Shown here one piece after another: positions 1-64,000 of a stretch of DNA of 64,000 nt. The notes beneath the pieces are model-generated. The model was not told the DNA's origin and ran no database searches. It worked only from the letters and a program-made list of their open reading frames with translations. How positions within the stretch are numbered: the stretch's first letter is position 1; every line of letters starts with the position of its first letter. Made by a program: the position numbers and the translations under genes. This DNA comes from Herbiconiux solani NBRC 106740 (lineage in GTDB: Bacteria; Actinomycetota; Actinomycetes; Actinomycetales; Microbacteriaceae): NCBI RefSeq assembly GCF_001571005.1, contig NZ_BCST01000004.1, forward strand, positions 310,001-374,000, written 5' to 3'.

Positions 1-409
1 GCTCGAGCCGACCAGCGACCGCATCATGGCGACGTCGCTGGTGGCGAAGTGGCGCTTCATCAGCGAAGAGCTCGGCGACCCGCAGGCCTTCGACTGGGAG
101 GGCGTCTACCTCGGCATCAAGCAGACCATGGTCGAGGTCTTCGCCACCCTGCACTCGCTCGCGCTGCAGCAGACGCTGTACGAGATGGGCAAGGCCGTGC
201 TCGAACGCTACCCCTTCCTCGCCGAGATCAGGATGTCGGCACCCAACAAGCACCACTTCCTCTACGACCTCACGCCCTTCGGTGTCACGAACGACAACGA
301 GGTCTTCAACGCCGCCGACCGCCCCTACGGCCTCATCCAGGCCTCGGTCCTCCGCGACGACGCTCCCGCCCCCGGCCCCGCCTGGACCCCCGCCGCCGGC
401 TTCGCCTGA
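1..409 (+). CDS. urate oxidase, C-terminal part (5' end outside window)
   Basis: The reading frame is open from the first bases of the window, so this is the 3' part of a longer gene. The visible 135 or so residues match the C-terminal T-fold half of uricase: a segment TSDRIMATSLVAKWRF, then NKHHFLYDLTPFG and the closing NDNEVFNAADRPYGLIQASV, where family members hold active-site and tunnel residues. The enzyme oxidises urate to 5-hydroxyisourate in the cytosol. The next two ureide enzymes (HIU hydrolase, OHCU decarboxylase) lie just downstream on the other strand, which supports the call. A Pro/Ala-rich tail of about 15 residues follows the conserved end. The stop lies 25 bases before an inverted repeat (434-489). 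Family assignment is firm; the start and N-terminal half cannot be seen. Confidence 0.93.
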   Translation, partial: LEPTSDRIMATSLVAKWRFISEELGDPQAFDWEGVYLGIKQTMVEVFATLHSLALQQTLYEMGKAVLERYPFLAEIRMSAPNKHHFLYDLTPFGVTNDNEVFNAADRPYGLIQASVLRDDAPAPGPAWTPAAGFA

Positions 410-433
410 TCCCCCGCCCCATCCCACCTCCGC

Positions 434-489
434 CGAGAAGTCACTTTTACGTCCAAGACGCGAGGTTTTGACGTGAAAGTGACTTCTCG
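434..489. repeat. GAGAAGTCAC inverted-repeat element, copy 1
   Basis: Two 20-base arms (434-453 and 470-489) are complementary except for one T/C difference that still allows a G-U pair; they enclose a 16-base loop. The same arm sequence (CGAGAAGTCACTTTTACGTC and close variants) recurs at 55293, 61100 and 62184 in the same orientation. The element sits between two converging genes, 24 bases after the uricase stop and 7 bases beyond the stop of the leftward membrane-protein gene, so it could also act as a two-way terminator. It has no U-tract. Confidence 0.85.
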
Positions 490-496
490 ACGACGG

Positions 497-1162
497 TCAG
501 CGGAGGATCGAAGGGAGAAGCAGCCCTGCCGAGGCGGCCGAGTACGCCACCCACATCAGCGGTGATGCGATCCACCCGACGACGATCCACCGCCAGGACC
601 CCGTGCGCGTGGCCACCGCGTGCCGCTCGAGCGCCATGATCCGCCCGGAGTACAGCTGAGGCATGTTGACCGCGATCGTGACGATCGCGCCGGCGGTGAT
701 CGAGCCGGCGAGCACCCACACCGGGAATGCCGGGCCGCTCGAGACGATCAAGCTGGTCCCGATCGATCCGAGACCGACGAGCACCAGCAGGCCGAGGAGC
801 ACGACAGCCAGCACGAGCGATGCGCGTTGGGAGAAGAGCCCGAACGCCTGCACCTTCCGGTCGTACGCCGCTTGATCGGCGAGGGCGTCTCGGTCGGACT
901 GCGCATCCGTAACGCCGTCAGCAGCGCCATCGGCAGCTTCATCCGCGGGCGCGAGCGGGGTGATGAGCGCACGTCGAAGCACCCAGAGCACCAAAGCGAC
1001 AGCCGTGTACGGGATGCCGATGCACGCGATCCCGACACCGATCGGCAGGACGACGACGCCGGCGAAGACACTGGCGACCGCGCCGAGCACCATCGTCCCG
1101 GCGACCAGGAGCGCCGGCACTCTCAGAGTGGGACTCTCGAGGCGGGCCGAGATCGCCGTCAC
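497..1162 (-). CDS. hypothetical multi-pass membrane protein in purine cluster
   Basis: The 221-residue product has about five hydrophobic segments: two near residues 16-60, then near 113-135, 146-168 and 194-215. An acidic, Ala/Asp-rich loop around residues 70-95 is probably cytosolic. I recognise no family signature and no known permease motif. The start is GTG at 1162, two bases after the HIU hydrolase stop, so it is almost certainly translated from the same message (OHCU decarboxylase, HIU hydrolase, this gene). The position suggests a role linked to urate or ureide use, such as transport or membrane anchoring, but this is inference only. Confidence 0.6.
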   Translation of the reverse strand: MTAISARLESPTLRVPALLVAGTMVLGAVASVFAGVVVLPIGVGIACIGIPYTAVALVLWVLRRALITPLAPADEAADGAADGVTDAQSDRDALADQAAYDRKVQAFGLFSQRASLVLAVVLLGLLVLVGLGSIGTSLIVSSGPAFPVWVLAGSITAGAIVTIAVNMPQLYSGRIMALERHAVATRTGSWRWIVVGWIASPLMWVAYSAASAGLLLPSILR

Positions 1163-1164
1163 GG

Positions 1165-1509
1165 TCAGCTGCCTCGGTAGGTGGAGTAGGCGAAGGGGCT
1201 GAGGAGGAGGGGCACGTGGTAGTGCGCGTTCGCGTCGGCGAGCTCGAAGATGATCTGCACCTCGGGGTAGAAGGCCTTGACCTCCTGCTCGGCGAAGTAG
1301 ACGCCGGTGTCGAAGCTCACGCGGTAGCGGCCGGGATGCAGCTGCGCCGGCCCGAGCGCGTTGACCCGCCCGTCGGCGTCGGTCTCGGCCGAGGCGATCA
1401 TGACCCAGTTGCCCACCTCGTCACGCTCGAGGATGACGGGGACACCCGCCGCCGGCCGCCCGATCGTCGAGTCGAGGACGTGGGTGGTGACGTGACTGCG
1501 GTCGGTCAT
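1165..1509 (-). CDS. uraH: 5-hydroxyisourate hydrolase
   Basis: The 114-residue product has the length and both signatures of the transthyretin-like HIU hydrolases: the N-terminal THVLDSTIGRPAAGVPV, with the conserved His at about residue 10, and the C-terminal YHVPLLLSPFAYSTYRGS with His near 98 and the family-defining YRGS end. It hydrolyses 5-hydroxyisourate, the product of urate oxidase, to OHCU in the cytosol as a homotetramer. It starts with ATG 66 bases after the OHCU decarboxylase stop and is followed at once by the membrane protein gene, so the three are probably co-transcribed. No oddities seen. Confidence 0.95.
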   Translation of the reverse strand: MTDRSHVTTHVLDSTIGRPAAGVPVILERDEVGNWVMIASAETDADGRVNALGPAQLHPGRYRVSFDTGVYFAEQEVKAFYPEVQIIFELADANAHYHVPLLLSPFAYSTYRGS

Positions 1510-1575
1510 GCGAGCTCCTGTCGGTCGGGGTGGTGGATGCGGCGGGTCGGGGCGGTAGCGGCCGGCCCGGGCAGG

Positions 1576-2163
1576 TCAGGCGGGGTAGAGGGAGCGGAGG
1601 CGGAGCATCGTGATGTCGTGCAGCTCACTCGCGACCGTGGCGGCCTCGGCGGCGTCTGAGAGGGTGAGGCGGCGCTCCAGCTCGGCGAGGATCTCGGCCC
1701 GGCCCCGCCCGGCGGCCCGGATGAGGAAGACCCGATCGAACCGCTCCTCGTAGGCCTGATTGCCGCGGGTGATCGCGTCGGCGAGGGCCTCGTCGCTCGC
1801 CTCGGCGGCCGACTGCTCGGACGCACTGAACCGCTGGGCCTGACCGTCGCCCACCGCACGCTCGCCAATGCGGGGGTGGTGGGCGAGCGCGGCATCCACC
1901 TCGGCCGGGGTCAAGGTCGCCGCCACACGATCGGCGACCGCCAGCAGCTCGGCCGCCGACGCGAACGGCGCCGCCGCCGCGACCTCCTCGACGAACCGCT
2001 CGACCCCGAGGCACGAGTGCAACGCCTCGCGCAGCTCAGGCCCGTCCACGATCGTCTTCGCGCCCGGCCCGGCAACGACGGAATGGGCGACGGGGGCGGC
2101 GGGGGCGGATGAGCGACCCGAAACGGGCGAAGTCGGGCTGCCGGATGCACGGGGGTCGGCCAT
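1576..2163 (-). CDS. uraD: OHCU decarboxylase
   Basis: The product decarboxylates 2-oxo-4-hydroxy-4-carboxy-5-ureidoimidazoline to S-allantoin. Family motifs are present: HHPRIGE near residues 95-101 with the catalytic His, and GNQAYEERF followed by VFLIRAAGR near 134-153. From ATG 2163 the protein is 195 residues and begins with about 38 residues of low-complexity Ala/Ser/Pro sequence that the family does not need. A GTG at 2049 would give about 157 residues, starting just before the conserved region. The longer start leaves almost no room for a promoter before the divergent neighbour, so the shorter start deserves consideration. Gene order uraD-uraH-membrane protein suggests one operon. Confidence 0.92.
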   Translation of the reverse strand: MADPRASGSPTSPVSGRSSAPAAPVAHSVVAGPGAKTIVDGPELREALHSCLGVERFVEEVAAAAPFASAAELLAVADRVAATLTPAEVDAALAHHPRIGERAVGDGQAQRFSASEQSAAEASDEALADAITRGNQAYEERFDRVFLIRAAGRGRAEILAELERRLTLSDAAEAATVASELHDITMLRLRSLYPA

Positions 2164-2186
2164 GACCCCAGCTTACGATGAGGGCC

Positions 2187-2801
2187 ATGGACTCCCCCGC
2201 CCCGGCACCCCGCCTCACGGGCCTCCTCCTCGCCGCGGGCGCCGGTCGCCGGATGGGCGGTCCCAAGGCCTTGGTCGCGCCGGCCGGCGAGGATCCGTGG
2301 ATCGTCCGCAGCGCCCGCCTGCTGCTGGCGGCCGGCTGCGACGAGGTGGTCGTCGTGCTCGGAGCCGAGGCCACAGCCGCCGAGGCCCTCCTGCGCCGCC
2401 AGGTCCCGGCCGGCAGCGCTGCACTCCGCACCGTCGTCGCCGAGGCCTGGTCCGACGGACTCGGCGCGTCCCTCCGTGCGGGCCTCACCGCCCTCCTCAA
2501 CGATCCGCCGGCCGCCGTGCTGATCACCCTCGTCGACCTCCCGTGGCTGAGGGTCGAGGCCGCCCGCCGGGTGCTCGAGCACGGCGGTGCTCCGCACCCC
2601 CGCTCGCTGCGTCAGGCGATCTATGGGGGCCGCCCCGGGCATCCGGTGCTCGTCGGCGCCGACCACCTGGGCCCGCTGGCCGCCTCCCTCGAAGGAGACG
2701 TCGGAGCCCGGCCGTACCTCGCCGCGCACGGCGTCGAGCTCGTCGACTGCAGCGACCTCGGCGGCGGCGACGACGTCGATGAGCTCCCGCCGCGCAGCTG
2801 A
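2187..2801 (+). CDS. MobA/MocA-like molybdenum cofactor nucleotidyltransferase
   Basis: The roughly 204-residue protein opens with the nucleotidyltransferase signature LLLAAGAGRRMGGPKAL, continues with a DEVVVVLG strand and a VDLP metal-binding motif, and ends with GRPGHPVL and DVGARPYL segments typical of MocA/CoxI-associated cytidylyltransferases. These enzymes convert Mo-molybdopterin to the dinucleotide form used by xanthine dehydrogenase family enzymes. That fits a purine cluster, although no xanthine dehydrogenase lies in the window. A TACGAT -10 box at 2174-2179 lies seven bases before ATG 2187, so a leaderless message from 2187 is likely; an in-frame ATG at 2178 overlaps that box and is less likely. 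Confidence 0.85.
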   Translation: MDSPAPAPRLTGLLLAAGAGRRMGGPKALVAPAGEDPWIVRSARLLLAAGCDEVVVVLGAEATAAEALLRRQVPAGSAALRTVVAEAWSDGLGASLRAGLTALLNDPPAAVLITLVDLPWLRVEAARRVLEHGGAPHPRSLRQAIYGGRPGHPVLVGADHLGPLAASLEGDVGARPYLAAHGVELVDCSDLGGGDDVDELPPRS

Positions 2802-2874
2802 GACGGCCCTGAGCCTTTCCGACGAATTATGGATGCACGGGAAGAGACCCGCCGCGACGCGCGTTGACCCCCGC

Positions 2875-3528
2875 ATGACTGCAACAGGACTCACGACCAT
2901 CGGTTTCATCGGCTCCGGCAACATCGGCAGCCAGCTCGCCCGCCTCGCCGTCGCGCACGGCTACCGGGTGGTGATGAGCAACTCACGCGGACCCGAGACG
3001 CTCTCCGACCTCGTCGCCGAGCTCGGACCGCAGGCCAGCGCCGGCACCGCCGCCGAGGCCGCTGCGGCCGGGGATCTCGTCGTCGTGACGGTGCCGCTGA
3101 AGAACTACCAGCAGGTGCCGGTCGAGCCGCTCGCCGGCAAGATCGTGATCGACACGAACAACTACTACTGGGAGCGCGACGGCCGCATCCCCGCTCTCGA
3201 AGAGGGCAAGACCACCGTGTCCGAGATGCTGCAGGAGCATCTCCCCACCTCGCGCGTCGTCAAGGCGTTCAACAACATCATGGCGGCCGACATCACCACC
3301 GACGGCAAGCCGGCCGACGACGCCGACCGCCGGGCGCTGCCGATCGCGGGTGACCAGGTCGAGGCGAAGGCGGTCGTCGCGACCCTCCTCGACGAGTTCG
3401 GCTTCGAGGCCTTCGACACCGGTTCGCTCGCCGACAGCTGGCGCTTCGAGCGCGACCAGCCCGCCTACGTCGTCCGCATGACCGCCGCCGACCTCCCCGG
3501 CAAACTGGCCGCCGCCACCCGCCCCTAG
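2875..3528 (+). CDS. NADPH-dependent F420 reductase-like oxidoreductase
   Basis: The 217-residue product is a compact Rossmann protein with the nucleotide-binding motif GFIGSGNIGSQLA at residues 10-22. Later segments VVTVPLKNYQQVP, VIDTNNYYWERDG and VVKAFNNI are characteristic of the Fno/NADP_oxidored_F420 family, which moves hydride between NADP and F420 in some members. Other members are F420-independent, so the substrate is not certain. The start at ATG 2875 places the GxGxxG motif normally; an in-frame ATG at 2830 would add 15 residues. The gene follows the MobA-like gene by about 70 bases. F420 biosynthesis genes elsewhere in the window make an F420-linked role plausible. Confidence 0.8.
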   Translation: MTATGLTTIGFIGSGNIGSQLARLAVAHGYRVVMSNSRGPETLSDLVAELGPQASAGTAAEAAAAGDLVVVTVPLKNYQQVPVEPLAGKIVIDTNNYYWERDGRIPALEEGKTTVSEMLQEHLPTSRVVKAFNNIMAADITTDGKPADDADRRALPIAGDQVEAKAVVATLLDEFGFEAFDTGSLADSWRFERDQPAYVVRMTAADLPGKLAAATRP

Positions 3529-3583
3529 CCGACCCGACAAACGCAACGGGCCCTTCTCGACCACCCAAGGTGACGGCGTGGCC

Positions 3584-3658
3584 GTGGCTCGCGACCGCAG
3601 GCCGCGAGCCACGACCGCACCGGAACATGCCGCCCGCGCCGGGCAGGGACCGGCGCGG
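3584..3658. terminator. two adjacent hairpins between converging genes
   Basis: Arms 3584-3593 and 3603-3612 (GTGGCTCGCG/CGCGAGCCAC) pair perfectly over 10 bp; arms 3634-3642 and 3650-3658 (CCGCGCCGG/CCGGCGCGG) pair perfectly over 9 bp. Both lie between the stops of the Fno-like gene (+) and the RpiR gene (-). No U-tract is present, as is common in actinobacteria. A bidirectional terminator is the simplest reading. Confidence 0.6.
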
Positions 3659-3669
3659 CACCAGCACAG

Positions 3670-4512
3670 CTACTCCAGCTCCCCGAGCTCCTCGTAGAGC
3701 GAGTTGATCGCCGCCACCCGCGTGCGACTCTCGCGGGGCCGCGCGCTCAGCACGTTGCTCGCCAGGAGGTTCACCAGGCTCATCGCGCTGGCGTAGCTGT
3801 CGAGGGCGCTGACCGAGTCGATGGGGCATTCGATCCACACGCTCGCGAACTCGGCGTAGCGGCGGGCCGAGGCGTCGCCGATCAGCACGACCGCGGTTCC
3901 GGTGGCGGCGATCGCGGCGATCATCGCCCCGAACCCAGCCGTGCGCCGACGGAACCCGAACACCACCGCGGCGTCCCGTGCATCCCGGTCGGCGAACTCC
4001 TCCGAGATCGTCTGACCGGGCTGCGGCGCCAGGTGCACCGCGCCCCGCGCCTGGGAGAGCTGCTCGCGCAGGTGCACCGCGAGCGGGTACCCGTTGCGGA
4101 GCCCGACGACCGTCACACTGCGGCTTCGCAGCAGCAGCTCGGTGGTCTGCTCGAGGCGCTCGGGCCCGAGCGCGTCGAAGCACCGCCGCAGGTTCTCGAC
4201 CTCCCGCACCAGGTGCGCACCGAGATCGGCCGACGACCCGGGGGTCGCTCCCCCGACGGGAACGCCGGACGACCGCAGCGTCCGCGCATGCTCCCGCACC
4301 TCCTGCGCGTTCTCGAAGCCGAGCCGCCGGAACAGCCGCGACACCGTCGCCTTCGACACCCCGCTGCGCTGCGCCAGCTCGGTGCCCGAGTAGACTGCGA
4401 GGTCGCTCAGATGATCCAGGATGAAGTCGGCCGCCCGCTGCTCCTGCGGCGAGAGCTCGCCGTAGCTGCGGTCGATCCGCCGGTCGATCCGTTGGCCGTC
4501 GCGCACCGTCAT
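3670..4512 (-). CDS. RpiR-family transcriptional regulator (MurR/RpiR, SIS domain)
   Basis: The 280-residue protein has an N-terminal RpiR helix-turn-helix (GTELAQRSGVSKATVSRLF, residues 43-61) and a C-terminal SIS phosphosugar-binding-like domain (about 115-255) with SVTVVGLRNGYPLA and GTAVVLIGD. It starts with ATG at 4512, overlapping the allantoate amidohydrolase stop by four bases, so the two are translationally coupled. RpiR regulators are often encoded with purine/ureide catabolic genes. Here it probably controls the unit starting at about 7012, where two matching operator-like sites lie (7027-7069). The frame stays open far upstream, but that extension is the antisense-like shadow of the next gene. 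Confidence 0.88.
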   Translation of the reverse strand: MTVRDGQRIDRRIDRSYGELSPQEQRAADFILDHLSDLAVYSGTELAQRSGVSKATVSRLFRRLGFENAQEVREHARTLRSSGVPVGGATPGSSADLGAHLVREVENLRRCFDALGPERLEQTTELLLRSRSVTVVGLRNGYPLAVHLREQLSQARGAVHLAPQPGQTISEEFADRDARDAAVVFGFRRRTAGFGAMIAAIAATGTAVVLIGDASARRYAEFASVWIECPIDSVSALDSYASAMSLVNLLASNVLSARPRESRTRVAAINSLYEELGELE

Positions 4513-5780
4513 CGCTCCGCCGCGCCCGCCGCATCCGCCAACGCAAGAACCGCCCGCTCGAACGCATCGATCGTCGCCGCCACGTCGGCCTCGGTCACCC
4601 GCTCCTCGGGATTGTGGCTGACCCCGCCCTCGCAGCGCACGAACAGCATGCCGATCTCGGTGATCTCGGCGACGGCCATGGCGTCGTGCCCGGCCTTCGA
4701 GAACAGCGACATCGGCCGACGGTCGCCGGTCGAACGGATGCCCTCGCCGATCACCTTCCGCATCCGCTCGCTGCACACCGCCGCGGGGGCCGAGTGCGTC
4801 TGCACGCTCGTCCACTTCAGGCGCCGCTGGCGGCAGACGTCGGTGAGCATCTCCTGGACGACCCCCCAGACCCGGTCGCGCTCGCTGTCGTACTCGCCGC
4901 GCAGGTCGAGACTGAACTCCACCTCGCCCGGGATGACGTTGACCGCATCCGGCCGCACCTCCAGGTGCCCCACGGTCGCGATGAGCTGCGCCGCGCGCGC
5001 GATCCGCTCGATCGCGACGATGGCCTCGGCGGCCCCGGCCAGCGCATCCCGTCGCCGCTCGTAGGGGGTGCCGGAGTGCCCTGCCTTGCCGGTGATCGTG
5101 ATGAGGAAGCGGCGGGCGCCGGCGATCGAGGAGACGATGCCGAGCGCCTTGTCCTCGTCCTCGAGGTACGGGCCCTGCTCGATGTGGGCCTCGAGGTAGC
5201 CGACGAAGTCCGAGCCGGGGCGGGCCGCGTCGCCGACCCTCTCGGGGTCGAGCCCGAAGTCGAGGAAGGCCTGCCGGAGGCTCACGCCGTCTTCGTCCTG
5301 CAGCTCCCACCACGCCGGATCCCAGGTGCCGGCGAAGGCTCGGCTGCCGAGCAGCGCCCGGCCGAAGCGGGTGCCCTCCTCGTCGGCCCACGCGACGACC
5401 TCGATCGCGAACGGCAGCACGCGGCCCGAGTCGCGGATGCGCTCGACCACCGCGATCGCTGCGAGCACCCCGAGGATGCCGTCGTACTTCCCCGCGGCCG
5501 GCACCGTGTCCAGGTGCGAACCGAGCAGCAGCGCGGGCAGCCCGGGCGTCGCACCCTCGAGGCGGCCGCACTGGTTGCCGGCCGCATCCTGCCAGGTGGT
5601 CAGGCCGGCCTGCTGCATCCACTCGGCGGCGAGCGCGTTGACCGCGGCGTGCTCGGGCGAGAGGTTGACCCGCTCGATCAGCCCGTCGTCGCGCGAGGAG
5701 AAGGTGGCGAGCAGCTCGCAGCGCTCGAGGAGGGCGGCGGCCGTGGTGTCGGCCGGCAGGATGCGCGAGGGCTCGGTCAC
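4509..5780 (-). CDS. allC: allantoate amidohydrolase (M20 family)
   Basis: The 423-residue protein carries the full set of M20/AllC metal and substrate motifs: GSHLDTVPAAGKYDG (His 89, Asp 91, Asp 100), WADEEGTRFG (Glu 134/135), HIEQGP near 200, GHSGTPYERRRDAL for the dimer domain, SKAGHDAM and GVSHNPEE near the C-terminus (distal metal His). N-carbamoyl-amino-acid hydrolases share these motifs, but the neighbouring ureidoglycine aminotransferase and uricase genes favour allantoate. It hydrolyses allantoate to ureidoglycine, CO2 and ammonia. The GTG start at 5780 overlaps the upstream aminotransferase stop by four bases, and the stop overlaps rpiR, so all three are coupled. Confidence 0.9.
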   Translation of the reverse strand: MTEPSRILPADTTAAALLERCELLATFSSRDDGLIERVNLSPEHAAVNALAAEWMQQAGLTTWQDAAGNQCGRLEGATPGLPALLLGSHLDTVPAAGKYDGILGVLAAIAVVERIRDSGRVLPFAIEVVAWADEEGTRFGRALLGSRAFAGTWDPAWWELQDEDGVSLRQAFLDFGLDPERVGDAARPGSDFVGYLEAHIEQGPYLEDEDKALGIVSSIAGARRFLITITGKAGHSGTPYERRRDALAGAAEAIVAIERIARAAQLIATVGHLEVRPDAVNVIPGEVEFSLDLRGEYDSERDRVWGVVQEMLTDVCRQRRLKWTSVQTHSAPAAVCSERMRKVIGEGIRSTGDRRPMSLFSKAGHDAMAVAEITEIGMLFVRCEGGVSHNPEERVTEADVAATIDAFERAVLALADAAGAAER

Positions 5781-7012
5781 AGAGCGCCCGCCCCCTGGTC
5801 GGCGTAGAGGTCGTAGGCTGCACCGACGCCACCGCCGGCCGTGACCGGCGCGCCGTGCCGCCGGAGCACCTGCTCGAGCGAGGCCAGGGTCGTGAGCACC
5901 GCATCCTTCCGCGCGTTGTAACCCATCGTGCCGATGCGCCAGACCTTGCCGTGCAGCGGGCCGAACGAGGTGCCGATCTCGATGCCGAAGTCCTCGAGCA
6001 TTTCACCCCGCACCGCGTCTCCGGTCACGCCCTCGGGGATACGGACCGCGACGACGTTGTTCATCTTCACGGCCGGGTCGCCGAACACCTCGAGCCCGAG
6101 CCCCTGCACGCCGGCGAGCATCGCGGCCCCGTGCAGGCGGTGGCGTTCGATCGCGGCGTCGAGGCCCTCCTCGACCAGGATGCGGGCGCACTCGCGCGCC
6201 CCGTAGAGCATCGTGGTGGCCTCGGTGTGGTGGTTGAGGCGCTTCTCGCCCCAGTAGTCGAAGATCATCGCGAGGTCGAGGTAGTTCGAGCGGATGCGGG
6301 TGGCGTGGATCTCGTCGGCGCTCCCTGCGATGCCGGCCTCGATGCTCTTGCGGCTCTTGATCACCTCGACCGCACGCGGCGAGAAGGTCGCGGGCGCCGA
6401 GCCCGAGGGCCCGCCGAGGCACTTCTGGAGGCCGGCGGTCACCGCGTCCAGACCCAGCGCATCCGTGTCGAAGGGGTTGCCGGCGAGGCTGGCGGTGACG
6501 TCGGTGTATAACAGCACGCCGTGCGTGGCGCAGAGCTCGCCGAGGCCCTCGAGCGGCTGGGCGACGGTCGTGCTGGTGTCGCCGTGCACGACCGCGAGCA
6601 GCTTCGGCTTGACGGTCTCCAGAGCGGTGGCGATCTCGGCCTCGGTGAAGACGGTGCCCCACTCGCGCTCGATCACGTGCACCTCGGCGCCGGCGCGCTC
6701 GGCGATCTCGCGCAGCAGGTGGCCGAACCGGCCGAAGATCGGTACGAGCACCCTGTCGCCCGGCGCGACCAGCGACACGATCGCGGCCTCGATGCCGGCG
6801 CGGGAGGTGCCGTCGATCAGCAAGGTCTGCTCGTTGGCCGTCTTGAAGACCTGGCGATACAGCGCCATGGTCTCGTTCATGTAGGCCGTCATCGCCGGGT
6901 CGTACTGGCCGACGAGCTGCGCCGACATCGCGCGGAGCACCCGCGGGTCGGCGTTGATCGGGCCGGGGCCCATCAGCAGGCGCGGCGGCGGGTTGATCGG
7001 CAGGCTGGAAAT
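5777..7012 (-). CDS. pucG: (S)-ureidoglycine-glyoxylate aminotransferase
   Basis: A class V PLP aminotransferase of about 411 residues. Visible features are PPPRLLMGPGPINADPRVL at the N-terminus, IDGTSRAG, a cofactor-binding Asp in LLYTDVTAS, the Schiff-base Lys in AGLQKCLGGPSG, and a C-terminal RIGTMGYNA. In ureide pathways such enzymes transfer the amino group of ureidoglycine to glyoxylate, giving oxalurate and glycine. Start choice is unusual. The first ATG is at 6973, but the conserved family N-terminus begins 13 codons earlier and no ATG, GTG or TTG exists between there and an in-frame stop. A perfect AGGAGG (7024-7019) lies six bases before an ATT codon at 7012-7010. I give 7012 as the likely start; 6973 is the conservative alternative. 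Confidence 0.85.
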   Translation of the reverse strand: MSSLPINPPPRLLMGPGPINADPRVLRAMSAQLVGQYDPAMTAYMNETMALYRQVFKTANEQTLLIDGTSRAGIEAAIVSLVAPGDRVLVPIFGRFGHLLREIAERAGAEVHVIEREWGTVFTEAEIATALETVKPKLLAVVHGDTSTTVAQPLEGLGELCATHGVLLYTDVTASLAGNPFDTDALGLDAVTAGLQKCLGGPSGSAPATFSPRAVEVIKSRKSIEAGIAGSADEIHATRIRSNYLDLAMIFDYWGEKRLNHHTEATTMLYGARECARILVEEGLDAAIERHRLHGAAMLAGVQGLGLEVFGDPAVKMNNVVAVRIPEGVTGDAVRGEMLEDFGIEIGTSFGPLHGKVWRIGTMGYNARKDAVLTTLASLEQVLRRHGAPVTAGGGVGAAYDLYADQGAGAL

Positions 7013-7026
7013 GACGGACCTCCTCG

Positions 7027-7069
7027 GAACGGACGTTTCTCAACACTCATCTTACGAAACGAACGTTTC
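7027..7069. promoter_or_regulatory. two operator-like sites upstream of pucG-allC-rpiR
   Basis: GAAACGAACGTTTC (7056-7069) has 6-base complementary arms around a 2-base centre. GGAACGGACGTTTC (7027-7040) repeats it at 12 of 14 positions, 29 bp away, which is close to three helical turns. The pair lies between the amidase stop (7089) and the AGGAGG of the aminotransferase gene, where an operator for the co-encoded RpiR protein would be expected. Protein binding is inferred. Confidence 0.55.
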
Positions 7070-7088
7070 AGCGGTGTTTCGCCGTCGG

Positions 7089-9020
7089 TCAGCTCCCGAG
7101 GCGCTCCGCCAACTCGGCGGCGACGTCGATCAGGGCGAGATCGGTGCCGCGCCCTCCCACCAGGCACAGACCCACCGGAGCCGATCCCCCGGCCGACGGC
7201 ACCGTCATGAGGGGCGCCGAGACCGCCGGGTAGCCGCCCGTTCCGGCGACCGAGGTCATCCGCAGCGTGGCGGCCCGCACGGTCGCGATCGTCTCGGGCG
7301 GCGCATCCAGCCGCGGTGCGGCCGAGGATGCGGAGGGCAGCACCAGGATGCGCCCCGCCAGCACCGCGTCGAACCGCGCCCGCGCCTCGGCCAGCACGGC
7401 CCGCGCGGCCGACTCCTGCTCGGCTGTGATCGCCGAGGCGACCTCGAACCGCTCGGCGACGTCCGGGGCGAGCTCCCCGGGGTGTGCCGTGATCCACTCG
7501 CCGTCGGCCCGCCACGCCTCGGCGCCCTGCACCGTGCGGAACGCCGCGAACACCTCCTCGAGCCCCCCGAGCTCGACCTCGTCGACCGCCCCGTAGGCAC
7601 CGGATGCACGGATCGCGTCGACCACCGCCGCGAACGCCTCCTGCACGTCGCCGTCGCACCCCGCCACCAGCTCGGACGCCACCACGAACCGCGTCCCACC
7701 GCTGCCCGCACCGCCGTCGGCGCCCGGGGTCACGGTCTCGGTCTCGGTCGCACTCTCGGTCTCGGTCTCGGTCGCACTCTCGGTATCGGCGGGCGCATCC
7801 GGCATGGCCTCCCACCCCTCGCCCGGGGCGCCCTCGAACGACGCCGTCGCGGCGGCCCGCAACACCACTGCCGAGCGCGCGATCCACCCCACCGTGTCGA
7901 ACGAGACGGCCAGCGGATGCACGCCCCGCGCACTCACCGCCCCGTGCGTCGTCCTGATCCCCCACAGCCCCTGGTACGACGCCGGCACCCGGATCGAGCC
8001 CGCCGTGTCGGTGGCCAGCCCGATCGTGGCCTGCCCGAGCGCCACGGCGCTGGCCGGCCCGCTCGACGAGCCACCGGGGATCGCACCCGGTACGGCCGGG
8101 TTCGGCGGTGTCCCGTAGTGGATGTTCCGCCCGGCGATGCTGTAGGCGAACTCGTCGGTCTGGGCGATCCCCTGCACCGCTGCTCCGGCGGCCCGCAGCG
8201 CGCGGACGGCATCCGAGTCGGCGGTCGCGACGGATGCCCCGGCCAAGAACTCGGGGATCCCCGCCCCCACCGCGAACCCGCCTACGTCGAACAGGTCCTT
8301 GACGGCCACCGTCATCCCCTCGAGCGGTCGCCCCTCACCGGACACCCCGTCAACGGGCTCGGCGCCAGCGGCCGACGAAACGACCGGCTGCGGCGCGAGC
8401 GGCGGCACCAGCGGCGCACCCACGACCCGCCAGATCGTGGGGTTGATCGCCGGCGCCGGCGCGGCGACGTGCGCCGCCGAGATCACCCACACCCCGTCCC
8501 GCTGCTGCCAGAGCTGCGTCTGCAGCCCGCGCCCGCCCTTGACGGGCGCGCTCACGGACATGATCAGCGCCGTGCCCGGATCGACGACCCGGACGTGCAC
8601 CTCGACGATCCGCCGGGGTGGGAGCCCGCCGCGGAGCCCACGGAACGCGCTGATCCGATCGTGTCCGACCAGAAGACCGGCGGCATCCCCGCGCATCGTG
8701 CCCGGCCCGGCCGCGAAGTACCGGTCGAGCGCATCGAGGTCGTTAGACATCAGCGCCGCCTCGTACCCCTCGAAGGCCTCGAGCAACCGCGTCAGCTCGG
8801 CGTCGGCGATCACCCCCTCGACCGTCGTGACGCCGGCCACCCCGGTCGCCCCGGCCGACCCACCCGCGGCATGCCGCCCGCGCCGGGATCCCGAATCAGA
8901 CCGCACCTGCGAATCTCCCCCGGCCCCGAGCCCCGTCCCAGATCCCGCAGAAGCGCCGGCACCAGAACCGGTACCAGAACCGGCCCCCAGACCACCATTC
9001 ACCCCACCGTGCTCAGACAT
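7089..9020 (-). CDS. AtzH-like domain fused to an amidase-signature enzyme
   Basis: The 643-residue protein has three parts. A Gly/Ser-rich leader spans residues 1-60. An AtzH/HpxZ-like SnoaL-fold domain spans about 65-185 (EAFEGYEAALMSNDLDALD, then GHDRISAFRG). An amidase-signature domain runs from about 215 to the end with the Lys 241 (VAVKDLFDVGG), cis-Ser near 318 (PGGSSSGPAS) and nucleophile Ser 342 (DTAGSIRVPAS) triad. In other bacteria the AtzH-like and AtzE-like proteins are separate and act in oxalurate or biuret-type catabolism, so hydrolysis of an oxalurate/oxamate-type amide is plausible here. A Thr/Glu repeat (about 413-430) interrupts the amidase domain. The gene overlaps the upstream formamidase gene by eight bases. 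Confidence 0.82.
   Translation of the reverse strand: MSEHGGVNGGLGAGSGTGSGAGASAGSGTGLGAGGDSQVRSDSGSRRGRHAAGGSAGATGVAGVTTVEGVIADAELTRLLEAFEGYEAALMSNDLDALDRYFAAGPGTMRGDAAGLLVGHDRISAFRGLRGGLPPRRIVEVHVRVVDPGTALIMSVSAPVKGGRGLQTQLWQQRDGVWVISAAHVAAPAPAINPTIWRVVGAPLVPPLAPQPVVSSAAGAEPVDGVSGEGRPLEGMTVAVKDLFDVGGFAVGAGIPEFLAGASVATADSDAVRALRAAGAAVQGIAQTDEFAYSIAGRNIHYGTPPNPAVPGAIPGGSSSGPASAVALGQATIGLATDTAGSIRVPASYQGLWGIRTTHGAVSARGVHPLAVSFDTVGWIARSAVVLRAAATASFEGAPGEGWEAMPDAPADTESATETETESATETETVTPGADGGAGSGGTRFVVASELVAGCDGDVQEAFAAVVDAIRASGAYGAVDEVELGGLEEVFAAFRTVQGAEAWRADGEWITAHPGELAPDVAERFEVASAITAEQESAARAVLAEARARFDAVLAGRILVLPSASSAAPRLDAPPETIATVRAATLRMTSVAGTGGYPAVSAPLMTVPSAGGSAPVGLCLVGGRGTDLALIDVAAELAERLGS
7734..7781. 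repeat. 24-bp tandem repeat inside the amidase gene
   Basis: Two exact copies of a 24-base unit (7734-7757 and 7758-7781, beginning GGTCTCGGTCTCGGTC) encode a Thr/Glu/Ser-rich stretch within the amidase domain of the fusion gene. The unit is itself built from a GGTCTC hexamer, so copy number could change by slippage without shifting the frame. Confidence 0.85.
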
Positions 9021-10149
9021 CCCGTCCCCCCTCCGCAACCCGCCGCCGAGCTCGCCCCGCCGGCACCCCCGCGAAGTCGGCCACACGCACCTTCGCGTGC
9101 ACCCCCTTCACGATGTCGACCACCTGCGAGATGTCGAAGTCGGTCGCCGCGGAGAGGTAGGCGTAGGCGAGCGCCCGATCCATCCCGAACCGCGCCTCCA
9201 GCAGCCCGAGCGCCGCCCGCACGCAGTTCTGCACGGCCACGTCGAGCGACTCGTCGAGCCCGGTCGGCACCAGGAACTCAGGCGTCTCGGCCATCGGCCC
9301 GGTCAGCCGGCCGAACTCGGCCTCCGCGTCGGCCTGCGACAGCAGCTCGAACCGCACGGTCACGCGCAGCGACGCCTCCATCGCGGTGAGAGCGACCTCG
9401 CCGTCGCCTTGCGCGAAGTGCGGGTCACCGACGTACGCGAGCGCACCCGGAACCTGCACCGGCAGATAGAGCGACGACCCCACGGTCAGCAGCTTGATGT
9501 CGATGTTGCCGCCGAACGCCCCCGGCGGCACCGAGTGGGGCCTCACGTCTCCGGCCGCCGCGACGCCCATGATGCCGAGGAACGGCGCCAGCGGGAACCG
9601 CACCGACCGCTCGCCGCCCGGAACCAGCGGCAGCGTGCCCACCTGGCCCCCGTCGAGGGTGTGCTGCAGCTCGGCGAACACGCTCACCGCATCCTGCCGT
9701 TCGGGCATCTCACCGGGCAGCGCACCCCGCCCGTGCCGGTTCGAGATGACCCCGTAGGGGACCCGCGGCGTGGTCTCGAGCACGGTCATCTTGAGCAGAT
9801 CGCCCGGCATCGCCCCCCGCACGGCGATCGGGCCGGTGATCACGTGCGGCCCGTCGGATGCGGTGCGCGGGTAGTCGGAGGCGGCGAGCGCGATCGCATC
9901 CTGCAGCACGAAGTCGCGGTCGATGCCCTGGGCGGCGAAGAACGCCACCGGGTCGCGACCCTGATCCTCGAGGAGGCCCTCGTGGCTGATCGTGTCGATC
10001 GTGACGTCGGTGCCCGGTTCGATCTCGAGCACGGCACGGTCGGTGGCGCACGGCAGGCGCCCCCAGAGCACGTGGCCCGGCGTGGCCGCCAGGTAGTCGG
10101 TCGCCCGGATCTCGCCGGCCCCCGGTTGAAGAGCACTCGTCATCGACAT
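9013..10149 (-). CDS. acetamidase/formamidase family protein
   Basis: The 378-residue product belongs to the FmdA/AmdA family. It has an N-terminal ATPGHVLWGRLPC segment, GPIAVRGAMPGDLLKMTVLE, the metal-site region LGIMGVAAAGDVRPHSVPPGAFGGNID, DPHFAQGDGEV and a C-terminal ALAYAYLSAATDFDISQVVD, all conserved in formamidases. It would release ammonia from formamide or small amides in the cytosol, which suits the last steps of nitrogen recovery. The start is ATG at 10149 (a second ATG lies at 10143). It is the first gene of the leftward unit, and its stop overlaps the amidase gene by eight bases. The true substrate is not determined. Confidence 0.88.
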   Translation of the reverse strand: MSMTSALQPGAGEIRATDYLAATPGHVLWGRLPCATDRAVLEIEPGTDVTIDTISHEGLLEDQGRDPVAFFAAQGIDRDFVLQDAIALAASDYPRTASDGPHVITGPIAVRGAMPGDLLKMTVLETTPRVPYGVISNRHGRGALPGEMPERQDAVSVFAELQHTLDGGQVGTLPLVPGGERSVRFPLAPFLGIMGVAAAGDVRPHSVPPGAFGGNIDIKLLTVGSSLYLPVQVPGALAYVGDPHFAQGDGEVALTAMEASLRVTVRFELLSQADAEAEFGRLTGPMAETPEFLVPTGLDESLDVAVQNCVRAALGLLEARFGMDRALAYAYLSAATDFDISQVVDIVKGVHAKVRVADFAGVPAGRARRRVAEGGRDV

Positions 10150-10387
10150 GCGCAGCCTCGATCCTTCCGTCGTCGCTCGCATCCGGGCCCGTCCGAACCC
10201 GCCCGAGCCCGTGCAGGCCGCTCTCACGCTGCCGGTCCGAACCCCTCGGAGCCCTTCGAGGCTAGCGCCCGTTTGCACGCCCGATCACGCACGGACTACC
10301 GTTCAAGACATTGTTTGCACGGCCGAAACCGGATTTCACACCCGCGTAACGTGCACCCGCACTCCCGACCCCCCGACAGGACCCGCC
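10150..10387. promoter_or_regulatory. divergent promoter region with GTTTGCACG direct repeats
   Basis: This 238-base gap separates the leftward formamidase unit from the rightward DUF1275 gene and should hold both promoters. Two exact GTTTGCACG words start at 10271 and 10313, a 42-base offset that puts them on the same helix face. I could not assign clear -35/-10 boxes. Confidence 0.4.
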
Positions 10388-11092
10388 GTGCTCACCAGAC
10401 TCCGCGCGAACCGCGACTCCCTCCACCTCGCGCTCATGCTCGCCCTGACCTTCTCCACGGGCGTGGTGGATGCGGTGGGCTACCTGGGCCTGGACAAGGT
10501 CTTCGCCGGCAACATGACCGGCAACGTCGTGATCCTCGGCATGGCTCTCGCCGGCGCGGAGGACCTGCCCTGGCTCGGCCCGCTGCTGGCCCTGTTCGCC
10601 TTCATGGCCGGAGCCGTCGTCGGTGGCCGGGTGCTCCGCCCGGTCAAGGCCGGCTGGACGACCCGGACGACGACCCTCTTCGCGGTCGTCGGCATCGTGC
10701 TGGCCGGTCTCGCGATCGCCATGTTCGTGCTCGGCGGCCGCCCGCCGCAGCCGTGGGAACTCGTGATCACGGTGCTGCTCGCCGCCGCCATGGGCCTCCA
10801 GGCCGCGACCGCGCGTCACATCGCGGTGAAGGATGTCACGACGGTGGTCGTCACGTCGACCATCACCGGCTTCGCTGCCGACTCCCGCCTGGCGGGCGGC
10901 AAGGGCCAGCCCTGGTTCCGTCGCGCGGCGGCCATCGTCCTGATCGCGGCCGGAGCCGGCGTCGGGGCCCTCCTCCTCCACCTCCACATCGGCTGGGGTG
11001 TCACCCTCGCGGCCGCAGTCACCCTCATCGCAGCCCTCCTCGGCCACATCGCCGCCCACGTCAAGCACACCACCCCCACCCCCGCGGAATGA
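10388..11092 (+). CDS. DUF1275 (YoaK-family) membrane protein
   Basis: The 234-residue product has about six hydrophobic segments and the DUF1275 hallmarks: FSTGVVDAVGYLGLDKVFAGNMTGNVV near the N-terminus and AAAMGLQAATARHIAVKDVTTVVVTSTITG in the middle. The biochemical role of this family is not settled; some members sit next to catabolic genes and are thought to be transporters. The GTG start at 10388 (VLTRLRANRD) begins the conserved region; the frame is open further upstream but that part has no family similarity. It is divergent from the formamidase unit and converges on mutM eight bases beyond its stop, without a clear terminator. Confidence 0.85.
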   Translation: MLTRLRANRDSLHLALMLALTFSTGVVDAVGYLGLDKVFAGNMTGNVVILGMALAGAEDLPWLGPLLALFAFMAGAVVGGRVLRPVKAGWTTRTTTLFAVVGIVLAGLAIAMFVLGGRPPQPWELVITVLLAAAMGLQAATARHIAVKDVTTVVVTSTITGFAADSRLAGGKGQPWFRRAAAIVLIAAGAGVGALLLHLHIGWGVTLAAAVTLIAALLGHIAAHVKHTTPTPAE

Positions 11093-11099
11093 GCTTCAG

Positions 11100-12152
11100 C
11101 TAGCCTCTCGAGCGCGAGCGGTAAACCCTCTGGCACTGCGGGCAGAGATGCGACGAGCGGTTCATAAACTGCTCGCGCACGATCGGCGTACCGCAGCGCG
11201 GGCAGGGCTTCCCCTGCTGCCCGTAGGCGTTGAGGCTGTGCGAGAAGTAGCCCGAGGCGCCGTTGACGTTGACGTACTGCGCGTCGAAGCTCGTGCCGCC
11301 CTCGGCCAGGGCCTTCTGCAGCACCAGCCGCACCTCGGCGAGCAGTTCGCGCGCCCGCGCGCGGGGCAGTTTGTCGCTCGGGTGGTCGTAGTGCAGCCGG
11401 GCCGCCCAGAGCGACTCGTCGGCGTAGATGTTGCCGATGCCCGAGACGAGCGTCTGGTCGAGCAGGGCGCGCTTGATGCCCGTCCGCTTCTTGGCCAGGG
11501 CGGCGAAGAACGCCGCGTCGTCGAAGGCCGGGTCGAGCGGATCCCGCATGATGTGCGCCACCTGACTCGGCACCAGCACGCGCCAGCCCTCGGCCGCGAC
11601 GACGGCATCCGGATGCGCGCCCCCGCCCGCGACACCCCCCGCGTCCCCGAGTCGCCCGGCATCGACCAGGTACCCCACCTCGCCGAAGTACCCCGCCACC
11701 CGCCCGTCGCCGGTCGGCACCAGGCGGTCGACCGCCATCGACCCGAAGATGCGCTGGTCGACGAAGTTGACCCAGAACTCCCCCTGCGACGGATGCTCGA
11801 TGTGCAGCCGGATTCGGAGGAGCCCCTGCTCCTGCACCCCCGGCGTGCGCAGCAGCACCTGCCCGCTCATCCCCAGGTGCGCCACGAGCGCCTGCGCCGG
11901 TGCACTAGCAGACCGCTCAGCATCACCGGCGACGTCCCCACCCCCGCCGGACAACGGGAACCACAAGAACTTCCCCCGCCGCCCCGCCGCCAGGATCCGC
12001 CGTCCCTCGAGAAGCGCCTCGAACGGACCCTCGAGCGGGCTGTGCCGCTTCAGCGACCGCGGCTCGAAGACCTCGACCGCCGTGATGAGTGCCCCGCTGA
12101 CCGCGGGAGCGAGACCGGCACGGACGACCTCGACCTCGGGGAGTTCGGGCAC
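11100..12152 (-). CDS. mutM: formamidopyrimidine-DNA glycosylase (Fpg)
   Basis: This bifunctional glycosylase/AP lyase removes oxidised purines such as 8-oxoguanine. The mature N-terminal Pro 2 and Glu 3 of PELPEVEVVR are present, as are Lys 61 (GRRGKFLWF), the H2TH region with LLDQTLVSGIGNIYADE, and a C-terminal zinc finger (CPRC and CPQC, with the ending QRVYRSRSRG). At 350 residues it is longer than usual (about 280-300) because of two Gly/Ala-rich insertions near residues 66-85 and 185-205. The start is GTG at 12152, one base after the rnc stop, so it is coupled to rnc. Confidence 0.96.
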   Translation of the reverse strand: MPELPEVEVVRAGLAPAVSGALITAVEVFEPRSLKRHSPLEGPFEALLEGRRILAAGRRGKFLWFPLSGGGGDVAGDAERSASAPAQALVAHLGMSGQVLLRTPGVQEQGLLRIRLHIEHPSQGEFWVNFVDQRIFGSMAVDRLVPTGDGRVAGYFGEVGYLVDAGRLGDAGGVAGGGAHPDAVVAAEGWRVLVPSQVAHIMRDPLDPAFDDAAFFAALAKKRTGIKRALLDQTLVSGIGNIYADESLWAARLHYDHPSDKLPRARARELLAEVRLVLQKALAEGGTSFDAQYVNVNGASGYFSHSLNAYGQQGKPCPRCGTPIVREQFMNRSSHLCPQCQRVYRSRSRG

Positions 12153-12153
12153 G

Positions 12154-12873
12154 TCAGGCGCCGAGCAGCGCGAAGGCCGCGGCCGCGGCGGCCGATTCGG
12201 CCTGCTTCTTGCTCGTGCCGGCACCGGTCGAGGAGACCGGGGCGACCGACGCGTCGGCCGAGGTCATCGTGACCGTGGCCACGAAGGTCTTCTGGTGGTC
12301 GGGCCCGCTCTCCTCGATCCGGTACACGGGCGCGTCGAAGCCGCGCTCCGCCGCCCGCTCCTGCAGGGAGGTCTTCGGGTCCATCGAGACACCGAACCGG
12401 GTCGGGTCGTTGGCGAGGGGATCGACCAGGCGCAGCACGAGCGCGGTCGCGACATCCGGACCCTGGTCGAGGTAGGTCGCCCCGATCACCGCCTCCATCG
12501 TGTCGGCGAGGATGGACGCCTTGTCGCGCCCCCCGGTCAGCTCTTCGCCGCGGCCGAGCTTGATGTAGGCGCCGAGCCCGATCGTGCGGGCGATCTCGGC
12601 CAACGCGACCGTCGACACGAGCGAGGCGCGGCGCTTGGCCAGTTCGCCCTCGTCGAGGTCGGTGAAGGTCGTGTAGAGCATGACCGTCACGGCCTGCCCG
12701 AGGATCGAGTCGCCGAGGAACTCGAGGCGCTCGTTCGTGGGTACACCGCCGTGCTCGTAGGAGTACGAGCGGTGCGTGAGTGCCAGATCGAACAGCTCGG
12801 GGTCGAGGTCGATCTGCAGGGTCGCCAAAAGGTGCGACCGGTTCTCCTCAGGTTCAGAAGACACTGGCCGCAC
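12154..12873 (-). CDS. rnc: ribonuclease III
   Basis: The 239-residue double-stranded-RNA endonuclease has the signature [13 protein letters not shown] (about residues 47-59, with Glu 51 and Asp 55 as metal ligands), a second acidic cluster in [18 protein letters not shown], and a C-terminal dsRNA-binding domain from about 160 ending [16 protein letters not shown]. It processes rRNA precursors and other duplex RNAs. The start is GTG at 12873 preceded by GAAAGG. It lies 14 bases after rpmF and directly before mutM, which is the normal actinobacterial order. Confidence 0.96.
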
Positions 12874-12887
12874 CTTTCAGGAAGTCG

Positions 12888-13091
12888 TTATACGTCGGCG
12901 ACCTTGCGGCCCTTGTACTCCATGAACAGCGGAGTGCCGGCCGAGTCCTCGACCACCTTGGCGCGGTGGGGAAGGCTGTACGTGGTCTTGCCGTTCTCGA
13001 TGGTCTTGACCAGCGTGGGGAGTCCAGCCTTCCACTGCGAGCGACGCGCGTGGGTGTTGGAACGTGACATCTTCCGCTTCGGAACAGCCAT
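12888..13091 (-). CDS. rpmF: 50S ribosomal protein L32
   Basis: The 67-residue product begins [21 protein letters not shown], the near-invariant L32 N-terminus, and has the expected short length. It lacks a four-Cys zinc ribbon, so it is the zinc-free form. It is co-directional with DUF177 upstream (74-base gap) and rnc downstream (14-base gap). Confidence 0.97.
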
Positions 13092-13165
13092 TGTCTTCTC
13101 TCTTCTACTCTCGGTTCGGCCTCGTGCAAGCAGGCACAGGGGCCGGCGGCCAGAACAGCCGGGGC

Positions 13166-13708
13166 TTACTTGCCTTCGGTGTCCGTGTCTTCGGAAGCTG
13201 CCAGACCGGCGAGCGCCGACCATCTCGGGTCGATCGCAACAGGCGCAGGCGTTGCCGGGTGATCGGCCAGCCGCTCGCCCGTCACCGGGTCGAGGCCTGG
13301 GCAATCCGGCGTGCACACCGGCTGGAACGGCAGTGACAACACCACCGCATCCCTGATCAGAGGTTCGAGATCGACATGGTCGTCGTGAACCTCGTAATCG
13401 AAAGCTTCCCCAGAAGAATACGCGAAAAGCTCCTGGAATTCGACTTCGACAGGCTGGACGATGTCGCGGAGGCATCGGCTGCACTCTCCGGAGGCCTCTG
13501 CGGTGATGTCGGCGGAGACCAGAATGCCCTCGTGGACCGACTCGAGACGGACGTCGACGTGCAGCGGTTCACCCGCGGGGACGGACACCAGACCCTCGCC
13601 GAGCTTGTCGGGCGAGGGGATGTCGAAGTCGTGCTCGCGCATCTCGCCGGGCTTGTGCAGGAGATCGCGCACGTTGACCGTGAAGGGGGTCTTCTTGAAT
13701 GTGCTCAC
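13166..13708 (-). CDS. DUF177 family protein (YceD-like)
   Basis: The 180-residue protein matches the YceD/DUF177 family: [15 protein letters not shown] at the start, the CSRCLR pair and [11 protein letters not shown] supplying a probable four-Cys zinc site, and the location immediately before rpmF. The family is linked to 23S rRNA maturation in some bacteria. The GTG start at 13708 is preceded by TAGAAT at 13720-13715 with a six-base gap, so the message for DUF177-rpmF-rnc-mutM probably begins at this start codon without a leader. Confidence 0.92.
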
Positions 13709-13728
13709 CGCGAGATTCTACCCGCGGT

Positions 13729-14697
13729 TCAGGCCACCCCGGTCAGCGGTGCGCCCGCGTCCGCTGAGGGCGGATTGCGGTGCTCGTTGGCCGCCACGAC
13801 CGCGGCCGCCTCGGCGCGCAGGGCGTCGATCACGGTGCGCACCGCGAGGCGCTCGGCCCGGTCGGGACGCATCAGGGCGAAGATGTGGCGCTCGGCCACG
13901 ACCCCGCGCAGGTTCTTGAGCACGATCTCGCTGCGGTACGGCCCGCCCGCGGTGTAACAGGGCAGGATGGCGATGCCGAGCCCGGCTGCGACGAAAGCCT
14001 CGGTGACGCGGGTGTCGCCGAAGCGCTGCACCACGTTCATGGTGCTGCCGGCGGCCCGCGAGATGTCCTCGATCGTGCGCTCGAAGGGATAGCCCCAGGG
14101 CACGCCGATCCAGCGCTCCCCGATCAGGTCCTCCGGATCGAGCAGATCTTTCGCGGCGAGCGGATGCCCGGGCGGCAGCGCGATGTCCAGCGGCTCGGTC
14201 ATCAGCTTCACGGCCGACATCTCCGAGGTCTGCCAGTTCGTCGCGGCCGAGGAGGCCGAGTGCGCCAGCACGATGTCGAAGTCGGCGGTGAGCGCCGGGA
14301 AGTCGTCCGACTCGGGATCCCGGTCCGAGCAGTGCAGGGTCAGCCCGCCGATCTCGTCGAGCCGCCGCACCACCCCGGGCAGCAGCATCTGGCCGCCGGT
14401 CGGGAAGGTCGCCAGCGACACCTCGCCGGTCGGGTCGTTGCGGAACTCGTCCCAGAGCGCATTCGCGTGCTCGATCGCCACGGCCACGTCCGTGGCGCTG
14501 CGGGCGAGCGCACGCCCCGCATCCGTCAGCACGATGCCGCGGCCGGCCTTCTCGGTCAGCGGCAAGCCGGCCTCACGCTCCAGGATGCGCAGCTGCTGCG
14601 ACACGGCCGACGGGGTGCGGTGCGTGGCACGCGCGACCTCGGTGACGCTCCCCCGCTCGGCGAGTTCGCGCAGCAGTTCGAGCCGCCTGACGTCCAT
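13729..14697 (-). CDS. LysR-family transcriptional regulator
   Basis: The 322-residue protein has an N-terminal winged HTH (MDVRRLELLRELAERGSVTEVARATHRTPSAVSQQLRILE, residues 1-40) and a periplasmic-binding-like effector domain (about 88-300). It is read in the same direction as the aminotransferase gene, 61 bases downstream of it, so it may be the last gene of the pyrimidine-type operon or have its own promoter. LysR genes are more often divergent from their targets. The effector is unknown. Its stop lies just 20 bases before the DUF177 start. Confidence 0.88.
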   Translation of the reverse strand: MDVRRLELLRELAERGSVTEVARATHRTPSAVSQQLRILEREAGLPLTEKAGRGIVLTDAGRALARSATDVAVAIEHANALWDEFRNDPTGEVSLATFPTGGQMLLPGVVRRLDEIGGLTLHCSDRDPESDDFPALTADFDIVLAHSASSAATNWQTSEMSAVKLMTEPLDIALPPGHPLAAKDLLDPEDLIGERWIGVPWGYPFERTIEDISRAAGSTMNVVQRFGDTRVTEAFVAAGLGIAILPCYTAGGPYRSEIVLKNLRGVVAERHIFALMRPDRAERLAVRTVIDALRAEAAAVVAANEHRNPPSADAGAPLTGVA

Positions 14698-14758
14698 GAA
14701 GCAACACTACTTCTCCGGCAGGCGACCGAACCACTCCCCTAAAGCGTCGAGAAGGCCC

Positions 14759-16081
14759 CTACAGCGTCGAGAAGGCCTCATCGTAGATCGCCAGTGCCCG
14801 GGCCACCTCGTCGTCCGTGACGATGCACGGCGGCACCACGTGCAGCCGGTTGTCGGCGGCGAAGGGCAGCAGCCCCCGCGCGAGCAGGGCGCCCTTGAGC
14901 TGCCCGATGACCGAGGCGGGCACGGGTGTCCGCGACTCCCGGTCGGTGACGAGGTCGAGCGCCCAGAAGACTCCGAGCCCGCGCACGTCGCCGATGATCT
15001 CGTGTTTCTCGGCCAGCGCGGCGAGCCCGGGGGCCAGCAGCTCCCGGCCGACGCGCTCGGCGTTCGCGACGATGCCCTCGGACCCCATCGCATCCAGGGC
15101 GCCCACGATCGCCGCCATGGCGAGCGGATGCCCCGAGTAGGTCAGCCCGCCCGGGAAGACGGCGTCGTCGAAGGTTTCGGCGATCGACGGCGAGATGATC
15201 ACGCCGCCGGCCGGAACATAGCCCGAGTTCACGCCCTTGGCGAAGGTGATCAGGTCGGGCTCGACGAGCCCGCCCTCCTGCTCGGCGAGCGACTGGAAGG
15301 CGAACCACCCGCCGGTGCGCCCGAACCCGGCCATCACCTCGTCGAAGATCAGCACGATGCCGAACTCGTCGGCCAGCGCCCTGACCCCGGTGAGGTAGCC
15401 GGGCGGCGGCACGAGCACGCCGGCCGTGCCGGGAATCGTCTCGAGCAGGATCGCGGCGATCGACTGCGGCCCCTCCGAGACGATGACGCGGCGCAGGTGG
15501 TGCAGGGCGCGCTCGCACTCCTCCTCGACCGAGGTCGACCAGAACTCGGAGCGGTAGGCGAAGGGCCCGAAGAAGTGGGCGTGGCCGCGGGCGTACTCGT
15601 TCGGGATCCGACGCCAGTCCCCCGTGGCGACGACGGCCGCCCCGGTGTTGCCGTGGTATGAGCGGTAGGTCGAGAGCACCTTGTCGCGGCCGGTGTACAG
15701 GCGCGCCATCCGGATCGCGTTCTCGTTCGCATCCGCACCGCCGTTGGTGAAGAAGACCTTGTTGTAGGACGAGCCGGCGCAGTCGAGGATGCGCTCAGCG
15801 GCCCGTCCGCGGGTGAGGTTGGCGTGGGCCGGCGCGACCGTGGTGAGCAGGTCGGCCTGCTCCTTGATGGCGGCGACGACGGCCGGATGCTGGTGGCCGA
15901 TGTTCGTGTTGACCAGCTGCGAGGAGAAGTCGAGGTACTCGTGGCCGTCGAAGTCCCACACGGTCGAGCCGAGCCCGCCGGCGATGACCATCGGCTTCAG
16001 GGCCCCCTGCGCCGACCACGAGTGGAAGACGTGCTGGTCGAGTTCGAGGGCGAGTGCTCCGTCGGCGGGATCGAGGTTCAT
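14759..16081 (-). CDS. class III PLP aminotransferase (probable beta-amino acid type)
   Basis: The 440-residue protein is a class III (omega) aminotransferase. It has YLDFSSQLVNTNIGHQHPAVV, the PLP-phosphate region NGGADANENAIRMAR, YRSYHGNTGAA, the cofactor Asp in LIFDEVMAGFGRTG, the Schiff-base Lys in TFAKGVNSGYVPAGG, and TYSGHPLAMAA. Beside dihydropyrimidinase and a beta-ureidopropionase-like gene, the likely substrates are beta-alanine or 3-aminoisobutyrate, with pyruvate or 2-oxoglutarate as acceptor; the sequence alone does not fix them. It starts with ATG at 16081, downstream of an 84-base palindrome that separates it from the transporter genes. Confidence 0.85.
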   Translation of the reverse strand: MNLDPADGALALELDQHVFHSWSAQGALKPMVIAGGLGSTVWDFDGHEYLDFSSQLVNTNIGHQHPAVVAAIKEQADLLTTVAPAHANLTRGRAAERILDCAGSSYNKVFFTNGGADANENAIRMARLYTGRDKVLSTYRSYHGNTGAAVVATGDWRRIPNEYARGHAHFFGPFAYRSEFWSTSVEEECERALHHLRRVIVSEGPQSIAAILLETIPGTAGVLVPPPGYLTGVRALADEFGIVLIFDEVMAGFGRTGGWFAFQSLAEQEGGLVEPDLITFAKGVNSGYVPAGGVIISPSIAETFDDAVFPGGLTYSGHPLAMAAIVGALDAMGSEGIVANAERVGRELLAPGLAALAEKHEIIGDVRGLGVFWALDLVTDRESRTPVPASVIGQLKGALLARGLLPFAADNRLHVVPPCIVTDDEVARALAIYDEAFSTL

Positions 16082-16126
16082 GGTGGTGCCTGTCTGTTCT
16101 GTCGTTCGTTCTGATTGTTCTGGTGA

Positions 16127-16210
16127 GTCGATCCGGGTGTGGTTTTCGATTCCGTCGCCTTTGAGCGTCGCTCAACCGAAGACGGAATCGGAAACCACAC
16201 CCGGATCGAC
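16127..16210. repeat. 84-base nested palindrome
   Basis: Thirty-base arms (16127-16156 and 16181-16210) pair with a single mismatch. The 24-base loop holds a smaller hairpin, TTGAGCG-T-CGCTCAA (16161-16175). It begins 16 bases after the stop of the substrate-binding-protein gene (leftward), so it could act as a terminator or RNA-stabilising structure that lets the solute-binding protein be made in excess. Confidence 0.8.
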
Positions 16211-16225
16211 GGGGTGGCCGGGTTC

Positions 16226-17374
16226 CTACTGGCCGTTCTCCTTGAGGGTGACCGTGATGGGCTTGTAGTCGGCGCCCATGACGTCGACCCCTTCGTCCTT
16301 CAGCTCGGTCAGCGCCTTCTCGACGTACTCGTTCGAGTACGCGGTCTCCGGCGGGTCGGCGGTGATGATCGTGGCGCCCGTCTCGTTGGGCGTGCCCTTG
16401 GCGATCGAGACCGTCTGGTCCCACTGGTCCTGGTTGATCATGCCGACGCCCGAGGTGCTGGGCCAGATCAGCTTGTTGACCTCGTTGGTCATCCAGAGCT
16501 GGTGGCTCTCACCGAGCTGCGATCCCGCATCCGTCACGATCTTGGCCGCGTCCTCGGCGTTGTCCCGGGCGTAGGCCCAGCCCTTGACGGAGGCCTTGAT
16601 GAACTTGACCGCGGTGTCGGCGTAGGCCGAGTCGCTCGCGAGCTTGTCGCTGTCGGCCCAGATCGCATCCTGCAGCATGGCCGTGCCCTGGTCGTTCCAG
16701 TCGATGACGTTGAGGTCCTCAGGCGTGTAGAGCGAACCCGTGGCCGGGTTCACCGTCTCCAGCACCTGCGCGTACTCGTTGTAGGTCATCGCCTGGGCGG
16801 CCTGGATGTCGCCGGCCAGGAAGCCGTTCATGTCGAACGCCTGCTGCACCAGCGAGATGTCGCCGAGCGGAACATCCGCCTTGTTCATGCCGGCGAACAG
16901 CTCCCACTCGTTGCCGTAGCCCCAGCTGCCGACGGTCTTGCCCTTGAGGTCGGCGGGCTTGGTGATCCCGGCGTCCTTCATCGAGATCTGGGTCGTGCCG
17001 GAGCGCTCGAAGATCTGCGCGATGTCGGTGACGGCAGCGCCCTGCTCGATCGAGCCGAGCACCTTCGGCACCCAGGAGATCGCGAAATCGGCGTCGCCCG
17101 AGGTGAGCACGTCGATCGGGACGATGTCGGCTGCGCCTTCGAGGATGGTGACGTCCAGCCCCTCGTCTTCGTAGTAGCCCTGCGAGGCGGCGGCGTAGTA
17201 GCCGGCGAACTGCGCCTGCGAGTACCACTGCAGCTGCAGGCTGACCGGCGTCAGGTCGCCGCCCGACGCGCTGTCGGTCGACGAGCCCGAGCCTCCGCTC
17301 GAGCAGCCTGCCAGCGCGAGCGCCGTGACGGCGAGGGCGCCGACGCCCGTGATGATGCGAGTGCTGTGTTTCAT
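16226..17374 (-). CDS. ABC transporter substrate-binding lipoprotein (NMT1/THI5-like)
   Basis: The 382-residue product has a lipoprotein signal (TALALAGC, lipobox Cys at about residue 23) followed by a Ser/Gly linker and a NMT1/THI5-like fold: LQLQWYSQAQFAGYYAAASQGYYEDEGLDV, GAADIVPIDVLTSGDADF and LKGKTVGSWGYGNEWE. This family binds pyrimidine-type ligands and other small organic compounds at the outer face of the membrane. A strong GAGGAGG lies before the ATG at 17374. It is encoded after both permeases and the ATPase, which is unusual but not rare. Confidence 0.9.
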   Translation of the reverse strand: MKHSTRIITGVGALAVTALALAGCSSGGSGSSTDSASGGDLTPVSLQLQWYSQAQFAGYYAAASQGYYEDEGLDVTILEGAADIVPIDVLTSGDADFAISWVPKVLGSIEQGAAVTDIAQIFERSGTTQISMKDAGITKPADLKGKTVGSWGYGNEWELFAGMNKADVPLGDISLVQQAFDMNGFLAGDIQAAQAMTYNEYAQVLETVNPATGSLYTPEDLNVIDWNDQGTAMLQDAIWADSDKLASDSAYADTAVKFIKASVKGWAYARDNAEDAAKIVTDAGSQLGESHQLWMTNEVNKLIWPSTSGVGMINQDQWDQTVSIAKGTPNETGATIITADPPETAYSNEYVEKALTELKDEGVDVMGADYKPITVTLKENGQ

Positions 17375-17449
17375 TGCTTCCTCCTCTGGTACGTGCGGGG
17401 TGGTGCGGGACTGTGGTGCGTCCGCCCGTGGGTGCGGGGGCGGGTCCGG

Positions 17450-18223
17450 TCAGCTCGTGGGCCGGTGGTGCCGGGTCACGAACATCTCGATGGCGAGGGT
17501 CACGCAGTAGAACACGAGACCGACGAGGATGGCGCCGAGCACGTAGGCCCAGGCGAGGTTGTAGTTCGACGACGAGGCCGCCGAGGTGATCGACTTGCCG
17601 AGCCCGCCGATCGGGCCGCCGAAGTACTCGGCGATCAGCGCCGAGATCACGGCGAGGCTGGATGCGATCCGGAGCCCGGTGAAGATGAACGGCAGGGCGC
17701 CCGGGATGGTGACCGTGCGGGTGGTCTGCCAGGCCGAGGCCGCGTAGGCGTGCATCAGGTCGCGGTGCACGGGGCGCACCTGCCGGAGCCCGCGGAGCGT
17801 GTTGACGTAGACCGGGATGAACACGGCGATCGCCGCGACCAGCTGCCGCGCCGTCTCGGCGTTCGCGCCGTACATCGCGTAGAGCACGGGCGCCAGGGCC
17901 ACGATCGGCACCACCGCGACCGCCGAGACGACTCCGGCCGAGAGCCCGTCGACGGCCTTCACCAGCGCGGCGATCACGGCGAACAGGATGCCCCCGATAC
18001 CGCCGATCACGAGCCCCACGAGGGCGTTGCCGCCGGTCACCAGGGCGCCCTGCACCACCGTGGAGAGGTTCGCCCCGAACTCCGAGCCGATGGCGATCGG
18101 GCCCGGCACGATGAACGGCTTGATGTCGAAGGCCACGACGAGCACCTGCCAGAGCGCGAGCGCGAACAGCCCGAGCAGCACGGGTGCGAGGACGGTGCGG
18201 GCCCTGGTCGCCTGACCCCTCAT
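17450..18223 (-). CDS. ABC transporter permease (first of two)
   Basis: The 257-residue protein has about six membrane segments and the SsuC/TauC-type permease loop (YAASAWQTTRTVTIPGALPFIFTGLRIASSLAVISALIAEYF) that contacts the ATPase. It overlaps the ATPase gene stop by four bases. With the second permease at 19050 it would form a heterodimeric channel. Substrate is inferred from the operon: a pyrimidine or a hydantoin-like compound. Confidence 0.9.
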   Translation of the reverse strand: MRGQATRARTVLAPVLLGLFALALWQVLVVAFDIKPFIVPGPIAIGSEFGANLSTVVQGALVTGGNALVGLVIGGIGGILFAVIAALVKAVDGLSAGVVSAVAVVPIVALAPVLYAMYGANAETARQLVAAIAVFIPVYVNTLRGLRQVRPVHRDLMHAYAASAWQTTRTVTIPGALPFIFTGLRIASSLAVISALIAEYFGGPIGGLGKSITSAASSSNYNLAWAYVLGAILVGLVFYCVTLAIEMFVTRHHRPTS

Positions 18224-19053
18224 CGGTTCTCGACCCCGCGGATGCCGACCGGCGTCTCGCCGTGCAGCAGCTCGCGCACGATGCTGACGTTCTCGAAGAA
18301 GGCCTCGTCCTCACGCAGCTGCTCGGTGCGCTCGGCGGCACTGCCGAGCGAGACCGTGGTGATGTCACGGATACGCCCGGGCCGCGGCGACATGACGACG
18401 ACGCGGTTCGAGAGGTACACGGCCTCGGGGATCGAGTGGGTGACGAAGACGACGGCGGCGCCGGTCTCGGCCGTGATCCGGACGAGCTCGGTCTGCATCC
18501 GTTCGCGGGTCATCTCGTCCAGGGCGCCGAACGGCTCGTCCATCAGCAGCAGCCGGGGGCTCTCGGCGAGCGAGCGGGCGATCGCGACCCGCTGCTGCAT
18601 CCCGCCCGAGAGCTGGTCGGGATAGCTGTCGGCGAAGTCGGAGAGCCCGACGAGCGCCAGCAGCTCGGCCGAGCGGGCCGCGCGGGCCGCCTTGCCGACC
18701 CCGTGCAGCTCGAGCGGCAGCTCGATGTTGGCGCTGACGTCGCGCCAGGGAAGAAGGCCGGCCTGCTGGAAGGCGATGCCGTACTCCTGGTCGATGCGCG
18801 CCTGACGGGCGGTCTTGCCGAAGACCGTCAGCGATCCGGTCGTCGGGGTGTCGAGATCGGCGATCAGGCGGAGCAGGGTCGACTTGCCGCAGCCCGAGGG
18901 GCCGATGAGGGAGACGAACTCCCCCGGCGCGACCGTGAGGTCGATCTGCTCGAGCGCGGTGACCGTGCCCTTCTTCGTGTCGAAGACCTTGTCGACGCCC
19001 TCGACGAGCACCGCGGGCACGGCGGTGGGGACGTCTGCGGTGGTGTCGCTCAT
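18220..19053 (-). CDS. ABC transporter ATP-binding protein
   Basis: The 277-residue ATPase shows Walker A GPSGCGKST (residues 51-59), Q-loop GIAFQQAGLLPW, signature LSGGMQQR, Walker B LLLMDEPFGALD and the switch His in VFVTHSIPEA. It belongs to the SsuB/TauB/nitrate-taurine type that energises NMT1-like importers. ATG at 19053 overlaps the upstream permease stop by four bases and its own stop overlaps the downstream permease start, so the three subunits are translationally coupled. Confidence 0.93.
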   Translation of the reverse strand: MSDTTADVPTAVPAVLVEGVDKVFDTKKGTVTALEQIDLTVAPGEFVSLIGPSGCGKSTLLRLIADLDTPTTGSLTVFGKTARQARIDQEYGIAFQQAGLLPWRDVSANIELPLELHGVGKAARAARSAELLALVGLSDFADSYPDQLSGGMQQRVAIARSLAESPRLLLMDEPFGALDEMTRERMQTELVRITAETGAAVVFVTHSIPEAVYLSNRVVVMSPRPGRIRDITTVSLGSAAERTEQLREDEAFFENVSIVRELLHGETPVGIRGVENR

Positions 19054-19958
19054 GCGGGCACCTCTCCTCTGCGATAACGGCGGAGCAGGACTCCGAGCAG
19101 TGCGATGAAGCCGGCGGCGACGAGGCCGACGGCGATGGCCCCGAAGATCGGGGCCCATGTGCGGGCGGGGTCGGAGGAGGCCTGCTGGGCGTACTCCAGG
19201 ATCATCCGGCCGATGCCGCCCTTGAGGCCGATCGAGACCTCGGCGACGACCGTGCCGATCACGGCGTTCGCGGCGGCCAGCCGGAGGGCCGGGAGCAGAT
19301 AGGGCACGCTCGCGGGGAGCCGGAGCGTCACCAGCGTGCGCCACCATCCGGCGCCGTAGCTCCGGAACAGCTCGACGTGGTTGGCGTCGGGCGAGTTGAG
19401 CCCCCGGAGCGCGCCGATCGAGACCGGGAAGAACGCGAGGTAGGAGGCGATGACCGCCACCGACATCCAGTTCTCCCAGCTGAAGTCGCCGACCGAGATC
19501 TGCGAGCCCCAGCGGCGTACCAGCGGGGCGATCGCGATCAGGGGCACGGTCTGGCTGAGGATGATCCACGGCAGCACGGCCGACTCCGCGGTGCGGAACC
19601 GCTGCATCAGCACGGCCAGCAGCATCCCGACCACGACGCCGACGATCCAGCCGACCGCGGCGACCCCCAGGGTGAACGCCGCGGCCTGCGCCACGACGAG
19701 CCAGACCGGGTCGCCCTTGCGGCCACCGGAAGCGGGTTCGAACAGGGTCGCGATCATGTCCCAGACGTGGGGCATGGCGATGTCCGTGGTGCGGGGCAGC
19801 ACCGTGAGGTCGCCGATGACGACTCCGGATGCGGGACCGAGGGCCTTGTAGAGCTCCCAGATCACCACGAGCAGCACGACGCCCGCCGCGCCGAGCAGCA
19901 CCCGGCCGGCGACCGGGTTGCCCCGCCGTCGCGGCAGCCGGGCCGGACTCGCGGTCAC
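19050..19958 (-). CDS. ABC transporter permease (second of two)
   Basis: The 302-residue permease has about six membrane segments, one near residues 20-40 and the rest from about 95 on. A large external loop (about residues 45-85) precedes the conserved core with SYGAGWWRTLVTLRLPASVPYLLPALRLAAANAVIGTVVAE. It is a BPD_transp_1 protein of the same class as the permease at 17450 but clearly diverged. GTG at 19958 lies four bases after the oxidoreductase stop; the frame upstream of this has no permease similarity. Confidence 0.88.
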   Translation of the reverse strand: MTASPARLPRRRGNPVAGRVLLGAAGVVLLVVIWELYKALGPASGVVIGDLTVLPRTTDIAMPHVWDMIATLFEPASGGRKGDPVWLVVAQAAAFTLGVAAVGWIVGVVVGMLLAVLMQRFRTAESAVLPWIILSQTVPLIAIAPLVRRWGSQISVGDFSWENWMSVAVIASYLAFFPVSIGALRGLNSPDANHVELFRSYGAGWWRTLVTLRLPASVPYLLPALRLAAANAVIGTVVAEVSIGLKGGIGRMILEYAQQASSDPARTWAPIFGAIAVGLVAAGFIALLGVLLRRYRRGEVPA

Positions 19959-19962
19959 GCGC

Positions 19963-20979
19963 TCACGCCTTCGCCGTGATGTGGTCGCGCAGCCGCGGCA
20001 TGACCGTCTCGCCGTACACGCGGAGGGTCTCCTCCTTGTTGTCGTGCTGGAGGTAGCCGGCGAACTGCGTGACGCCGATGGCCTTGAACTGCTCGAGCTT
20101 CTCGATGTGGTCCTCGGCGGTGCCGAGCACACAGAACCGGTCGACGATCTCGTCGGGCACGAAGCTCGTGTGCGTGTTTCCGGCGCGGCCGTGCTCGTTG
20201 TAGTCGTATCCCTCGCGGTCCTTGATGTAGTCCGTCAGCGCCTTCGGCACGGCTCCGTCGGTGCCGTACTTCGCCACGATGTCGGCGACGTGGTTGCCGA
20301 CCATCCCGCCGAACCAGCGGCACTGGTCGCGCATGTGCTCCCAGTCGTCGCCGATGTACATCGGGGCGGCGACGCAGAACTCGATCGAATCGGGGTCACG
20401 GCCGACGTTCTCGGCGGCGGCACGGACGGTCGCGATCATCCACTTCGCGATGTCGATGTCGCCGCACTGCAGGATGAAGCCGTCGCCGACCTCGCCCGTG
20501 AGCTTCAGCGCGAGCGGGCCGTAGGCGGCCACCCACATCTCGAGCTCGGAGCCGTGGCTCCAGGGGAACTGCAGGGTGGCGCCGTTGTACTCGACCGCCC
20601 GCGAGTTCGCGAGCTCGCGGATGACGTGGATCGACTCCCGCAGCGCCTTCAGCGTGGTGGGGGCGCCGTTGGTGACCCGCACCGCCGAGTCGCCGCGGCC
20701 GATGCCGCACACGGTGCGGTTGCCGTACATCTCATTGAGGGTCGCGTACAGGCTCGCCGTGACCGTCCAGTCGCGGGTCGCCGGGTTCGTGACCATCGGG
20801 CCGACCTTGATCTTGTGGGTCTCGGCGAGGATCTGGCTGTAGATGACGTACGGCTCCTGCCACAGCAGGTGGGAGTCGAAGGTCCAGAAGTAATCGAAGC
20901 CGTACTGCTCGCTGAGTTTCGCGAGGCCGACGGTGCGGGCTGCGGGGGGATTGGTCTGGACGACCGCGCCGAATTCCAT
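19963..20979 (-). CDS. LLM-class F420-dependent oxidoreductase (TIGR03842-like)
   Basis: A 338-residue luciferase-like (TIM-barrel) oxidoreductase. It shows FDYFWTFDSHLLWQEPY, GPMVTNPATRDWTVTASLYATLNEMYGNRTVCGIGRGDSAVR and AYGPLALKLTGEVGDGFILQCG, typical of F420-binding LLM proteins that use a nonprolyl cis peptide near the cofactor. It sits between dihydropyrimidinase and the ABC importer with gaps of 4 and 10 bases, so it is firmly part of that operon. The reaction is unknown. Reduction of the pyrimidine ring with F420H2, replacing the missing dihydropyrimidine dehydrogenase, or an oxidation of an imported ligand are both possible. Confidence 0.85.
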   Translation of the reverse strand: MEFGAVVQTNPPAARTVGLAKLSEQYGFDYFWTFDSHLLWQEPYVIYSQILAETHKIKVGPMVTNPATRDWTVTASLYATLNEMYGNRTVCGIGRGDSAVRVTNGAPTTLKALRESIHVIRELANSRAVEYNGATLQFPWSHGSELEMWVAAYGPLALKLTGEVGDGFILQCGDIDIAKWMIATVRAAAENVGRDPDSIEFCVAAPMYIGDDWEHMRDQCRWFGGMVGNHVADIVAKYGTDGAVPKALTDYIKDREGYDYNEHGRAGNTHTSFVPDEIVDRFCVLGTAEDHIEKLEQFKAIGVTQFAGYLQHDNKEETLRVYGETVMPRLRDHITAKA

Positions 20980-20989
20980 GTGCTGTCCT

Positions 20990-22423
20990 TCAGATCAGGT
21001 ACTGGCTGAGGCCGCGCTTGAAGTAAGCGCCGTCGCCCTTTTTGCCGAGGTATTCGTTGGAGTCGACGATCTTGCGACCGCGGGAGAACACGGTGTCGAC
21101 GTGGCCGTCGACCTCGAAGCCCTCCCAGGCCGAGTAGTCCATGTTCATGTGGTGGGTCTTGCCGACGCCGATGGAGGTGTGCCCGTTCGGGTCGTAGACG
21201 ACCACGTCGCCGTCGGCACCGGGCTGGATGACGCCCTTCTTGCCGTAGACGCCGAACATCCGGGCCGGTGTCGTGCTGGTGAGCTCCACCCAGCGCGGCA
21301 GGGAGATCTCGCCCATCACGACGCCCTGGTAGATCAGGTCCATCCGGTGCTCGACCGAGCCGATGCCGTTCGGGATCTTCGAGAAGTTCCCGATCCCCAT
21401 GTCTTTCTGGCCCTTCATGCAGAACGGGCAGTGGTCGGTCGAGATCACCTGCAAGTCGTTCGTGCGCAGGCCCTGCCACATGTGGTTCTGGTGGCCCTCG
21501 TGCTTGGAGCGTAGCGGCGTCGAGCAGACCCACTTGGCCCCCTCGAAGTCGCCCCACTCCTCGCTCGTGGCGCCCAGCTGATCCTCGAGCGAGAGGTACA
21601 GGTACTGCGGGCAGGTCTCGGCGAACACGTTCTGCCCGGTGTCCCGGGCCTGCGTGATCTGCGCGAGCGCCTCCTTCGCCGAGACGTGCACGATGTACAG
21701 CGGCGCACCGGTGAGGTTCGCGAGCATGATGGCGCGGTGGGTCGCCTCCTCCTCGGCCTGCCAGGGGCGCGAGACGCCGTGGTAGAACGGCGTCGTCTCG
21801 CCGCGCTCGAGGTGCTGCTGCACGAGCAGGTCGATGACCGAGCCGTTCTCGGCGTGCATCATCATGAGCGCGCCGTTCTGCGAGCCCTTCTGCATCGCCT
21901 TGACGATCTGGCCGTCGTCGGAGAGGAACACGCCCTTGTAGGCCATGAACAGCTTGAACGACGTGACGCCCTCGTTGATCAGCTCGTCCATCGCGGTCAG
22001 GCTCGAGTCCTGCACGTCGGAGAGGATCTGGTGGAACCCGTAGTCGACGGCGCACTGCCCCGCCGCCTTCTCCTGCCAGAGGGCGTACTGGTCGAGGATG
22101 TTCTCGCCGGCGTACTGCACCACGAAGTCGATGATCGACGTCGTGCCACCCCAGGCGGCCGCCCGGGTGCCGGTCTCGAAGGTGTCGCTGGCCTCGGTGC
22201 CGCCGAACGGCATCTGCATGTGGGTGTGGGCGTCGATGCCGCCGGGGATCACGTACTTCCCCGTCGCATCCACGACCTCGTCGACGTGGCCCTTGAGGTC
22301 GAAGCCGAGCAGGGTGCTGCCCGGGGCGAGCACCGCCTGGATCGTGTCGCCGTCGATCAGCACGTCGGCCTGGGCCGTTCCGGTCGCGTTGACGACCGTT
22401 CCCCCGGTGATGAGCGTCTTCAT
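20990..22423 (-). CDS. hydA: dihydropyrimidinase / D-hydantoinase
   Basis: The 477-residue amidohydrolase has the complete binuclear metal set: His 66 and His 68 in DAHTHMQMP, the carboxylated Lys 157 in SFKLFMAYKG, His in MMMHAENG, His in YIVHVSAKE and Asp in STDHCPF. NGIGSVEHR is also typical of the dihydropyrimidinase group. It opens dihydrouracil, dihydrothymine or hydantoins to the carbamoyl compounds. ATG at 22423 is preceded by GGGGGAGAC. It follows the nitrilase-family gene by 17 bases. In this operon it would provide the substrate for that enzyme. Confidence 0.93.
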   Translation of the reverse strand: MKTLITGGTVVNATGTAQADVLIDGDTIQAVLAPGSTLLGFDLKGHVDEVVDATGKYVIPGGIDAHTHMQMPFGGTEASDTFETGTRAAAWGGTTSIIDFVVQYAGENILDQYALWQEKAAGQCAVDYGFHQILSDVQDSSLTAMDELINEGVTSFKLFMAYKGVFLSDDGQIVKAMQKGSQNGALMMMHAENGSVIDLLVQQHLERGETTPFYHGVSRPWQAEEEATHRAIMLANLTGAPLYIVHVSAKEALAQITQARDTGQNVFAETCPQYLYLSLEDQLGATSEEWGDFEGAKWVCSTPLRSKHEGHQNHMWQGLRTNDLQVISTDHCPFCMKGQKDMGIGNFSKIPNGIGSVEHRMDLIYQGVVMGEISLPRWVELTSTTPARMFGVYGKKGVIQPGADGDVVVYDPNGHTSIGVGKTHHMNMDYSAWEGFEVDGHVDTVFSRGRKIVDSNEYLGKKGDGAYFKRGLSQYLI

Positions 22424-22440
22424 GACCGTCTCCCCCGGCC

Positions 22441-23289
22441 CTACGGCGCCACGATCTCGCCGTAGGCGTCCGGCCGGCGGTCGCGGTAGAACTGCCAGTC
22501 GTCGCGGGTGTCGCGGATGGCGTCGAGGTCGAGGTCGCGGATCAGGAGCTCCTCGTGCTCGGAGGAGCCGAGGTCGCCGACGTAGTTGCCGCGCGGGTCG
22601 ACGACGTAGGAGGTGCCGTAGAAGTCCACGGCCAGGTCGCCGTACTCGTTGTCCTCCTTGCCGACCCGGTTGGGCACGAGCACGAAGTACTGGTTGGCGC
22701 CGGCGGCCGCGGGGCCCTCGAGCTCCCAGAGCCGGTTGGAGAGGCCGGGCTTGGAGGCGTTGGGGTTGAAGACGATCTGGGCGCCGTTCAGGCCCAGCTC
22801 CCGCCAGCCCTCGGGGAAGTGGCGGTCGTAGCAGATGTGCACGCCGACCTTGCCGACCGCGGTGTCGAACACCGGGTAGCCGAGGTTGCCGGGGCGGAAG
22901 TAGAACTTCTCGTAGAAGCTCTCCAGGTGCGGGATGTGGTGCTTGCGGTACTTGCCCACGATCGTGCCGTCGGCATCCACCACCACAGCGGTGTTGTAGT
23001 AGACGCCGGTCTGCTCCTCCTCGTAGATGGGGAGGATCGTGACCATGTTGAGCTCTTTCGCGAGCGCCGCGAAGCGCTGCACGATCGGGCCGTCGGCCGG
23101 TTCGGCGTAGCGGTAGTACTTCTTGTCCTGGGTGATGCCGAAGTAGGGGCCGTAGAACAGCTCTTGGAAGCAGATGACCTGGGCGCCCTCGGCCGCCGCA
23201 TCGCGCATGAACTGCTCGTGCTTGTCGAGCATCGACTCCTTGTCCCCCGTCCAGGTGGTCTGGGAGATCGCCGCGCGGATCGTCGTCAT
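22441..23289 (-). CDS. nitrilase-family N-carbamoyl amidohydrolase (beta-ureidopropionase type)
   Basis: The 282-residue carbon-nitrogen hydrolase shows the Glu-Lys-Cys triad: Glu 43 (CFQELFYGPYF), Lys 116 (KYRKHHIPH) and Cys 153 (VHICYDRHFPEGWRELG). The PHLESFYEKFYF and FNPNASKPGLSNRLWELE segments are those of beta-ureidopropionase and close N-carbamoyl hydrolases, which cleave N-carbamoyl-beta-alanine to beta-alanine, CO2 and ammonia. It is the first gene of the leftward operon. The start at ATG 23289 has a GAGAGGAACC ribosome site; an upstream in-frame ATG at 23316 lacks one. Confidence 0.9.
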   Translation of the reverse strand: MTTIRAAISQTTWTGDKESMLDKHEQFMRDAAAEGAQVICFQELFYGPYFGITQDKKYYRYAEPADGPIVQRFAALAKELNMVTILPIYEEEQTGVYYNTAVVVDADGTIVGKYRKHHIPHLESFYEKFYFRPGNLGYPVFDTAVGKVGVHICYDRHFPEGWRELGLNGAQIVFNPNASKPGLSNRLWELEGPAAAGANQYFVLVPNRVGKEDNEYGDLAVDFYGTSYVVDPRGNYVGDLGSSEHEELLIRDLDLDAIRDTRDDWQFYRDRRPDAYGEIVAP

Positions 23290-23450
23290 TGGTGGTTCCT
23301 CTCGAACGGACTGCACTGTGTTCTGCCGGTTTTGTTATTATTCGGCTTGAACATTTCTCGTGTGTTTCAGCGTGTGACGCGAGAGTAAATATGTCAAGAG
23401 TCCCGAGCACCACCGCCCTCTGACCGAACCCCACAGGAACCGGATCCAGA
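23290..23450. promoter_or_regulatory. divergent promoter region of the pyrimidine-type operon and MocR gene
   Basis: This 161-base gap is the most AT-rich non-coding stretch nearby, with TTTTGTTATTATT around 23330-23342 and AGTAAATATG around 23384. TCTCG at 23357 and CGAGA at 23380 form an interrupted inverted repeat. Promoters for both directions and a MocR operator are expected here; exact boxes cannot be assigned by eye. Confidence 0.45.
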
Positions 23451-24785
23451 ATGCTCGAACAGATCGTCGACGCGGTCGAACACCGCACTCCGGAAGGCAT
23501 CGCCGCGGCGGTCTCCCGGCTCATCCGGGCGGGCGCCCTCGGCGCCGGCGACCGGCTGCCCACCGTCCGTGACGTGGCTGCCGGCCTCGGGGTGAGCCCC
23601 GCGACCGTGAGCAACGCCTGGCAGGCGCTCTCCGGAGTCGGCCTGATCGTCTCGCGCGGGCGGGCCGGCAGCTACGTGCTGCAGGCCTCGACGAGGTGGA
23701 TGCCGCCGCACTTCGGCGAGCTGGCGGGCTCTCACGTGCTGTCCCGCCTCGACCTCTCGACCGGCACGCCGGATCCGGAGCTGCTGCCGGATCTCACCGC
23801 CGCGCTCACCCGGCTGCCGACCCGCGCCGACACGGCCAGCTACCTGTCCTCGCCCGTGCTGCCCGAGCTCGAGCTGCATTTGCGCGCCTCCTGGCCCTAC
23901 CCCGTTTCGGCGCTCACGATCGTCGACGGGGCGCTGGATGCGATCTCCCGATCGCTCGAGACCCTCGTGCGCTTCGGCGACCGGGTGGTGGTCGAGAACC
24001 CGACCTTCCCGCCGTTCCTCGACCTGCTCGACCACCTCGGCGCCGAGCGCGTGCCGGTCGACCTGGATGCGGAGGGGTTGCGACCCGACCTGCTCGCGAC
24101 CGCGCTGCGCTCGAACCCGGTCGCGATCATCCTGCAGCCCCGGGCCCACAACCCCACGGGCGTGTCGATGACGAGCGAGCGGATGCGCGAGCTCGCGCGG
24201 GTACTGCGGGCCCACGAGCACCTCGGGGACCCCGTCGTGATCGAGGACGACCACTCGGGCGAGATCTCGAGCGCGGCCGCCCACAGCCTCGGCAGCTGGA
24301 TCCCGCAGCGGGTGCTGCACATCCGGAGCTACGCCAAGTCGCACGGACCGGACCTCCGGATCGCGGCGCTCGGCGGCCCCGAGGCCCTGCTCGACCGGAT
24401 CGTCGCCCGGCGCCTGCTCGGGCCGGGCTGGACCTCGCGGATGCTGCAGACGATCCTCTACGAACTGCTCACGGCGAGCTCGTCGGTGAACGCGGTGCAC
24501 GACGCCCGGCGGATCTACCAGGCCAGGCAGCGCCTGTTCTCCGAGGCGCTGGTGGCCCGCGGCTTCGTGCATGCGCCGTCGGACGGGATCAACACCTGGA
24601 TCCCGGTGGGTGACGAGAAGGCGGCCGTGCTGACGCTGGCGGCCAGCGGCATCCGGGCGGCGGCGGGGTCGTCGTTCGCCGCCCGGCCGGGGTCGGGTCA
24701 GTTCTTGCGGGTGACCGCGGGGCGGGTGACGGGCGACTTCGAGTCGGTGGCGGGGTCGCTCGCGGCGGCGGCCGAGGCGGGGTGA
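23451..24785 (+). CDS. MocR-type GntR regulator with aminotransferase-like domain
   Basis: The 444-residue protein joins an N-terminal GntR winged HTH (DRLPTVRDVAAGLGVSPATVSNAWQAL, about residues 34-60) to a fold-I aminotransferase-like domain with ILQPRAHNPTGVSM and a potential PLP Lys in RSYAKSHGPDLRI. MocR proteins sense PLP or amino compounds. Being divergent from the pyrimidine-type operon, it is the most likely regulator of that operon, perhaps sensing a beta-amino acid aldimine. The 3' 88 bases overlap the converging MFS gene. Confidence 0.9.
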   Translation: MLEQIVDAVEHRTPEGIAAAVSRLIRAGALGAGDRLPTVRDVAAGLGVSPATVSNAWQALSGVGLIVSRGRAGSYVLQASTRWMPPHFGELAGSHVLSRLDLSTGTPDPELLPDLTAALTRLPTRADTASYLSSPVLPELELHLRASWPYPVSALTIVDGALDAISRSLETLVRFGDRVVVENPTFPPFLDLLDHLGAERVPVDLDAEGLRPDLLATALRSNPVAIILQPRAHNPTGVSMTSERMRELARVLRAHEHLGDPVVIEDDHSGEISSAAAHSLGSWIPQRVLHIRSYAKSHGPDLRIAALGGPEALLDRIVARRLLGPGWTSRMLQTILYELLTASSSVNAVHDARRIYQARQRLFSEALVARGFVHAPSDGINTWIPVGDEKAAVLTLAASGIRAAAGSSFAARPGSGQFLRVTAGRVTGDFESVAGSLAAAAEAG

Positions 24786-25948
24786 GCGGGGTGTGCGGCT
24801 CGTGCGGCTCGTGCCGCGACCAGCATGACGAGCACCGCGGCGGCCGTGATCGCGGCGCCCACACAGAGCGGTGAGGTGTAGCCGAGGCCGGCCGAGATCG
24901 CGAGGCCCGCGATCCAGGCGCCGAGGGCGTTCCCGACGTTGAACGAGGCGATGTTCGCGCTCGAGGCGAGCGTCGGGGCGTGTTCGGCGAAGCTCATCAC
25001 GCGGGTCTGCAGCGCCGGGACGGTGCCGAAGCCGAAGGCGCCCATCAGCACCAGGGCGATCACGGTCGCGACCGGGTTGGCGGCGGTCAGAGCGAAGCCC
25101 GCGAGCACGAGGGTCAGCCCGAGCAGCAGCCAGATCAGGGTCTTGTCGACCGAGAGGGCGGCGAGCCGGCCGCCGAGGAGGTTGCCGGAGAACGTTCCGA
25201 CGCCGAACACGACCAGGAGCCATGGCACCACCGCGCTGTCGAAGCCGGTGACGCCGGTGAGCGTGTACGCGATGTAGGTGAAGGCGCCGAACATCCCGCC
25301 GAAGCCGAGCACGGTGACGACGATGGAGAGCCAGACCTGGCCGGAGCGGAAGGCGCTGAGCTCGGTGCGGATGCTCGGGGCCGGCGCATCCGCATCGCCT
25401 CGCACGGGTGCGGGCACCAGCGTCGCGATGCCGATCAGGGCGATGACGCCGATCACCGTGATGGCCCAGAAGGTGGCGCGCCAGCCGTAGGCCTGGCCGA
25501 CGAAGGTGCCGAAGGGCACGCCGAGCACGTTGGCCAGGGTGAGTCCCGTGAACATGACGGCGATCGCACTCGCGCGCTTCGCCGGCGGCACCATCCCTGC
25601 GGCGACGACCGAGCCGATGCCGAAGAAGGCGCCATGGCAGAGGGCGGCGATGACCCGGCCGAGCAGCATGGTGCCGTAGTCGGGGGCGAGGGCCGACACG
25701 AGGTTGCCGACGATGAACAGGCCGAGGAGCCCCATCAGCACCTGTTTGCGGGGCAGGCGGGTGACCGCGAGGGTCAGCACGATCGCCCCGAACGCGACGC
25801 TCAGCGCGTAGCCCGAGATGAGCCAGCCGGCGGCGGCCTCGTCGACGCCGAGGTCGCGGGCCACCTCGGGCAGCAGGCCCGCGATGACGAACTCGGTGAG
25901 GCCGATTCCGAACCCGCCGATGGCGAGGGCGATGAGACCGATGGGCAT
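24698..25948 (-). CDS. MFS transporter (AraJ/arabinose-efflux type)
   Basis: The 416-residue protein has about 12 membrane helices and begins MPIGLIALAIGGFGIGLTEFVIAGLLPEVARDLGV, typical of DHA1-type drug/arabinose efflux permeases, with LPRKQVLMGLLGLFIVGN in the first cytoplasmic loop. It probably exports toxic compounds or sugars. AGAAGGAGT precedes ATG 25948. The divergent MarR gene is the likely regulator. A disordered C-terminal tail (AAHPAHPASAAAASD onward) is encoded by the part overlapping the MocR gene on the other strand. Confidence 0.88.
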   Translation of the reverse strand: MPIGLIALAIGGFGIGLTEFVIAGLLPEVARDLGVDEAAAGWLISGYALSVAFGAIVLTLAVTRLPRKQVLMGLLGLFIVGNLVSALAPDYGTMLLGRVIAALCHGAFFGIGSVVAAGMVPPAKRASAIAVMFTGLTLANVLGVPFGTFVGQAYGWRATFWAITVIGVIALIGIATLVPAPVRGDADAPAPSIRTELSAFRSGQVWLSIVVTVLGFGGMFGAFTYIAYTLTGVTGFDSAVVPWLLVVFGVGTFSGNLLGGRLAALSVDKTLIWLLLGLTLVLAGFALTAANPVATVIALVLMGAFGFGTVPALQTRVMSFAEHAPTLASSANIASFNVGNALGAWIAGLAISAGLGYTSPLCVGAAITAAAVLVMLVAARAARAAHPAHPASAAAASDPATDSKSPVTRPAVTRKN

Positions 25949-25994
25949 GGGACTCCTTCTGGGAGAGGGGTGCTGGTGGCGGGTGGCGCTAAGG

Positions 25995-26054
25995 TAGTTG
26001 CGGACGCGGGGTATTGCGTACGCCGAATAAAATAGTTGCACACGCGGGCTATCG
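25995..26054. promoter_or_regulatory. direct-repeat operator candidate between MFS and MarR genes
   Basis: TAGTTGCGGACGCGGG (25995-26010) and TAGTTGCACACGCGGG (26033-26048) are near-identical and are both followed by a TAT/TTG-like step, 38 bases apart. The gap between them carries the AT-rich GAATAAAATAG, a possible -10 region. MarR proteins commonly bind such repeats to control themselves and a divergent efflux gene. Confidence 0.5.
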
Positions 26055-26123
26055 GCGCAAGCATCCGTCGTTCGTCGTTGCTCAGTGCGCCGCGGTCGCG
26101 ACGCAGGAAGGACCGGTCGCACC

Positions 26124-26573
26124 ATGGGAATCGCCGACGACGCCGTCGAGATCAGGGCCCAGGGGTGGCGCACGCTCGCCGCACTGCACGGGCTCATCGA
26201 GGGGCGGCTCGAGCAGGCGCTCGGCGCCTCCGCGGGCCTCTCGGTCGTGGAGTACACGGTGCTCGACGCGCTCAACCGCCAGGACGGCTGGCACATGCGC
26301 ATGCAGCAGCTGGCACGGGCGACGGCGCTCTCCAGCAGCGCCACCACCCGTCTGGTGAACCGGCTCGAGGAGCGGTCGCTGCTCACCCGGGTGCTCTGCG
26401 CCGACGACCGGCGCGGCATCTACACCGAGCTGACGGCATCCGGTCACAAGCTGCTCGAGAAGGCCCGGCCCGTGCACGACGAGGTGCTCGAGGCGGCCCT
26501 CGCCGAGGCGGCCTCCTCCCCCGAACTGGCCCCCCTCGTCGACGCCCTCCACCACGTCCCATCCCTCCCCTGA
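26124..26573 (+). CDS. MarR-family transcriptional regulator
   Basis: The 149-residue protein has a winged HTH with MQQLARATALSSSATTRLVNRLEERSLL (about residues 54-81) and the wing LCADDRRGIYTELTASG, the classic MarR signature. The start at ATG 26124 follows AGGAAGGA by 12 bases. It probably represses itself and the divergent MFS transporter through the repeats at 25995-26054. The stop lies 43 bases before the sigma-factor start. Confidence 0.9.
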   Translation: MGIADDAVEIRAQGWRTLAALHGLIEGRLEQALGASAGLSVVEYTVLDALNRQDGWHMRMQQLARATALSSSATTRLVNRLEERSLLTRVLCADDRRGIYTELTASGHKLLEKARPVHDEVLEAALAEAASSPELAPLVDALHHVPSLP

Positions 26574-26616
26574 CCCTCGGATGGAACCGATCCGGGGTGA
26601 GCGGACAGTAGGGGGT

Positions 26617-27216
26617 ATGGAGACAGGGGAATTCGACGAGGCCGCGGTCTGGGCTTCGGCGATCGGGGGCGACGCGGTGGCGTTCGCGCGCGTGTTCGAC
26701 GCGCATCGTGACCGGGTGTTCGGCCAGGCGCTGCGGTTGATCCGCTCGCCGCACGATGCGGAGGACGTGACGGCGCTGGTGTTCCTCGAGGCCTGGCGCC
26801 GACGGGCCGACGTGCGCGTCGTCGACGGGTCGATCATCGGCTGGTTGCTGGTCGCGACCAACTTCGTGGTGCGCAACCTGGTGCGCACGATGCGCCGGCA
26901 CCGTGAGGCGCTCGCGAAGATCCCGCCACCCGAGCATCAGGGCGACCACTCGGACGCCGTCGGCGAGCGCCTCGACAGCCGCTCCCGCCACGAGCGCGTC
27001 CGGAGTGCGTTCGCGCAGCTCTCCAAGAACGATCAAGACGTGATCACGCTCTGCGTGCTCGAAGAACTGACCACCGCGCAGGCCGCGACCGCCCTCGGCG
27101 TTCCGGCCGGCACCGTGAAGTCCCGGCTCTCCCGCGCGAAGGCGCGCCTGGCCGCTCTCACCGGGAGCGACGATCCCCTGACCGAACCCTCGACCACCAC
27201 GGGAGGTGCACGATGA
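26617..27216 (+). CDS. ECF-type RNA polymerase sigma factor
   Basis: About 199 residues. Region 2 runs from FARVFDAHRDRVFGQALRLIRSPHDAEDVTALVFLEAWRR (about residues 23-63) and region 4 from RVRSAFAQLSKNDQDVITLCVLEELTTAQAATALGVPAGTVKSRLSRAKARL (about 129-180). It belongs to the actinobacterial sigma-70 family proteins that pair with a membrane protein encoded next to them. ATG 26617 gives the conserved length; ATG 26581 would add 12 residues. Its stop overlaps the next gene by four bases, so the two products are coupled and likely interact. Confidence 0.88.
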   Translation: METGEFDEAAVWASAIGGDAVAFARVFDAHRDRVFGQALRLIRSPHDAEDVTALVFLEAWRRRADVRVVDGSIIGWLLVATNFVVRNLVRTMRRHREALAKIPPPEHQGDHSDAVGERLDSRSRHERVRSAFAQLSKNDQDVITLCVLEELTTAQAATALGVPAGTVKSRLSRAKARLAALTGSDDPLTEPSTTTGGAR

Positions 27217-28520
27217 CCGAACCCATGTCGCCCGAACAGGCCGGCGCCGGCCGCCCGCGATTCGACCCCGCCCGCAGCGCCGCCATCCGCTCGATGTTGA
27301 TCGAGACCGTCGAGGCCGAGGGCCGGGCGGGAACCGCTGCCGCTCCCGCTCCCCGTTCGCCCCATCGTCGCCGCCGCACCGCCGTGATCGTCACGCTGGC
27401 CGTGCTGGCCGGTGGCATCGCCTCGGGTACCGCCGCGATCGCCCTCACCGGAGGATCGCTGTTCGGCCCGCCCGAGCCGGTCGTCACGACGGTCACGCCG
27501 ACTCCCACGCCGACACCGACGCCCACCCCCACGCCGACTCCCACCCCGACGCCGACAGTGCCGCCGAACCCGCCGGCCCCGGTCGTGCGCGTCCCGGCCA
27601 CCTGCGACCAGCTGCTGCCGCAGTCGCTGGCGGAGCAGATGGCGGGTACGGCGCTCCAACCGTCCGTCGGTGGACATCCCGCGTTTCCGGTCGCGTATTC
27701 GAACCTCCGCGTCGGATCCCTCAGCTGCGGATGGTCGGCCGGCCCGGCACCCGAAAACGGCCCGGCCAGCCCATTCGTCAACCTGGTGATCGTTCCGAGC
27801 ACCGATGCAGAGGATCTCCTCAACGAGGCCAACCGCGAGGGCATCTACATCGACGCCCCCCAGGTCGACATCGGCGAGGACGTGTACGCGTACTGCCCGA
27901 TGCCCGGGAACTGGTGCAGCTATATCGGCCAGGTCGGCGGCTACAGCATCCAGCTGTCGGCCCTGAAGCCGGCAGACGGGGCAACCGGAGGCGACGCCGT
28001 GCGAGACCCGTTCATCGCCATCCGCGATGCGGTGGCCGCCTTCCCCGCCCCGGGACCGCTCTGGCAGCCCAGCGGCCCCACCCTCCGAGGCGCCAACACG
28101 TGTGACGAACTGATCGACGAGCCGAGCCTGTCGGCGATCCTCGGCGAACCGATGCGGGTCTTCCGTCAGTACGCTCACTGGGGCGAATTCGCCTTGTCGT
28201 CCTTCGGCGCCTCGCGGCAGGTGAGTGCCTTCGGCTGCGGGTGGACGTCCGACAGTGACGGCGGAACCACCAGCGTCAAGGTGAGCGTGCTCCCCGGGGG
28301 CGCCTCGTACTTCGCTCAGTCGAACGCCGAGCAACCCGAGATCGGCTACGCACCCGTCACCGGCTACCCCGGCCAGGCTTTCCTCTCGGCCGACGGCACG
28401 ACGCTCAGCGTGCTCGTCGAAGACGGATGGGTCCAGGTCGAAGCACCTGGCGATGCGCTTCCCGCGATCACCGACCTGGTCCTGGCGAACGTGGGGCCCA
28501 TCCCGGCCGTCGGCGGGTGA
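27213..28520 (+). CDS. single-pass membrane protein with Thr-Pro linker and duplicated extracellular domain
   Basis: The 435-residue product has a cytosolic N-terminus of about 55 residues, one transmembrane helix (about 56-78), a 12-fold Thr-Pro linker (about 95-118; encoded around 27490-27560) and two related extracellular domains. Each domain starts with a Cys-Asp-Gln/Glu-Leu motif (CDQLLPQSL, CDELIDEPSL) and contains a CGW motif (SLSCGWSAG, AFGCGWTSD), so each probably has one disulfide. The four-base overlap with the sigma gene and the topology suggest a surface sensor or anti-sigma-like partner. No named family recognised. Confidence 0.65.
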   Translation: MTEPMSPEQAGAGRPRFDPARSAAIRSMLIETVEAEGRAGTAAAPAPRSPHRRRRTAVIVTLAVLAGGIASGTAAIALTGGSLFGPPEPVVTTVTPTPTPTPTPTPTPTPTPTPTVPPNPPAPVVRVPATCDQLLPQSLAEQMAGTALQPSVGGHPAFPVAYSNLRVGSLSCGWSAGPAPENGPASPFVNLVIVPSTDAEDLLNEANREGIYIDAPQVDIGEDVYAYCPMPGNWCSYIGQVGGYSIQLSALKPADGATGGDAVRDPFIAIRDAVAAFPAPGPLWQPSGPTLRGANTCDELIDEPSLSAILGEPMRVFRQYAHWGEFALSSFGASRQVSAFGCGWTSDSDGGTTSVKVSVLPGGASYFAQSNAEQPEIGYAPVTGYPGQAFLSADGTTLSVLVEDGWVQVEAPGDALPAITDLVLANVGPIPAVGG

Positions 28521-28545
28521 GCATCCGATGGGATTGAATGGGGGC

Positions 28546-29535
28546 GTGAAGATTACGGTGCTGGCGGGCGGGGTCGGAGGTGCGAGGTTCCTCCGGGGGC
28601 TGCGCACCCAGCTGCGGAAGGCGTACCCGAACGGCGACGGCGGGTCGTCCGCCGAGATCACGGCCGTCGTCAACACTGGCGACGACATGTGGCTCACCGG
28701 GCTGCGGGTCTGCCCCGACCTCGACTCGATCATGTACACGCTCGGTGGCGCGAACGACGACGAGCGCGGCTGGGGCCGGAAGGACGAGAGCGAGCGCGTG
28801 AGCGCCGAGCTCACCGCGTACGGCATCGGCTGGCCGTGGTTCACCCTCGGCGACCTCGACCTCGGCACGCACATCGCGCGTTCGAGCTTCCTCCGCGACG
28901 GTTTGACGCTCACCGAGGCCACCGCGCGCCTGGCCGAACGCTGGAACCCCGGCGTCCGCCTGCTTCCGATGAGCGACCAGCCGGTCGAGACCCACGTCGA
29001 CATCCTCGTCGACGGCAAGCGCCGAATCGTGCACTTCGAGGAGTGGTGGGTGAAGTACCGGGCGACGGTCCCGGCCCAGCGCTTCATCCAGGTCGGCGTC
29101 GACGCGGCCAAGCCCACGCCCTCGGTGCTGCGCGCGATCGAGCAGGCCGACGTCATCCTCGTCGCCCCCTCGAACCCCGTGGTGTCGATCGGCACGATCC
29201 TCGGCGTCCCCGGGATGCGCCAGGCGCTGCACGGCGCACGCGCCCCGATCGTGGGTGTCTCACCGATCATCTCCGGAGCCGCCGTGCGCGGCATGGCCGA
29301 CGCCTGCCTCACCGCGATCGGCGTCGAGACCACCGCCGCGGCCGTGGCGAAGCACTACGGCGCGCGCACCCGCGGAGGCCTCCTCGACGCGTGGCTCGTC
29401 GACGAGGCGGATGCGGCGGCCGCCCCCGTGCTCACCGCGGCCGGCATCCGCACCACGGTCGTGCCGCTCTGGATGAACGACGCCGACACGAGCGCGCAGC
29501 TGGCGGCCGACGCCTTGGCGGCGGCGAGGTTCTAG
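28546..29535 (+). CDS. cofD: 2-phospho-L-lactate transferase (F420 biosynthesis)
   Basis: The roughly 329-residue CofD/FbiA protein begins VKITVLAGGVGGARFLRGL, the family's nucleotide-binding motif, and contains NTGDDMWLTGLRVCPDLDSIMYTL, EWWVKYRA, APSNPVVSIGTILGVPG and VGVSPIISG. It joins the activated 3-carbon precursor to Fo to give F420-0 or its dehydro form. GTG 28546 follows GGGGGC and also lies six bases after TTGAAT; ATG 28528 is an in-frame alternative. CofC and CofE are encoded 8-12 kb downstream. The upstream neighbour is the membrane protein above, with a short gap. Confidence 0.95.
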   Translation: MKITVLAGGVGGARFLRGLRTQLRKAYPNGDGGSSAEITAVVNTGDDMWLTGLRVCPDLDSIMYTLGGANDDERGWGRKDESERVSAELTAYGIGWPWFTLGDLDLGTHIARSSFLRDGLTLTEATARLAERWNPGVRLLPMSDQPVETHVDILVDGKRRIVHFEEWWVKYRATVPAQRFIQVGVDAAKPTPSVLRAIEQADVILVAPSNPVVSIGTILGVPGMRQALHGARAPIVGVSPIISGAAVRGMADACLTAIGVETTAAAVAKHYGARTRGGLLDAWLVDEADAAAAPVLTAAGIRTTVVPLWMNDADTSAQLAADALAAARF

Positions 29536-29850
29536 CTCCGCGGCCTGTCTTGGTTCCGCGCCGCCGCCTCTGCGGCGCGGGCGACATGTGAGGGTGCGGT
29601 CGAGCCTTGCGGCCTACGGTCGCAAGCCTCGGCCGCGCCCTCACCCTGGGTCGTCGGGTACGGCCCGCGGCCCCGGCCCGGCCCCCGGCCGCCGGGACGC
29701 GCGGCAACGACGAACTGGCGACCGCCGGGACGCGCGGCAACGACGGAGTTCCTATCGCTCCGCTGCATCCGACGGAGCGAGAGCCCGTCGGGAGCCGCGG
29801 GCTCCGTTGTTGCCGCCTCTTCAGGCGGGGGCGACGGAAGCTGCCGGGGG
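29536..29850. repeat. 315-base gene-free region packed with palindromes and direct repeats
   Basis: Between the converging cofD and ABM genes I see no credible gene. The region holds a GC hairpin (29556-29564 with 29572-29580); a nested palindrome (29588-29605 with 29627-29644, 15 of 18 pairs, inner stem CTTGCG/CGCAAG); a 22-base direct repeat beginning GCCGGGACGCGCGGCAACGA (29691-29712 and 29724-29745); and a second nested palindrome (29735-29748 with 29802-29815). It probably includes terminators for both genes. Confidence 0.7.
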
Positions 29851-30786
29851 TCAGCGGAGGGCTAGGAGGGCGGCGTAGGCCGCCATCGAGAGGAGGTAGC
29901 AGGCCACGACGATCGCGTAGCCCGCTAGGTGCACGCGCAGCGGCTGATCGCGGCGCGCCCACCAGCCGAGCCTGCGGAACGCCCACGGCACCAGCAGCCA
30001 GCCGAGCAGCTGCGTCGAGACCACGTTGCCGATGAACAGCGACAGCCAGAACGGCAGCCCCGACAGCAGCGTGTCACCGATGAAGTAGCCCCAGAGGAAG
30101 ACGACCGGGTAGAGCATGAGCAGCACGATCAGGTTGCTCTTGAACACCGGATCGGGCATCTTCGTGGCATTGCCGGTCCAGAAGCCGAAGCCGTAGCTCG
30201 CCTTCGTGATCGTGAGCTGGTCGTTGTAGGCGGCCCCGGCCTCCAGCAGCTCACGGCGTTCGGGCGACTCGATCCATTTCGTCAGGTTCTCGTCGGTGTC
30301 GAAGCTCAGCACGACGACCCAGTCGTCCTGCACCCCCGGCACCGGACGCTCGATCCTGTGGCCCAGGAAGCCGTCGAACCGAGACTCCACGGCCGAGATC
30401 TGCCGCTGCCAGTCGAGGAAGGCCCCCTCGTCCTCCGGCGCGACCCGGCTCGAGATCAGCGCCGAGGCCGCTTCGGCCCGGTGCGTGTTCTCCTCGGTGA
30501 ACAGGTGCACGTCGTCGTTGCCGATGAACTCGCTGCGGATCTCGTCGGTCAGCGACATCCGCTCGGCGCTCTGCAGCCAGCCGCGCGCCGACTCGACGTC
30601 GCGGAAACGCTGCACGATCACCCAGTCGACCTGGAGCGGCGGATCGGGCCGGATGACCTGACGGTCGAGGAAACCGGGCCAGTTCGCGATCCGCTCCCCC
30701 ACCTTCTGCTGCCACTGCTCGTACCGCTCGTAGCTCGACTCGGCCAGGCGCCGGTGCACCACCAGCGCGACGGTCACCCCCGTCAC
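29851..30786 (-). CDS. membrane protein with two antibiotic-biosynthesis-monooxygenase (ABM) domains
   Basis: About 311 residues. Two ferredoxin-like ABM domains lie in tandem, about residues 1-95 (VTVALVVHRRLAESSYERYEQWQQKV, then FLDRQVIRP and VDWVIVQRF) and 100-195 (ALISSRVAPEDEGAFLDWQRQI, then FLGHRIERP and DWVVVLSFD). A C-terminal region has about three transmembrane helices. ABM domains serve monooxygenases, haem-degrading enzymes and signal-degrading proteins; the substrate cannot be told here. The GTG start at 30786 overlaps the guanine deaminase stop by four bases, so it is co-translated with a purine enzyme. Confidence 0.75.
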   Translation of the reverse strand: MTGVTVALVVHRRLAESSYERYEQWQQKVGERIANWPGFLDRQVIRPDPPLQVDWVIVQRFRDVESARGWLQSAERMSLTDEIRSEFIGNDDVHLFTEENTHRAEAASALISSRVAPEDEGAFLDWQRQISAVESRFDGFLGHRIERPVPGVQDDWVVVLSFDTDENLTKWIESPERRELLEAGAAYNDQLTITKASYGFGFWTGNATKMPDPVFKSNLIVLLMLYPVVFLWGYFIGDTLLSGLPFWLSLFIGNVVSTQLLGWLLVPWAFRRLGWWARRDQPLRVHLAGYAIVVACYLLSMAAYAALLALR

Positions 30787-32195
30787 GCCTTCCGGTAGGC
30801 GAGCTCGCCCATCACCCAGGTCTGGTCGACCGCACGCTCGTCCGACACCATCATGATGCTGAACAGCAGGTCGGAGACCACGTCGAGCGTGAGCTCGCCG
30901 TCGGCCTTCTCCAGAGTGAGCGAGGCGTGCCACGGGGTGGCCGGAGGGCCCGCCGTGTAGTCGAGGGCGACGAAGTCGGCCTCCTTGCCGATGTCGAAGG
31001 TGCCGACCACGTCGTCGATGTAGAGCGACTCGGCCCCACCGCGGGTCAGCAGGTAGAACGCCCGGAAGGCCGAGAGCTTGTTGCGCTCGGACTCCGCCAG
31101 ATCTTGCTCGCTCGGGATGATCGACCCGTCGAGGATGGTGTTGTTCAGCATCCCCACCTTGTAGCCGTCCTCGAGCGAGTTGAGCAGGCTGAACCGGTTG
31201 CCGCCACCCATGTCGGTGCCGACCGAGAGCAGAACGCGGTGCTCGGGGTCGAGCGCCTTGCCGAGCCGGAACAGCCCCGACCCGAGGTACAGGTTCGACG
31301 ACGGGCAGAACGCCACGGCCGCGCCCTTGTCCGAGAAGCGCCGGAACTCGTCGTTCGAGAGCCACACCCCGTGCCCGCCGGTGAACTTCGGGCCCACCAG
31401 GTCGTACTTCTCGTACACGCCGAGGTAGTCGTGGCAGTCGTCGTGCAGTGCCAGCACTCCGTGGATCTCGGCCGGGTTCTCGGAGATGTGAGTGTTGATC
31501 CACAGCTCCGGGTACTCCTGCTTGAGCTTCTGGCACGCCGCCAGCAGTTCGTTCGAGGCGCCGAAGCCGAAGCGCGGGGTGATCGCGTAGAGGTTGCGGC
31601 CCGTGCCGTGCCACTTCTCGATCAGCGTCTTGCTGTCGTCGTAGAACTGCTCGGGGGTGTTGGCGAAGTAGTCGGGAACGTGGCGGTCGATGCCGGTGAG
31701 CCCCCCGATCATCCGCATGTTGCGCCGGCTGGCCTCTTCGAAGAAGACCTCGTTGCAGGTCAGGTTGCCGGTGGTGAAGGTCTGGGCCGTGGTCGTGCCC
31801 GAGGCCAGGAGGTTGTCGAAGAAGTGCTTCGTGCCCTCCTCGGCGTAGGCCCGGTCGGCGTAGCGGTGCTCCTCGGGGAAGACCCACTTCTGCAGCCACG
31901 GCAGCAGCTGCTCGCCGTAGGCGCCGAGCACGCGGGTCTGCGGGAGGTGGATGTGGCCGTCGATGAAGCCGGGGAGGATGATCCTGTCCGTGATCTCGGT
32001 GACCTCCACATCCGGATGCTTCGGTGCGATCTCGGCGTACGGCCCGAAGTCGACGATGATCCCGTCCTCCATGACCAGGAGCCCGTCTGCATGGAACCGT
32101 GTGGCGGCCGACTCGTCGCCGACGTGCTTCCACGGGTCGTCGACGAAGTCCAGAAAAGTGCCGCGGACAGCAGTGAGCGCCAAGAGAATCCCCAT
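30783..32195 (-). CDS. guaD: guanine deaminase
   Basis: About 470 residues of the zinc amidohydrolase superfamily. It has PGFIDGHIHLPQTRVLGAYGEQLLPWL, the family-defining segment, TGIDRHVPDYFANTPEQFYDDSK, NTHISENPAEI with the metal His, FTGGHGVWLSNDE, and CPSSNLYLGSGLF followed by GTDMGGGNRFSLL with the catalytic Asp. It converts guanine to xanthine, feeding the urate pathway encoded at the left of the window. No ribosome-binding site is clear for ATG 32195 or for the in-frame ATG 32213. A palindrome (32270-32326) separates it from glpK. Confidence 0.93.
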   Translation of the reverse strand: MGILLALTAVRGTFLDFVDDPWKHVGDESAATRFHADGLLVMEDGIIVDFGPYAEIAPKHPDVEVTEITDRIILPGFIDGHIHLPQTRVLGAYGEQLLPWLQKWVFPEEHRYADRAYAEEGTKHFFDNLLASGTTTAQTFTTGNLTCNEVFFEEASRRNMRMIGGLTGIDRHVPDYFANTPEQFYDDSKTLIEKWHGTGRNLYAITPRFGFGASNELLAACQKLKQEYPELWINTHISENPAEIHGVLALHDDCHDYLGVYEKYDLVGPKFTGGHGVWLSNDEFRRFSDKGAAVAFCPSSNLYLGSGLFRLGKALDPEHRVLLSVGTDMGGGNRFSLLNSLEDGYKVGMLNNTILDGSIIPSEQDLAESERNKLSAFRAFYLLTRGGAESLYIDDVVGTFDIGKEADFVALDYTAGPPATPWHASLTLEKADGELTLDVVSDLLFSIMMVSDERAVDQTWVMGELAYRKA

Positions 32196-32269
32196 TCGTA
32201 TCGGTCTGGTCATCGTGACACAGACCACCGACACGGCGCGCACTCCCGTTGGGGGCACAGAAACCACGA

Positions 32270-32326
32270 CGACCCGTCAGTTCTGGTCGCTATTACGAGT
32301 GGATAGCGACCAGAAGTGACGGGTCG
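32270..32326. repeat. palindrome with 24-base arms downstream of glpK
   Basis: Arms 32270-32293 and 32303-32326 pair with one mismatch around a 9-base loop. The element lies 27 bases past the leftward glpK stop and before the guanine deaminase gene, so it could end the glycerol operon transcript. It has no U-tract. The arm sequence (CGACCCGTCAGTTCTGGTCG) is not seen elsewhere in the window. Confidence 0.75.
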
Positions 32327-32353
32327 GGGGGTGTTGCGGTGTGTTGGAGGGTG

Positions 32354-33883
32354 CTACTCCTGGGTGTCGGCGTCGACCCAGTCGAGGGTCTTCGTGACGG
32401 CCTTCTTCCAGTTGCGGATCTGGCGGTCGCGCTCGGCCTCGTCCATCTGCGGCTCCCAGCGGGAGTCCTCCTGCCAGTTGGCGCGGAGCTCGTCGAGGTT
32501 CGCCCAGAAGCCGACGGCGAGGCCGGCGGCGTAAGCCGCGCCCAGGGCGGTGGTCTCGGCGACGACCGGACGGATGACGGGGACGCCGAGGATGTCGGCC
32601 TGGAACTGCATGAGCAGGTTGTTGGCGATCATTCCGCCGTCGACCTTGAGCTCGGTGAGGTCGACGCCGGAGTCGGCGTTGACCGCATCCAGCACCTCGC
32701 GGGTCTGGAAGGCGGTCGCCTCGAGCGCGGCGCGGGCGATGTGACCCTTGTTGACGTAGCGGGTGAGGCCCACGAGGGCACCACGTGCATCCGACCGCCA
32801 GTAGGGCGCGAAGAGGCCCGAGAACGCCGGCACGAAGTAAGCACCACCGTTGTCGTCGACCGTCTTCGCCAGGGTCTCGACCTCGGGTGCGGACGAGATG
32901 ATGCCGAGGTTGTCACGAAGCCACTGGATGAGCGACCCGGTGACCGCGATCGAGCCCTCGAGCGCGTAGTGGGCCGGCTGGTCGCCCAGCTTGTAGCCCA
33001 GCGTGGTGAGCAGCCCGTTCTTCGAGTGCACGATCTCGGTGTCCGTGTTGAAGATCAGGAAGTTTCCGGTGCCGTAGGTGTTCTTCGACTCGCCGGCGTC
33101 GAACGCCGCCTGGCCGAACGTGGCGGCCTGCTGGTCACCGAGGATGCCCGCGACCGGGACCTCACGGAGCAGGTTCGACGACTCGACGTTTCCGTAGACC
33201 TCGGAGGAGGACTTGATCTCGGGGAGCATCGACTTCGGCACACCGAAGGCCTCGAGGATGTCGTCGCGCCACTCGAGCGTCTCGAGGTCCATGAAGAGGG
33301 TGCGCGAGGCGTTGGTCACGTCGGTGGCGTGGACGCCACCCTCGGTGCCGCCGGTGAGGTTCCACAGGACCCAGGAGTCGGTGGTGCCGAACAGCAGGTC
33401 GCCGGCTTCGGCCTTCTCGCGGGCGCCCTCGACGTTCTCGAGGATCCAGACGATCTTGGTGCCGGAGAAGTAGGTCGCGAGCGGGAGGCCCACGATCTGC
33501 TTGAAGCGCTCGACGCCGAGGTCGCTGTCGGCCGCGAGACGGTCGACGATCGACTGGGTGCGGGTGTCCTGCCAGACGATGGCGTTGTAGACGGGCTTGC
33601 CGGTGTTCTTGTCCCAGACCACCGCGGTCTCGCGCTGGTTGGTGATCCCGACCGCGGCGATGTCGTGACGGGTCAGGTCGGCCTTGGAGAGCGCCTGCCC
33701 GATGACCTCGCGGACGTTGGCCCAGATCTCCATCGGGTCGTGCTCGACCCAGCCCGCCTTCGGGAAGATCTGCTCGTGCTCCTTCTGACCGGTCGACACG
33801 ATCGTGCCGGCGTGGTCGAAGATGATGGCGCGGGAGGACGTGGTCCCCTGATCGATCGCCAGAACGTACTTCTGTTCAGCCAT
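32354..33883 (-). CDS. glpK: glycerol kinase
   Basis: The 509-residue FGGY kinase has [15 protein letters not shown] (phosphate 1 loop), [27 protein letters not shown], the FGGY signature region [23 protein letters not shown] and [17 protein letters not shown]. It phosphorylates glycerol to sn-glycerol 3-phosphate. AAGGAG precedes ATG 33883. It is the last gene of a leftward glpD-glpF-glpK set. A 13-bp hairpin lies between glpF and glpK. Confidence 0.97.
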
Positions 33884-33930
33884 TTCAAACTCCTTTGTCT
33901 TGCTGGATGTCTAGTGGGGTATTCACGGTG

Positions 33931-33963
33931 CCGGGATGCGCACACCAGACGTGCGCATCCCGG
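33931..33963. terminator. 13-bp perfect hairpin between glpF and glpK
   Basis: Arms CCGGGATGCGCAC (33931-33943) and GTGCGCATCCCGG (33951-33963) pair perfectly around a 7-base loop. It lies 13 bases after the glpF stop and 47 bases before the glpK start. It could be a partial terminator or an mRNA-stabilising hairpin that sets different levels of GlpF and GlpK. Confidence 0.6.
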
Positions 33964-33976
33964 TACCGCACTCAGA

Positions 33977-34747
33977 TCACGTGAGGATGGGGAGCAAGGG
34001 GATGGCCAGGAACCCTGCCAGGATGCCACCGATGATCGGGCCGACCACAGGTACCCAGGAGTACGACCAGTCGGACGTGCCCTTGCCCTTGATCGGCAGG
34101 ATCGCGTGCGCGATGCGCGGCCCGAGGTCACGGGCCGGGTTGATCGCGTAGCCGGTCGGGCCACCGAGCGAGGCGCCGATCGCGATCACGAGGAGAGCCA
34201 CCGGAAGTGCGCCGAGGGCCGCGAGGCCACCGTCGCCCTGACGACCGCCACCGAAGCCGATGACCACGAACACCAGCACGAAGGTGCCGATGATCTCGGT
34301 CACGAGGTTCCACCCGTAGGAGCGGATGGCCGGACCGGTCGAGAACACGCCGAGCTTGTTCGCCGCGTCGGGCTCCTCGTCGAAGTGCTGCTTGTAGGCC
34401 AGCCAGACGAACACCGCGCCGATGATCGCGCCGATCAGCTGAGCACCGATGTAGGCGATCACGCTGAGCGCGTTCACGTCGACCGGAGTCGCAGCGGAAC
34501 CGAAGGTCTTGGCGCCGTTCGCGACGAGTCCCAGGGTCACGGCGGGGTTGAGGTGGGCGCCCGAGGCGTACGACACGATCACACCGGCGAAGACCGCGAG
34601 GCCCCAGCCGATGTTGACCATGAGCGTTCCGCCGTTGAAGCCCTTGGTGCGGATGAGCGCGACGTTCGCGACCACACCGCAGCCCAGGAGCACGAGGAGG
34701 GCGGTGCCCACCAGCTCCGATACGAAGTCGATTCCGAGATTGTCCAC
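33977..34747 (-). CDS. glpF: glycerol uptake facilitator (aquaglyceroporin)
   Basis: The 256-residue MIP channel has six membrane segments and both pore motifs, HLNPAVTLG in the first half and AINPARDLGPR in the second; the Asp after NPAR is typical of glycerol-conducting members. It lets glycerol diffuse in for GlpK. The GTG start at 34747 is preceded by AAAGG. It lies 39 bases after glpD; that gap contains a small GGGCGGC/GCCGCCC stem (34764-34783). Confidence 0.95.
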   Translation of the reverse strand: MDNLGIDFVSELVGTALLVLLGCGVVANVALIRTKGFNGGTLMVNIGWGLAVFAGVIVSYASGAHLNPAVTLGLVANGAKTFGSAATPVDVNALSVIAYIGAQLIGAIIGAVFVWLAYKQHFDEEPDAANKLGVFSTGPAIRSYGWNLVTEIIGTFVLVFVVIGFGGGRQGDGGLAALGALPVALLVIAIGASLGGPTGYAINPARDLGPRIAHAILPIKGKGTSDWSYSWVPVVGPIIGGILAGFLAIPLLPILT

Positions 34748-34786
34748 GTTGACCTTTCTTCAGGGGCGGCAGCTGTGCCGCCCTGC

Positions 34787-36553
34787 TCAGTTGACGGCGC
34801 CAGCCACCGTCGTGCTCGCCGCTTCCAGCACGATGCCGTGGAAGAAGCGGAGGTTCGAGACCGCCTGCTCGCGCTCGGAGGCGAGGCGTGCATCCGACCA
34901 CCCCTGCGACCGGGCCGCCAGGGTGCTCAGCTCGTCGAAGACCTCCTGGGTGAGGCCGCCGACGAAGGCGATGATGCTGCGGCGCAGCACGAGGTCGCTG
35001 AGGTGGACGGTGTGTTCGCCCATCAGGTAGTCGATCTCGGCGGTGCTGTAGCCGGGCAGGGTGTCGAGGGGCTTGTCGGTCTCCTCGGCGGCCACGATGT
35101 GCGCGATGACCTTCACGGCGTTCGTGCCGTACCGGCCGAGGAGCACGCGGGTGCGGGCCTCGCCGAGGTCGGCCGCGTGGGCCTTGACCCAGGTGGTGGT
35201 CGCGGATGCGCCCTGCGGGAAGTCGACACCGCCACCGATCGCCAGGTCGGTCGTGCTCACCGTGCGGGTGCGGCCGAGGAGGGCGAGGGTGTCGTTGGCG
35301 AGGTGCTCGGACAGTGCGCGGAACGTGGTCCACTTGCCGCCGACCAGGCTGAGCTGCTTGACGCGGCTCGACTTCGCGAACGGGGTCTGCTCGATGCGGT
35401 AGTCGCGCGAGACGAAGCCGGGGGCGGTGTCGCCGTGGCCGGGCAGCGGGCGGATGCCCGAGTAGCGGTAGACGATCTGCGGCCGGTCGACCTTGATGGT
35501 CGGGAACACGTGGTCGACGAGCTCGAAGAAGTAGTCGACCTCCGCCTCGGTGCAGACGGCGGGCTCGGCCGGGTCGGCCTCGAGGTCGGTGGTACCGACG
35601 AGCACGCGGCCGTTGAGCGGGTAGATCAGCACGATACGGCCGTCGTTGTTCTCGAAGAACACCTCGCCGCCGGCGCAGGCGTCGTACAGCTCCTTGTTGT
35701 CGAGCACGATGTGCGAGCCCTTGGTGCCGCCCATGTAGTGGGTCTGCTCGCCGAGCGCGGCGTTGGTCAGGTCGGTCCACGGCCCGGTGGTGTTCACGAC
35801 CACATCGGCGGTGACCTCGAAGGTCTCGCCGCTCAAGGTGTCGCGGAGCACGACGGCGTCGCCGTTCGAGCCGATGGCCTCGACGTAGTTGGCGGTGCGG
35901 GCGTGCGGGCCGGTGGCCAGCGCATCCTGAACCAGGTCGAGCGCGAGGCGCTCGGGGTTCTCGACGGCCGCGTCGTAGTAGGTCGCCGTGTACTTCACGT
36001 CGGGGCGGAGCTTAGGCAGCTTCTGCAGCGACTTCTTGCGGCCCACGAACTTGTGGCGCGGCACGTTGCCGCCGTCGCGCGAGAAGGAGTCGTAGCCCAT
36101 CAGGCCGACCTTGATCAGCAGCGCGCCGCGCTCCTTGGCCTTGCCCTGCTTGTGGGTGAGGAAGCGCAGCGGCGCCGACAGGATGCCCGAGAACGTCGAG
36201 AAGATCGGGATCGTGGTGGGCAGCGGCTTCACGTAGTGGGGAGCGAGGCGGAGGAGGCGGTTGCGCTCCTGCACGCTCTCGCGGACGAGACGGAACTCGC
36301 CGTTCTCGAGGTAGCGGACGCCACCGTGGATCATGTGGCTGGAGGCGGCCGACGCCCCGCTGGCGTAGTCGCCGCGCTCGACCAGGATGACCTCGACGCC
36401 CTGCAGGGCGAGGTCGCGGAAGGTTCCGATGCCGTTGATGCCGCCACCCACGACGAGCACCTGTGCTCGGGGGTTCTGACGGATCGCGTCGACGTCGGGG
36501 CGGACCTCGGCGGAGATGCTGCCGGTACCGCTGTCGTTGGTTGAGGAACTCAC
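34787..36553 (-). CDS. glpD: aerobic glycerol-3-phosphate dehydrogenase
   Basis: The 588-residue flavoprotein has the FAD Rossmann motif VLVVGGGINGIGTFRDLALQG (about residues 32-52), SGASAASSHMIHGGVRYLE, NTTGPWTD and a C-terminal DAO_C domain with YLMGEHTVHLSDLVLRRS. It oxidises sn-glycerol 3-phosphate to dihydroxyacetone phosphate at the membrane and passes electrons to quinone. The GTG start at 36553 has AAGGCGAG upstream. It is the first gene of the leftward glycerol set and faces the SorC-type regulator across a region with two operator-like words. Confidence 0.96.
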   Translation of the reverse strand: MSSSTNDSGTGSISAEVRPDVDAIRQNPRAQVLVVGGGINGIGTFRDLALQGVEVILVERGDYASGASAASSHMIHGGVRYLENGEFRLVRESVQERNRLLRLAPHYVKPLPTTIPIFSTFSGILSAPLRFLTHKQGKAKERGALLIKVGLMGYDSFSRDGGNVPRHKFVGRKKSLQKLPKLRPDVKYTATYYDAAVENPERLALDLVQDALATGPHARTANYVEAIGSNGDAVVLRDTLSGETFEVTADVVVNTTGPWTDLTNAALGEQTHYMGGTKGSHIVLDNKELYDACAGGEVFFENNDGRIVLIYPLNGRVLVGTTDLEADPAEPAVCTEAEVDYFFELVDHVFPTIKVDRPQIVYRYSGIRPLPGHGDTAPGFVSRDYRIEQTPFAKSSRVKQLSLVGGKWTTFRALSEHLANDTLALLGRTRTVSTTDLAIGGGVDFPQGASATTTWVKAHAADLGEARTRVLLGRYGTNAVKVIAHIVAAEETDKPLDTLPGYSTAEIDYLMGEHTVHLSDLVLRRSIIAFVGGLTQEVFDELSTLAARSQGWSDARLASEREQAVSNLRFFHGIVLEAASTTVAGAVN

Positions 36554-36662
36554 TGTGTACTCGCCTTCGTGCTCTCGTGAGGGTTGCGTTTCGGCAATCC
36601 GGTCGAACGGGGATCGCCCTTGAGATGATCCGCCCGACGACTTACAGTTCTACGACGATCGT

Positions 36663-36695
36663 CACATATGATCAAGCGCAATGCACATATGTGCA
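36663..36695. promoter_or_regulatory. operator-like sites between glpD and the SorC-type regulator
   Basis: A perfect 14-base palindrome TGCACATATGTGCA (36682-36695) and a half-matching GTCACATATGATC share CACATATG cores at 36663 and 36684, 21 bases apart (two helical turns). GACGATCGTC lies just upstream (36653-36662). These fit a two-site operator for the divergently encoded regulator, controlling glpD and itself. Binding is inferred. Confidence 0.6.
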
Positions 36696-36744
36696 CGGCG
36701 TAGGATCGCGTCGACGACGACCACCCGAGAGGATGCGACGGAGC

Positions 36745-37707
36745 ATGGCCGAGACCCCCGGCGGAGACAAGGTGCGCGATGCGCTCCGAGCCGCCCACCT
36801 GTACTACCTTCAGGACCTCACGATGGAGGCCATCGCGAGCGAGCTCCACACCTCGCGCTCGTCGGTGTCGCGATTGCTCGGATTCGCGCGGGACACCGGG
36901 CTCGTGGAGATCCAGGTGAAGTCCCCCGCCGACCGCGTCTCGTCGATCCAGGACCGGATCAAGGAGCGGTTCGGGATCACCGCGCACGTCGTCCCGGTGC
37001 CGGACTCGACCGCCGAGGTCGACCGCCTCGAACGCGTCGCGATGAGCGCTGCACGCATTCTCGGTCCGTTCTTCGACTCCAACATGACGATGGGGATCGC
37101 CTGGGGATCGACGCTTTCCGCCGTCTCCCGGCATCTTCAGGAGAAGGTCACGCACAACTCACAGATCGTGCAGCTGAACGGCGCATCGAACGCCCGCACG
37201 ACGGGGATCGGCTACGCGAGCGAGATCATGAGCCGGTTCGGCACGGCCTTCGGCGCGTACGTGCAGCAGTTCCCGGTGCCGGCGTTCTTCGACGACCCGC
37301 GCACCAAGGAGGTGCTGTGGCGGGAGCGCAGCATCCGGCGGGTGCTCGAGATCCAGAAGCACATGGACATCGCGCTCTTCGGGCTGGGCTCGGCCTACGC
37401 CGACGTGCCCTCGCACGTCTACGTGGGCGGGTACCTCGACGACGACGACTTCCAGGCGCTCACCCACTCGGATGTGGTGGGCGACGTCGCCACCGTGTTC
37501 TACCGGGCCGACGGCTCGAGCGACGACATCCCGATGAACGCCCGCTCGTCCGGCCCGTCGCTGTCGTTGCTGTCGAAGGTGTCTCGGCGGGTCTGCGTGG
37601 TGTCGGGGCGGTCGAAGCTGCCGGCACTGCGGGGCGCGCTGGCGGCCGGGGTGATGACCGATCTGATCATCGACGAGGCGACGGCCCACTCGCTCGTCGA
37701 GGGCTGA
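36745..37707 (+). CDS. SorC/CggR-type sugar-binding transcriptional regulator
   Basis: About 320 residues. An N-terminal HTH with MEAIASELHTSRSSVSRLLGFARDTGLVEI (about residues 23-52) is followed by a SorC effector domain (about 60-320) with VMSAARILGPFFDSNMTMGIAWGSTLSAV, GSAYADVPSHVYVGGYL and VVSGRSKLPALRGALAAGVMTDLIIDEATAHSL. Such proteins sense phosphorylated sugars. Its divergent position makes it the likely controller of the glycerol genes, with a three-carbon phosphate as possible effector. ATG 36745 is preceded by GGAG; an in-frame ATG lies at 36733. Its last 41 bases overlap the converging cofC. Confidence 0.9.
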   Translation: MAETPGGDKVRDALRAAHLYYLQDLTMEAIASELHTSRSSVSRLLGFARDTGLVEIQVKSPADRVSSIQDRIKERFGITAHVVPVPDSTAEVDRLERVAMSAARILGPFFDSNMTMGIAWGSTLSAVSRHLQEKVTHNSQIVQLNGASNARTTGIGYASEIMSRFGTAFGAYVQQFPVPAFFDDPRTKEVLWRERSIRRVLEIQKHMDIALFGLGSAYADVPSHVYVGGYLDDDDFQALTHSDVVGDVATVFYRADGSSDDIPMNARSSGPSLSLLSKVSRRVCVVSGRSKLPALRGALAAGVMTDLIIDEATAHSLVEG

Positions 37708-38332
37708 GCGCGGCCAGCGCCGCATGGGTGTGCGCGCCGACGCCGAGCGCGACGGCTGCGTCGAGGTCGGCCGCGGTGTCGACGTCGCGACGGATGGGCG
37801 AGTCGGCCGGGAGCGCCAGGATGCGGTGGCCGGCCGCGGCGTGAGCGGCGGCCGAGCCGGCGCCGAAGCGCGGGACGGGCGGGGCCGCGGTGGTCGCCGT
37901 CAGGAGGGTCGTGCCGGCGCCGTCGGCGTCGGGGACCACGGCGAGCGGATGCGCCTCGGCCGCGCTCAGTGCGTCGTCGACCGCCTCGGGGGTGAGGGAC
38001 GGGAGGTCTCCGAGGAGGACGGCGAGGGGGCGCGTTTCGCCGACGGCCCGGAGTCCTTCAGCGATCGCGCCGTTGAGGCCGAGACCGGGGTCGCTCACGA
38101 TCAGGACGCCGCGGCTGCCGAGCTCTGCCGCGAGGGGTGTGGTCGGGTCGGTGACGACGATGATGCTCGCCACCCTGCGTGCGGCGGCGAGGGCCGCTAG
38201 CGCGTCGAGAGTGAAGGCCTCGGCCAGGCGCATCCGGTCGCCGTCGGCGATGTCGGGATGCAGGCGCGACTTGCTGTCGACCGTGCCTTTGACCGGCACG
38301 ACGACGGTCCAGGGAAGGGAGGAGTCAGTCAC
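37667..38332 (-). CDS. cofC: phosphoenolpyruvate / 2-phospholactate guanylyltransferase (F420 biosynthesis)
   Basis: The 221-residue CofC/FbiD protein starts with WTVVVPVKGTVDSKSRL, has VVTDP and LLGDLPSLTPEAVDDAL (the metal-binding Asp of MobA-like folds), and VPDADGAGTTLLT followed by PRFGAGSAAAHAAAG, which are family signatures. It activates the three-carbon acid with GTP for CofD. GTG start at 38332. It overlaps the SorC-type regulator gene tail to tail. Confidence 0.93.
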   Translation of the reverse strand: MTDSSLPWTVVVPVKGTVDSKSRLHPDIADGDRMRLAEAFTLDALAALAAARRVASIIVVTDPTTPLAAELGSRGVLIVSDPGLGLNGAIAEGLRAVGETRPLAVLLGDLPSLTPEAVDDALSAAEAHPLAVVPDADGAGTTLLTATTAAPPVPRFGAGSAAAHAAAGHRILALPADSPIRRDVDTAADLDAAVALGVGAHTHAALAALSPRRASGPSPRR

Positions 38333-38409
38333 CGCGCACGATTATCGCAGAAAGAACGATCGGTCTGTTTTTTTGGAATGATGCAGACGCATCCGTTGTT
38401 ATCCCCCTC

Positions 38410-38817
38410 GTGAGCAGAACATTCCATGAGATCGAAGGCGAACGAGGGGTTGTGAAGTACCGCCGTCACCCCAACGGCAAGGGATACGTGGCTGTCGGCG
38501 CCGAAGTCGACGCGAGTGCGTTCATCGACCCGACGAGCTACGTCGAAGAGGGCGCGCGGGTCGGTCCGAACGCACGCATCGGCTCGGGGAGCTGGGTCGA
38601 GCAGTCGGCCGCCGTCGGAGCCGGCGTGGTCGTCGGAGCACACGTGCACATCGGTGCCGCCGCCATCATCGGCCGCGGTTCGAAGATCGGGAGCCACTCC
38701 CGCATCGGCGCCAAGGCCGTCGTGATCGACGGAGCCCACGTCGACAACGACGCCACCATCGCCCCCGGCGAGGTCGTGCGCCGCTCGGCCGGCGGGGACT
38801 ACGCCAAGGCGGCTTAG
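38410..38817 (+). CDS. left-handed beta-helix (hexapeptide repeat) protein
   Basis: The 135-residue product consists largely of [LIV]-G-x4 hexapeptide repeats from about residue 30 to 120 (VGPNARIGSGSWVEQSAAVGAGVVVGAHVHIGAAAIIG), the fold of acyltransferases and gamma-carbonic anhydrases. It is too short for a full transferase with a separate catalytic domain, and I see no clear metal triad. GTG 38410 is used here; GTG 38452 (VKYRRHPNG) is an alternative. Function unknown. A strong hairpin follows 20 bases after the stop. Confidence 0.7.
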   Translation: MSRTFHEIEGERGVVKYRRHPNGKGYVAVGAEVDASAFIDPTSYVEEGARVGPNARIGSGSWVEQSAAVGAGVVVGAHVHIGAAAIIGRGSKIGSHSRIGAKAVVIDGAHVDNDATIAPGEVVRRSAGGDYAKAA

Positions 38818-38836
38818 GCCGCATCGCACCGCAGAG

Positions 38837-38858
38837 CTCCGGCGCAATAGCGCCGGAG
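38837..38858 (+). terminator. hairpin terminator of the beta-helix gene
   Basis: CTCCGGCGC (38837-38845) and GCGCCGGAG (38850-38858) form a perfect 9-bp stem with an AATA loop, 20 bases after the stop. A second, longer nested palindrome follows (38871-38880 with 38914-38923 outside, an inner stem at about 38890-38911). Confidence 0.65.
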
Positions 38859-38949
38859 ACTTCGCGGTTGCGGGCTGCAGGGACGTCGACCGCTTCGCTG
38901 AGAGCGAGCGGGACTGCGGCCCGTTGCCGGCATCGCTAGAGTCGGGCGT

Positions 38950-39288
38950 ATGACCCGACGATCCGGCACGGCCTCGACAGTGAGCGCGGTCGTCCGCCTC
39001 CTGTCGGTCGTGATGGGCCTCGGACTCGTGTGGTTCGTCTCGTCGTCCGTCTCGGGTCAGGCTGCGCCGGGACTCGTCCTCGCCGCCGCCGTGCTGACCG
39101 CCGGCGCCCTGGTCGCGGTGGTCGCCGCGCGCGGCGTTCTCGCAGCCATCGCCTGGATGCTGCGGGCCACCGAGCCCCGGCATCCCGCCGAGCGCATCGA
39201 CCTGCCCGCCTCCATCGTGCAGAGCCGGCCCGACGCTCCGGGCCGCCCGCAGCCGAGGGCACCCGGCCACCTCCTGACGGTCGTCTAG
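38950..39288 (+). CDS. small two-helix membrane protein (DUF6412-like)
   Basis: The 112-residue product has two hydrophobic helices (about residues 13-35 and 40-70) and a short hydrophilic C-terminus with RHPAERIDLPASIVQSRPDAPGRPQPRAPG. It resembles small actinobacterial proteins encoded next to a YidC-like gene. TAGAGT at 38937-38942 lies seven bases before the ATG, so the message is probably leaderless. It is 72 bases upstream of the YidC-like gene and probably shares its transcript. Confidence 0.7.
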   Translation: MTRRSGTASTVSAVVRLLSVVMGLGLVWFVSSSVSGQAAPGLVLAAAVLTAGALVAVVAARGVLAAIAWMLRATEPRHPAERIDLPASIVQSRPDAPGRPQPRAPGHLLTVV

Positions 39289-39360
39289 GAGAGCCCTCAC
39301 CGCACTCCTCGAACGACCGAAAACGGTTCCTCATCCGTTCTCGTCCTCGTCAGGAGTCCC

Positions 39361-40176
39361 ATGAACATCTATGCCTTCGGCCCCGTTGCGGCCGCGCTCG
39401 ACGGAGCGTATTCCGTCGTCCAGTTCCTCGCCGGCGCCCTCGCGCCCCTCGTCGGGGCGGGCGCGACCGCGTTGGCCATCGTGGCGATCACGATCCTCGT
39501 GCGCACCGTCCTCATCCCGGTCGGGCTCTCGCAGGCCCGGGCCCAGCGGATGCGGCGGAAGCTCGCCCCGCGGCTGACCGAGCTCCGCACCCGGCACGCC
39601 AAGAACCCCGAACGGCTGCAGCGCGAGACCATGGCGCTGTACGCCGAGGAGAACGCGTCGCCGTTCGCGGGGTGCCTGCCGCTCCTCATCCAGGCGCCGA
39701 TCGTCTCGCTGATCTACGGGCTGTTCATCCAGCCCACGATCAACGGGCACCCGAACGGCCTGCTGTCGAGCACGGTGTTCGGGGCGCCGCTCGGCACGAG
39801 CTTCGTGACCGCGCTCGGCTCGGGCATCGACCCGCAAGGGCTCGTGGTGAGCGGGGTGATCCTGGTGCTGATCGCCGCGATCGCGCTCGTCTCGCGCCGC
39901 CAGAGCCTGCTCGTGGCGCAGCTCGCGGCACCCGCGCCCGCCGCGGGCGGCAACGGCGGCGGATCGCCACGCGCCAACGCGTCGGGCCCGGACCCGTCGA
40001 GCGCGATGCTCGCGGCGCTCGCGCCCGGCGGCTCCGCCGCTCGGGTGCTGAGCTGGCTGCCGCTTCTGACGGTGGTCTTCGCGGCCTTCGTGCCGCTCGC
40101 CGCGAGCCTCTACCTGCTCGTCACCACCGCCTGGACCCTCGTCGAGCGCGAGATCCTCCGCCGCACCGTCGTCTGA
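39361..40176 (+). CDS. YidC/Oxa1-family membrane protein insertase
   Basis: The 271-residue protein has the YidC/Oxa1 core: a first helix (about 30-52), the conserved cytoplasmic hairpin QARAQRMRRKLAPRLTELRTRHAKNPERLQRETMALYAEEN, CLPLLIQAPIVSLIYGLF, and later helices near 155-175, 217-240 and 245-262. It lacks the large N-terminal domain of Gram-negative YidC. Because it is not next to rpmH/rnpA, it is probably a second, accessory insertase rather than the main one. The stop lies 12 bases before a tandem palindrome. Confidence 0.85.
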   Translation: MNIYAFGPVAAALDGAYSVVQFLAGALAPLVGAGATALAIVAITILVRTVLIPVGLSQARAQRMRRKLAPRLTELRTRHAKNPERLQRETMALYAEENASPFAGCLPLLIQAPIVSLIYGLFIQPTINGHPNGLLSSTVFGAPLGTSFVTALGSGIDPQGLVVSGVILVLIAAIALVSRRQSLLVAQLAAPAPAAGGNGGGSPRANASGPDPSSAMLAALAPGGSAARVLSWLPLLTVVFAAFVPLAASLYLLVTTAWTLVEREILRRTVV

Positions 40177-40187
40177 GGCGCAGGACG

Positions 40188-40340
40188 TGCACGAACGGGC
40201 TGTAGATCGTCTTCACGCATGCAATACGCACGTCTGAGTGCGATCTTCAGCCCATTCGTGCAGGGTGCCTTTCCGAACGGGCTGCTGAGAGTGCTCAGGC
40301 GTGCAATACGCACGCAAAGGCGCGCTCAGCAGCCCGTTCG
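40188..40340. repeat. two tandem nested palindromes with a shared TGCAATACGCACG core
   Basis: Unit 1: arms 40188-40209 and 40241-40262 pair with two mismatches. Unit 2: arms 40274-40289 and 40325-40340 pair perfectly (16 bp), and the loop has an inner stem GCGTGC-AATAC-GCACGC. Both units have arms related to CGAACGGGCTG and both loops contain GCAATACGCACG, so they are diverged copies of one element. They lie between the converging YidC-like gene and cofE. Confidence 0.8.
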
Positions 40341-40424
40341 TGCACGCCTCCGCGCCATGAGCCTTCCGAATCGAATGAGAATCGGGGGGCTCATCGACGT
40401 AGTGCACTCGAACCCCCCCGTTTT

Positions 40425-41306
40425 TCATTCCGTTCCACCGGCCTCGGCGCGCGCCGCGGCGAGTCCGGCCGCGTAACCGGCCTCGAACCCCTCGGCGTAG
40501 CCCGCCCCGTGCCCCTGCGCCAGCGCCTCATCCGTCCCGAGCCGGAACATGTCCGTCGGCCCCGTCCGCGAGAGCGCCCGCGCGGGCGTCTCGAGCGACT
40601 CGACCACCGCGTGCCCGAAGCCGCGTACCAGCGCGACCGGCATTCCGCTCGCCTTGCCCTTGACCAGGTCGCCCGCAGACGCGAGCTCGTCGCCCACCGC
40701 GGCCTGCGTCACGACGAGCTCGTGGCCGAAGCTGTCCCGGCTCCCCCGCAGGTCGTCGAGCACGAGCACACCGGCCGCTCCGATCGCCTGATCGATCTGC
40801 CCCTCGCGCCAGGCGCGCCCGAGCGTGTCCGACACGATCACGCCGAGACGCACACCGAAGCGGGCGCGGAGACCGGCGGCCAACGCCCGGGCCGACGCAT
40901 CGGGATCCTCGGGCAGCAGCAACACCGTCCCGTCGGGCGTGTTGCTGGCGTCGACGCCGGCCGCCGCCTGCACGATGCCCTGGCGGTTCTCCACGATCCG
41001 GGTGACCCCGCCCGGGTGCACGCGCGAGGCGACGACCCGCACGGTCTCGGCGGTGATCGCGTCCTCACGGTCGGTCGCGGCGACGATCCGCCCCTCGGCC
41101 TTCGAGATGATCTTGCTCGTCACGACCAGCACGTCGCCCTCGAGCGGCGCGAGCCCCGCACCCACGAGCGCGTCGCCGATCGCGACGACGAGATCGTCGC
41201 CCGGCGCGATCTCCGGCAGCCCGCCGAACGCGACCACCCGCACCTCGCTGAGCGCACCGGCGACCGTGTCACCACCCGCGCGACCCACCGCATCCACCCC
41301 GCTCAC
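40425..41306 (-). CDS. cofE: coenzyme F420-0:L-glutamate ligase
   Basis: The 293-residue CofE protein has [98 protein letters not shown] and [18 protein letters not shown], the GTP- and metal-binding segments of the family. It adds the glutamate tail to F420-0. Unlike mycobacterial FbiB it lacks the C-terminal FMN-reductase domain. GTG 41306 overlaps the stop of the upstream FGD-like gene by four bases. Confidence 0.93.
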
Positions 41307-42304
41307 CGGTGCAGCTTCGGCAGCACGTCGCGCCCGAACACGTCGATCCACTCCCGCTGGTTGCGGCCGACGTTGTGCAGGTAGATCTTGTCGAACCCGA
41401 GGTCGGCGTAGCGCTGGATGTAGGCACGGTGCTCATCCGGATCGCTCGAGATCATCAGCCGCCCGTCGAAGTCGGCCGGCCGCACCATCTTGGCGATCTG
41501 CTCGAACTCGAACGGGCTCCGGATGTCGGCCTTCGGAAAACGCATGCCGCCGTTCGGCCACTCGGTGACCGCGTTGGCCATCGCCTCCTCCTCGGTCGGC
41601 GCCCAGGAGAGGTGCAGCTGCAGCAACTTCGGCATCCGGTTCGGATCCTTACCCACCTCGCGCGCCCCGTCGGCGAAACGGGTGAACAGGCCGGCGATCT
41701 TCTCCAGCGGCGCACCCACCGTGATCAGCCCGTCGACCGTGCGGCCCGCCCGCTTCGCGGTCACCGGGCCTGCTGTCGCCACGAAGACCTGCGGGGGTTC
41801 CTCGGGCATGGTCCACAACCGGGTCGACTCCACCTTGAAGAAGGGGCCGGAGTGCTTCAGATCCTTCCCGGCGAGAGAGGCGGTGAAGAGCTTGGTGATG
41901 ATGTCGACGGCCTCGAACATCCGGTTGATCCGCTCGGGCGCCTCGGGCCAGTAGCCGCCGACCACGTGCTCGTTGAGGGCCTCGCCCGAGCCGAGCCCGA
42001 GCCAGTGCCGGCCGGGGTACATCGCCGCGGTCGTCGCCGAGGCCTGCGCCACCATCGCCGGGTGCCAGCGGTAGCTCGGCGTCGTCACGCCCGGGCCGAA
42101 GTCGCCCGTGGTGCGTTCGCCGAGGGCGGTGAGCACGTTCCAGACGAACGACGACTGGCCCTGACGCGGAACCCAGGGCTGGAAGTGGTCGGAGGCCATG
42201 ACCCCCGAGAATCCGCGGCTCTCGGCGTGCACTGCGAGGTCGACCGCCTCCCGGGGCGCGAACTGCTCGAGCATCGCCGCGTAGCCGATCGGGATCTGCG
42301 TCAT
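41303..42304 (-). CDS. F420-dependent glucose-6-phosphate dehydrogenase-like LLM oxidoreductase
   Basis: The 333-residue protein follows the FGD layout closely: [23 protein letters not shown], the [31 protein letters not shown] region with the His and Trp that meet F420, [32 protein letters not shown] and [25 protein letters not shown] reduces F420 with glucose 6-phosphate; close relatives use other alcohols. GGAGG lies eight bases before ATG 42304. Co-translation with cofE supports a true F420 enzyme. Substrate not certain. Confidence 0.88.
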
Positions 42305-42325
42305 GCGGTGGTGCCTCCGAAGGGG

Positions 42326-42817
42326 TCAGTCGGTGGTGTGCTTCAAGAAGTCTGCCACCACCGCCGGCACGTACGGAGCCACGTCTCCCCCGAGCGCCGA
42401 CACCTGGCGCACCAGCGAGCTCGAGACGTGGGCATGTGCGGGGTCGGGAAGCAGGAAGATCGTCTCGACGCCTGCGAGGTTGCGGTTCACGATCGCCATC
42501 GGCGTCTCGTACGCCACGTCGATCTGCGAGCGGATGCCCTTGACGATCGCGGTCGCCCCCACGTCGGTGCAGTAGTCGACGAGGAGTCCGACGCTCCATG
42601 AGTTGATCACGATGCGGGCACCGTGGATCCCCCGCTCCTCGAGCGATTTCTCGATCAGCGCCACGCGGTGGGCGATCGGGATGAGGGCGTGCTTGTCGGG
42701 GTTGTGCACCACGACCACGTGCACCTCGTCGAAGATCTTCGCCGCGCGCTCGATGACGTCGATGTGCCCCAGGGTGATGGGGTCGAAGGATCCGGGAACC
42801 ACGGCGACACTGCTCAT
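42326..42817 (-). CDS. coaD: phosphopantetheine adenylyltransferase
   Basis: The 163-residue protein has [27 protein letters not shown] (T/HxGH nucleotidyltransferase motif), [27 protein letters not shown] and [21 protein letters not shown] with the ISSSxVR-type motif. It makes dephospho-CoA. TAGCCT at 42830-42825 lies seven bases before the ATG, suggesting a leaderless message. In related genomes coaD is next to DUF177-rpmF; here about 28.6 kb intervene. Confidence 0.96.
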
Positions 42818-42852
42818 GCCGACCAGGCTATCAACGCCGCATTAAGGGCACG

Positions 42853-43662
42853 TTACAGAAGTCGCACCATGTCACGAGCGGATGAACGGGGCTGGGTCGG
42901 CACGTCGGGTGCGTGCTGCGCCGCCGCGGCTTCCGTCGCATTCGTCGCGTCCGTCGCCTTCGTCTCTCTCGCCGCCTCGGCGGCCGCCACGAACCGCTCG
43001 GCGAGCGCGATCGTCTCGGCGAGCAGGTCGTAGAGCCGCTCGTCAGGGTGCGGCGCGCAGGCCGAGCGCACCCCGTCTACCGCGAGCGCGATCGTCGCGT
43101 GCGTCTGCCGGGTGGTGATCGTGCCCCGCTGCCAGCGACCGTTGCGCTCGAGGAACGCGTCGGCCCAGCGAGCGGCTTCCGGCGCATCGGCGAGAGCCTG
43201 CTCCAGGTCCGCCTCGACGTCGATCCCCAGGTCGGCGGTGCCGCCGGATTCGCGCAGGGCCTCACGGCAGACCAGGGCGCCGACCGCCAGAGCGTGCTGT
43301 CGATCGAGCGGCGCCGAGGGCAGGGCCGCGGACACGGCGGCGATCGCCACGACCATCTCGAGCCGCTCGTCGTCGGTGTTGAGTCCGATGACCGACGGGA
43401 TGAGCGGCGCCAGACGCCCTCGGCCCTGGTCAGTCGTCATGTCGTTGACCGCCCGGGCGAGCTGGGCGACTCCGGCGTGCGTGCACGACGGGTGGTCGCT
43501 CCACTTCTCGCCCGCGAGGAACGACGCGAACTCCATGAAGCACGCCCCGGATCTCGGCGACCGGTGCCGGCCGGCCGACAGCACGGGCAGTGCGTCGTGC
43601 GTGAGGAACCGCGCGCTCTCGTCGGCGCCGTTCGACCTGCTGAGTCTGGATCTCGTGAACAT
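42853..43662 (-). CDS. conserved hypothetical protein
   Basis: About 269 residues, mostly alpha-helical by composition. Recognisable segments are FLTHDALPVLSAGRHRSPRSGACFMEFASFLAGEKWSDHPSCTHAGVAQLARAVND and a C-terminal Ala-rich coiled region rich in Glu, Lys and Thr. The N-terminal CMEF/HPxC-like pattern resembles proteins found widely in Microbacteriaceae, but no function is known to me. GAGGTGGG precedes ATG 43662. It lies between recG and coaD on the same strand. Confidence 0.7.
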   Translation of the reverse strand: MFTRSRLSRSNGADESARFLTHDALPVLSAGRHRSPRSGACFMEFASFLAGEKWSDHPSCTHAGVAQLARAVNDMTTDQGRGRLAPLIPSVIGLNTDDERLEMVVAIAAVSAALPSAPLDRQHALAVGALVCREALRESGGTADLGIDVEADLEQALADAPEAARWADAFLERNGRWQRGTITTRQTHATIALAVDGVRSACAPHPDERLYDLLAETIALAERFVAAAEAARETKATDATNATEAAAAQHAPDVPTQPRSSARDMVRLL

Positions 43663-43832
43663 ACCCACCTCGTCTCCGCTGGATTCCACTGTGCGCCTGC
43701 CGGGCCGGAAACTCAATGGCCGGGCGGGATTCGGCGGTGGGGGTTGCGGATCGGACCGGAACGCGCTCAGGGCTGGGCTGGGGCGCACAGTTCTCGGCCA
43801 GGGAATCGCGCGCGCTCTCCTCGCGGAGCGGC

Positions 43833-46217
43833 TCAGTTCTTCGCGAGGAACTCGCGCTCGGACTCACGGAGCCGCCGCTCGAGCGCCTCGGCGAGGGCCG
43901 GATGCGCAGTGAGGGCGGGATCGTCGCGCACGATCTCGACGGCCACGCCCCGTGCATCCTGGATTACGTCGCCGTCTTTGACCACCCGCAGCAGCCGCAG
44001 CGAGGAGCGGCCGCCGGACTGCACGCTGCCCAGCACGTCGCCCTCGCGACGCAGCTCGAGGTCGATCTCGGCGAGGGCGAAGCCGTCGAGGGTCTCGGCG
44101 ACCGCGTCGACGCGCTGGCGGGCGAGGGAGTCGGCCTCGGCGTTCGTGACGAGCAGGCAGATGCCGGGGACCCCGCCACGGCCGACGCGGCCACGGAGCT
44201 GGTGCAGCTGGCTGACTCCGAAGCGATCGGCGTCGAGGATGACCATGGTCGAGGCGTTCGGCACGTCGACCCCGACCTCGATCACGGTGGTCGCGACGAG
44301 CACGTCGATCTCGCGGGCGGCGAAGGCGCGCATCACCGCGTCTTTCTCGTCGCTCGGCATGCGGCCATGCAGCGCCTCGATGCGGCGGCCGGCGAGCACG
44401 GGCTCGGCGCGGAGGTGGCGGAGGGTGTCGACGACGTTGGCCTTCGCGGGAGCGGGCGGGCCGGACGGCGCGGCGGCAGCCGACCCGGCCGAGCCCGATG
44501 CGGCGGATGCAGACTTCTTCGCCCCGCCCTTCGCGGCAGGCGCCTCCTCCGCATCCGGGTCGTCGAGACCGTCGCCCGAATCGTCGGCGGGATCGATCGC
44601 GGGGCACACGACGAAGGCCTGCCGGCCCTTGGCGAGTTCTTCGGCGGTGCGCTGCCAGATGCGGCCGGCCCAGCCGGGCTTCTCGGCCAGGGGCACGCTG
44701 AAGCTCTCGATGCCCTTGCGACCCTCGGGCAGCTGGGTGATCGTCGAGACGTCGAGGTCGCCGAAGACGGTCATCGCCACTGTGCGCGGGATCGGGGTCG
44801 CCGTCATCACCAGGAGGTGCGGCGGGGTGGCGCCCTTCTGGCGCAGGGTGTCGCGCTGCTCGACCCCGAAGCGGTGCTGCTCGTCGACGACCACGAGGCC
44901 CAAGTCGTAGAACTGCACCGTGTCGGTGAGGAGGGCGTGCGTGCCGATCACGAGTTTCGCCTGGCCCGACACCATCCTGAGCAGCGCCTTCTTGCGCTCG
45001 GCGGTGGCGAGCTGGCCGGTGTGCAGCGTCGGCATCAGCTCGGCCGCGAGGTCGGGGCCGAGCACCTTGACGATCGAGCGCAGGTGCTGCACCGCGAGCA
45101 CCTCGGTGGGGGCGAGCAGCGCCGACTGGCCGCCCGAATCGGCCACCGCGAGCATCGCCCGCACCGCGACGAGCGTCTTGCCCGAGCCGACCTCACCCTG
45201 CAGCAGCCGCATCATCGGCACCTCGGCGGCCAGGTCGCGCGCGATCTCGCCGCCCACGACGCTCTGGTCGGCGGTGAGCCGGAACGGCAGCGCCGCGTCG
45301 AATCGCTCGAGGTACCCGCCGGGCTTCGGGATGCGCGGGGTCGTCTTGATCGCGTGCGCGGCGCTCCGCTGCGAGACCAGCGCGGTCTGCAGGATGAGCG
45401 CCTCGTGGAAGCGGAGGGTCTCGCGGGCGCGCATGAAGTCCGCGTCCTTCTGCGGACGGTGGATCAGCTCGTAGGCGCGCTGGGCGGTGAGGAGCCGGCG
45501 CTCCTCGCGCACCTCGTCGGGGACCGGGTCGGGGATGGCGCCGTGCAGGCCGTCGAGGACGAGCTCGACCGAGTTCGCGATCTGCCAGCTGGCGAGGGTG
45601 GACGTGGCGGGGTAGATCGGGATCGGCATCTCGGCCCAGCGGCGGGCCTCGGAGTCGTCGAGGGCGGCGAGGCCTTCGGGGGTGTCCGGGCCGCCAGTGC
45701 CGCCGGCGCCATCGGTAGCGCTGCCGCCGCTGCCGGCGCCGACACCGCCGGGGCCGCCGATACCACCGGGGCCGCCGGCCGGATCGAAGAGCTGGTAGTC
45801 GGGGTGGGCGAGCTGGAGAGCGCCGCGGTAGTCGGAGACCTTGCCCGTGAACATGCCGCGCACGCCCGGACGGAGGTCGCGGGCCCGCCAGGCCTGGTTG
45901 AAGAAGGTGAGCGAGATGAAGCCCTTGCCGTCAGAGATCGACACCTCGAGGATGGTGCCGCGCCGGGCGCGCATCTGGCGCTCGCGCACGTCGCGCACCT
46001 CGGCCACGATCGTGACGGTCTCGTTGAGTGGGAGCATGTCGATCGCGGTGAGCTCCCCGCGCCGGGCGTAGCGGCGGGGGTAATGGCTCAGCAGGTCGGC
46101 GACCGTGCGGATGCCGAACGCCTTCTGGAACGCGCCGGCCGTGCGCCCGCCGAGGATGCCGTCGAGCTTGGCGTCGAGGGCGTCGGCGGGGCGCGCCGTG
46201 GCCGCCGTTCCGCTCAT
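43833..46217 (-). CDS. recG: ATP-dependent DNA helicase RecG
   Basis: The 794-residue helicase has the N-terminal wedge/OB region (YPRRYARRGELTAIDML, VRGMFTGKV), Walker A LLQGEVGSGKTLVA, the DEQH box in VVVDEQHRFGVEQRD, MTATPIPRT, and the C-terminal VGRGGVPGICLLVT and FALAEIDLELRREGDVLGSVQSG motifs. It unwinds branched DNA at stalled forks. It is longer than usual because of a Gly-rich insert (about 150-180) and an Ala/Asp-rich insert (about 545-590). TAGGAT lies six bases before ATG 46217; the divergent rsmD also appears leaderless. Confidence 0.96.
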   Translation of the reverse strand: MSGTAATARPADALDAKLDGILGGRTAGAFQKAFGIRTVADLLSHYPRRYARRGELTAIDMLPLNETVTIVAEVRDVRERQMRARRGTILEVSISDGKGFISLTFFNQAWRARDLRPGVRGMFTGKVSDYRGALQLAHPDYQLFDPAGGPGGIGGPGGVGAGSGGSATDGAGGTGGPDTPEGLAALDDSEARRWAEMPIPIYPATSTLASWQIANSVELVLDGLHGAIPDPVPDEVREERRLLTAQRAYELIHRPQKDADFMRARETLRFHEALILQTALVSQRSAAHAIKTTPRIPKPGGYLERFDAALPFRLTADQSVVGGEIARDLAAEVPMMRLLQGEVGSGKTLVAVRAMLAVADSGGQSALLAPTEVLAVQHLRSIVKVLGPDLAAELMPTLHTGQLATAERKKALLRMVSGQAKLVIGTHALLTDTVQFYDLGLVVVDEQHRFGVEQRDTLRQKGATPPHLLVMTATPIPRTVAMTVFGDLDVSTITQLPEGRKGIESFSVPLAEKPGWAGRIWQRTAEELAKGRQAFVVCPAIDPADDSGDGLDDPDAEEAPAAKGGAKKSASAASGSAGSAAAAPSGPPAPAKANVVDTLRHLRAEPVLAGRRIEALHGRMPSDEKDAVMRAFAAREIDVLVATTVIEVGVDVPNASTMVILDADRFGVSQLHQLRGRVGRGGVPGICLLVTNAEADSLARQRVDAVAETLDGFALAEIDLELRREGDVLGSVQSGGRSSLRLLRVVKDGDVIQDARGVAVEIVRDDPALTAHPALAEALERRLRESEREFLAKN

Positions 46218-46349
46218 GCGTCAATCCTAAGCGCCGCCACCGACGCCGTCCCCGGGCGGGTGCCGGGGTCCAGCGGCCGCACGGCGCCGCCGACCCCGGG
46301 CGGGCGGCGGGCCGGAGCGCCCCGGGCGGCGCGCGGTAGGGTTTCGGGC

Positions 46350-46931
46350 GTGACTCGCATCATCGCCGGATTCGCCGGATCACTCACCCTGGCCGTCCCC
46401 CGCGCGGGCACCCGCCCGACGAGCGACCGCGTGCGCGAGGCGATCTTCTCGTCGCTCGAGTCGCGCGGCGGCCTCGAGGGGCTGCACGTGCTCGACCTCT
46501 ACGCCGGTTCGGGGGCCCTGGCCCTCGAGGCGGTCAGCCGGGGGGCTGCCTCGGCGGTGCTGGTCGAGAAGAACCCCGCGGCGGCGAAGATCGCCCGGCA
46601 GAACGCCACGACCGTGACGGCGGCCACCCCGCGGGGCACCGCGCGGCCGCGCGTCGAGGTTGTGGTGCAGACGGTGCAGGCCTACCTGCGCAACGCCCCG
46701 GTGCACGCGGCGACCGGGTTCGACGTGGTGTTCATCGATCCGCCCTACGACCTGCCCGACGCCGAGCTCGCCGAGACGCTCACCGCCCTCGTGCCCCACC
46801 TCGCTCCGGATGCGACGGTGCTCGTCGAGCGCAGCACCCGCACGCCCGCTCCCGACTACCCGTCGGCGCTGGTGCCCGACCGCACCAAGTCCTACGGAGA
46901 GACCGCTCTGCACTGGTCCACCCGCGCCTGA
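46350..46931 (+). CDS. rsmD: 16S rRNA (guanine(966)-N2)-methyltransferase
   Basis: The 193-residue SAM-dependent methyltransferase begins VTRIIAGFAGSLTLAVPRAGTRPTSDRVREAIFSSL, has the SAM motif VLDLYAGSGALALEAVSRGA and the catalytic DPPYDLP. It methylates G966 of 16S rRNA. GTG 46350 is seven bases after TAGGGT (46337-46342), a leaderless arrangement. It is divergent from recG. Confidence 0.95.
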   Translation: MTRIIAGFAGSLTLAVPRAGTRPTSDRVREAIFSSLESRGGLEGLHVLDLYAGSGALALEAVSRGAASAVLVEKNPAAAKIARQNATTVTAATPRGTARPRVEVVVQTVQAYLRNAPVHAATGFDVVFIDPPYDLPDAELAETLTALVPHLAPDATVLVERSTRTPAPDYPSALVPDRTKSYGETALHWSTRA

Positions 46932-46964
46932 CCCGCGACCAGGCAGAACGCCGGCCGCCGCTGG

Positions 46965-48062
46965 TCAGCCGGCGTTGCCGTCCCAGTCGGCGTAAGGGTC
47001 CCAGCCGCCGCGGGAGTCGAAGGGTGTGTCGCCGACGAGCGCGTCGGGGCGGCTGTCCGGCGCATCCGTGAGCGCGATGACGGTGCCCAGCGGGCGGAAT
47101 CCGACGGGCAGGGGCCGGTCGGGCGGGAAGGTCGCCAGCAGGGCGTGATCCTCTCCCCCGGCCAGCACGAACCGCGCGGCGCGGTCGCCGACGACCGGAT
47201 CGACGGTTCGGAGCGCCTCGGCCTCACGCTCGATCATCACCGGGTCGAGGCGCAGCGCGACCTCGCTCGCCTCGGCGATCCGCCGGGCGTCGAGCACGAG
47301 TCCGTCCGACACGTCGAGCATGGCGGTCGCGCCGCCCTCTGCGGCGACGATCCCCGAGGCGATCGGCGACACCGGGGCGAGCTGGGCGTCGACGAGCTCC
47401 GGATGCGCACCCCGCGTCGCCGCCGCCCGCTCCTGATCTGGCTCACCGGGAATCACCTCGCCCGCGGTCACCCCGTCGCGGAAGAGCAGCCAGAGGCCCG
47501 CTCCCGCACGGCCCAGGTCGCCCGCGACCGCGAGCACGTCTCCGGGACGAGCGCCGGTGCGCGTGACGGGAGCACGGCTCTCGAGGTCACCGAACGCGGT
47601 GACCGCGAGGGTCAGCGTCGGCGAGACCGAGAGGTCGCCGCCGACGACCCCGCATCCCGGAGCCGCCACGTCACAGGCGTCACGGAAGCCGTCGGCGATC
47701 CCGAGCAGCGTGTCGACCGGGGTCTCGAGCGGCGCAGCGATCGCGACCACGAGCGCCGTCGGTCGCGCACCCATCGCGGCGACGTCGGCGAGGTTCGACA
47801 TCGCGGCCTTCCAGCCGAGGTCGTGCGGGGTCGACCAGGCCGAGCGGAAATCCGGCCCGTGGATCATCATGTCCGTCGTCACCACGAACCGGCCGTCCGG
47901 AGCCCGCACGACCGCCGCGTCGTCGCCCGGCCCGAGCAGCTCGGCGTCGGCGTGCGGCAGCCGCGGAAAGATCTGGCGCAGGGTCGCGCCCTCGCCGACG
48001 CCCCCGAGCGTCGGGCTCAAGCCGAAGCCCGAAGCCGAACTCGAGTCCGTCCGCTCCCCCAT
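46965..48062 (-). CDS. thiL: thiamine-monophosphate kinase
   Basis: About 365 residues of the ThiL/PurM fold: LLGPGDDAAVVRAPDGRFVVTTDMMIHGPDF, DLGWKAAMSNLADVAAMGARPTALVV, CGVVGGDLSVSPTLTLAVTAFG and LDVSDGLVLDARRIAE with the metal-binding acids. It makes thiamine diphosphate. ATG 48062 overlaps the DUF3515 stop by one base (TGATG). It closes a long leftward housekeeping operon. Confidence 0.94.
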   Translation of the reverse strand: MGERTDSSSASGFGLSPTLGGVGEGATLRQIFPRLPHADAELLGPGDDAAVVRAPDGRFVVTTDMMIHGPDFRSAWSTPHDLGWKAAMSNLADVAAMGARPTALVVAIAAPLETPVDTLLGIADGFRDACDVAAPGCGVVGGDLSVSPTLTLAVTAFGDLESRAPVTRTGARPGDVLAVAGDLGRAGAGLWLLFRDGVTAGEVIPGEPDQERAAATRGAHPELVDAQLAPVSPIASGIVAAEGGATAMLDVSDGLVLDARRIAEASEVALRLDPVMIEREAEALRTVDPVVGDRAARFVLAGGEDHALLATFPPDRPLPVGFRPLGTVIALTDAPDSRPDALVGDTPFDSRGGWDPYADWDGNAG

Positions 48063-48571
48063 CAGCCGGCCGGAGTCGGCGTCGGGGTGGCCGTGCCGAG
48101 CACGTCGTCCGCATCCAGGCAGGCCGAGGTCTGCGGGATCGCTCCGACCGCGCTGCCGAGATCCACCAGCGCCGAGGTGCCCGAGACCGCGTTCGAGTCG
48201 ACGACGACCTGAACGGCCGGCACCCGCCCGTAGGTCGTGAAGGTGTAGGTGGGGGCGGCCGAGTCGTCGCGGATCCAGTCGATCCCGTTCACGTTGTCGC
48301 ACGGCAGCGTGGTCGGTCCGTACGGCTGCACACCGCAGCGCAGCAGCACCGCAGCCGGGTCGCCCCAGGCGCCGGTGCCCTGCGCATCCGTCTCGCGCCG
48401 GTCGACGTCGGCGACGCTGTCGGGGAGTCGAACGACCACGTCGGCGCAGGAGGGATCCGTCGCCGCGGGCGCCGGGTCGAGGGTGACCGCGCCCGCGCAT
48501 CCGCTCAGCAGGGTCGCAGCGGCTACCCCCACGAGAGCAAGCGCAGCGAACCGGGTACCTGCGCGAGCCAT
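48062..48571 (-). CDS. DUF3515 family lipoprotein
   Basis: The 169-residue product has a signal peptide with lipobox LLSGCAG and a DUF3515-like domain: DPSCADVVVRLPDSVADVDRRETDAQGTGAWGDPAAVLLRCGV, then CDNVNGIDWI. It is surface-anchored; function unknown. Both ends overlap neighbours by one base (TGATG with ddl and with thiL), showing tight translational coupling. Confidence 0.88.
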   Translation of the reverse strand: MARAGTRFAALALVGVAAATLLSGCAGAVTLDPAPAATDPSCADVVVRLPDSVADVDRRETDAQGTGAWGDPAAVLLRCGVQPYGPTTLPCDNVNGIDWIRDDSAAPTYTFTTYGRVPAVQVVVDSNAVSGTSALVDLGSAVGAIPQTSACLDADDVLGTATPTPTPAG

Positions 48572-49662
48572 CAGCCCTCCAACGCCAGGGCGATGAGCTC
48601 GTCGATGATCTCGGGGTAGCTCACCCCCGACGCGATCCAGCACTTGGGGAACATCGAGATCGGCGTGAACCCCGGCATCGTATTGATCTCGTTGACCACG
48701 AACCCGTCCGCGGTCAAGAAGAAGTCGACCCGCGCGAGGCCGGCGCCGTCGATCGCGGTGAAGGCGAGCGCGGCGATGCGCTGCATCTCGGCCAGCTCCT
48801 CGTCCGACAGCGCGGCCGGGCAGACCAGGTCGACGCCCGGCGCATCCAGGTACTTCGCGTCGAAGTCGTAGAACTCCCGGCCCGTCATCACGATCTCACC
48901 GGCCACCGACACCCGCGGCGCCCCGCCGTCGTGGCCGCCGAGCACACCGCACTCGACCTCGCGGCCGGAGATGCCCTGCTCGATCAGCACCCGCGAGTCC
49001 TCGCGCAGTGCCACCTCGATGGCCTCGCCCAGCGACTCGAGCGACGTGACCTTGCTCACGCCGACCGACGATCCGGCGCGGGCCGGCTTCACGAACAGCG
49101 GAAGGGGCAGCGCCGACGCCGCATCCATCACGGCCGCCGGCGACGTCGCCCACTCGCGGGCGGTCACGGTCACCCAGGGCGCCACCGCGATACCGGATGC
49201 CGCGAGCACCGTCTTGGTGAAGTGCTTGTCCATCCCGAGCGCCGACGCGAGCACGCCCGAGCCGACGTAGGGCAGGCCGACGAGCTCGAGCAGCCCCTGC
49301 ACCGTGCCGTCCTCTCCGAACGGGCCGTGCAGGATCGGGAACACCACGTCGACCTCGCCGAGCGAGCGGATCGCGCCGCCGTCGGCGGGCACCACCCGGA
49401 GCTCCCGCGAGGCGGTCGAGGAGGGCCAGAGCACGCGGGTGCCGTTGTCGGCGACCACCGGCAGCGCCGTCGGGTCGAGCCGGAACTTCGACGGATCGTC
49501 GTCCTCGAGCACGAAGGCGCCCTCCCGGGTGATGCCCACGGGGATCACGTCGAAGCGCGACCGGTCGATCGCCTCAAGCACCCCGCCGGCCGTGGCGCAG
49601 CTGATCGAATGCTCGCTGGAGCGACCTCCGAAAAGCACCACCACCGTGATCTTGCCTGGCAT
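48571..49662 (-). CDS. ddl: D-alanine-D-alanine ligase
   Basis: The 363-residue ATP-grasp ligase has VVVLFGGRSSEHSISCATAGGVL, ILHGPFGEDGTVQGLLELVGLPYVGSGVLASALGMDK, FVKPARAGSSVGVSKV and VNEINTMPGFTPISMFPK. It makes the D-Ala-D-Ala end of peptidoglycan precursors in the cytosol. AAAGGA precedes ATG 49662. The 5' 89 bases overlap the gpsA reading frame. Confidence 0.96.
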   Translation of the reverse strand: MPGKITVVVLFGGRSSEHSISCATAGGVLEAIDRSRFDVIPVGITREGAFVLEDDDPSKFRLDPTALPVVADNGTRVLWPSSTASRELRVVPADGGAIRSLGEVDVVFPILHGPFGEDGTVQGLLELVGLPYVGSGVLASALGMDKHFTKTVLAASGIAVAPWVTVTAREWATSPAAVMDAASALPLPLFVKPARAGSSVGVSKVTSLESLGEAIEVALREDSRVLIEQGISGREVECGVLGGHDGGAPRVSVAGEIVMTGREFYDFDAKYLDAPGVDLVCPAALSDEELAEMQRIAALAFTAIDGAGLARVDFFLTADGFVVNEINTMPGFTPISMFPKCWIASGVSYPEIIDELIALALEG

Positions 49663-50725
49663 CGAGAGTCCTTTCGCCCTGAGGCCCCGACTCGTCGTCG
49701 GTGGTCAGGTGGGGTGCTATGTCTTTCGGATCGAGCGTACCGGCCAGCACTTCGGCGACCTGCCGGCAGATGGGCATGTCCACGCCCTTCGCACTCGCCA
49801 GCTCGAGGACGGGTGCGACCGAGGCAAGGCCCTCGGCGGTCTGCTGCATCGACTTCACCACGTCGGCGAAGCTGTAACCCTGGCCGAGCAGGCGCCCGGC
49901 CGTGTTGTTGCGCGACAGCGGCGAACCGCTCGTGGCGATCAGGTCGCCGAGCCCCGCGAGGCCCGAGAGGGTCTCCGGATGCCCGCCGTAGGCCACCGCG
50001 AAATCGGTCATCTCGGCGAGTCCGCGCGTGATGATCGAGGCCTTGGTGTTCTCGCCGTAGCCGACGCCGTCGACGATGCCGATGGCGACGGCGATGAGGT
50101 TCTTCAGCACGCCGCCGAACTCGGTGCCGATCACGTCGGTGTTGACGAACGAACGGAAGTAGCGGTTGCGCGCGATCATCGCCACGGCCTCGGCCGTCTC
50201 GAGGCTGGTCGAGGAGACCACGGCCGCGGTCGGCTGCTCCTTGGCGATCTCGAGCGCGAGGTTCGGGCCGGAGGCGACCGCGATGCGGTCCGGGTCGATG
50301 CCGAGCACCGACTCCAGCACCTGGCTCATCCGCAGCCCCGTGCTCTTCTCGACGCCCTTCATCAGGCTGATCACCGGCACACCGTCCGGGATGAGGGTCG
50401 TGAGCTGTTCGAGGTTGCCCCGCAGCGACTGGCTCGGGATGGAGACGAAGACGAACTGCGCGTCGGCCAGCGCCGCCCCCACATCCGGTGTCGCCGTCAC
50501 CGCGAGCGGAAGGTTGACGCCCGGGAGGTAGTCGCTGTTGCGCTTGGCCTCGCTGATCTCGCGGGCGAGCTCGGGCCGGCGGGCCCACATCGTGACGTCG
50601 GAGCCGCCGTCGGCGAGCACCTTCGAGAACGTCGTGCCCCAGCTGCCGGCGCCGAGGACGGCGACGCGGGGGCGCGGGCGAGCGGATGCGGCGCGCGTCG
50701 AGGCGCGCGGGTTCGGCTTGGTCAC
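49574..50725 (-). CDS. gpsA: glycerol-3-phosphate dehydrogenase [NAD(P)+]
   Basis: About 383 residues. It has the NAD(P) motif VAVLGAGSWGTTFSKVLADGG, ISLMKGVE, ASGPNLALEI, the catalytic Lys in GGVLKNLIAVAIGI and a C-terminal domain ending VAEVLAGTLDPKDIAPHL. It makes glycerol 3-phosphate for phospholipids. GTG 50725 overlaps the plsC stop by four bases. The reading frame runs about 29 codons into ddl, giving a basic tail that the family does not need. Confidence 0.94.
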   Translation of the reverse strand: MTKPNPRASTRAASARPRPRVAVLGAGSWGTTFSKVLADGGSDVTMWARRPELAREISEAKRNSDYLPGVNLPLAVTATPDVGAALADAQFVFVSIPSQSLRGNLEQLTTLIPDGVPVISLMKGVEKSTGLRMSQVLESVLGIDPDRIAVASGPNLALEIAKEQPTAAVVSSTSLETAEAVAMIARNRYFRSFVNTDVIGTEFGGVLKNLIAVAIGIVDGVGYGENTKASIITRGLAEMTDFAVAYGGHPETLSGLAGLGDLIATSGSPLSRNNTAGRLLGQGYSFADVVKSMQQTAEGLASVAPVLELASAKGVDMPICRQVAEVLAGTLDPKDIAPHLTTDDESGPQGERTLDARQDHGGGAFRRSLQRAFDQLRHGRRGA

Positions 50726-51504
50726 AGGGTCTCGCCGCCCGGCTCGAGTCGGCCGAACTCGGTCTGGTTGTGCTGAGCGGGGTTCCACCGCTCGAGCGGG
50801 GCGGTCTCGCCGCGGAGCGTCTCCAGCAGGGCGGTGATCGCCGCCATCAGGCGCGCCGTCGCCTCGGTGAGCACCTGGTGATCCAGAGGAAGCCCGCGGA
50901 GGTCGTCGAGGTCGACCGGCTCACCGAAGACGATGTCGATCGTCTTGCGGGGGAAGACGCTGATCCGGTTCGAGTAGCGCGGGAGCAGCGCCTGGGTTCC
51001 CCAGTGCGCCGCCGGGATGAGCGGGATGCCGTTCTCGAGGGCGAGCCGCACCGCGCCCAGCTTGCCGCGCATCGGCCACAGGTCGGGGTCGCGGGTGAGC
51101 GTGCCCTCGGGGTACACGATGACGCCCCGCCCGTGCTCGACGAGCGAGTTCGCCGCGGTGAACGGCTGGTTGCCGCGCCCCGCGCCGCCGCGTTCGACCG
51201 GGATCTGACCGCTGCGGCGCAACGCGAACCCCACCACCGGCACCCGGAACAGCGACGCCTTGGCGAGGAACCGGGGCGCCCGCCCCAGCCTCCACACCGC
51301 CCAGCCCATGATCAGCGGATCGATGTTGCTGTAGTGGTTGGGGCTGAGGACGAACGGCCCGGTCTTCGGGAGGTGGCCGGTGTCGTGCAGCCTGAGCTTC
51401 ACCATCAGAGTGAGCCACGGGATGGCGACGAAGGCCATCACCCGGAAGGCCAACGTCTTCTCCGAGCGCGGCACGACAGGCCGCGGCACCGTGTCTGCCG
51501 CCAT
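50722..51504 (-). CDS. plsC: 1-acyl-sn-glycerol-3-phosphate acyltransferase (PlsC)
   Basis: The 260-residue membrane-associated acyltransferase has the NHYSNID (NHx4D) catalytic motif, SGQIPVERGG, IVYPEGTLTRDP and AHWGTQALLPRY. It makes phosphatidate from lysophosphatidate. It sits directly upstream of gpsA, which supplies the glycerol phosphate. ATG 51504 is 14 bases after murA. Confidence 0.93.
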   Translation of the reverse strand: MAADTVPRPVVPRSEKTLAFRVMAFVAIPWLTLMVKLRLHDTGHLPKTGPFVLSPNHYSNIDPLIMGWAVWRLGRAPRFLAKASLFRVPVVGFALRRSGQIPVERGGAGRGNQPFTAANSLVEHGRGVIVYPEGTLTRDPDLWPMRGKLGAVRLALENGIPLIPAAHWGTQALLPRYSNRISVFPRKTIDIVFGEPVDLDDLRGLPLDHQVLTEATARLMAAITALLETLRGETAPLERWNPAQHNQTEFGRLEPGGETL

Positions 51505-51518
51505 CTCCCCGCGCGCTC

Positions 51519-52889
51519 CTACTCGGCGAAGTAGAAGTCGGCGCCCAGCTTCTCGAGCTTGCCGACGAAGTCGCCGTACCCGCGGGCGATGAGGCCCACG
51601 TTGCTCACCGAGGAACGGCCGTCGGCCACGAGCGCCGCGATCAGGTGGCTGAAGCCTCCGCGCAGGTCGGGGACCTCGAGCTCGGCGCCGTGAAGCTTGG
51701 TGGGGCCCGTGATGACGGCGGCCTGCTCGAGCGCGCGGCGCGGGACGCGGCGGTTCGGGTCGGCAAGTCCGTCTTTGTGGACCTCGATGTTCGCGCCCAT
51801 CTTGATCAGCGCATCCGTGAAGCCGAAGCGGTTCTCGTAGACCGTCTCGTGCACGATCGAGGTGCCCTGCGCCTGGGTGAGGGCGACGATGAGCGGCTGC
51901 TGCCAGTCGGTCATGAAGCCGGGGTGCACGTCGGTCTCGATGACGACGGGCTTGAGGTCTCCACCGGGGTGGTAGAAGCGGATGCCCTCCTCCTCGATGT
52001 CGAACGCGCCGCCGATCTTGCGGAAGACGTTGAGGAAGGTCATCATCTCGGACTGCTTGGCGCCCGTGGTGAAGATCGAGCCGCCGGTCGCGAGCGCGGC
52101 CGAGGCCCAGGACGCGGCCTCGTTGCGGTCGAACAGCGCGCGGTGGTCGTAGCCCTTCAGGCTCTCGACGCCCTCGATGAAGATGGTGCGGTTCGGCTCG
52201 ACCGAGATGATCGCGCCCATCTTCTGCAGCACGGCGATGAGATCCATGATCTCGGGCTCGATCGCCGCGTTCTTGAGCTCGGTGGTGCCGAGGGCACGGA
52301 CGCCGGTGAGCAGAACCTGCTCGGTCGCGCCGACGCTCGGGTAGGGCAGCTCGATGTTCGCGCCGCGGAGGCCGTTGGGGGCGGTGATGTTGATGCCCGA
52401 CGGGAGCTTGTCGACGACCGCGCCGAACGCACGGAGCGCGTCGAGGTGGAAGTCGATCGGGCGGTCGCCGATGCGGCAGCCGCCGAGATCCGGGATGAAC
52501 GCGTGACCCAGGCGGTGCAGCAGCGGGCCGCAGAACAGGATCGGGATGCGGCTGGAGCCGGAAAGCGCGTCGATCTCGGCGCTCTTCGCGCTGGCCACGT
52601 CGGCCGGGTCGAGCTGCAGCACGCCGGTGGCGGCCGAGCCCGTGATCTTCACACCGTGGATCTCGAGGAGACTCGCCACCACGTGCACGTCGCTGATGTC
52701 GGGCACGTCGCGCAGCGTGCTCGTCGTGTCTCCGAGGAGGGAGGCGACCATCGCCTTGGTCACGAGGTTCTTGGCCCCGCGGACGTCGATCGTGCCCCGG
52801 AGCGGACGGCCGCCGTTGATGACGATCGTGTCGGACTTGAGTCCGACCCGCTCGGCTGCCTTCCGCGCATCCTGTACGAGACTGTTCAC
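51519..52889 (-). CDS. murA: UDP-N-acetylglucosamine 1-carboxyvinyltransferase
   Basis: The 456-residue enolpyruvyl transferase has INGGRPLRGTIDVRGAKNLVTKAMVASLL, the Lys-Asn substrate pair, CGPLLHRLGHAFIPDLGGCRIGDRPIDFHLDAL and GMRFY-like segments with TDWQQPLIVALTQAQG. It catalyses the first committed step of peptidoglycan synthesis. In the fosfomycin-binding loop the usual Cys position reads DLGGCRIGDR, so Cys is present. AGGTGAA precedes GTG 52889. An N-terminal extension of about 15 residues precedes the core. Confidence 0.95.
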   Translation of the reverse strand: MNSLVQDARKAAERVGLKSDTIVINGGRPLRGTIDVRGAKNLVTKAMVASLLGDTTSTLRDVPDISDVHVVASLLEIHGVKITGSAATGVLQLDPADVASAKSAEIDALSGSSRIPILFCGPLLHRLGHAFIPDLGGCRIGDRPIDFHLDALRAFGAVVDKLPSGINITAPNGLRGANIELPYPSVGATEQVLLTGVRALGTTELKNAAIEPEIMDLIAVLQKMGAIISVEPNRTIFIEGVESLKGYDHRALFDRNEAASWASAALATGGSIFTTGAKQSEMMTFLNVFRKIGGAFDIEEEGIRFYHPGGDLKPVVIETDVHPGFMTDWQQPLIVALTQAQGTSIVHETVYENRFGFTDALIKMGANIEVHKDGLADPNRRVPRRALEQAAVITGPTKLHGAELEVPDLRGGFSHLIAALVADGRSSVSNVGLIARGYGDFVGKLEKLGADFYFAE

Positions 52890-52956
52890 TAGTTCACCTG
52901 CACTGTCTGTTTGACGATTTCTCTCGCGTGACCGCCTGTTGTGGTGGCGGCCCCCG

Positions 52957-53553
52957 CTATTTGACGGGAAGAGTTCGAGGTCTCCAACTCTCCCGGCGGC
53001 TCTCGAATTCCGTGATCGCCGCTTCGTCGCGGAGCGTCAGCCCGATGTCGTCCAGACCCTCGAGCAGCCTCCACCGAGTGTAATCGTCGATCTGGAACGG
53101 AACCGTGAGGTCGCCGAGTACGGCGGTTCGCTCCACCAGGTCGACCGTGACGGCCACCCCGGGGTCGGCCTCGATCGCGGCCCAGAGCTTCTCGATCTCG
53201 TGCTCGGAGACCTGCCCGGTGAGCAGGCCCTGCTTGCCCGAGTTGCCCCGGAAGATGTCGCCGAATCGGGGTGCGAGCACGGCCTGGAAGCCGAAGTCGC
53301 GGAGCGCCCAGACGGCGTGCTCCCGGCTGGAGCCGGTGCCGAAGTCGGGCCCGGCGACCAGGACACGCGGGTTCTGGAAGGCGGGCTGGTTGAGCACGAA
53401 GTCGGGGTCGTTGCGCCAGCCGGCGAACAACGCGTCCTCGAAGCCGGTCTTCGTGACGCGCTTGAGGTAGACGGCCGGGATGATCTGGTCGGTGTCGACG
53501 TTGGCACGCTTCAGCGGCACGGCGACGCCGGAGATGATGTCGATCTTCTCCAT
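52957..53553 (-). CDS. leuD: 3-isopropylmalate dehydratase small subunit
   Basis: The 198-residue protein has [70 protein letters not shown] and [11 protein letters not shown], the aconitase-swivel signature. With LeuC it isomerises 2- to 3-isopropylmalate in leucine synthesis. GAGGT lies before ATG 53553, five bases after leuC. Confidence 0.96.
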
Positions 53554-53558
53554 GGTTC

Positions 53559-55052
53559 TCAGACCTCCACGGTTTCGGTCTCGGTGCGGGTCGCGGCATC
53601 CGTCGTCGCGGTTTCGGTCGTCGCGGTTTCGGTCGTCAGGTCGGACACGCTGGAGAGCGTGCCGCGGATGGCGGTGGCCGCGGCGACCAGCGGCGACACG
53701 AGGTGCGTGCGGCCTCCCTTGCCCTGGCGGCCCTCGAAGTTGCGGTTCGAGGTGCTGGCGCAGCGTTCGCCGGGCGCGAGCTGGTCGGGGTTCATCCCGA
53801 GGCACATCGAGCAGCCGGCGAACCGCCACTCGGCGCCGAACTCCTCGACGATCTTGTCGATTCCCTCGGCCTCGGCCTCGATGCGGACGCGCGCGCTGCC
53901 CGGCACGACCATGACGCGCACGTTGTCGGCCTTCTTCTGGCCCTTGATGACGCTCGCGAAGGCCCGGAGGTCTTCGATGCGGCTGTTGGTGCACGAGCCC
54001 ATGAAGACCGCGTCGACGGGGATCTCCTTGAGCGGGGTGCCGGCCTTCAGGTCCATGTACTCGAGCGCCCGCTCGGCGCTCGCGCGCTCGTTCGGGTCGA
54101 TGATCGTCGACGGGTCGGGCACGGTGTCGCTCAGCGACGCGCCCTGGCCCGGGTTCGTGCCCCAGGTGACGAAGGGCTCGAGCGTGTCGGCGTCGAGGAA
54201 CACCTCGGCATCGAAGACCGCGTCGTCGTCGGTCTGCAGGGTCTTCCAGTACTCGACCGCGGCATCCCAGTCCTCGCCCGCGGGAGCGTGCGGGCGGCCC
54301 TCGAGGTAGTCGAAGGTGATCTGGTCGGGGGCGACCATGCCCGCGCGGGCGCCGGCCTCGATCGACATGTTGCAGATCGTCATCCGGCCCTCCATCGAGA
54401 GGCTGCGGATGGCGCTGCCGCGGTACTCGAGCACGTAGCCCTGGCCGCCGCCGGTGCCGATCTTGGCGATCACGGCGAGGATGATGTCCTTCGCGGTGAC
54501 GCCGGGCCGGAGCGTGCCCTCGACCGTGATGGCCATGGTCTTGAAGGGCTTGAGCGGCAGGGTCTGCGTGGCGAGCACGTGCTCGACCTCGCTCGTGCCG
54601 ATGCCGAAGGCCATCGCGCCGAACGCGCCGTGGGTGCTGGTGTGCGAGTCGCCGCAGACGACCGTGATGCCCGGCATCGTGAGGCCGAGCTGCGGGCCGA
54701 CCACGTGCACGATGCCCTGCTCGACGTCGCCGAGCGAGTGCAGGCGCACGCCGAACTCCTTGGCGTTGTTGCGCAGGGTGTCGATCTGGGTGCGGCTGGT
54801 GAGGTCGGCGATCGGCTTGTCGATCGCGAGCGTCGGGGTGTTGTGGTCTTCGGTGGCGATCGTCAGGTCGAGGCGGCGCACCGGGCGGCCCTCGGCGCGC
54901 AGGCCGTCGAAGGCCTGGGGGCTCGTGACCTCGTGCACCAGGTGCAGGTCGATGTAGATCAGGTCGGGGCTGCCGTTCTCGCCCTTGACGACGAGATGGT
55001 CGTCCCAGACCTTCTCGGCCAGGGTGCGGGCGGGCGGGCGGGTGTCGCTCAT
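53559..55052 (-). CDS. leuC: 3-isopropylmalate dehydratase large subunit
   Basis: The 497-residue aconitase-family protein has the three Fe-S cysteines (one in [11 protein letters not shown], two in [10 protein letters not shown]), [34 protein letters not shown] and [18 protein letters not shown]. It is about 25 residues longer than usual because of a Thr/Glu-rich C-terminal tail ([19 protein letters not shown]). The start is ATG 55052. Upstream is a candidate leucine attenuator (55098-55176). Confidence 0.96.
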
Positions 55053-55097
55053 GTCGGTGTGTCCTTCGGGGAGTAGGGGGTCAGCCAACGACAAACT

Positions 55098-55135
55098 CCG
55101 CGACGAGGGAGGCCTGGAACTAGGACTCGTCGCGG
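55098..55135 (-). promoter_or_regulatory. candidate attenuator hairpin in the leuC leader
   Basis: CTCGTCGCGG (55126-55135) and CCGCGACGAG (55098-55107) are perfectly complementary over 10 bp with an 18-base loop. In the leftward transcript the first arm is the coding sequence immediately after the Leu codons of the leader peptide, and the peptide stop lies in the loop. A ribosome paused at the Leu codons would cover the first arm and prevent the hairpin. Confidence 0.6.
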
Positions 55136-55164
55136 CACCGAAGAAGAAGCCGACCGAACAGCAC
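55120..55164 (-). CDS. leuC leader peptide (leucine attenuation)
   Basis: A 14-codon frame ([17 protein letters not shown] to TAG) lies 68 bases upstream of leuC. It has four Leu codons, three in a row and all CTT, a rare Leu codon in this GC-rich genome. TACGAT at 55176-55171 lies six bases before the GTG, so the message would start at the peptide start codon. The overlap with a perfect hairpin is what a ribosome-mediated leucine attenuator needs. Leu leader elements are known before leu genes in actinobacteria. The call is inferred from these features. Confidence 0.6.
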
Positions 55165-55176
55165 CCGTCGATCGTA

Positions 55177-55292
55177 CCACCGCCCCTCCGCCGCCCCTGG
55201 GAGCGCGCGCCCGCGTCCCCGCCCGCGCGCATACCGCCCCGCCCGCGTCCCCGCCCACCTCCGCCTCGCGCGCATCCACCCCACCCCCACTT
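55177..55292. other. GC-rich, C-rich spacer upstream of the leuC leader promoter
   Basis: This is a strongly biased stretch (runs of CCCCGCCC, with CGCGTCCCCGCCC occurring twice). I see no gene. It separates the leuC leader promoter from repeat element copy 2. Confidence 0.5.
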
Positions 55293-55354
55293 CGCCGAGA
55301 AGTCACTTTCACGTCCAAATTCCCGATCTTGGACGTAGAAGTGACTTCTCGGCG
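55293..55354. repeat. GAGAAGTCAC inverted-repeat element, copy 2
   Basis: Arms 55293-55317 and 55330-55354 (25 bases, two mismatches) enclose a 12-base loop. It lies 30 bases past the leftward terC stop. The left flank CCCCCACTTCG matches the left flank of copy 3, so the conserved unit extends beyond the arms on that side. Confidence 0.85.
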
Positions 55355-55384
55355 GAGGTGGGAGAGGGCGCGAGGCGGGCCGGG

Positions 55385-56386
55385 CTAGGGCTTGGGCGCC
55401 GGGTCGGGGGTGCGGGCGGCGCGACGGCGCATCGCCACGAGCGACGCGATCGTCGCCACCGCCATCGACCCGATGATCACCGCGAGACTCGTCCAGGTGT
55501 CGATCTCCGGCGCCCATTCGATCGGGTGCCCGCCGTTGATGAACGGCAGCTCGTTGGCGTGCATCGCGTGCAGCACGAGCTTCACGCCGATGAACGCGAG
55601 GATGAACGCGATCCCGTAGTGCAGGTAGATCAGCCGGTCGAGCAGGCCGCCGAGCAGGAAGTAGAGCTGCCGCAGCCCCATCAGCGCGAACACGTTCGCC
55701 GTGAACACGATGAACGGCGACTGCGTGATGCCGAAGATGGCCGGGATGCTGTCCAGCGCGAAGAGCAGGTCGGTCGAACCGAGGGCGATGAACACGATGA
55801 TCATCGGCGTCCAGAGCTTCTTGCCGCCGATCGTCGTGCGGATCTTCGCGCCGTCGTAGTCGTCCGAGATGTCGATCCGCTTGCGCAGGAACTTCACCAG
55901 CCGGTTGTCGTCCCCGCTCTCGTCCTCGTTGCCGAAAGCCTGCCGCCATGCCGTGAAGAGCAGGAACGCGCCGAAGATGTAGAAGATGAAGCTCAGCGAC
56001 TCGATCAGCTGGGCGCCGATCACGATGAAGATCCCGCGGAGCACCAGGGCGATGATGATGCCCACCATCAGGGCTTCCTGCTGATATTTCCGGGGCACCT
56101 TGAAGCGCGCCATGATGATGACGAACACGAAGAGGTTGTCGATCGAGAGGCTGTACTCCGTCAGCCAGCCGGCCAGGAACTGGCCCGCGTGCTCCCCGTC
56201 GGCGATCAGCAGCATCACCAGTGCGAACACCAGGGCGAGCCCGACGTAGAAGACGACCCAGAGCGTGGCCTCCTTGATCGAAGGCACGTGCGGCCGCTTG
56301 AAGGCGAGGATCAGGTCGCCGGCCAGGATCAGCACGAGCACGACGAGCGAGATGATCTCGAAGGCCAGGGGCAGTTCGATGTTCAC
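55385..56386 (-). CDS. TerC/Alx-family integral membrane protein (metal exporter)
   Basis: The 333-residue protein has about nine membrane helices and TerC hallmarks: the acidic intramembrane motif [49 protein letters not shown] and [18 protein letters not shown]. Members export Mn2+ or load it onto secreted enzymes, and some relate to tellurite resistance. GTG 56386 is preceded by GAAAGG at five bases. A probable Mn2+-sensing riboswitch lies directly upstream, which supports a manganese role. Confidence 0.92.
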
Positions 56387-56395
56387 GAGAACCTT

Positions 56396-56548
56396 TCAGG
56401 ACTGGTGTGCAGGCAGCACGGAACCCTGAAAGTCTCTCCCGCGATCGCCCGTGCCGCTTGGCTCGGATGATCGCCGCCGCCCCCGGGAGCCCGACGACGG
56501 ACTCCGTGATGACGATGACAGCGAGGTGGGATACTCCCCTTCACCGGC
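56396..56548 (-). ncRNA. yybP-ykoY manganese riboswitch upstream of terC
   Basis: In the leftward transcript the leader contains AAGGGGAGTATCCC (GGGGAGTAT at 56539-56531), then TCGTCATCACGG, and closes with GAGACTTT (56436-56429). These are the conserved loops and 3' strand of the yybP-ykoY (Mn2+) aptamer, which typically precedes TerC/Alx/MntP genes. The 3' strand CTTTCAGG is complementary to CCTGAAAG, which overlaps the terC ribosome-binding site, giving a plausible translational on-switch: metal-stabilised aptamer frees the site. The 3' boundary is approximate. Confidence 0.75.
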
Positions 56549-56583
56549 AATGCTACAGCCGTGGGAGCACCCACCCGCGCGGG

Positions 56584-57348
56584 TCAGCGGCGGCCGAGCT
56601 CCTCCCGGAAGTCGGCACGCAACTCGTTCAACTGCTGCTTCAGCCGGGCGACGAGCTGGGGGTCGAGCCCCGTCGCGCCCGTCGAGGCCTTCCTCAGGTC
56701 GACGCGCAGCTGCTGGCGGAACTCCGACAGCGCGGCATCCGCATCCCGGAGCGCCGCGGCCGAGTCGGCGCGGCCTGTGGGCGCCCAGCCGGTTCCGGAT
56801 GCACGGGGCCCGGTTCCGGATGCGCCGCCGGTCGACGCGCCCTCGGTTCCTGCAGCGCCGGATGCTCCCGAAGCGCCCGCAGAGCCCGAAGCGCCCGGCG
56901 CCCCGGCAGCCGCTGCAGCAGCCGCCGCCTTCGCGGCCTTGGCCGACGATTTCACCGTGCCCCGTGCATCCCGAGCAGCCGACGCCAAGTCGGCCTTTAG
57001 GCTCTTCATCGCCTGGTTGACGCCCGAGCGCACCTCGTCGGCGAGGCGGCGGACCGAGTCCGACAGCTCCTCCTCGATGTCGTCGAGCTCGCCGCGCCGG
57101 GACTCGAGTTCGGCGCGCCCGGCGTCCGTGATCGCGTAGACCGTCTTGCGGCCGTCGGCGGTCTTGGTGACCAGGCCCTCCTCCTCGAGCTTCGCCAGGC
57201 GGGGGTAGATCGTGCCGGCGCTCGGGCTGTAGGTGCCGCCGAAGCGTTCGGACAGCGCCTGGATCAGCTCGTACCCGTGCTTGGGCGACTCGTCGAGCAG
57301 GCTCAGGAGGTAGAGCCTCAGGTGGCCGTGGCCGAAGACCGGGGTCAT
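56584..57348 (-). CDS. PadR-family transcriptional regulator
   Basis: The 254-residue protein has a PadR winged HTH at the N-terminus (GHGHLRLYLLSLLDESPKHGYELIQALSERFGGTYSPSAGTIYPRLAKLEEEGLV, about residues 6-60), a coiled region, then an Ala/Gly/Ser-rich linker (about 125-195) and a helical C-terminus. Its start overlaps the DUF4097 stop by four bases. It likely represses this two-gene unit through the repeats at 58329-58372. Confidence 0.88.
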   Translation of the reverse strand: MTPVFGHGHLRLYLLSLLDESPKHGYELIQALSERFGGTYSPSAGTIYPRLAKLEEEGLVTKTADGRKTVYAITDAGRAELESRRGELDDIEEELSDSVRRLADEVRSGVNQAMKSLKADLASAARDARGTVKSSAKAAKAAAAAAAAGAPGASGSAGASGASGAAGTEGASTGGASGTGPRASGTGWAPTGRADSAAALRDADAALSEFRQQLRVDLRKASTGATGLDPQLVARLKQQLNELRADFREELGRR

Positions 57349-58310
57349 GCCGGCGCCCCCTCGCCGGTGACACCGGTCTCGTCGAAGGACGGGCCGGTGG
57401 AGCCGGACGTGCCGGCCGAGCCGGACGTGCCGGCCGAGCCGGACGTGCCGGTGGCGCTGGAGCCGGTCGACCCGGCACCCTCGAACGACGGCCCGGGCGC
57501 CGCGGCCTCGGCCGGCTCGCGGAAGACGACCGTGATGTCGCCCGAGACCGAGTTCGCCCTGAACTCGGTCCACTGCCCGTCGAGCGGCCCGGTGGTGCCG
57601 TTGTAGCCGCCGCCACGGAGGCCCTTGATCGTCGAGGCGCCCAGCTGCAGCACGCCCGAGACCGAGTTGACGTTGTAGCGCGCCGAGACGTCGGACTCGA
57701 GGCGCACGGTGAAGTCGCCCGAGACGGTGTTGTTCTCGATGTCGCTCGGCACACCCGTGCTGTCGACGAAGACCTCGGCCGAGACGCCGTCGGCCGAGAA
57801 GCGGCGGATGGCGCCCGAGGCGGCGATGTCGCCCGAGACGGTGTGCGCGCTGACGAGCCCGGTGTGGTCGCGGATCGAGATCTCGCCGCTGACGCTGTTC
57901 ACGTCGAGATCGCCGACGACCGAGTCGACGACGACGTCGCCCGTGACCGTGCTGATGCGCGCATCCGTCGTCAGGCCCGAGATGAGCGCTGACGCCGAGA
58001 TCACGCCGAACTTCAGCGCCGCGTCCCGCGGGACCATGATGCTGATGTCGACCCGCGCGTTGCCGCGCCACGACTTGAAGACCTCGATGAAGTTGTCCCA
58101 GCGCAGCTGCGGGTGGTCGATCTCGAGACGGTCGCCGTCGATCGAGATCTTGAGGTCTTTCCCGGTCACCGAGTGCACCTCGATGCGGGCTCCGGGCTCG
58201 TCGTGCCCGATCACGTCGATCTGGCCGGCGATCAGCCCGATCTTGACCGAGCGGACGAGCTCGAGGTCGATCACCTTCGGACCGTCGACGATCCATTTCT
58301 CCATAACCAC
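57345..58310 (-). CDS. DUF4097-family beta-repeat protein
   Basis: The 321-residue protein is a DUF4097/DUF4098-type protein: an N-terminal module followed by a run of short parallel-beta repeats with recurring SVSGD/TVTGD motifs (TVTGDVVVDSVVGDLDVNSVSGEISIRD), ending in a Gly/Ser/Thr-rich tail with an 18-base tandem repeat in the DNA (57400-57451). No signal peptide is visible. Such proteins are often encoded with PadR regulators in stress-type operons; the function is unknown. AGGAGA supports GTG 58310; ATG 58304 is an alternative. Confidence 0.85.
   Translation of the reverse strand: MVMEKWIVDGPKVIDLELVRSVKIGLIAGQIDVIGHDEPGARIEVHSVTGKDLKISIDGDRLEIDHPQLRWDNFIEVFKSWRGNARVDISIMVPRDAALKFGVISASALISGLTTDARISTVTGDVVVDSVVGDLDVNSVSGEISIRDHTGLVSAHTVSGDIAASGAIRRFSADGVSAEVFVDSTGVPSDIENNTVSGDFTVRLESDVSARYNVNSVSGVLQLGASTIKGLRGGGYNGTTGPLDGQWTEFRANSVSGDITVVFREPAEAAAPGPSFEGAGSTGSSATGTSGSAGTSGSAGTSGSTGPSFDETGVTGEGAPA
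57400..57451. repeat. 18-base tandem repeat in the DUF4097 gene tail
   Basis: Three near-exact copies of GAGCCGGACGTGCCGGCC encode repeated Gly-Thr-Ser-Gly-Ser-Ala in the C-terminal tail. The unit keeps the frame, so copy number can vary. Confidence 0.8.
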
Positions 58311-58328
58311 GATGCTCTCCTGCCTGAA

Positions 58329-58372
58329 ACGCGTTATATCGCGTCTGCGATGAGAATCACGATATATCGCGT
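58329..58372. promoter_or_regulatory. PadR operator candidate upstream of DUF4097-padR
   Basis: TATATCGCGT occurs at 58335 and 58363, 28 bases apart. The first lies in a near-palindrome ACGCGTTATATCGCGT (58329-58344), the second in ACGATATATCGCGT (58359-58372) containing the perfect palindrome CGATATATCG. AT-rich inverted repeats like these are typical of PadR sites. They lie 19-62 bases upstream of the DUF4097 start and probably overlap its promoter. Confidence 0.6.
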
Positions 58373-58448
58373 TCGCGACGGCGTCAAGATGAAGGGAGGT
58401 GAATGGATGCGCGGCCGATTGGATGCGCGGCTGAGCGCGCGAGCGGCC

Positions 58449-59171
58449 TCAGCCCGCGTGCGCGGTCATGAACGGCATCGGGTCGTACCGCACGCCGTCC
58501 GAGCCGTAGAGCTCGAAGTGCGTGTGCTCGGTCGTCGCGTTGCCCGTGCGGCCGGTGAGGCCGATGACCTGCCCGGCGGTGACCCCGTCGCCGACGCCGA
58601 CCGTCAGCGAGTCGGTCTGGAAGTGCATGTACATGCTGCAGACGGCCTGGCCCTCGACCTTGTGCGCGATCGAGAGGTAGACGCCGCCCGTGCCGCCGTC
58701 GCCCGAAGCGGCGATGACCACGCCGTCGGCGATCGCGTGCACCGGCACGCCCGGCGCGTTCAGCATGTCGACGCCCTTGTGGAAGCCCTCGGCCCGCGGG
58801 CCGAAGCCGTCGCTCATCCGGAAGCCGTCGGGATAGGGCCAGGAGAAGGCGGTCGCCTCGGGCGCCGCGTCGGAGCCGGCCTGACACTGCGCCCCGCCGT
58901 ATCCGCCCTGGCTCGCGGCGGTCACGGCCTTCGGGGTGGGCGTCGGCGTGGGAGTGGGCGTCGGGGTGTTGATCGTGTACGCATCCCGCGACACCGCGGG
59001 CCCCGCACCCTCGACCGCGTCGAAGGACTGCGCCCCGCCGGCGACGATCTGCACGTCGGCGTCGAAGTTGTCCGGAGTGGTGAGAGAGGCCGCGGGCACC
59101 GAGGTGGCCACGGCGACACCGAACACGAACGTCATGGCGACGACGCCGAGCACAGTGCCTTGGTACTTCAT
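58449..59171 (-). CDS. M23-family peptidoglycan endopeptidase (LytM-like)
   Basis: About 240 residues. It has a signal/anchor helix (about 8-28), a Thr-Pro linker (TPTPTPTPTP, about 70-80) and a C-terminal LytM domain: FGPRAEGFHKGVDMLNAPGVPVHAIADGVVIAASGDGG with metal His and Asp, YMHF, and TTEHTHFELY with the HxH pair. It would cut peptidoglycan cross-links outside the membrane. ATG 59171 follows GGGAGA by nine bases; ATG 59180 is in frame. It is divergent from the GH15 gene. Confidence 0.88.
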   Translation of the reverse strand: MKYQGTVLGVVAMTFVFGVAVATSVPAASLTTPDNFDADVQIVAGGAQSFDAVEGAGPAVSRDAYTINTPTPTPTPTPTPKAVTAASQGGYGGAQCQAGSDAAPEATAFSWPYPDGFRMSDGFGPRAEGFHKGVDMLNAPGVPVHAIADGVVIAASGDGGTGGVYLSIAHKVEGQAVCSMYMHFQTDSLTVGVGDGVTAGQVIGLTGRTGNATTEHTHFELYGSDGVRYDPMPFMTAHAG

Positions 59172-59303
59172 TCGGCCCATTCTCCCGTCGTTGCCGCGGC
59201 AGCACAACCGGGCGGCCGCGCACCACCGATTGCGCGGATGCGCTCTCGGCGACCTCCCAGCCCCGGTGACGGCTTCCGCTTCACGGCAGGGCAGAATCAG
59301 CAC

Positions 59304-61082
<1,779 letters not shown>

Positions 61083-61099
61083 CTCCCCATCCCCCACTT

Positions 61100-61161
61100 C
61101 GCCGAGAAGTCACCTTTACGTGCAAATCCCGGGTTTTAGACGTGAAAGTGACTTCTCGACG
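61100..61161. repeat. GAGAAGTCAC inverted-repeat element, copy 3
   Basis: Arms CGCCGAGAAGTCACCTTTACG and its complement (CGTGAAAGTGACTTCTCGACG) flank a loop ATCCCGGG. It lies 17 bases after the GH15 stop and 75 bases before the DUF559 gene. The frame of the DUF559 gene is open through this element, but the first in-frame ATG inside it (61120) has no ribosome site. Confidence 0.85.
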
Positions 61162-61236
61162 GTGTGGAGAGGGGGATTCATCCACAAGTTGGGGCGAGGG
61201 GGAACGTTCGGGCCGAGGAATGGTGAGCATGGGGGC

Positions 61237-62229
61237 ATGCCTCGTGTCGTCAGCCTCCCGCCCCGGTTCTCGGGAGCGCCGTTTCTGGCATCCGAGGCGG
61301 TTGCCGCCGGGCTCGGACGGGAGCGGCTCCGTGGCCGGGATCTGAGCGCTCCGTTCCGCGGGGTGCGGGTCGCCGAGTCCGCGCGAGATGGTGAGGGGCT
61401 GGCTTTCCTCGAACGGTGCCGGGCACTCCAGCTACTCCTCGGGCCTGAGGATGCGTTCAGCCACGTCACGACGGCGCGACTGTGGGACGTCCCGCTCCCC
61501 CGGCGACTCGAGGGCGAGCATCCACTGCACGTCGCCACTCGGCGACCGGGGACGCGCACCCGTTTGACCGGCACCGTGGGACATACCTTGGCGGCCGATG
61601 CGGAGTTCGCCGAGCGCTTCGGGCTCTCCGTCACCGATCCCGCCGCGACGTGGATGGCGCTGGCCGCTTTCCTTCAGCCCATCGAACTCGTCATCGCGGC
61701 GGATCATCTCGTCCTGACGCCGCGCGTGCAGGATCCGGTCGACGAGCGTCCGTTCGTGCCGCTCCCGATGCTCGTGGATGCGGTGCGCCGGCACTCCGGA
61801 CGGCATATCCGGGTGCTGCGGTCGGCGGTCGAGCTGGTGCGGGACGGGGCGGAGTCCGCACAGGAGACCCGGCTTCGGCTGGCGCTGGTGGATGCTGGGC
61901 TTCCCGAACCACTCCTGAACGTCGACGTCACGGATGCACGGGGCCGTTTCCTCGGCCGCGGGGACATGGTGTACCCGGAGTGGGGCGTGATCGTCGAGTA
62001 CGACGGCGACCACCACCGAACGGATGCGCGCCAGTACGACAAGGACCTCACCCGTCACGAGGCTTTCACTCTCTCCGGTTGGCGCCACGTCCGCGTGCGC
62101 CGCTTCGGCATGGCCGAGGGACCCACCTCGGGAGTCGCCCGCACCGAGGCCGCCCTCCGCTCGGCCGGGTGGCGTCCGGGCCGCGTCGAGAAGTCACCTT
62201 TACGTCCAAATCCCGCGGGGTGGACGTAA
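61237..62229 (+). CDS. DUF559-domain protein, Vsr-like nuclease fold
   Basis: The 330-residue protein has an N-terminal part similar to the AbiEi-antitoxin-like/type IV TA N-terminal region of such proteins (about 1-130: FLERCRALQLLLGPEDAFSHVTTARLWDVPLPRRL) and a C-terminal DUF559 domain of the PD-(D/E)xK/Vsr type: Glu 210, RFLGRGDMVYPEWGVIVEYDGDHHRTDARQYDKDLTRHEAF, with Asp 243, Glu 254, Asp 256 and His 259/260. It could cleave DNA. It is bracketed by element copies 3 and 4, and copy 4 encodes its last 15 residues and stop. Confidence 0.78.
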   Translation: MPRVVSLPPRFSGAPFLASEAVAAGLGRERLRGRDLSAPFRGVRVAESARDGEGLAFLERCRALQLLLGPEDAFSHVTTARLWDVPLPRRLEGEHPLHVATRRPGTRTRLTGTVGHTLAADAEFAERFGLSVTDPAATWMALAAFLQPIELVIAADHLVLTPRVQDPVDERPFVPLPMLVDAVRRHSGRHIRVLRSAVELVRDGAESAQETRLRLALVDAGLPEPLLNVDVTDARGRFLGRGDMVYPEWGVIVEYDGDHHRTDARQYDKDLTRHEAFTLSGWRHVRVRRFGMAEGPTSGVARTEAALRSAGWRPGRVEKSPLRPNPAGWT

Positions 62230-62245
62230 AAGTGACTTCTCGACG
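62184..62245. repeat. GAGAAGTCAC inverted-repeat element, copy 4
   Basis: Arms 62184-62208 and 62221-62245 (25 bases, one mismatch) around the loop AATCCCGCGGGG. The DUF559 stop codon (62227-62229) lies in the right arm, so the gene's last 15 codons are element sequence. Same orientation as the other three copies. Confidence 0.87.
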
Positions 62246-62331
62246 GAACTGGGAGTATCGGGGGGCGGTGTTCAGCGGGTGTTCATGTGCGGGGACGCGC
62301 GGGCGGGACGGGAGGGTCGTAGGCAGGGGGC

Positions 62332-63549
62332 ATGGAAGTTCTCGTCACCGTTCTGCTCGTGATCGTCGTCGCGCTCGTCTTCGACTTCACCAACGGCTTC
62401 CACGACACCGCGAACGCGATGGCCACCTCGGTGGCCACGGGTGCGTTGAAGCCGCGCGTCGCCGTCACCATCTCGGCGGTGCTCAACCTGGCCGGGGCGT
62501 TCCTCTCGACGGAGGTCGCCAAGACCATCTCGGGCGGCATCATCAACGAGGGCGAGAACGGGGTCGACATCACGCCGATCATGATCTTCGCCGGACTGGT
62601 GGGTGCCGTGCTGTGGAACCTCACCACCTGGTACCTGGGCCTGCCCTCGAGCTCCACCCACGCGCTCTTCGGCGGCCTGATCGGCGCCGCGATCATCGGT
62701 GCCGGGTTCAACGCCGTCAACTTCGGCGTGGTGCTGACGAACGTGCTCATCCCGGCGCTGCTCTCGCCGCTCGTGGCGGGCGCGGTGGCCCTCGTTGCGA
62801 CATACGCCGCCTACCGGCTCACCCAGCAGGCCAAGGCGCGCGGTTCGGATGCCGGCTTCCGGCACGGTCAGACGGTGTCGGCGTCGCTCGTCTCCCTCGC
62901 CCACGGCACCAACGACGCCCAGAAGACTATGGGTGTGATCACGCTGACGCTGATCTCGGCGGGCTACCAGGACTCCGGCTCCGGCCCGCAGTTCTGGGTC
63001 ATCCTCTCCTGCGGCTTCGCGATCGCACTCGGCACCTACCTCGGCGGCTGGCGGATCATGCGCACGGTCGGCAAGAAGATCACCGACATCCACGCTCCGC
63101 AGGGCTTCGCGGCCGAGACGAGCTCGGCGGCCACGATCCTCATCTCGTCGCACCTCGGCTTCGCGCTCTCGACCACGCAGGTCACCTCGGGCGCGGTCGT
63201 GGGGGCGGGCCTCGGCAAGAAGCTCGCGACCGTGCACTGGGGCATCGTCGGGCGGATCGCGACCGGGTGGCTGGTCACGCTCCCGGCCGCAGCGCTGGTC
63301 GGCGGGCTCGCGGCCTGGGCGGCATCCTCCAGCATCGCCGGGCTCGTGATCGTGATCGTGCTGGCGCTCGCGGCCGGGCTGGGACTGGTCCTGCTGGCAC
63401 GCCGGCATCCGGTCACCCACGAGAACGTCAATGAAGAAGCAGAGAAGTCGGAGGATGCGGCGGGATCGGACGGCGATGACGACCACCTCGCCGCGCAGAC
63501 CACTGCAGCGCAGACCGGTGCCGCGCGCACCACGGGAGAGGACGCGTGA
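62332..63549 (+). CDS. inorganic phosphate transporter, PiT family
   Basis: The 405-residue protein has about ten membrane segments and both PiT signature halves: VFDFTNGFHDTANAMATSVATGAL near the N-terminus and SLAHGTNDAQKTMGVITLTLI in the middle, with PSSSTHALFGGLIGAAI and SSHLGFALSTTQVTSGAVVG. It imports phosphate with H+ or metal-phosphate. A disordered acidic C-terminal tail follows. The next small membrane protein overlaps its stop by four bases. Confidence 0.93.
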   Translation: MEVLVTVLLVIVVALVFDFTNGFHDTANAMATSVATGALKPRVAVTISAVLNLAGAFLSTEVAKTISGGIINEGENGVDITPIMIFAGLVGAVLWNLTTWYLGLPSSSTHALFGGLIGAAIIGAGFNAVNFGVVLTNVLIPALLSPLVAGAVALVATYAAYRLTQQAKARGSDAGFRHGQTVSASLVSLAHGTNDAQKTMGVITLTLISAGYQDSGSGPQFWVILSCGFAIALGTYLGGWRIMRTVGKKITDIHAPQGFAAETSSAATILISSHLGFALSTTQVTSGAVVGAGLGKKLATVHWGIVGRIATGWLVTLPAAALVGGLAAWAASSSIAGLVIVIVLALAAGLGLVLLARRHPVTHENVNEEAEKSEDAAGSDGDDDHLAAQTTAAQTGAARTTGEDA

Positions 63550-63806
63550 TGATCAGGGCGACGGCGGCCGAGGGGCAGTTCCTCGGGGTGGACTGGGGTT
63601 CGTTCGTGGTGGTGTTCGTGGTCGCCTTCGTGGCAGCCGTGGCGGTGGTGGGTTTCTACTCGCTGGGGCTCCGGCTGCTCTCGCTCGGCCCGAGCCCGAA
63701 GCAGCGCCCGATGCCGGCCACGCTCGGCGGCTGGGTCTGCATCGGGATCGGCGCTGCCGCGGTGCTCTACGGCATCTACCTCATCATCCCGCAGTTCCAT
63801 TCCTGA
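63546..63806 (+). CDS. small two-helix membrane protein coupled to PiT
   Basis: The 86-residue product has two transmembrane helices (about residues 18-44 and 62-80) joined by a short positively charged loop (LGPSPKQRPMPATLGGW). GTG 63546 overlaps the PiT stop by four bases (GTGA); ATG 63549 is also possible. Small proteins in this position are common next to actinobacterial PiT genes. Function unknown; a transporter accessory role is inferred. Confidence 0.75.
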   Translation: MMIRATAAEGQFLGVDWGSFVVVFVVAFVAAVAVVGFYSLGLRLLSLGPSPKQRPMPATLGGWVCIGIGAAAVLYGIYLIIPQFHS

Positions 63807-63842
63807 GGCCCGGCAGCCCTCACCGGCGGTAAACTGGAAGGG

Positions 63843-64000
63843 ATGCAGCCACTCAGCGAGTCCGAGATCCTCGGGTCCTTCACGAACATCAGCGACCACG
63901 ACCTCGAGCGGATGACCCTGCCGGGCCTCCACGAGATCGTGTGGGAGGACAGGGAGTTCCTCGGCTGGCGCGACGCCCACGCCATCCAGCGCGGATACAT
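63843..64000 (+). CDS. FBP-domain (EF-G-binding, FusB-like) protein, 5' part
   Basis: The first 52 residues (MQPLSESEILGSFTNISDHDLERMTLPGLHEIVWEDREFLGWRDAHAIQRGY) resemble the N-terminus of actinobacterial FBP proteins, which carry a C-terminal treble-clef zinc finger and bind EF-G. The frame is open to the window end. TAAACT (63830-63835) lies seven bases before the ATG, so translation is probably leaderless. The zinc finger would lie beyond the window. Confidence 0.7.
   Translation, partial: MQPLSESEILGSFTNISDHDLERMTLPGLHEIVWEDREFLGWRDAHAIQRGY

What the first reader, a model, noticed from the sequence alone, without database searches (positions are those of the whole stretch)
434..62245. 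A four-copy, same-orientation inverted-repeat element (GAGAAGTCAC family)
Copies at 434-489, 55293-55354, 61100-61161 and 62184-62245 share arms (GAGAAGTCAC[T/C]TTTACGTCC and its complement) and a partly conserved loop (CAAATCCCG in three). Substitutions in the arms mostly keep pairing (G-U or compensated), which suggests selection on the fold or recent spread. All four lie 3' of genes and point the same way. This looks like a dispersed miniature repeat family, possibly one that doubles as terminators, comparable in logic to paired uptake sequences or REP elements, but I know of no named family with this sequence.
Basis: partly seen in the sequence, partly recalled or inferred. Interest (0 to 1): 0.72.

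Follow-up and report, generated by a model that had tools for sequence, protein, structure and literature searches.

The report
A nuclease gene and its palindromes
The four repeats are copies of a 54-base palindrome that also brackets a nuclease gene in this window, and many related nuclease genes in other actinobacteria are each bracketed by a palindrome of their own sequence, which looks like an unrecognised mobile element and its scattered short offspring.

Summary
In detail: four 54-bp inverted-repeat cores lie at 435-488, 55297-55350, 61104-61157 and 62188-62241, and the genome (genus Herbiconiux) has about 43 such places. Two readings change. Within this family the arms do not covary (pairing is below all 500 shuffles), and because the element is symmetric it has no orientation. 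The main result is that two of the four copies bracket one gene (61237-62229), which encodes a Vsr/EDxHD-like nuclease domain after an AbiEi-like region. Of 73 testable relatives from named genomes, 58 carry a matching palindrome pair scoring above every one of 67 null windows. Each gene has its own 'dialect': left and right half-sites agree at 19.8/22, against 10.1/22 between genes (28 genes). The dialect of this genome's second such gene is also scattered, as is a Promicromonospora dialect in its own genomes. Five sister genomes have nothing between the two genes that flank the window unit. I read it as a mobile unit [palindrome-nuclease-palindrome] with non-autonomous single palindromes settling at gene 3' ends. 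It works like REP/RAYT but with an unrelated enzyme. Movement by the nuclease is inferred, not shown.

The parts
435..488 (.). single (dispersed) palindrome, dialect 1, between convergent genes
55297..55350 (.). single (dispersed) palindrome, dialect 1, 34 bp from the 3' end of a minus-strand gene
61104..61157 (.). left (upstream) palindrome of the unit, 21 bp after the GH15 stop and 79 bp before the nuclease start
61237..62229 (+). nuclease gene, 330 aa; AbiEi-like region (by relatives) plus MTES_1575/DUF559 (Vsr/EDxHD-like) nuclease domain; its stop codon lies inside the right palindrome
62188..62241 (.). right (downstream) palindrome of the unit
61083..62260 (+). whole unit palindrome-nuclease-palindrome (right border approximate), absent between the same two genes in five sister genomes
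59304..61082 (+). left neighbour, glycosyl hydrolase family 15 (start as called by my own gene finder)
62332..63549 (+). right neighbour, phosphate transporter (PHO4/PiT)
32271..32325 (.). fifth palindrome of the same 55-bp build but another dialect (GACCCGTCAGTTCTGGTCGC), like the one beside a Herbiconiux ginsengi homologue (L178)

Best explanation
The repeat is the terminal and target palindrome of a small mobile unit of about 1.1 kb: palindrome, nuclease gene, palindrome. The palindrome is two inverted half-sites of about 20 bp around a free centre of 12-14 bp. The protein's AbiEi-like N-terminal region probably binds one half-site per monomer, and its Vsr/EDxHD-like domain cuts or nicks there, allowing the unit or the palindrome alone to be copied or moved. 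Single palindromes are non-autonomous offspring, or scars left when a unit is lost. They survive mainly between convergent genes, where a hairpin is harmless or useful as a terminator. SHOWN: bracketing of many related genes by matching palindromes, gene-specific dialects, dispersal of several resident dialects, a site without the unit in five sisters and one without a single palindrome in a sister, placement at 3' ends. INFERRED: binding, cutting, and that the nuclease causes the spread.
For: Of 73 testable homologues (of 80 named loci), 58 carry a matched left/right palindrome pair above all 67 null windows; 4 of the 58 pass by one point. At a stricter cut 28 have both sides, 25 one side, 20 none; background is 0.0145 per 250-bp window, and 0 of 29 control loci have one within 250 bp. 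Left and right half-sites agree at 19.8/22, against 10.1/22 between genes; the own partner is best or tied in 27 of 28. Prospective test: the second homologue in this genome has dialect CCGTCACAAANCGCCC, which turned out to be scattered (32/37 hits with up to 2 mismatches, reversed control 4/3; 27 places with the exact pair spacing by my count of the listing, 2 of them the gene's own pair). A Promicromonospora dialect occurs 7 and 3 times in its two genomes and 0 times in nine others. GH15 and PHO4 are adjacent in five Herbiconiux genomes with no unit or palindrome between. A single palindrome in G209 is missing from sister G203, flanks 92-95% identical. One copy lies in frame inside an MFS gene. 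Placement: 22 of 35 own copies are between convergent genes, none between divergent ones; in other genomes 23 of 35 chosen, none divergent. The model (pLDDT 94.4) best matches Vsr (prob 0.98) and, at rank 14, homing endonuclease I-Bth0305I (prob 0.91). A PADLOC AbiEi model matches 20 of 56 members, and AbiEi is reported to bind two 23-bp inverted repeats (PMC7319586, passages). Protein distance tracks half-site distance (Mantel r 0.397, 0 of 999).
Against: No transposition, binding or cutting was observed. No target-site duplication was seen. In one of two sister comparisons of single copies the site holds a different hairpin rather than being empty, so replacement is as likely as insertion. 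A related nuclease gene with GAGAAGTC-type palindromes lies about 6 kb from the PHO4 gene in G200, one of the five genomes without the unit, so a local rearrangement is not excluded there. G011 and G207 carry scattered palindromes of a dialect for which I found no resident gene, and G209 carries one such orphan dialect. 15 of 73 homologues show no pair above the nulls. Foldseek E-values do not pass 0.001 (best 0.043), the window protein is below Pfam cut-offs and itself matches no PADLOC model. The Mantel signal could be shared descent alone.
Confidence: 0.56

Rival explanations
1. Homing variant. The nuclease is a free-standing selfish endonuclease that cuts at or near palindromes, and repair from the unit-bearing copy converts sites. 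Units home among slots that already hold a palindrome; single palindromes are targets and deletion scars rather than transposed copies.
For: Structural similarity to the EDxHD homing endonuclease I-Bth0305I. Fixed slots are reoccupied by different alleles: L177 and L182 have 95.4% identical flanks up to both stop codons but 49% identical proteins and different palindromes. L212 sits inverted in a slot shared with other Curtobacterium loci.
Against: Homing to a like palindrome does not explain how about 43 unrelated sites acquired one, nor a unit where five sisters have no palindrome. Allele swaps change the dialect, which homing to a matching site would not do.
Confidence: 0.2
2. Regulatory or conflict cassette. 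The upstream palindrome is the operator of an AbiEi-like autoregulated gene and the downstream one its terminator. The cassette is exchanged by ordinary recombination as a defence or toxin-like locus, and scattered copies are extra operators or terminators.
For: AbiEi proteins autoregulate through promoter inverted repeats (passages of PMC7319586). The upstream palindrome centre lies about 90-190 bp before the gene in most loci. Fixed slots with fast allele exchange resemble defence loci.
Against: Does not explain a matching copy downstream, nor dozens of copies at 3' ends of unrelated genes and none between divergent genes where operators belong. The half-site of this dialect is absent from viral contigs in one exact-pattern scan.
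Confidence: 0.15
3. Plain transcription terminators that became alike by gene conversion; the link to the nuclease is secondary.
For: 3'-end placement and very stable hairpins on both strands.
Against: Terminators need no fixed 54-bp sequence; control genes have no such palindromes within 250 bp (0 of 29); arms do not covary within the family; dialects go with nuclease genes.
Confidence: 0.05

Closest known systems
REP/REPIN elements and RAYT (TnpA-REP)
   Same: Enzyme gene associated with palindromes, dispersed extragenic palindromic units, paired inverted halves with spacer, clusters, genome-specific sequence.
   Different: The enzyme is not an HUH/Y1 transposase but an AbiEi-like/Vsr-like fusion; no GTAG/CGTC tag seen; halves are not themselves palindromes; many unlike dialects, each tied to one gene.
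EDxHD homing endonucleases (I-Bth0305I) and Vsr
   Same: Among the closest solved folds of the C-terminal domain.
   Different: I-Bth0305I sits in an intron (recalled); here a free-standing gene lies between two palindromes that are also dispersed.
AbiEi antitoxins (type IV TA, AbiE)
   Same: AbiEi-type models match many members; AbiEi binds two 23-bp inverted repeats (PMC7319586, passages).
   Different: A nuclease domain is present; an AbiEii (DUF1814) partner was not looked for; palindromes are on both sides and dispersed.
MITEs / insertion sequences
   Same: Autonomous unit plus short non-autonomous relatives sharing ends.
   Different: Ends are complete palindromes, not terminal inverted repeats; the protein is not a known transposase type; no target duplication seen.

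Membership tests
REP/RAYT | gene flanked by palindromes also dispersed outside genes | tested here: met
REP/RAYT | RAYT is an HUH (Y1) transposase | tested here: not met
   domain, fold and conserved residues are Vsr/EDxHD-like; a search for a separate HUH gene in this genome was not run
REP/RAYT | GTAG or CGTC tag beside the palindrome | tested here: not met
   by eye, half-sites share no such tag across dialects; the tags are known to me from the title of PMC3733652 (listing)
EDxHD homing endonuclease | Vsr-like EDxHD nuclease fold | tested here: inconclusive
   prob 0.91 to 3r3p and 0.98 to 1cw0, but E-values 0.52 and 0.043
EDxHD homing endonuclease | cleaves an allele lacking the element and is copied in | not testable with these tools
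   needs biochemistry; sites without the unit exist
Type IV TA antitoxin AbiEi | AbiEi-type sequence | tested here: inconclusive
   PADLOC AbiEi model PDLC02249 matches 20 of 56 members (best 9.1e-14), but not the window protein
Type IV TA antitoxin AbiEi | operon with DUF1814 toxin | not tested
   the neighbours of the window gene are GH15 and PHO4; the other homologues were not checked
MITE / IS | target-site duplication | tested here: inconclusive
   none visible at the window unit or at the two G209/G203 sites, but the borders are not clean
DNA uptake sequences | many single copies of one short motif | tested here: not met
   half-sites of this dialect are nearly all paired
Rfam families | match at gathering score | tested here: not met
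   0 matches in the window

The most novel reading that the evidence does not exclude
A large unrecognised class of actinobacterial mobile elements has independently reached the REP/RAYT way of life with a restriction-like enzyme. AbiEi-Vsr fusion nucleases recognise gene-specific 54-55 bp palindromes through a fast-changing N-terminal region, spread them to gene ends, and replace one another with their palindromes at fixed chromosomal slots, leaving orphan dialects behind.
Probability: 0.48. Interest if true: 0.92.

Novelty: categorically new. Interest (0 to 1): 0.84.

Why it matters
It would give a new route by which bacterial genomes fill with palindromes, a natural library of protein-to-DNA-site pairs (each gene carries its own site on both sides) for learning how AbiEi-type domains read DNA, and an independent case to test why short palindromes settle at gene ends.

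Tried and rejected
Rejected: RNA-fold selection inside the family, uptake sequence, known Rfam RNA, viral target sites (0 viral contigs with the exact half-site pattern). Plasmid and phage collections gave only 4 and 1 weak protein matches. A first idea that DUF559 genes in general lie beside this dialect failed: PF04480 found two other genes in this genome, and within 500-600 bp of them only one weak dyad (16 of 22) was seen. The MFS insertion cannot be bounded exactly because the loop is variable in orthologues. The exact dialect pattern was absent in 198 other genomes of the family, which is why a relaxed model was used. Some of that model's weak hits in other species, such as L092 in G201, have another build and are probably unrelated hairpins. 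Paper searches that gave nothing linking this protein family with palindromes: (listings and abstract starts). I read passages only of PMC3116915, PMC3710099 and PMC7319586. The library holds open-licence papers only, so absence from print is not shown. Coevolution along the protein is weak: partial r at most 0.19, at residues 41-80.

Limits of the counts: the gene finder is my own and simple; I chose 35 copies by hand from the fetched loci, leaving out loci with no strict palindrome or weak model hits. In some searches the 29 control loci include four genes found as two pieces, and two loci at contig ends (L162, L257) whose gene borders were set wrongly; one search shows no strict palindrome anywhere in those two, and only two in all 29 loci: one inside a gene (L261) and one 283 bp beyond a gene (L156).

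Full report
Observation. The four copies are real: each has a 54-bp core with 10-bp outer arms GAGAAGTCAC/GTGACTTCTC. The window lies in a 3.85-Mb genome in 18 contigs. The arm occurs 32 times on each strand (reversed control 1 and 0), and the strict pair 25/24 times, always 54 bp. In 32 fetched loci I read 35 complete copies. A model built from them gives 86 strand-matches in this genome and matches in 11 of 15 other Herbiconiux genomes. Of the loci printed, most have the same 54-55 bp build with a species-specific sequence; some weak ones, such as L092, do not.

Not a selected RNA fold within the family. On the 35 copies, pairing is no higher than in any of 500 shuffles, and both-side changes number 6 against 23.3 expected. 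Between genes with unlike dialects the arms do covary: the outer 20 columns pair in 85% of cells, against 46% when arms are exchanged between genes (58 upstream palindromes). So symmetry is kept over long times but not base by base within a copy population. This fits two protein half-sites better than an RNA stem, although the hairpins are very stable.

Placement. With my own simple gene finder, 22 of 35 own copies lie between convergent genes, 13 are scored as tandem and none lie between divergent genes. Of neighbouring gene pairs, 7 of 62 in the window and 47 of 213 in the fetched loci (those with copies included) are convergent. One 'tandem' case is really inside an MFS gene, in frame, adding residues to a variable loop. 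In other genomes, of 35 copies chosen by hand, 23 are convergent, 8 tandem, 3 inside a predicted gene, 1 at an edge and none divergent, against 36 convergent and 29 divergent of 151 neighbouring pairs in those loci; two of the copies flank a nuclease gene.

The gene. Two of the four window copies bracket the gene 61237-62229, whose stop codon lies in the right copy. The window protein is below Pfam cut-offs, but 44 of 56 aligned relatives match MTES_1575 and 32 of 56 match DUF559 at E 0.01, and a PADLOC AbiEi model matches 20 of 56, though not the window protein. Invariant residues include S207, E210, R214, D243, E254, Y255, G257, H260 and D270. The AlphaFold model is confident (pLDDT 94.4). 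Its best solved-structure match is Vsr (probability 0.98, E 0.043); the homing endonuclease I-Bth0305I is at rank 14 (0.91, E 0.52).

Bracketing is general. All 16 Herbiconiux genomes have homologues. Of 30 loci scanned at a strict threshold, 16 have palindromes on both sides close to the gene. Of 73 with enough flank, 28 have both sides, 13 upstream only, 12 downstream only and 20 none; the background in the same loci is 0.0145 per 250-bp window. Of 29 control loci (PHO4 and MFS orthologues, four genes in two pieces), none has one within 250 bp. With a pair score that also uses left-right likeness, 58 of 73 exceed every one of 67 null windows, 43 of them by five points or more. In the 28 strict cases left and right half-sites agree at 19.8 of 22, against 10.1 between genes, and the own partner is best or tied in 27.

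Prediction tests. If the gene owns the palindrome, the second homologue of this genome should have its own scattered dialect. It does: 32 and 37 hits with up to 2 mismatches, against 4 and 3 in the control. By my count of the listing 27 places have the exact pair spacing, 2 of them the gene's own pair; several single half-sites also occur, often in clusters. In a different family, the Promicromonospora dialect occurs 7 and 3 times in its two genomes, some of these being the genes' own pairs, and 0 times in nine others. In G155, G200, G203 and G208 a scattered dialect matches a resident gene. Against this, in G011 and G207 the scattered GAGTGGTCACTTT dialect has no resident partner that I found. 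G209 has both a matching gene and orphan copies of the dialect of its sister G203.

Movement. Between GH15 and PHO4 this genome has the unit. Of eight close PHO4 orthologues, five (G200, G207, G201, G011, G204) have GH15 adjacent without unit or strict palindrome; in three (G208, G206, G210) GH15 was not found beside it. In G200 a relative of the window gene, with GAGAAGTC-type palindromes, lies about 6 kb from PHO4. The single copy at L121 in G209 is missing from G203, which has 24 bp there where G209 has 164, with 92-95% identical flanks. At L116 the G203 slot holds a different hairpin. At a fixed slot, L177 and L182 have 95.4% identical flanks up to both stop codons but 49.4% identical proteins and different palindromes. 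In Curtobacterium L212 the cassette is inverted relative to shared flanks. No target-site duplication was seen.

Mechanism. AbiEi is reported to bind two 23-bp inverted repeats (PMC7319586, passages); here the element is two half-sites of about 20 bp. Protein and half-site distances correlate (Mantel r 0.397, 0 of 999 permutations, 58 genes), slightly more in residues 41-110 than in the nuclease part; shared descent alone could give this. I infer that the N-terminal region reads the half-site and the Vsr-like domain cuts, so that the unit and single palindromes spread. Homing and autoregulation remain rivals.

Comparison. It works like REP/RAYT, in which palindromic doublets are dispersed outside genes and REP sequences are associated with RAYT genes (PMC3116915, passages), but it is not a member, because the enzyme class and the tag are not met. 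I found no paper in this library that links the protein family with palindromes. PMC3710099 (passages) describes MTES_1575 as a Vsr-type domain in a larger fusion protein. I call it categorically new because no known element family with this enzyme was found, and I keep the probability near one half because movement by the nuclease is inferred.

Noticed in passing
window 32271-32325: A fifth palindrome of the same build in another dialect (21 of 22 arm matches), like the one beside a Herbiconiux ginsengi homologue.
   Followed up: partly
L281 (centre 526), L282 (551), L283 (528), L284 (589), L054 4967-5125, L078 6560-6690: Further dialects in the same genome (for example GAGAAGTCAGAAAGACGTCC, GAGACGTCACTTGTTGTCGC), possibly fossils of earlier units.
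   Followed up: partly
G000 C3:355797-356860, C3:440622-440865, C11:55875-56151, C8:478-775: The second dialect forms clusters of palindromes at roughly 100-250 bp spacing; some lie near contig ends and may have broken the assembly.
   Followed up: no
L222, L225, L234 (Paenarthrobacter/Arthrobacter): Downstream of the homologue, repeated alignments offset by about 72 bp suggest an array of palindrome-like repeats.
   Followed up: no
flanks of the 35 own copies: DNA left of the core is C-rich and right of it G-rich for tens of bases, extending an imperfect palindrome.
   Followed up: partly
L212 against L202, L209, L214, L220, L232, L233, L238, L243 (Curtobacterium and an unnamed Microbacteriaceae): One chromosomal slot holds different nuclease alleles in different genomes, once in the opposite direction.
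   Followed up: partly
window 3571-3625, 16127-16210, 29589-29643, 33920-33974, 40280-40334: Other intergenic hairpins of unrelated sequence, probably ordinary terminators.
   Followed up: no
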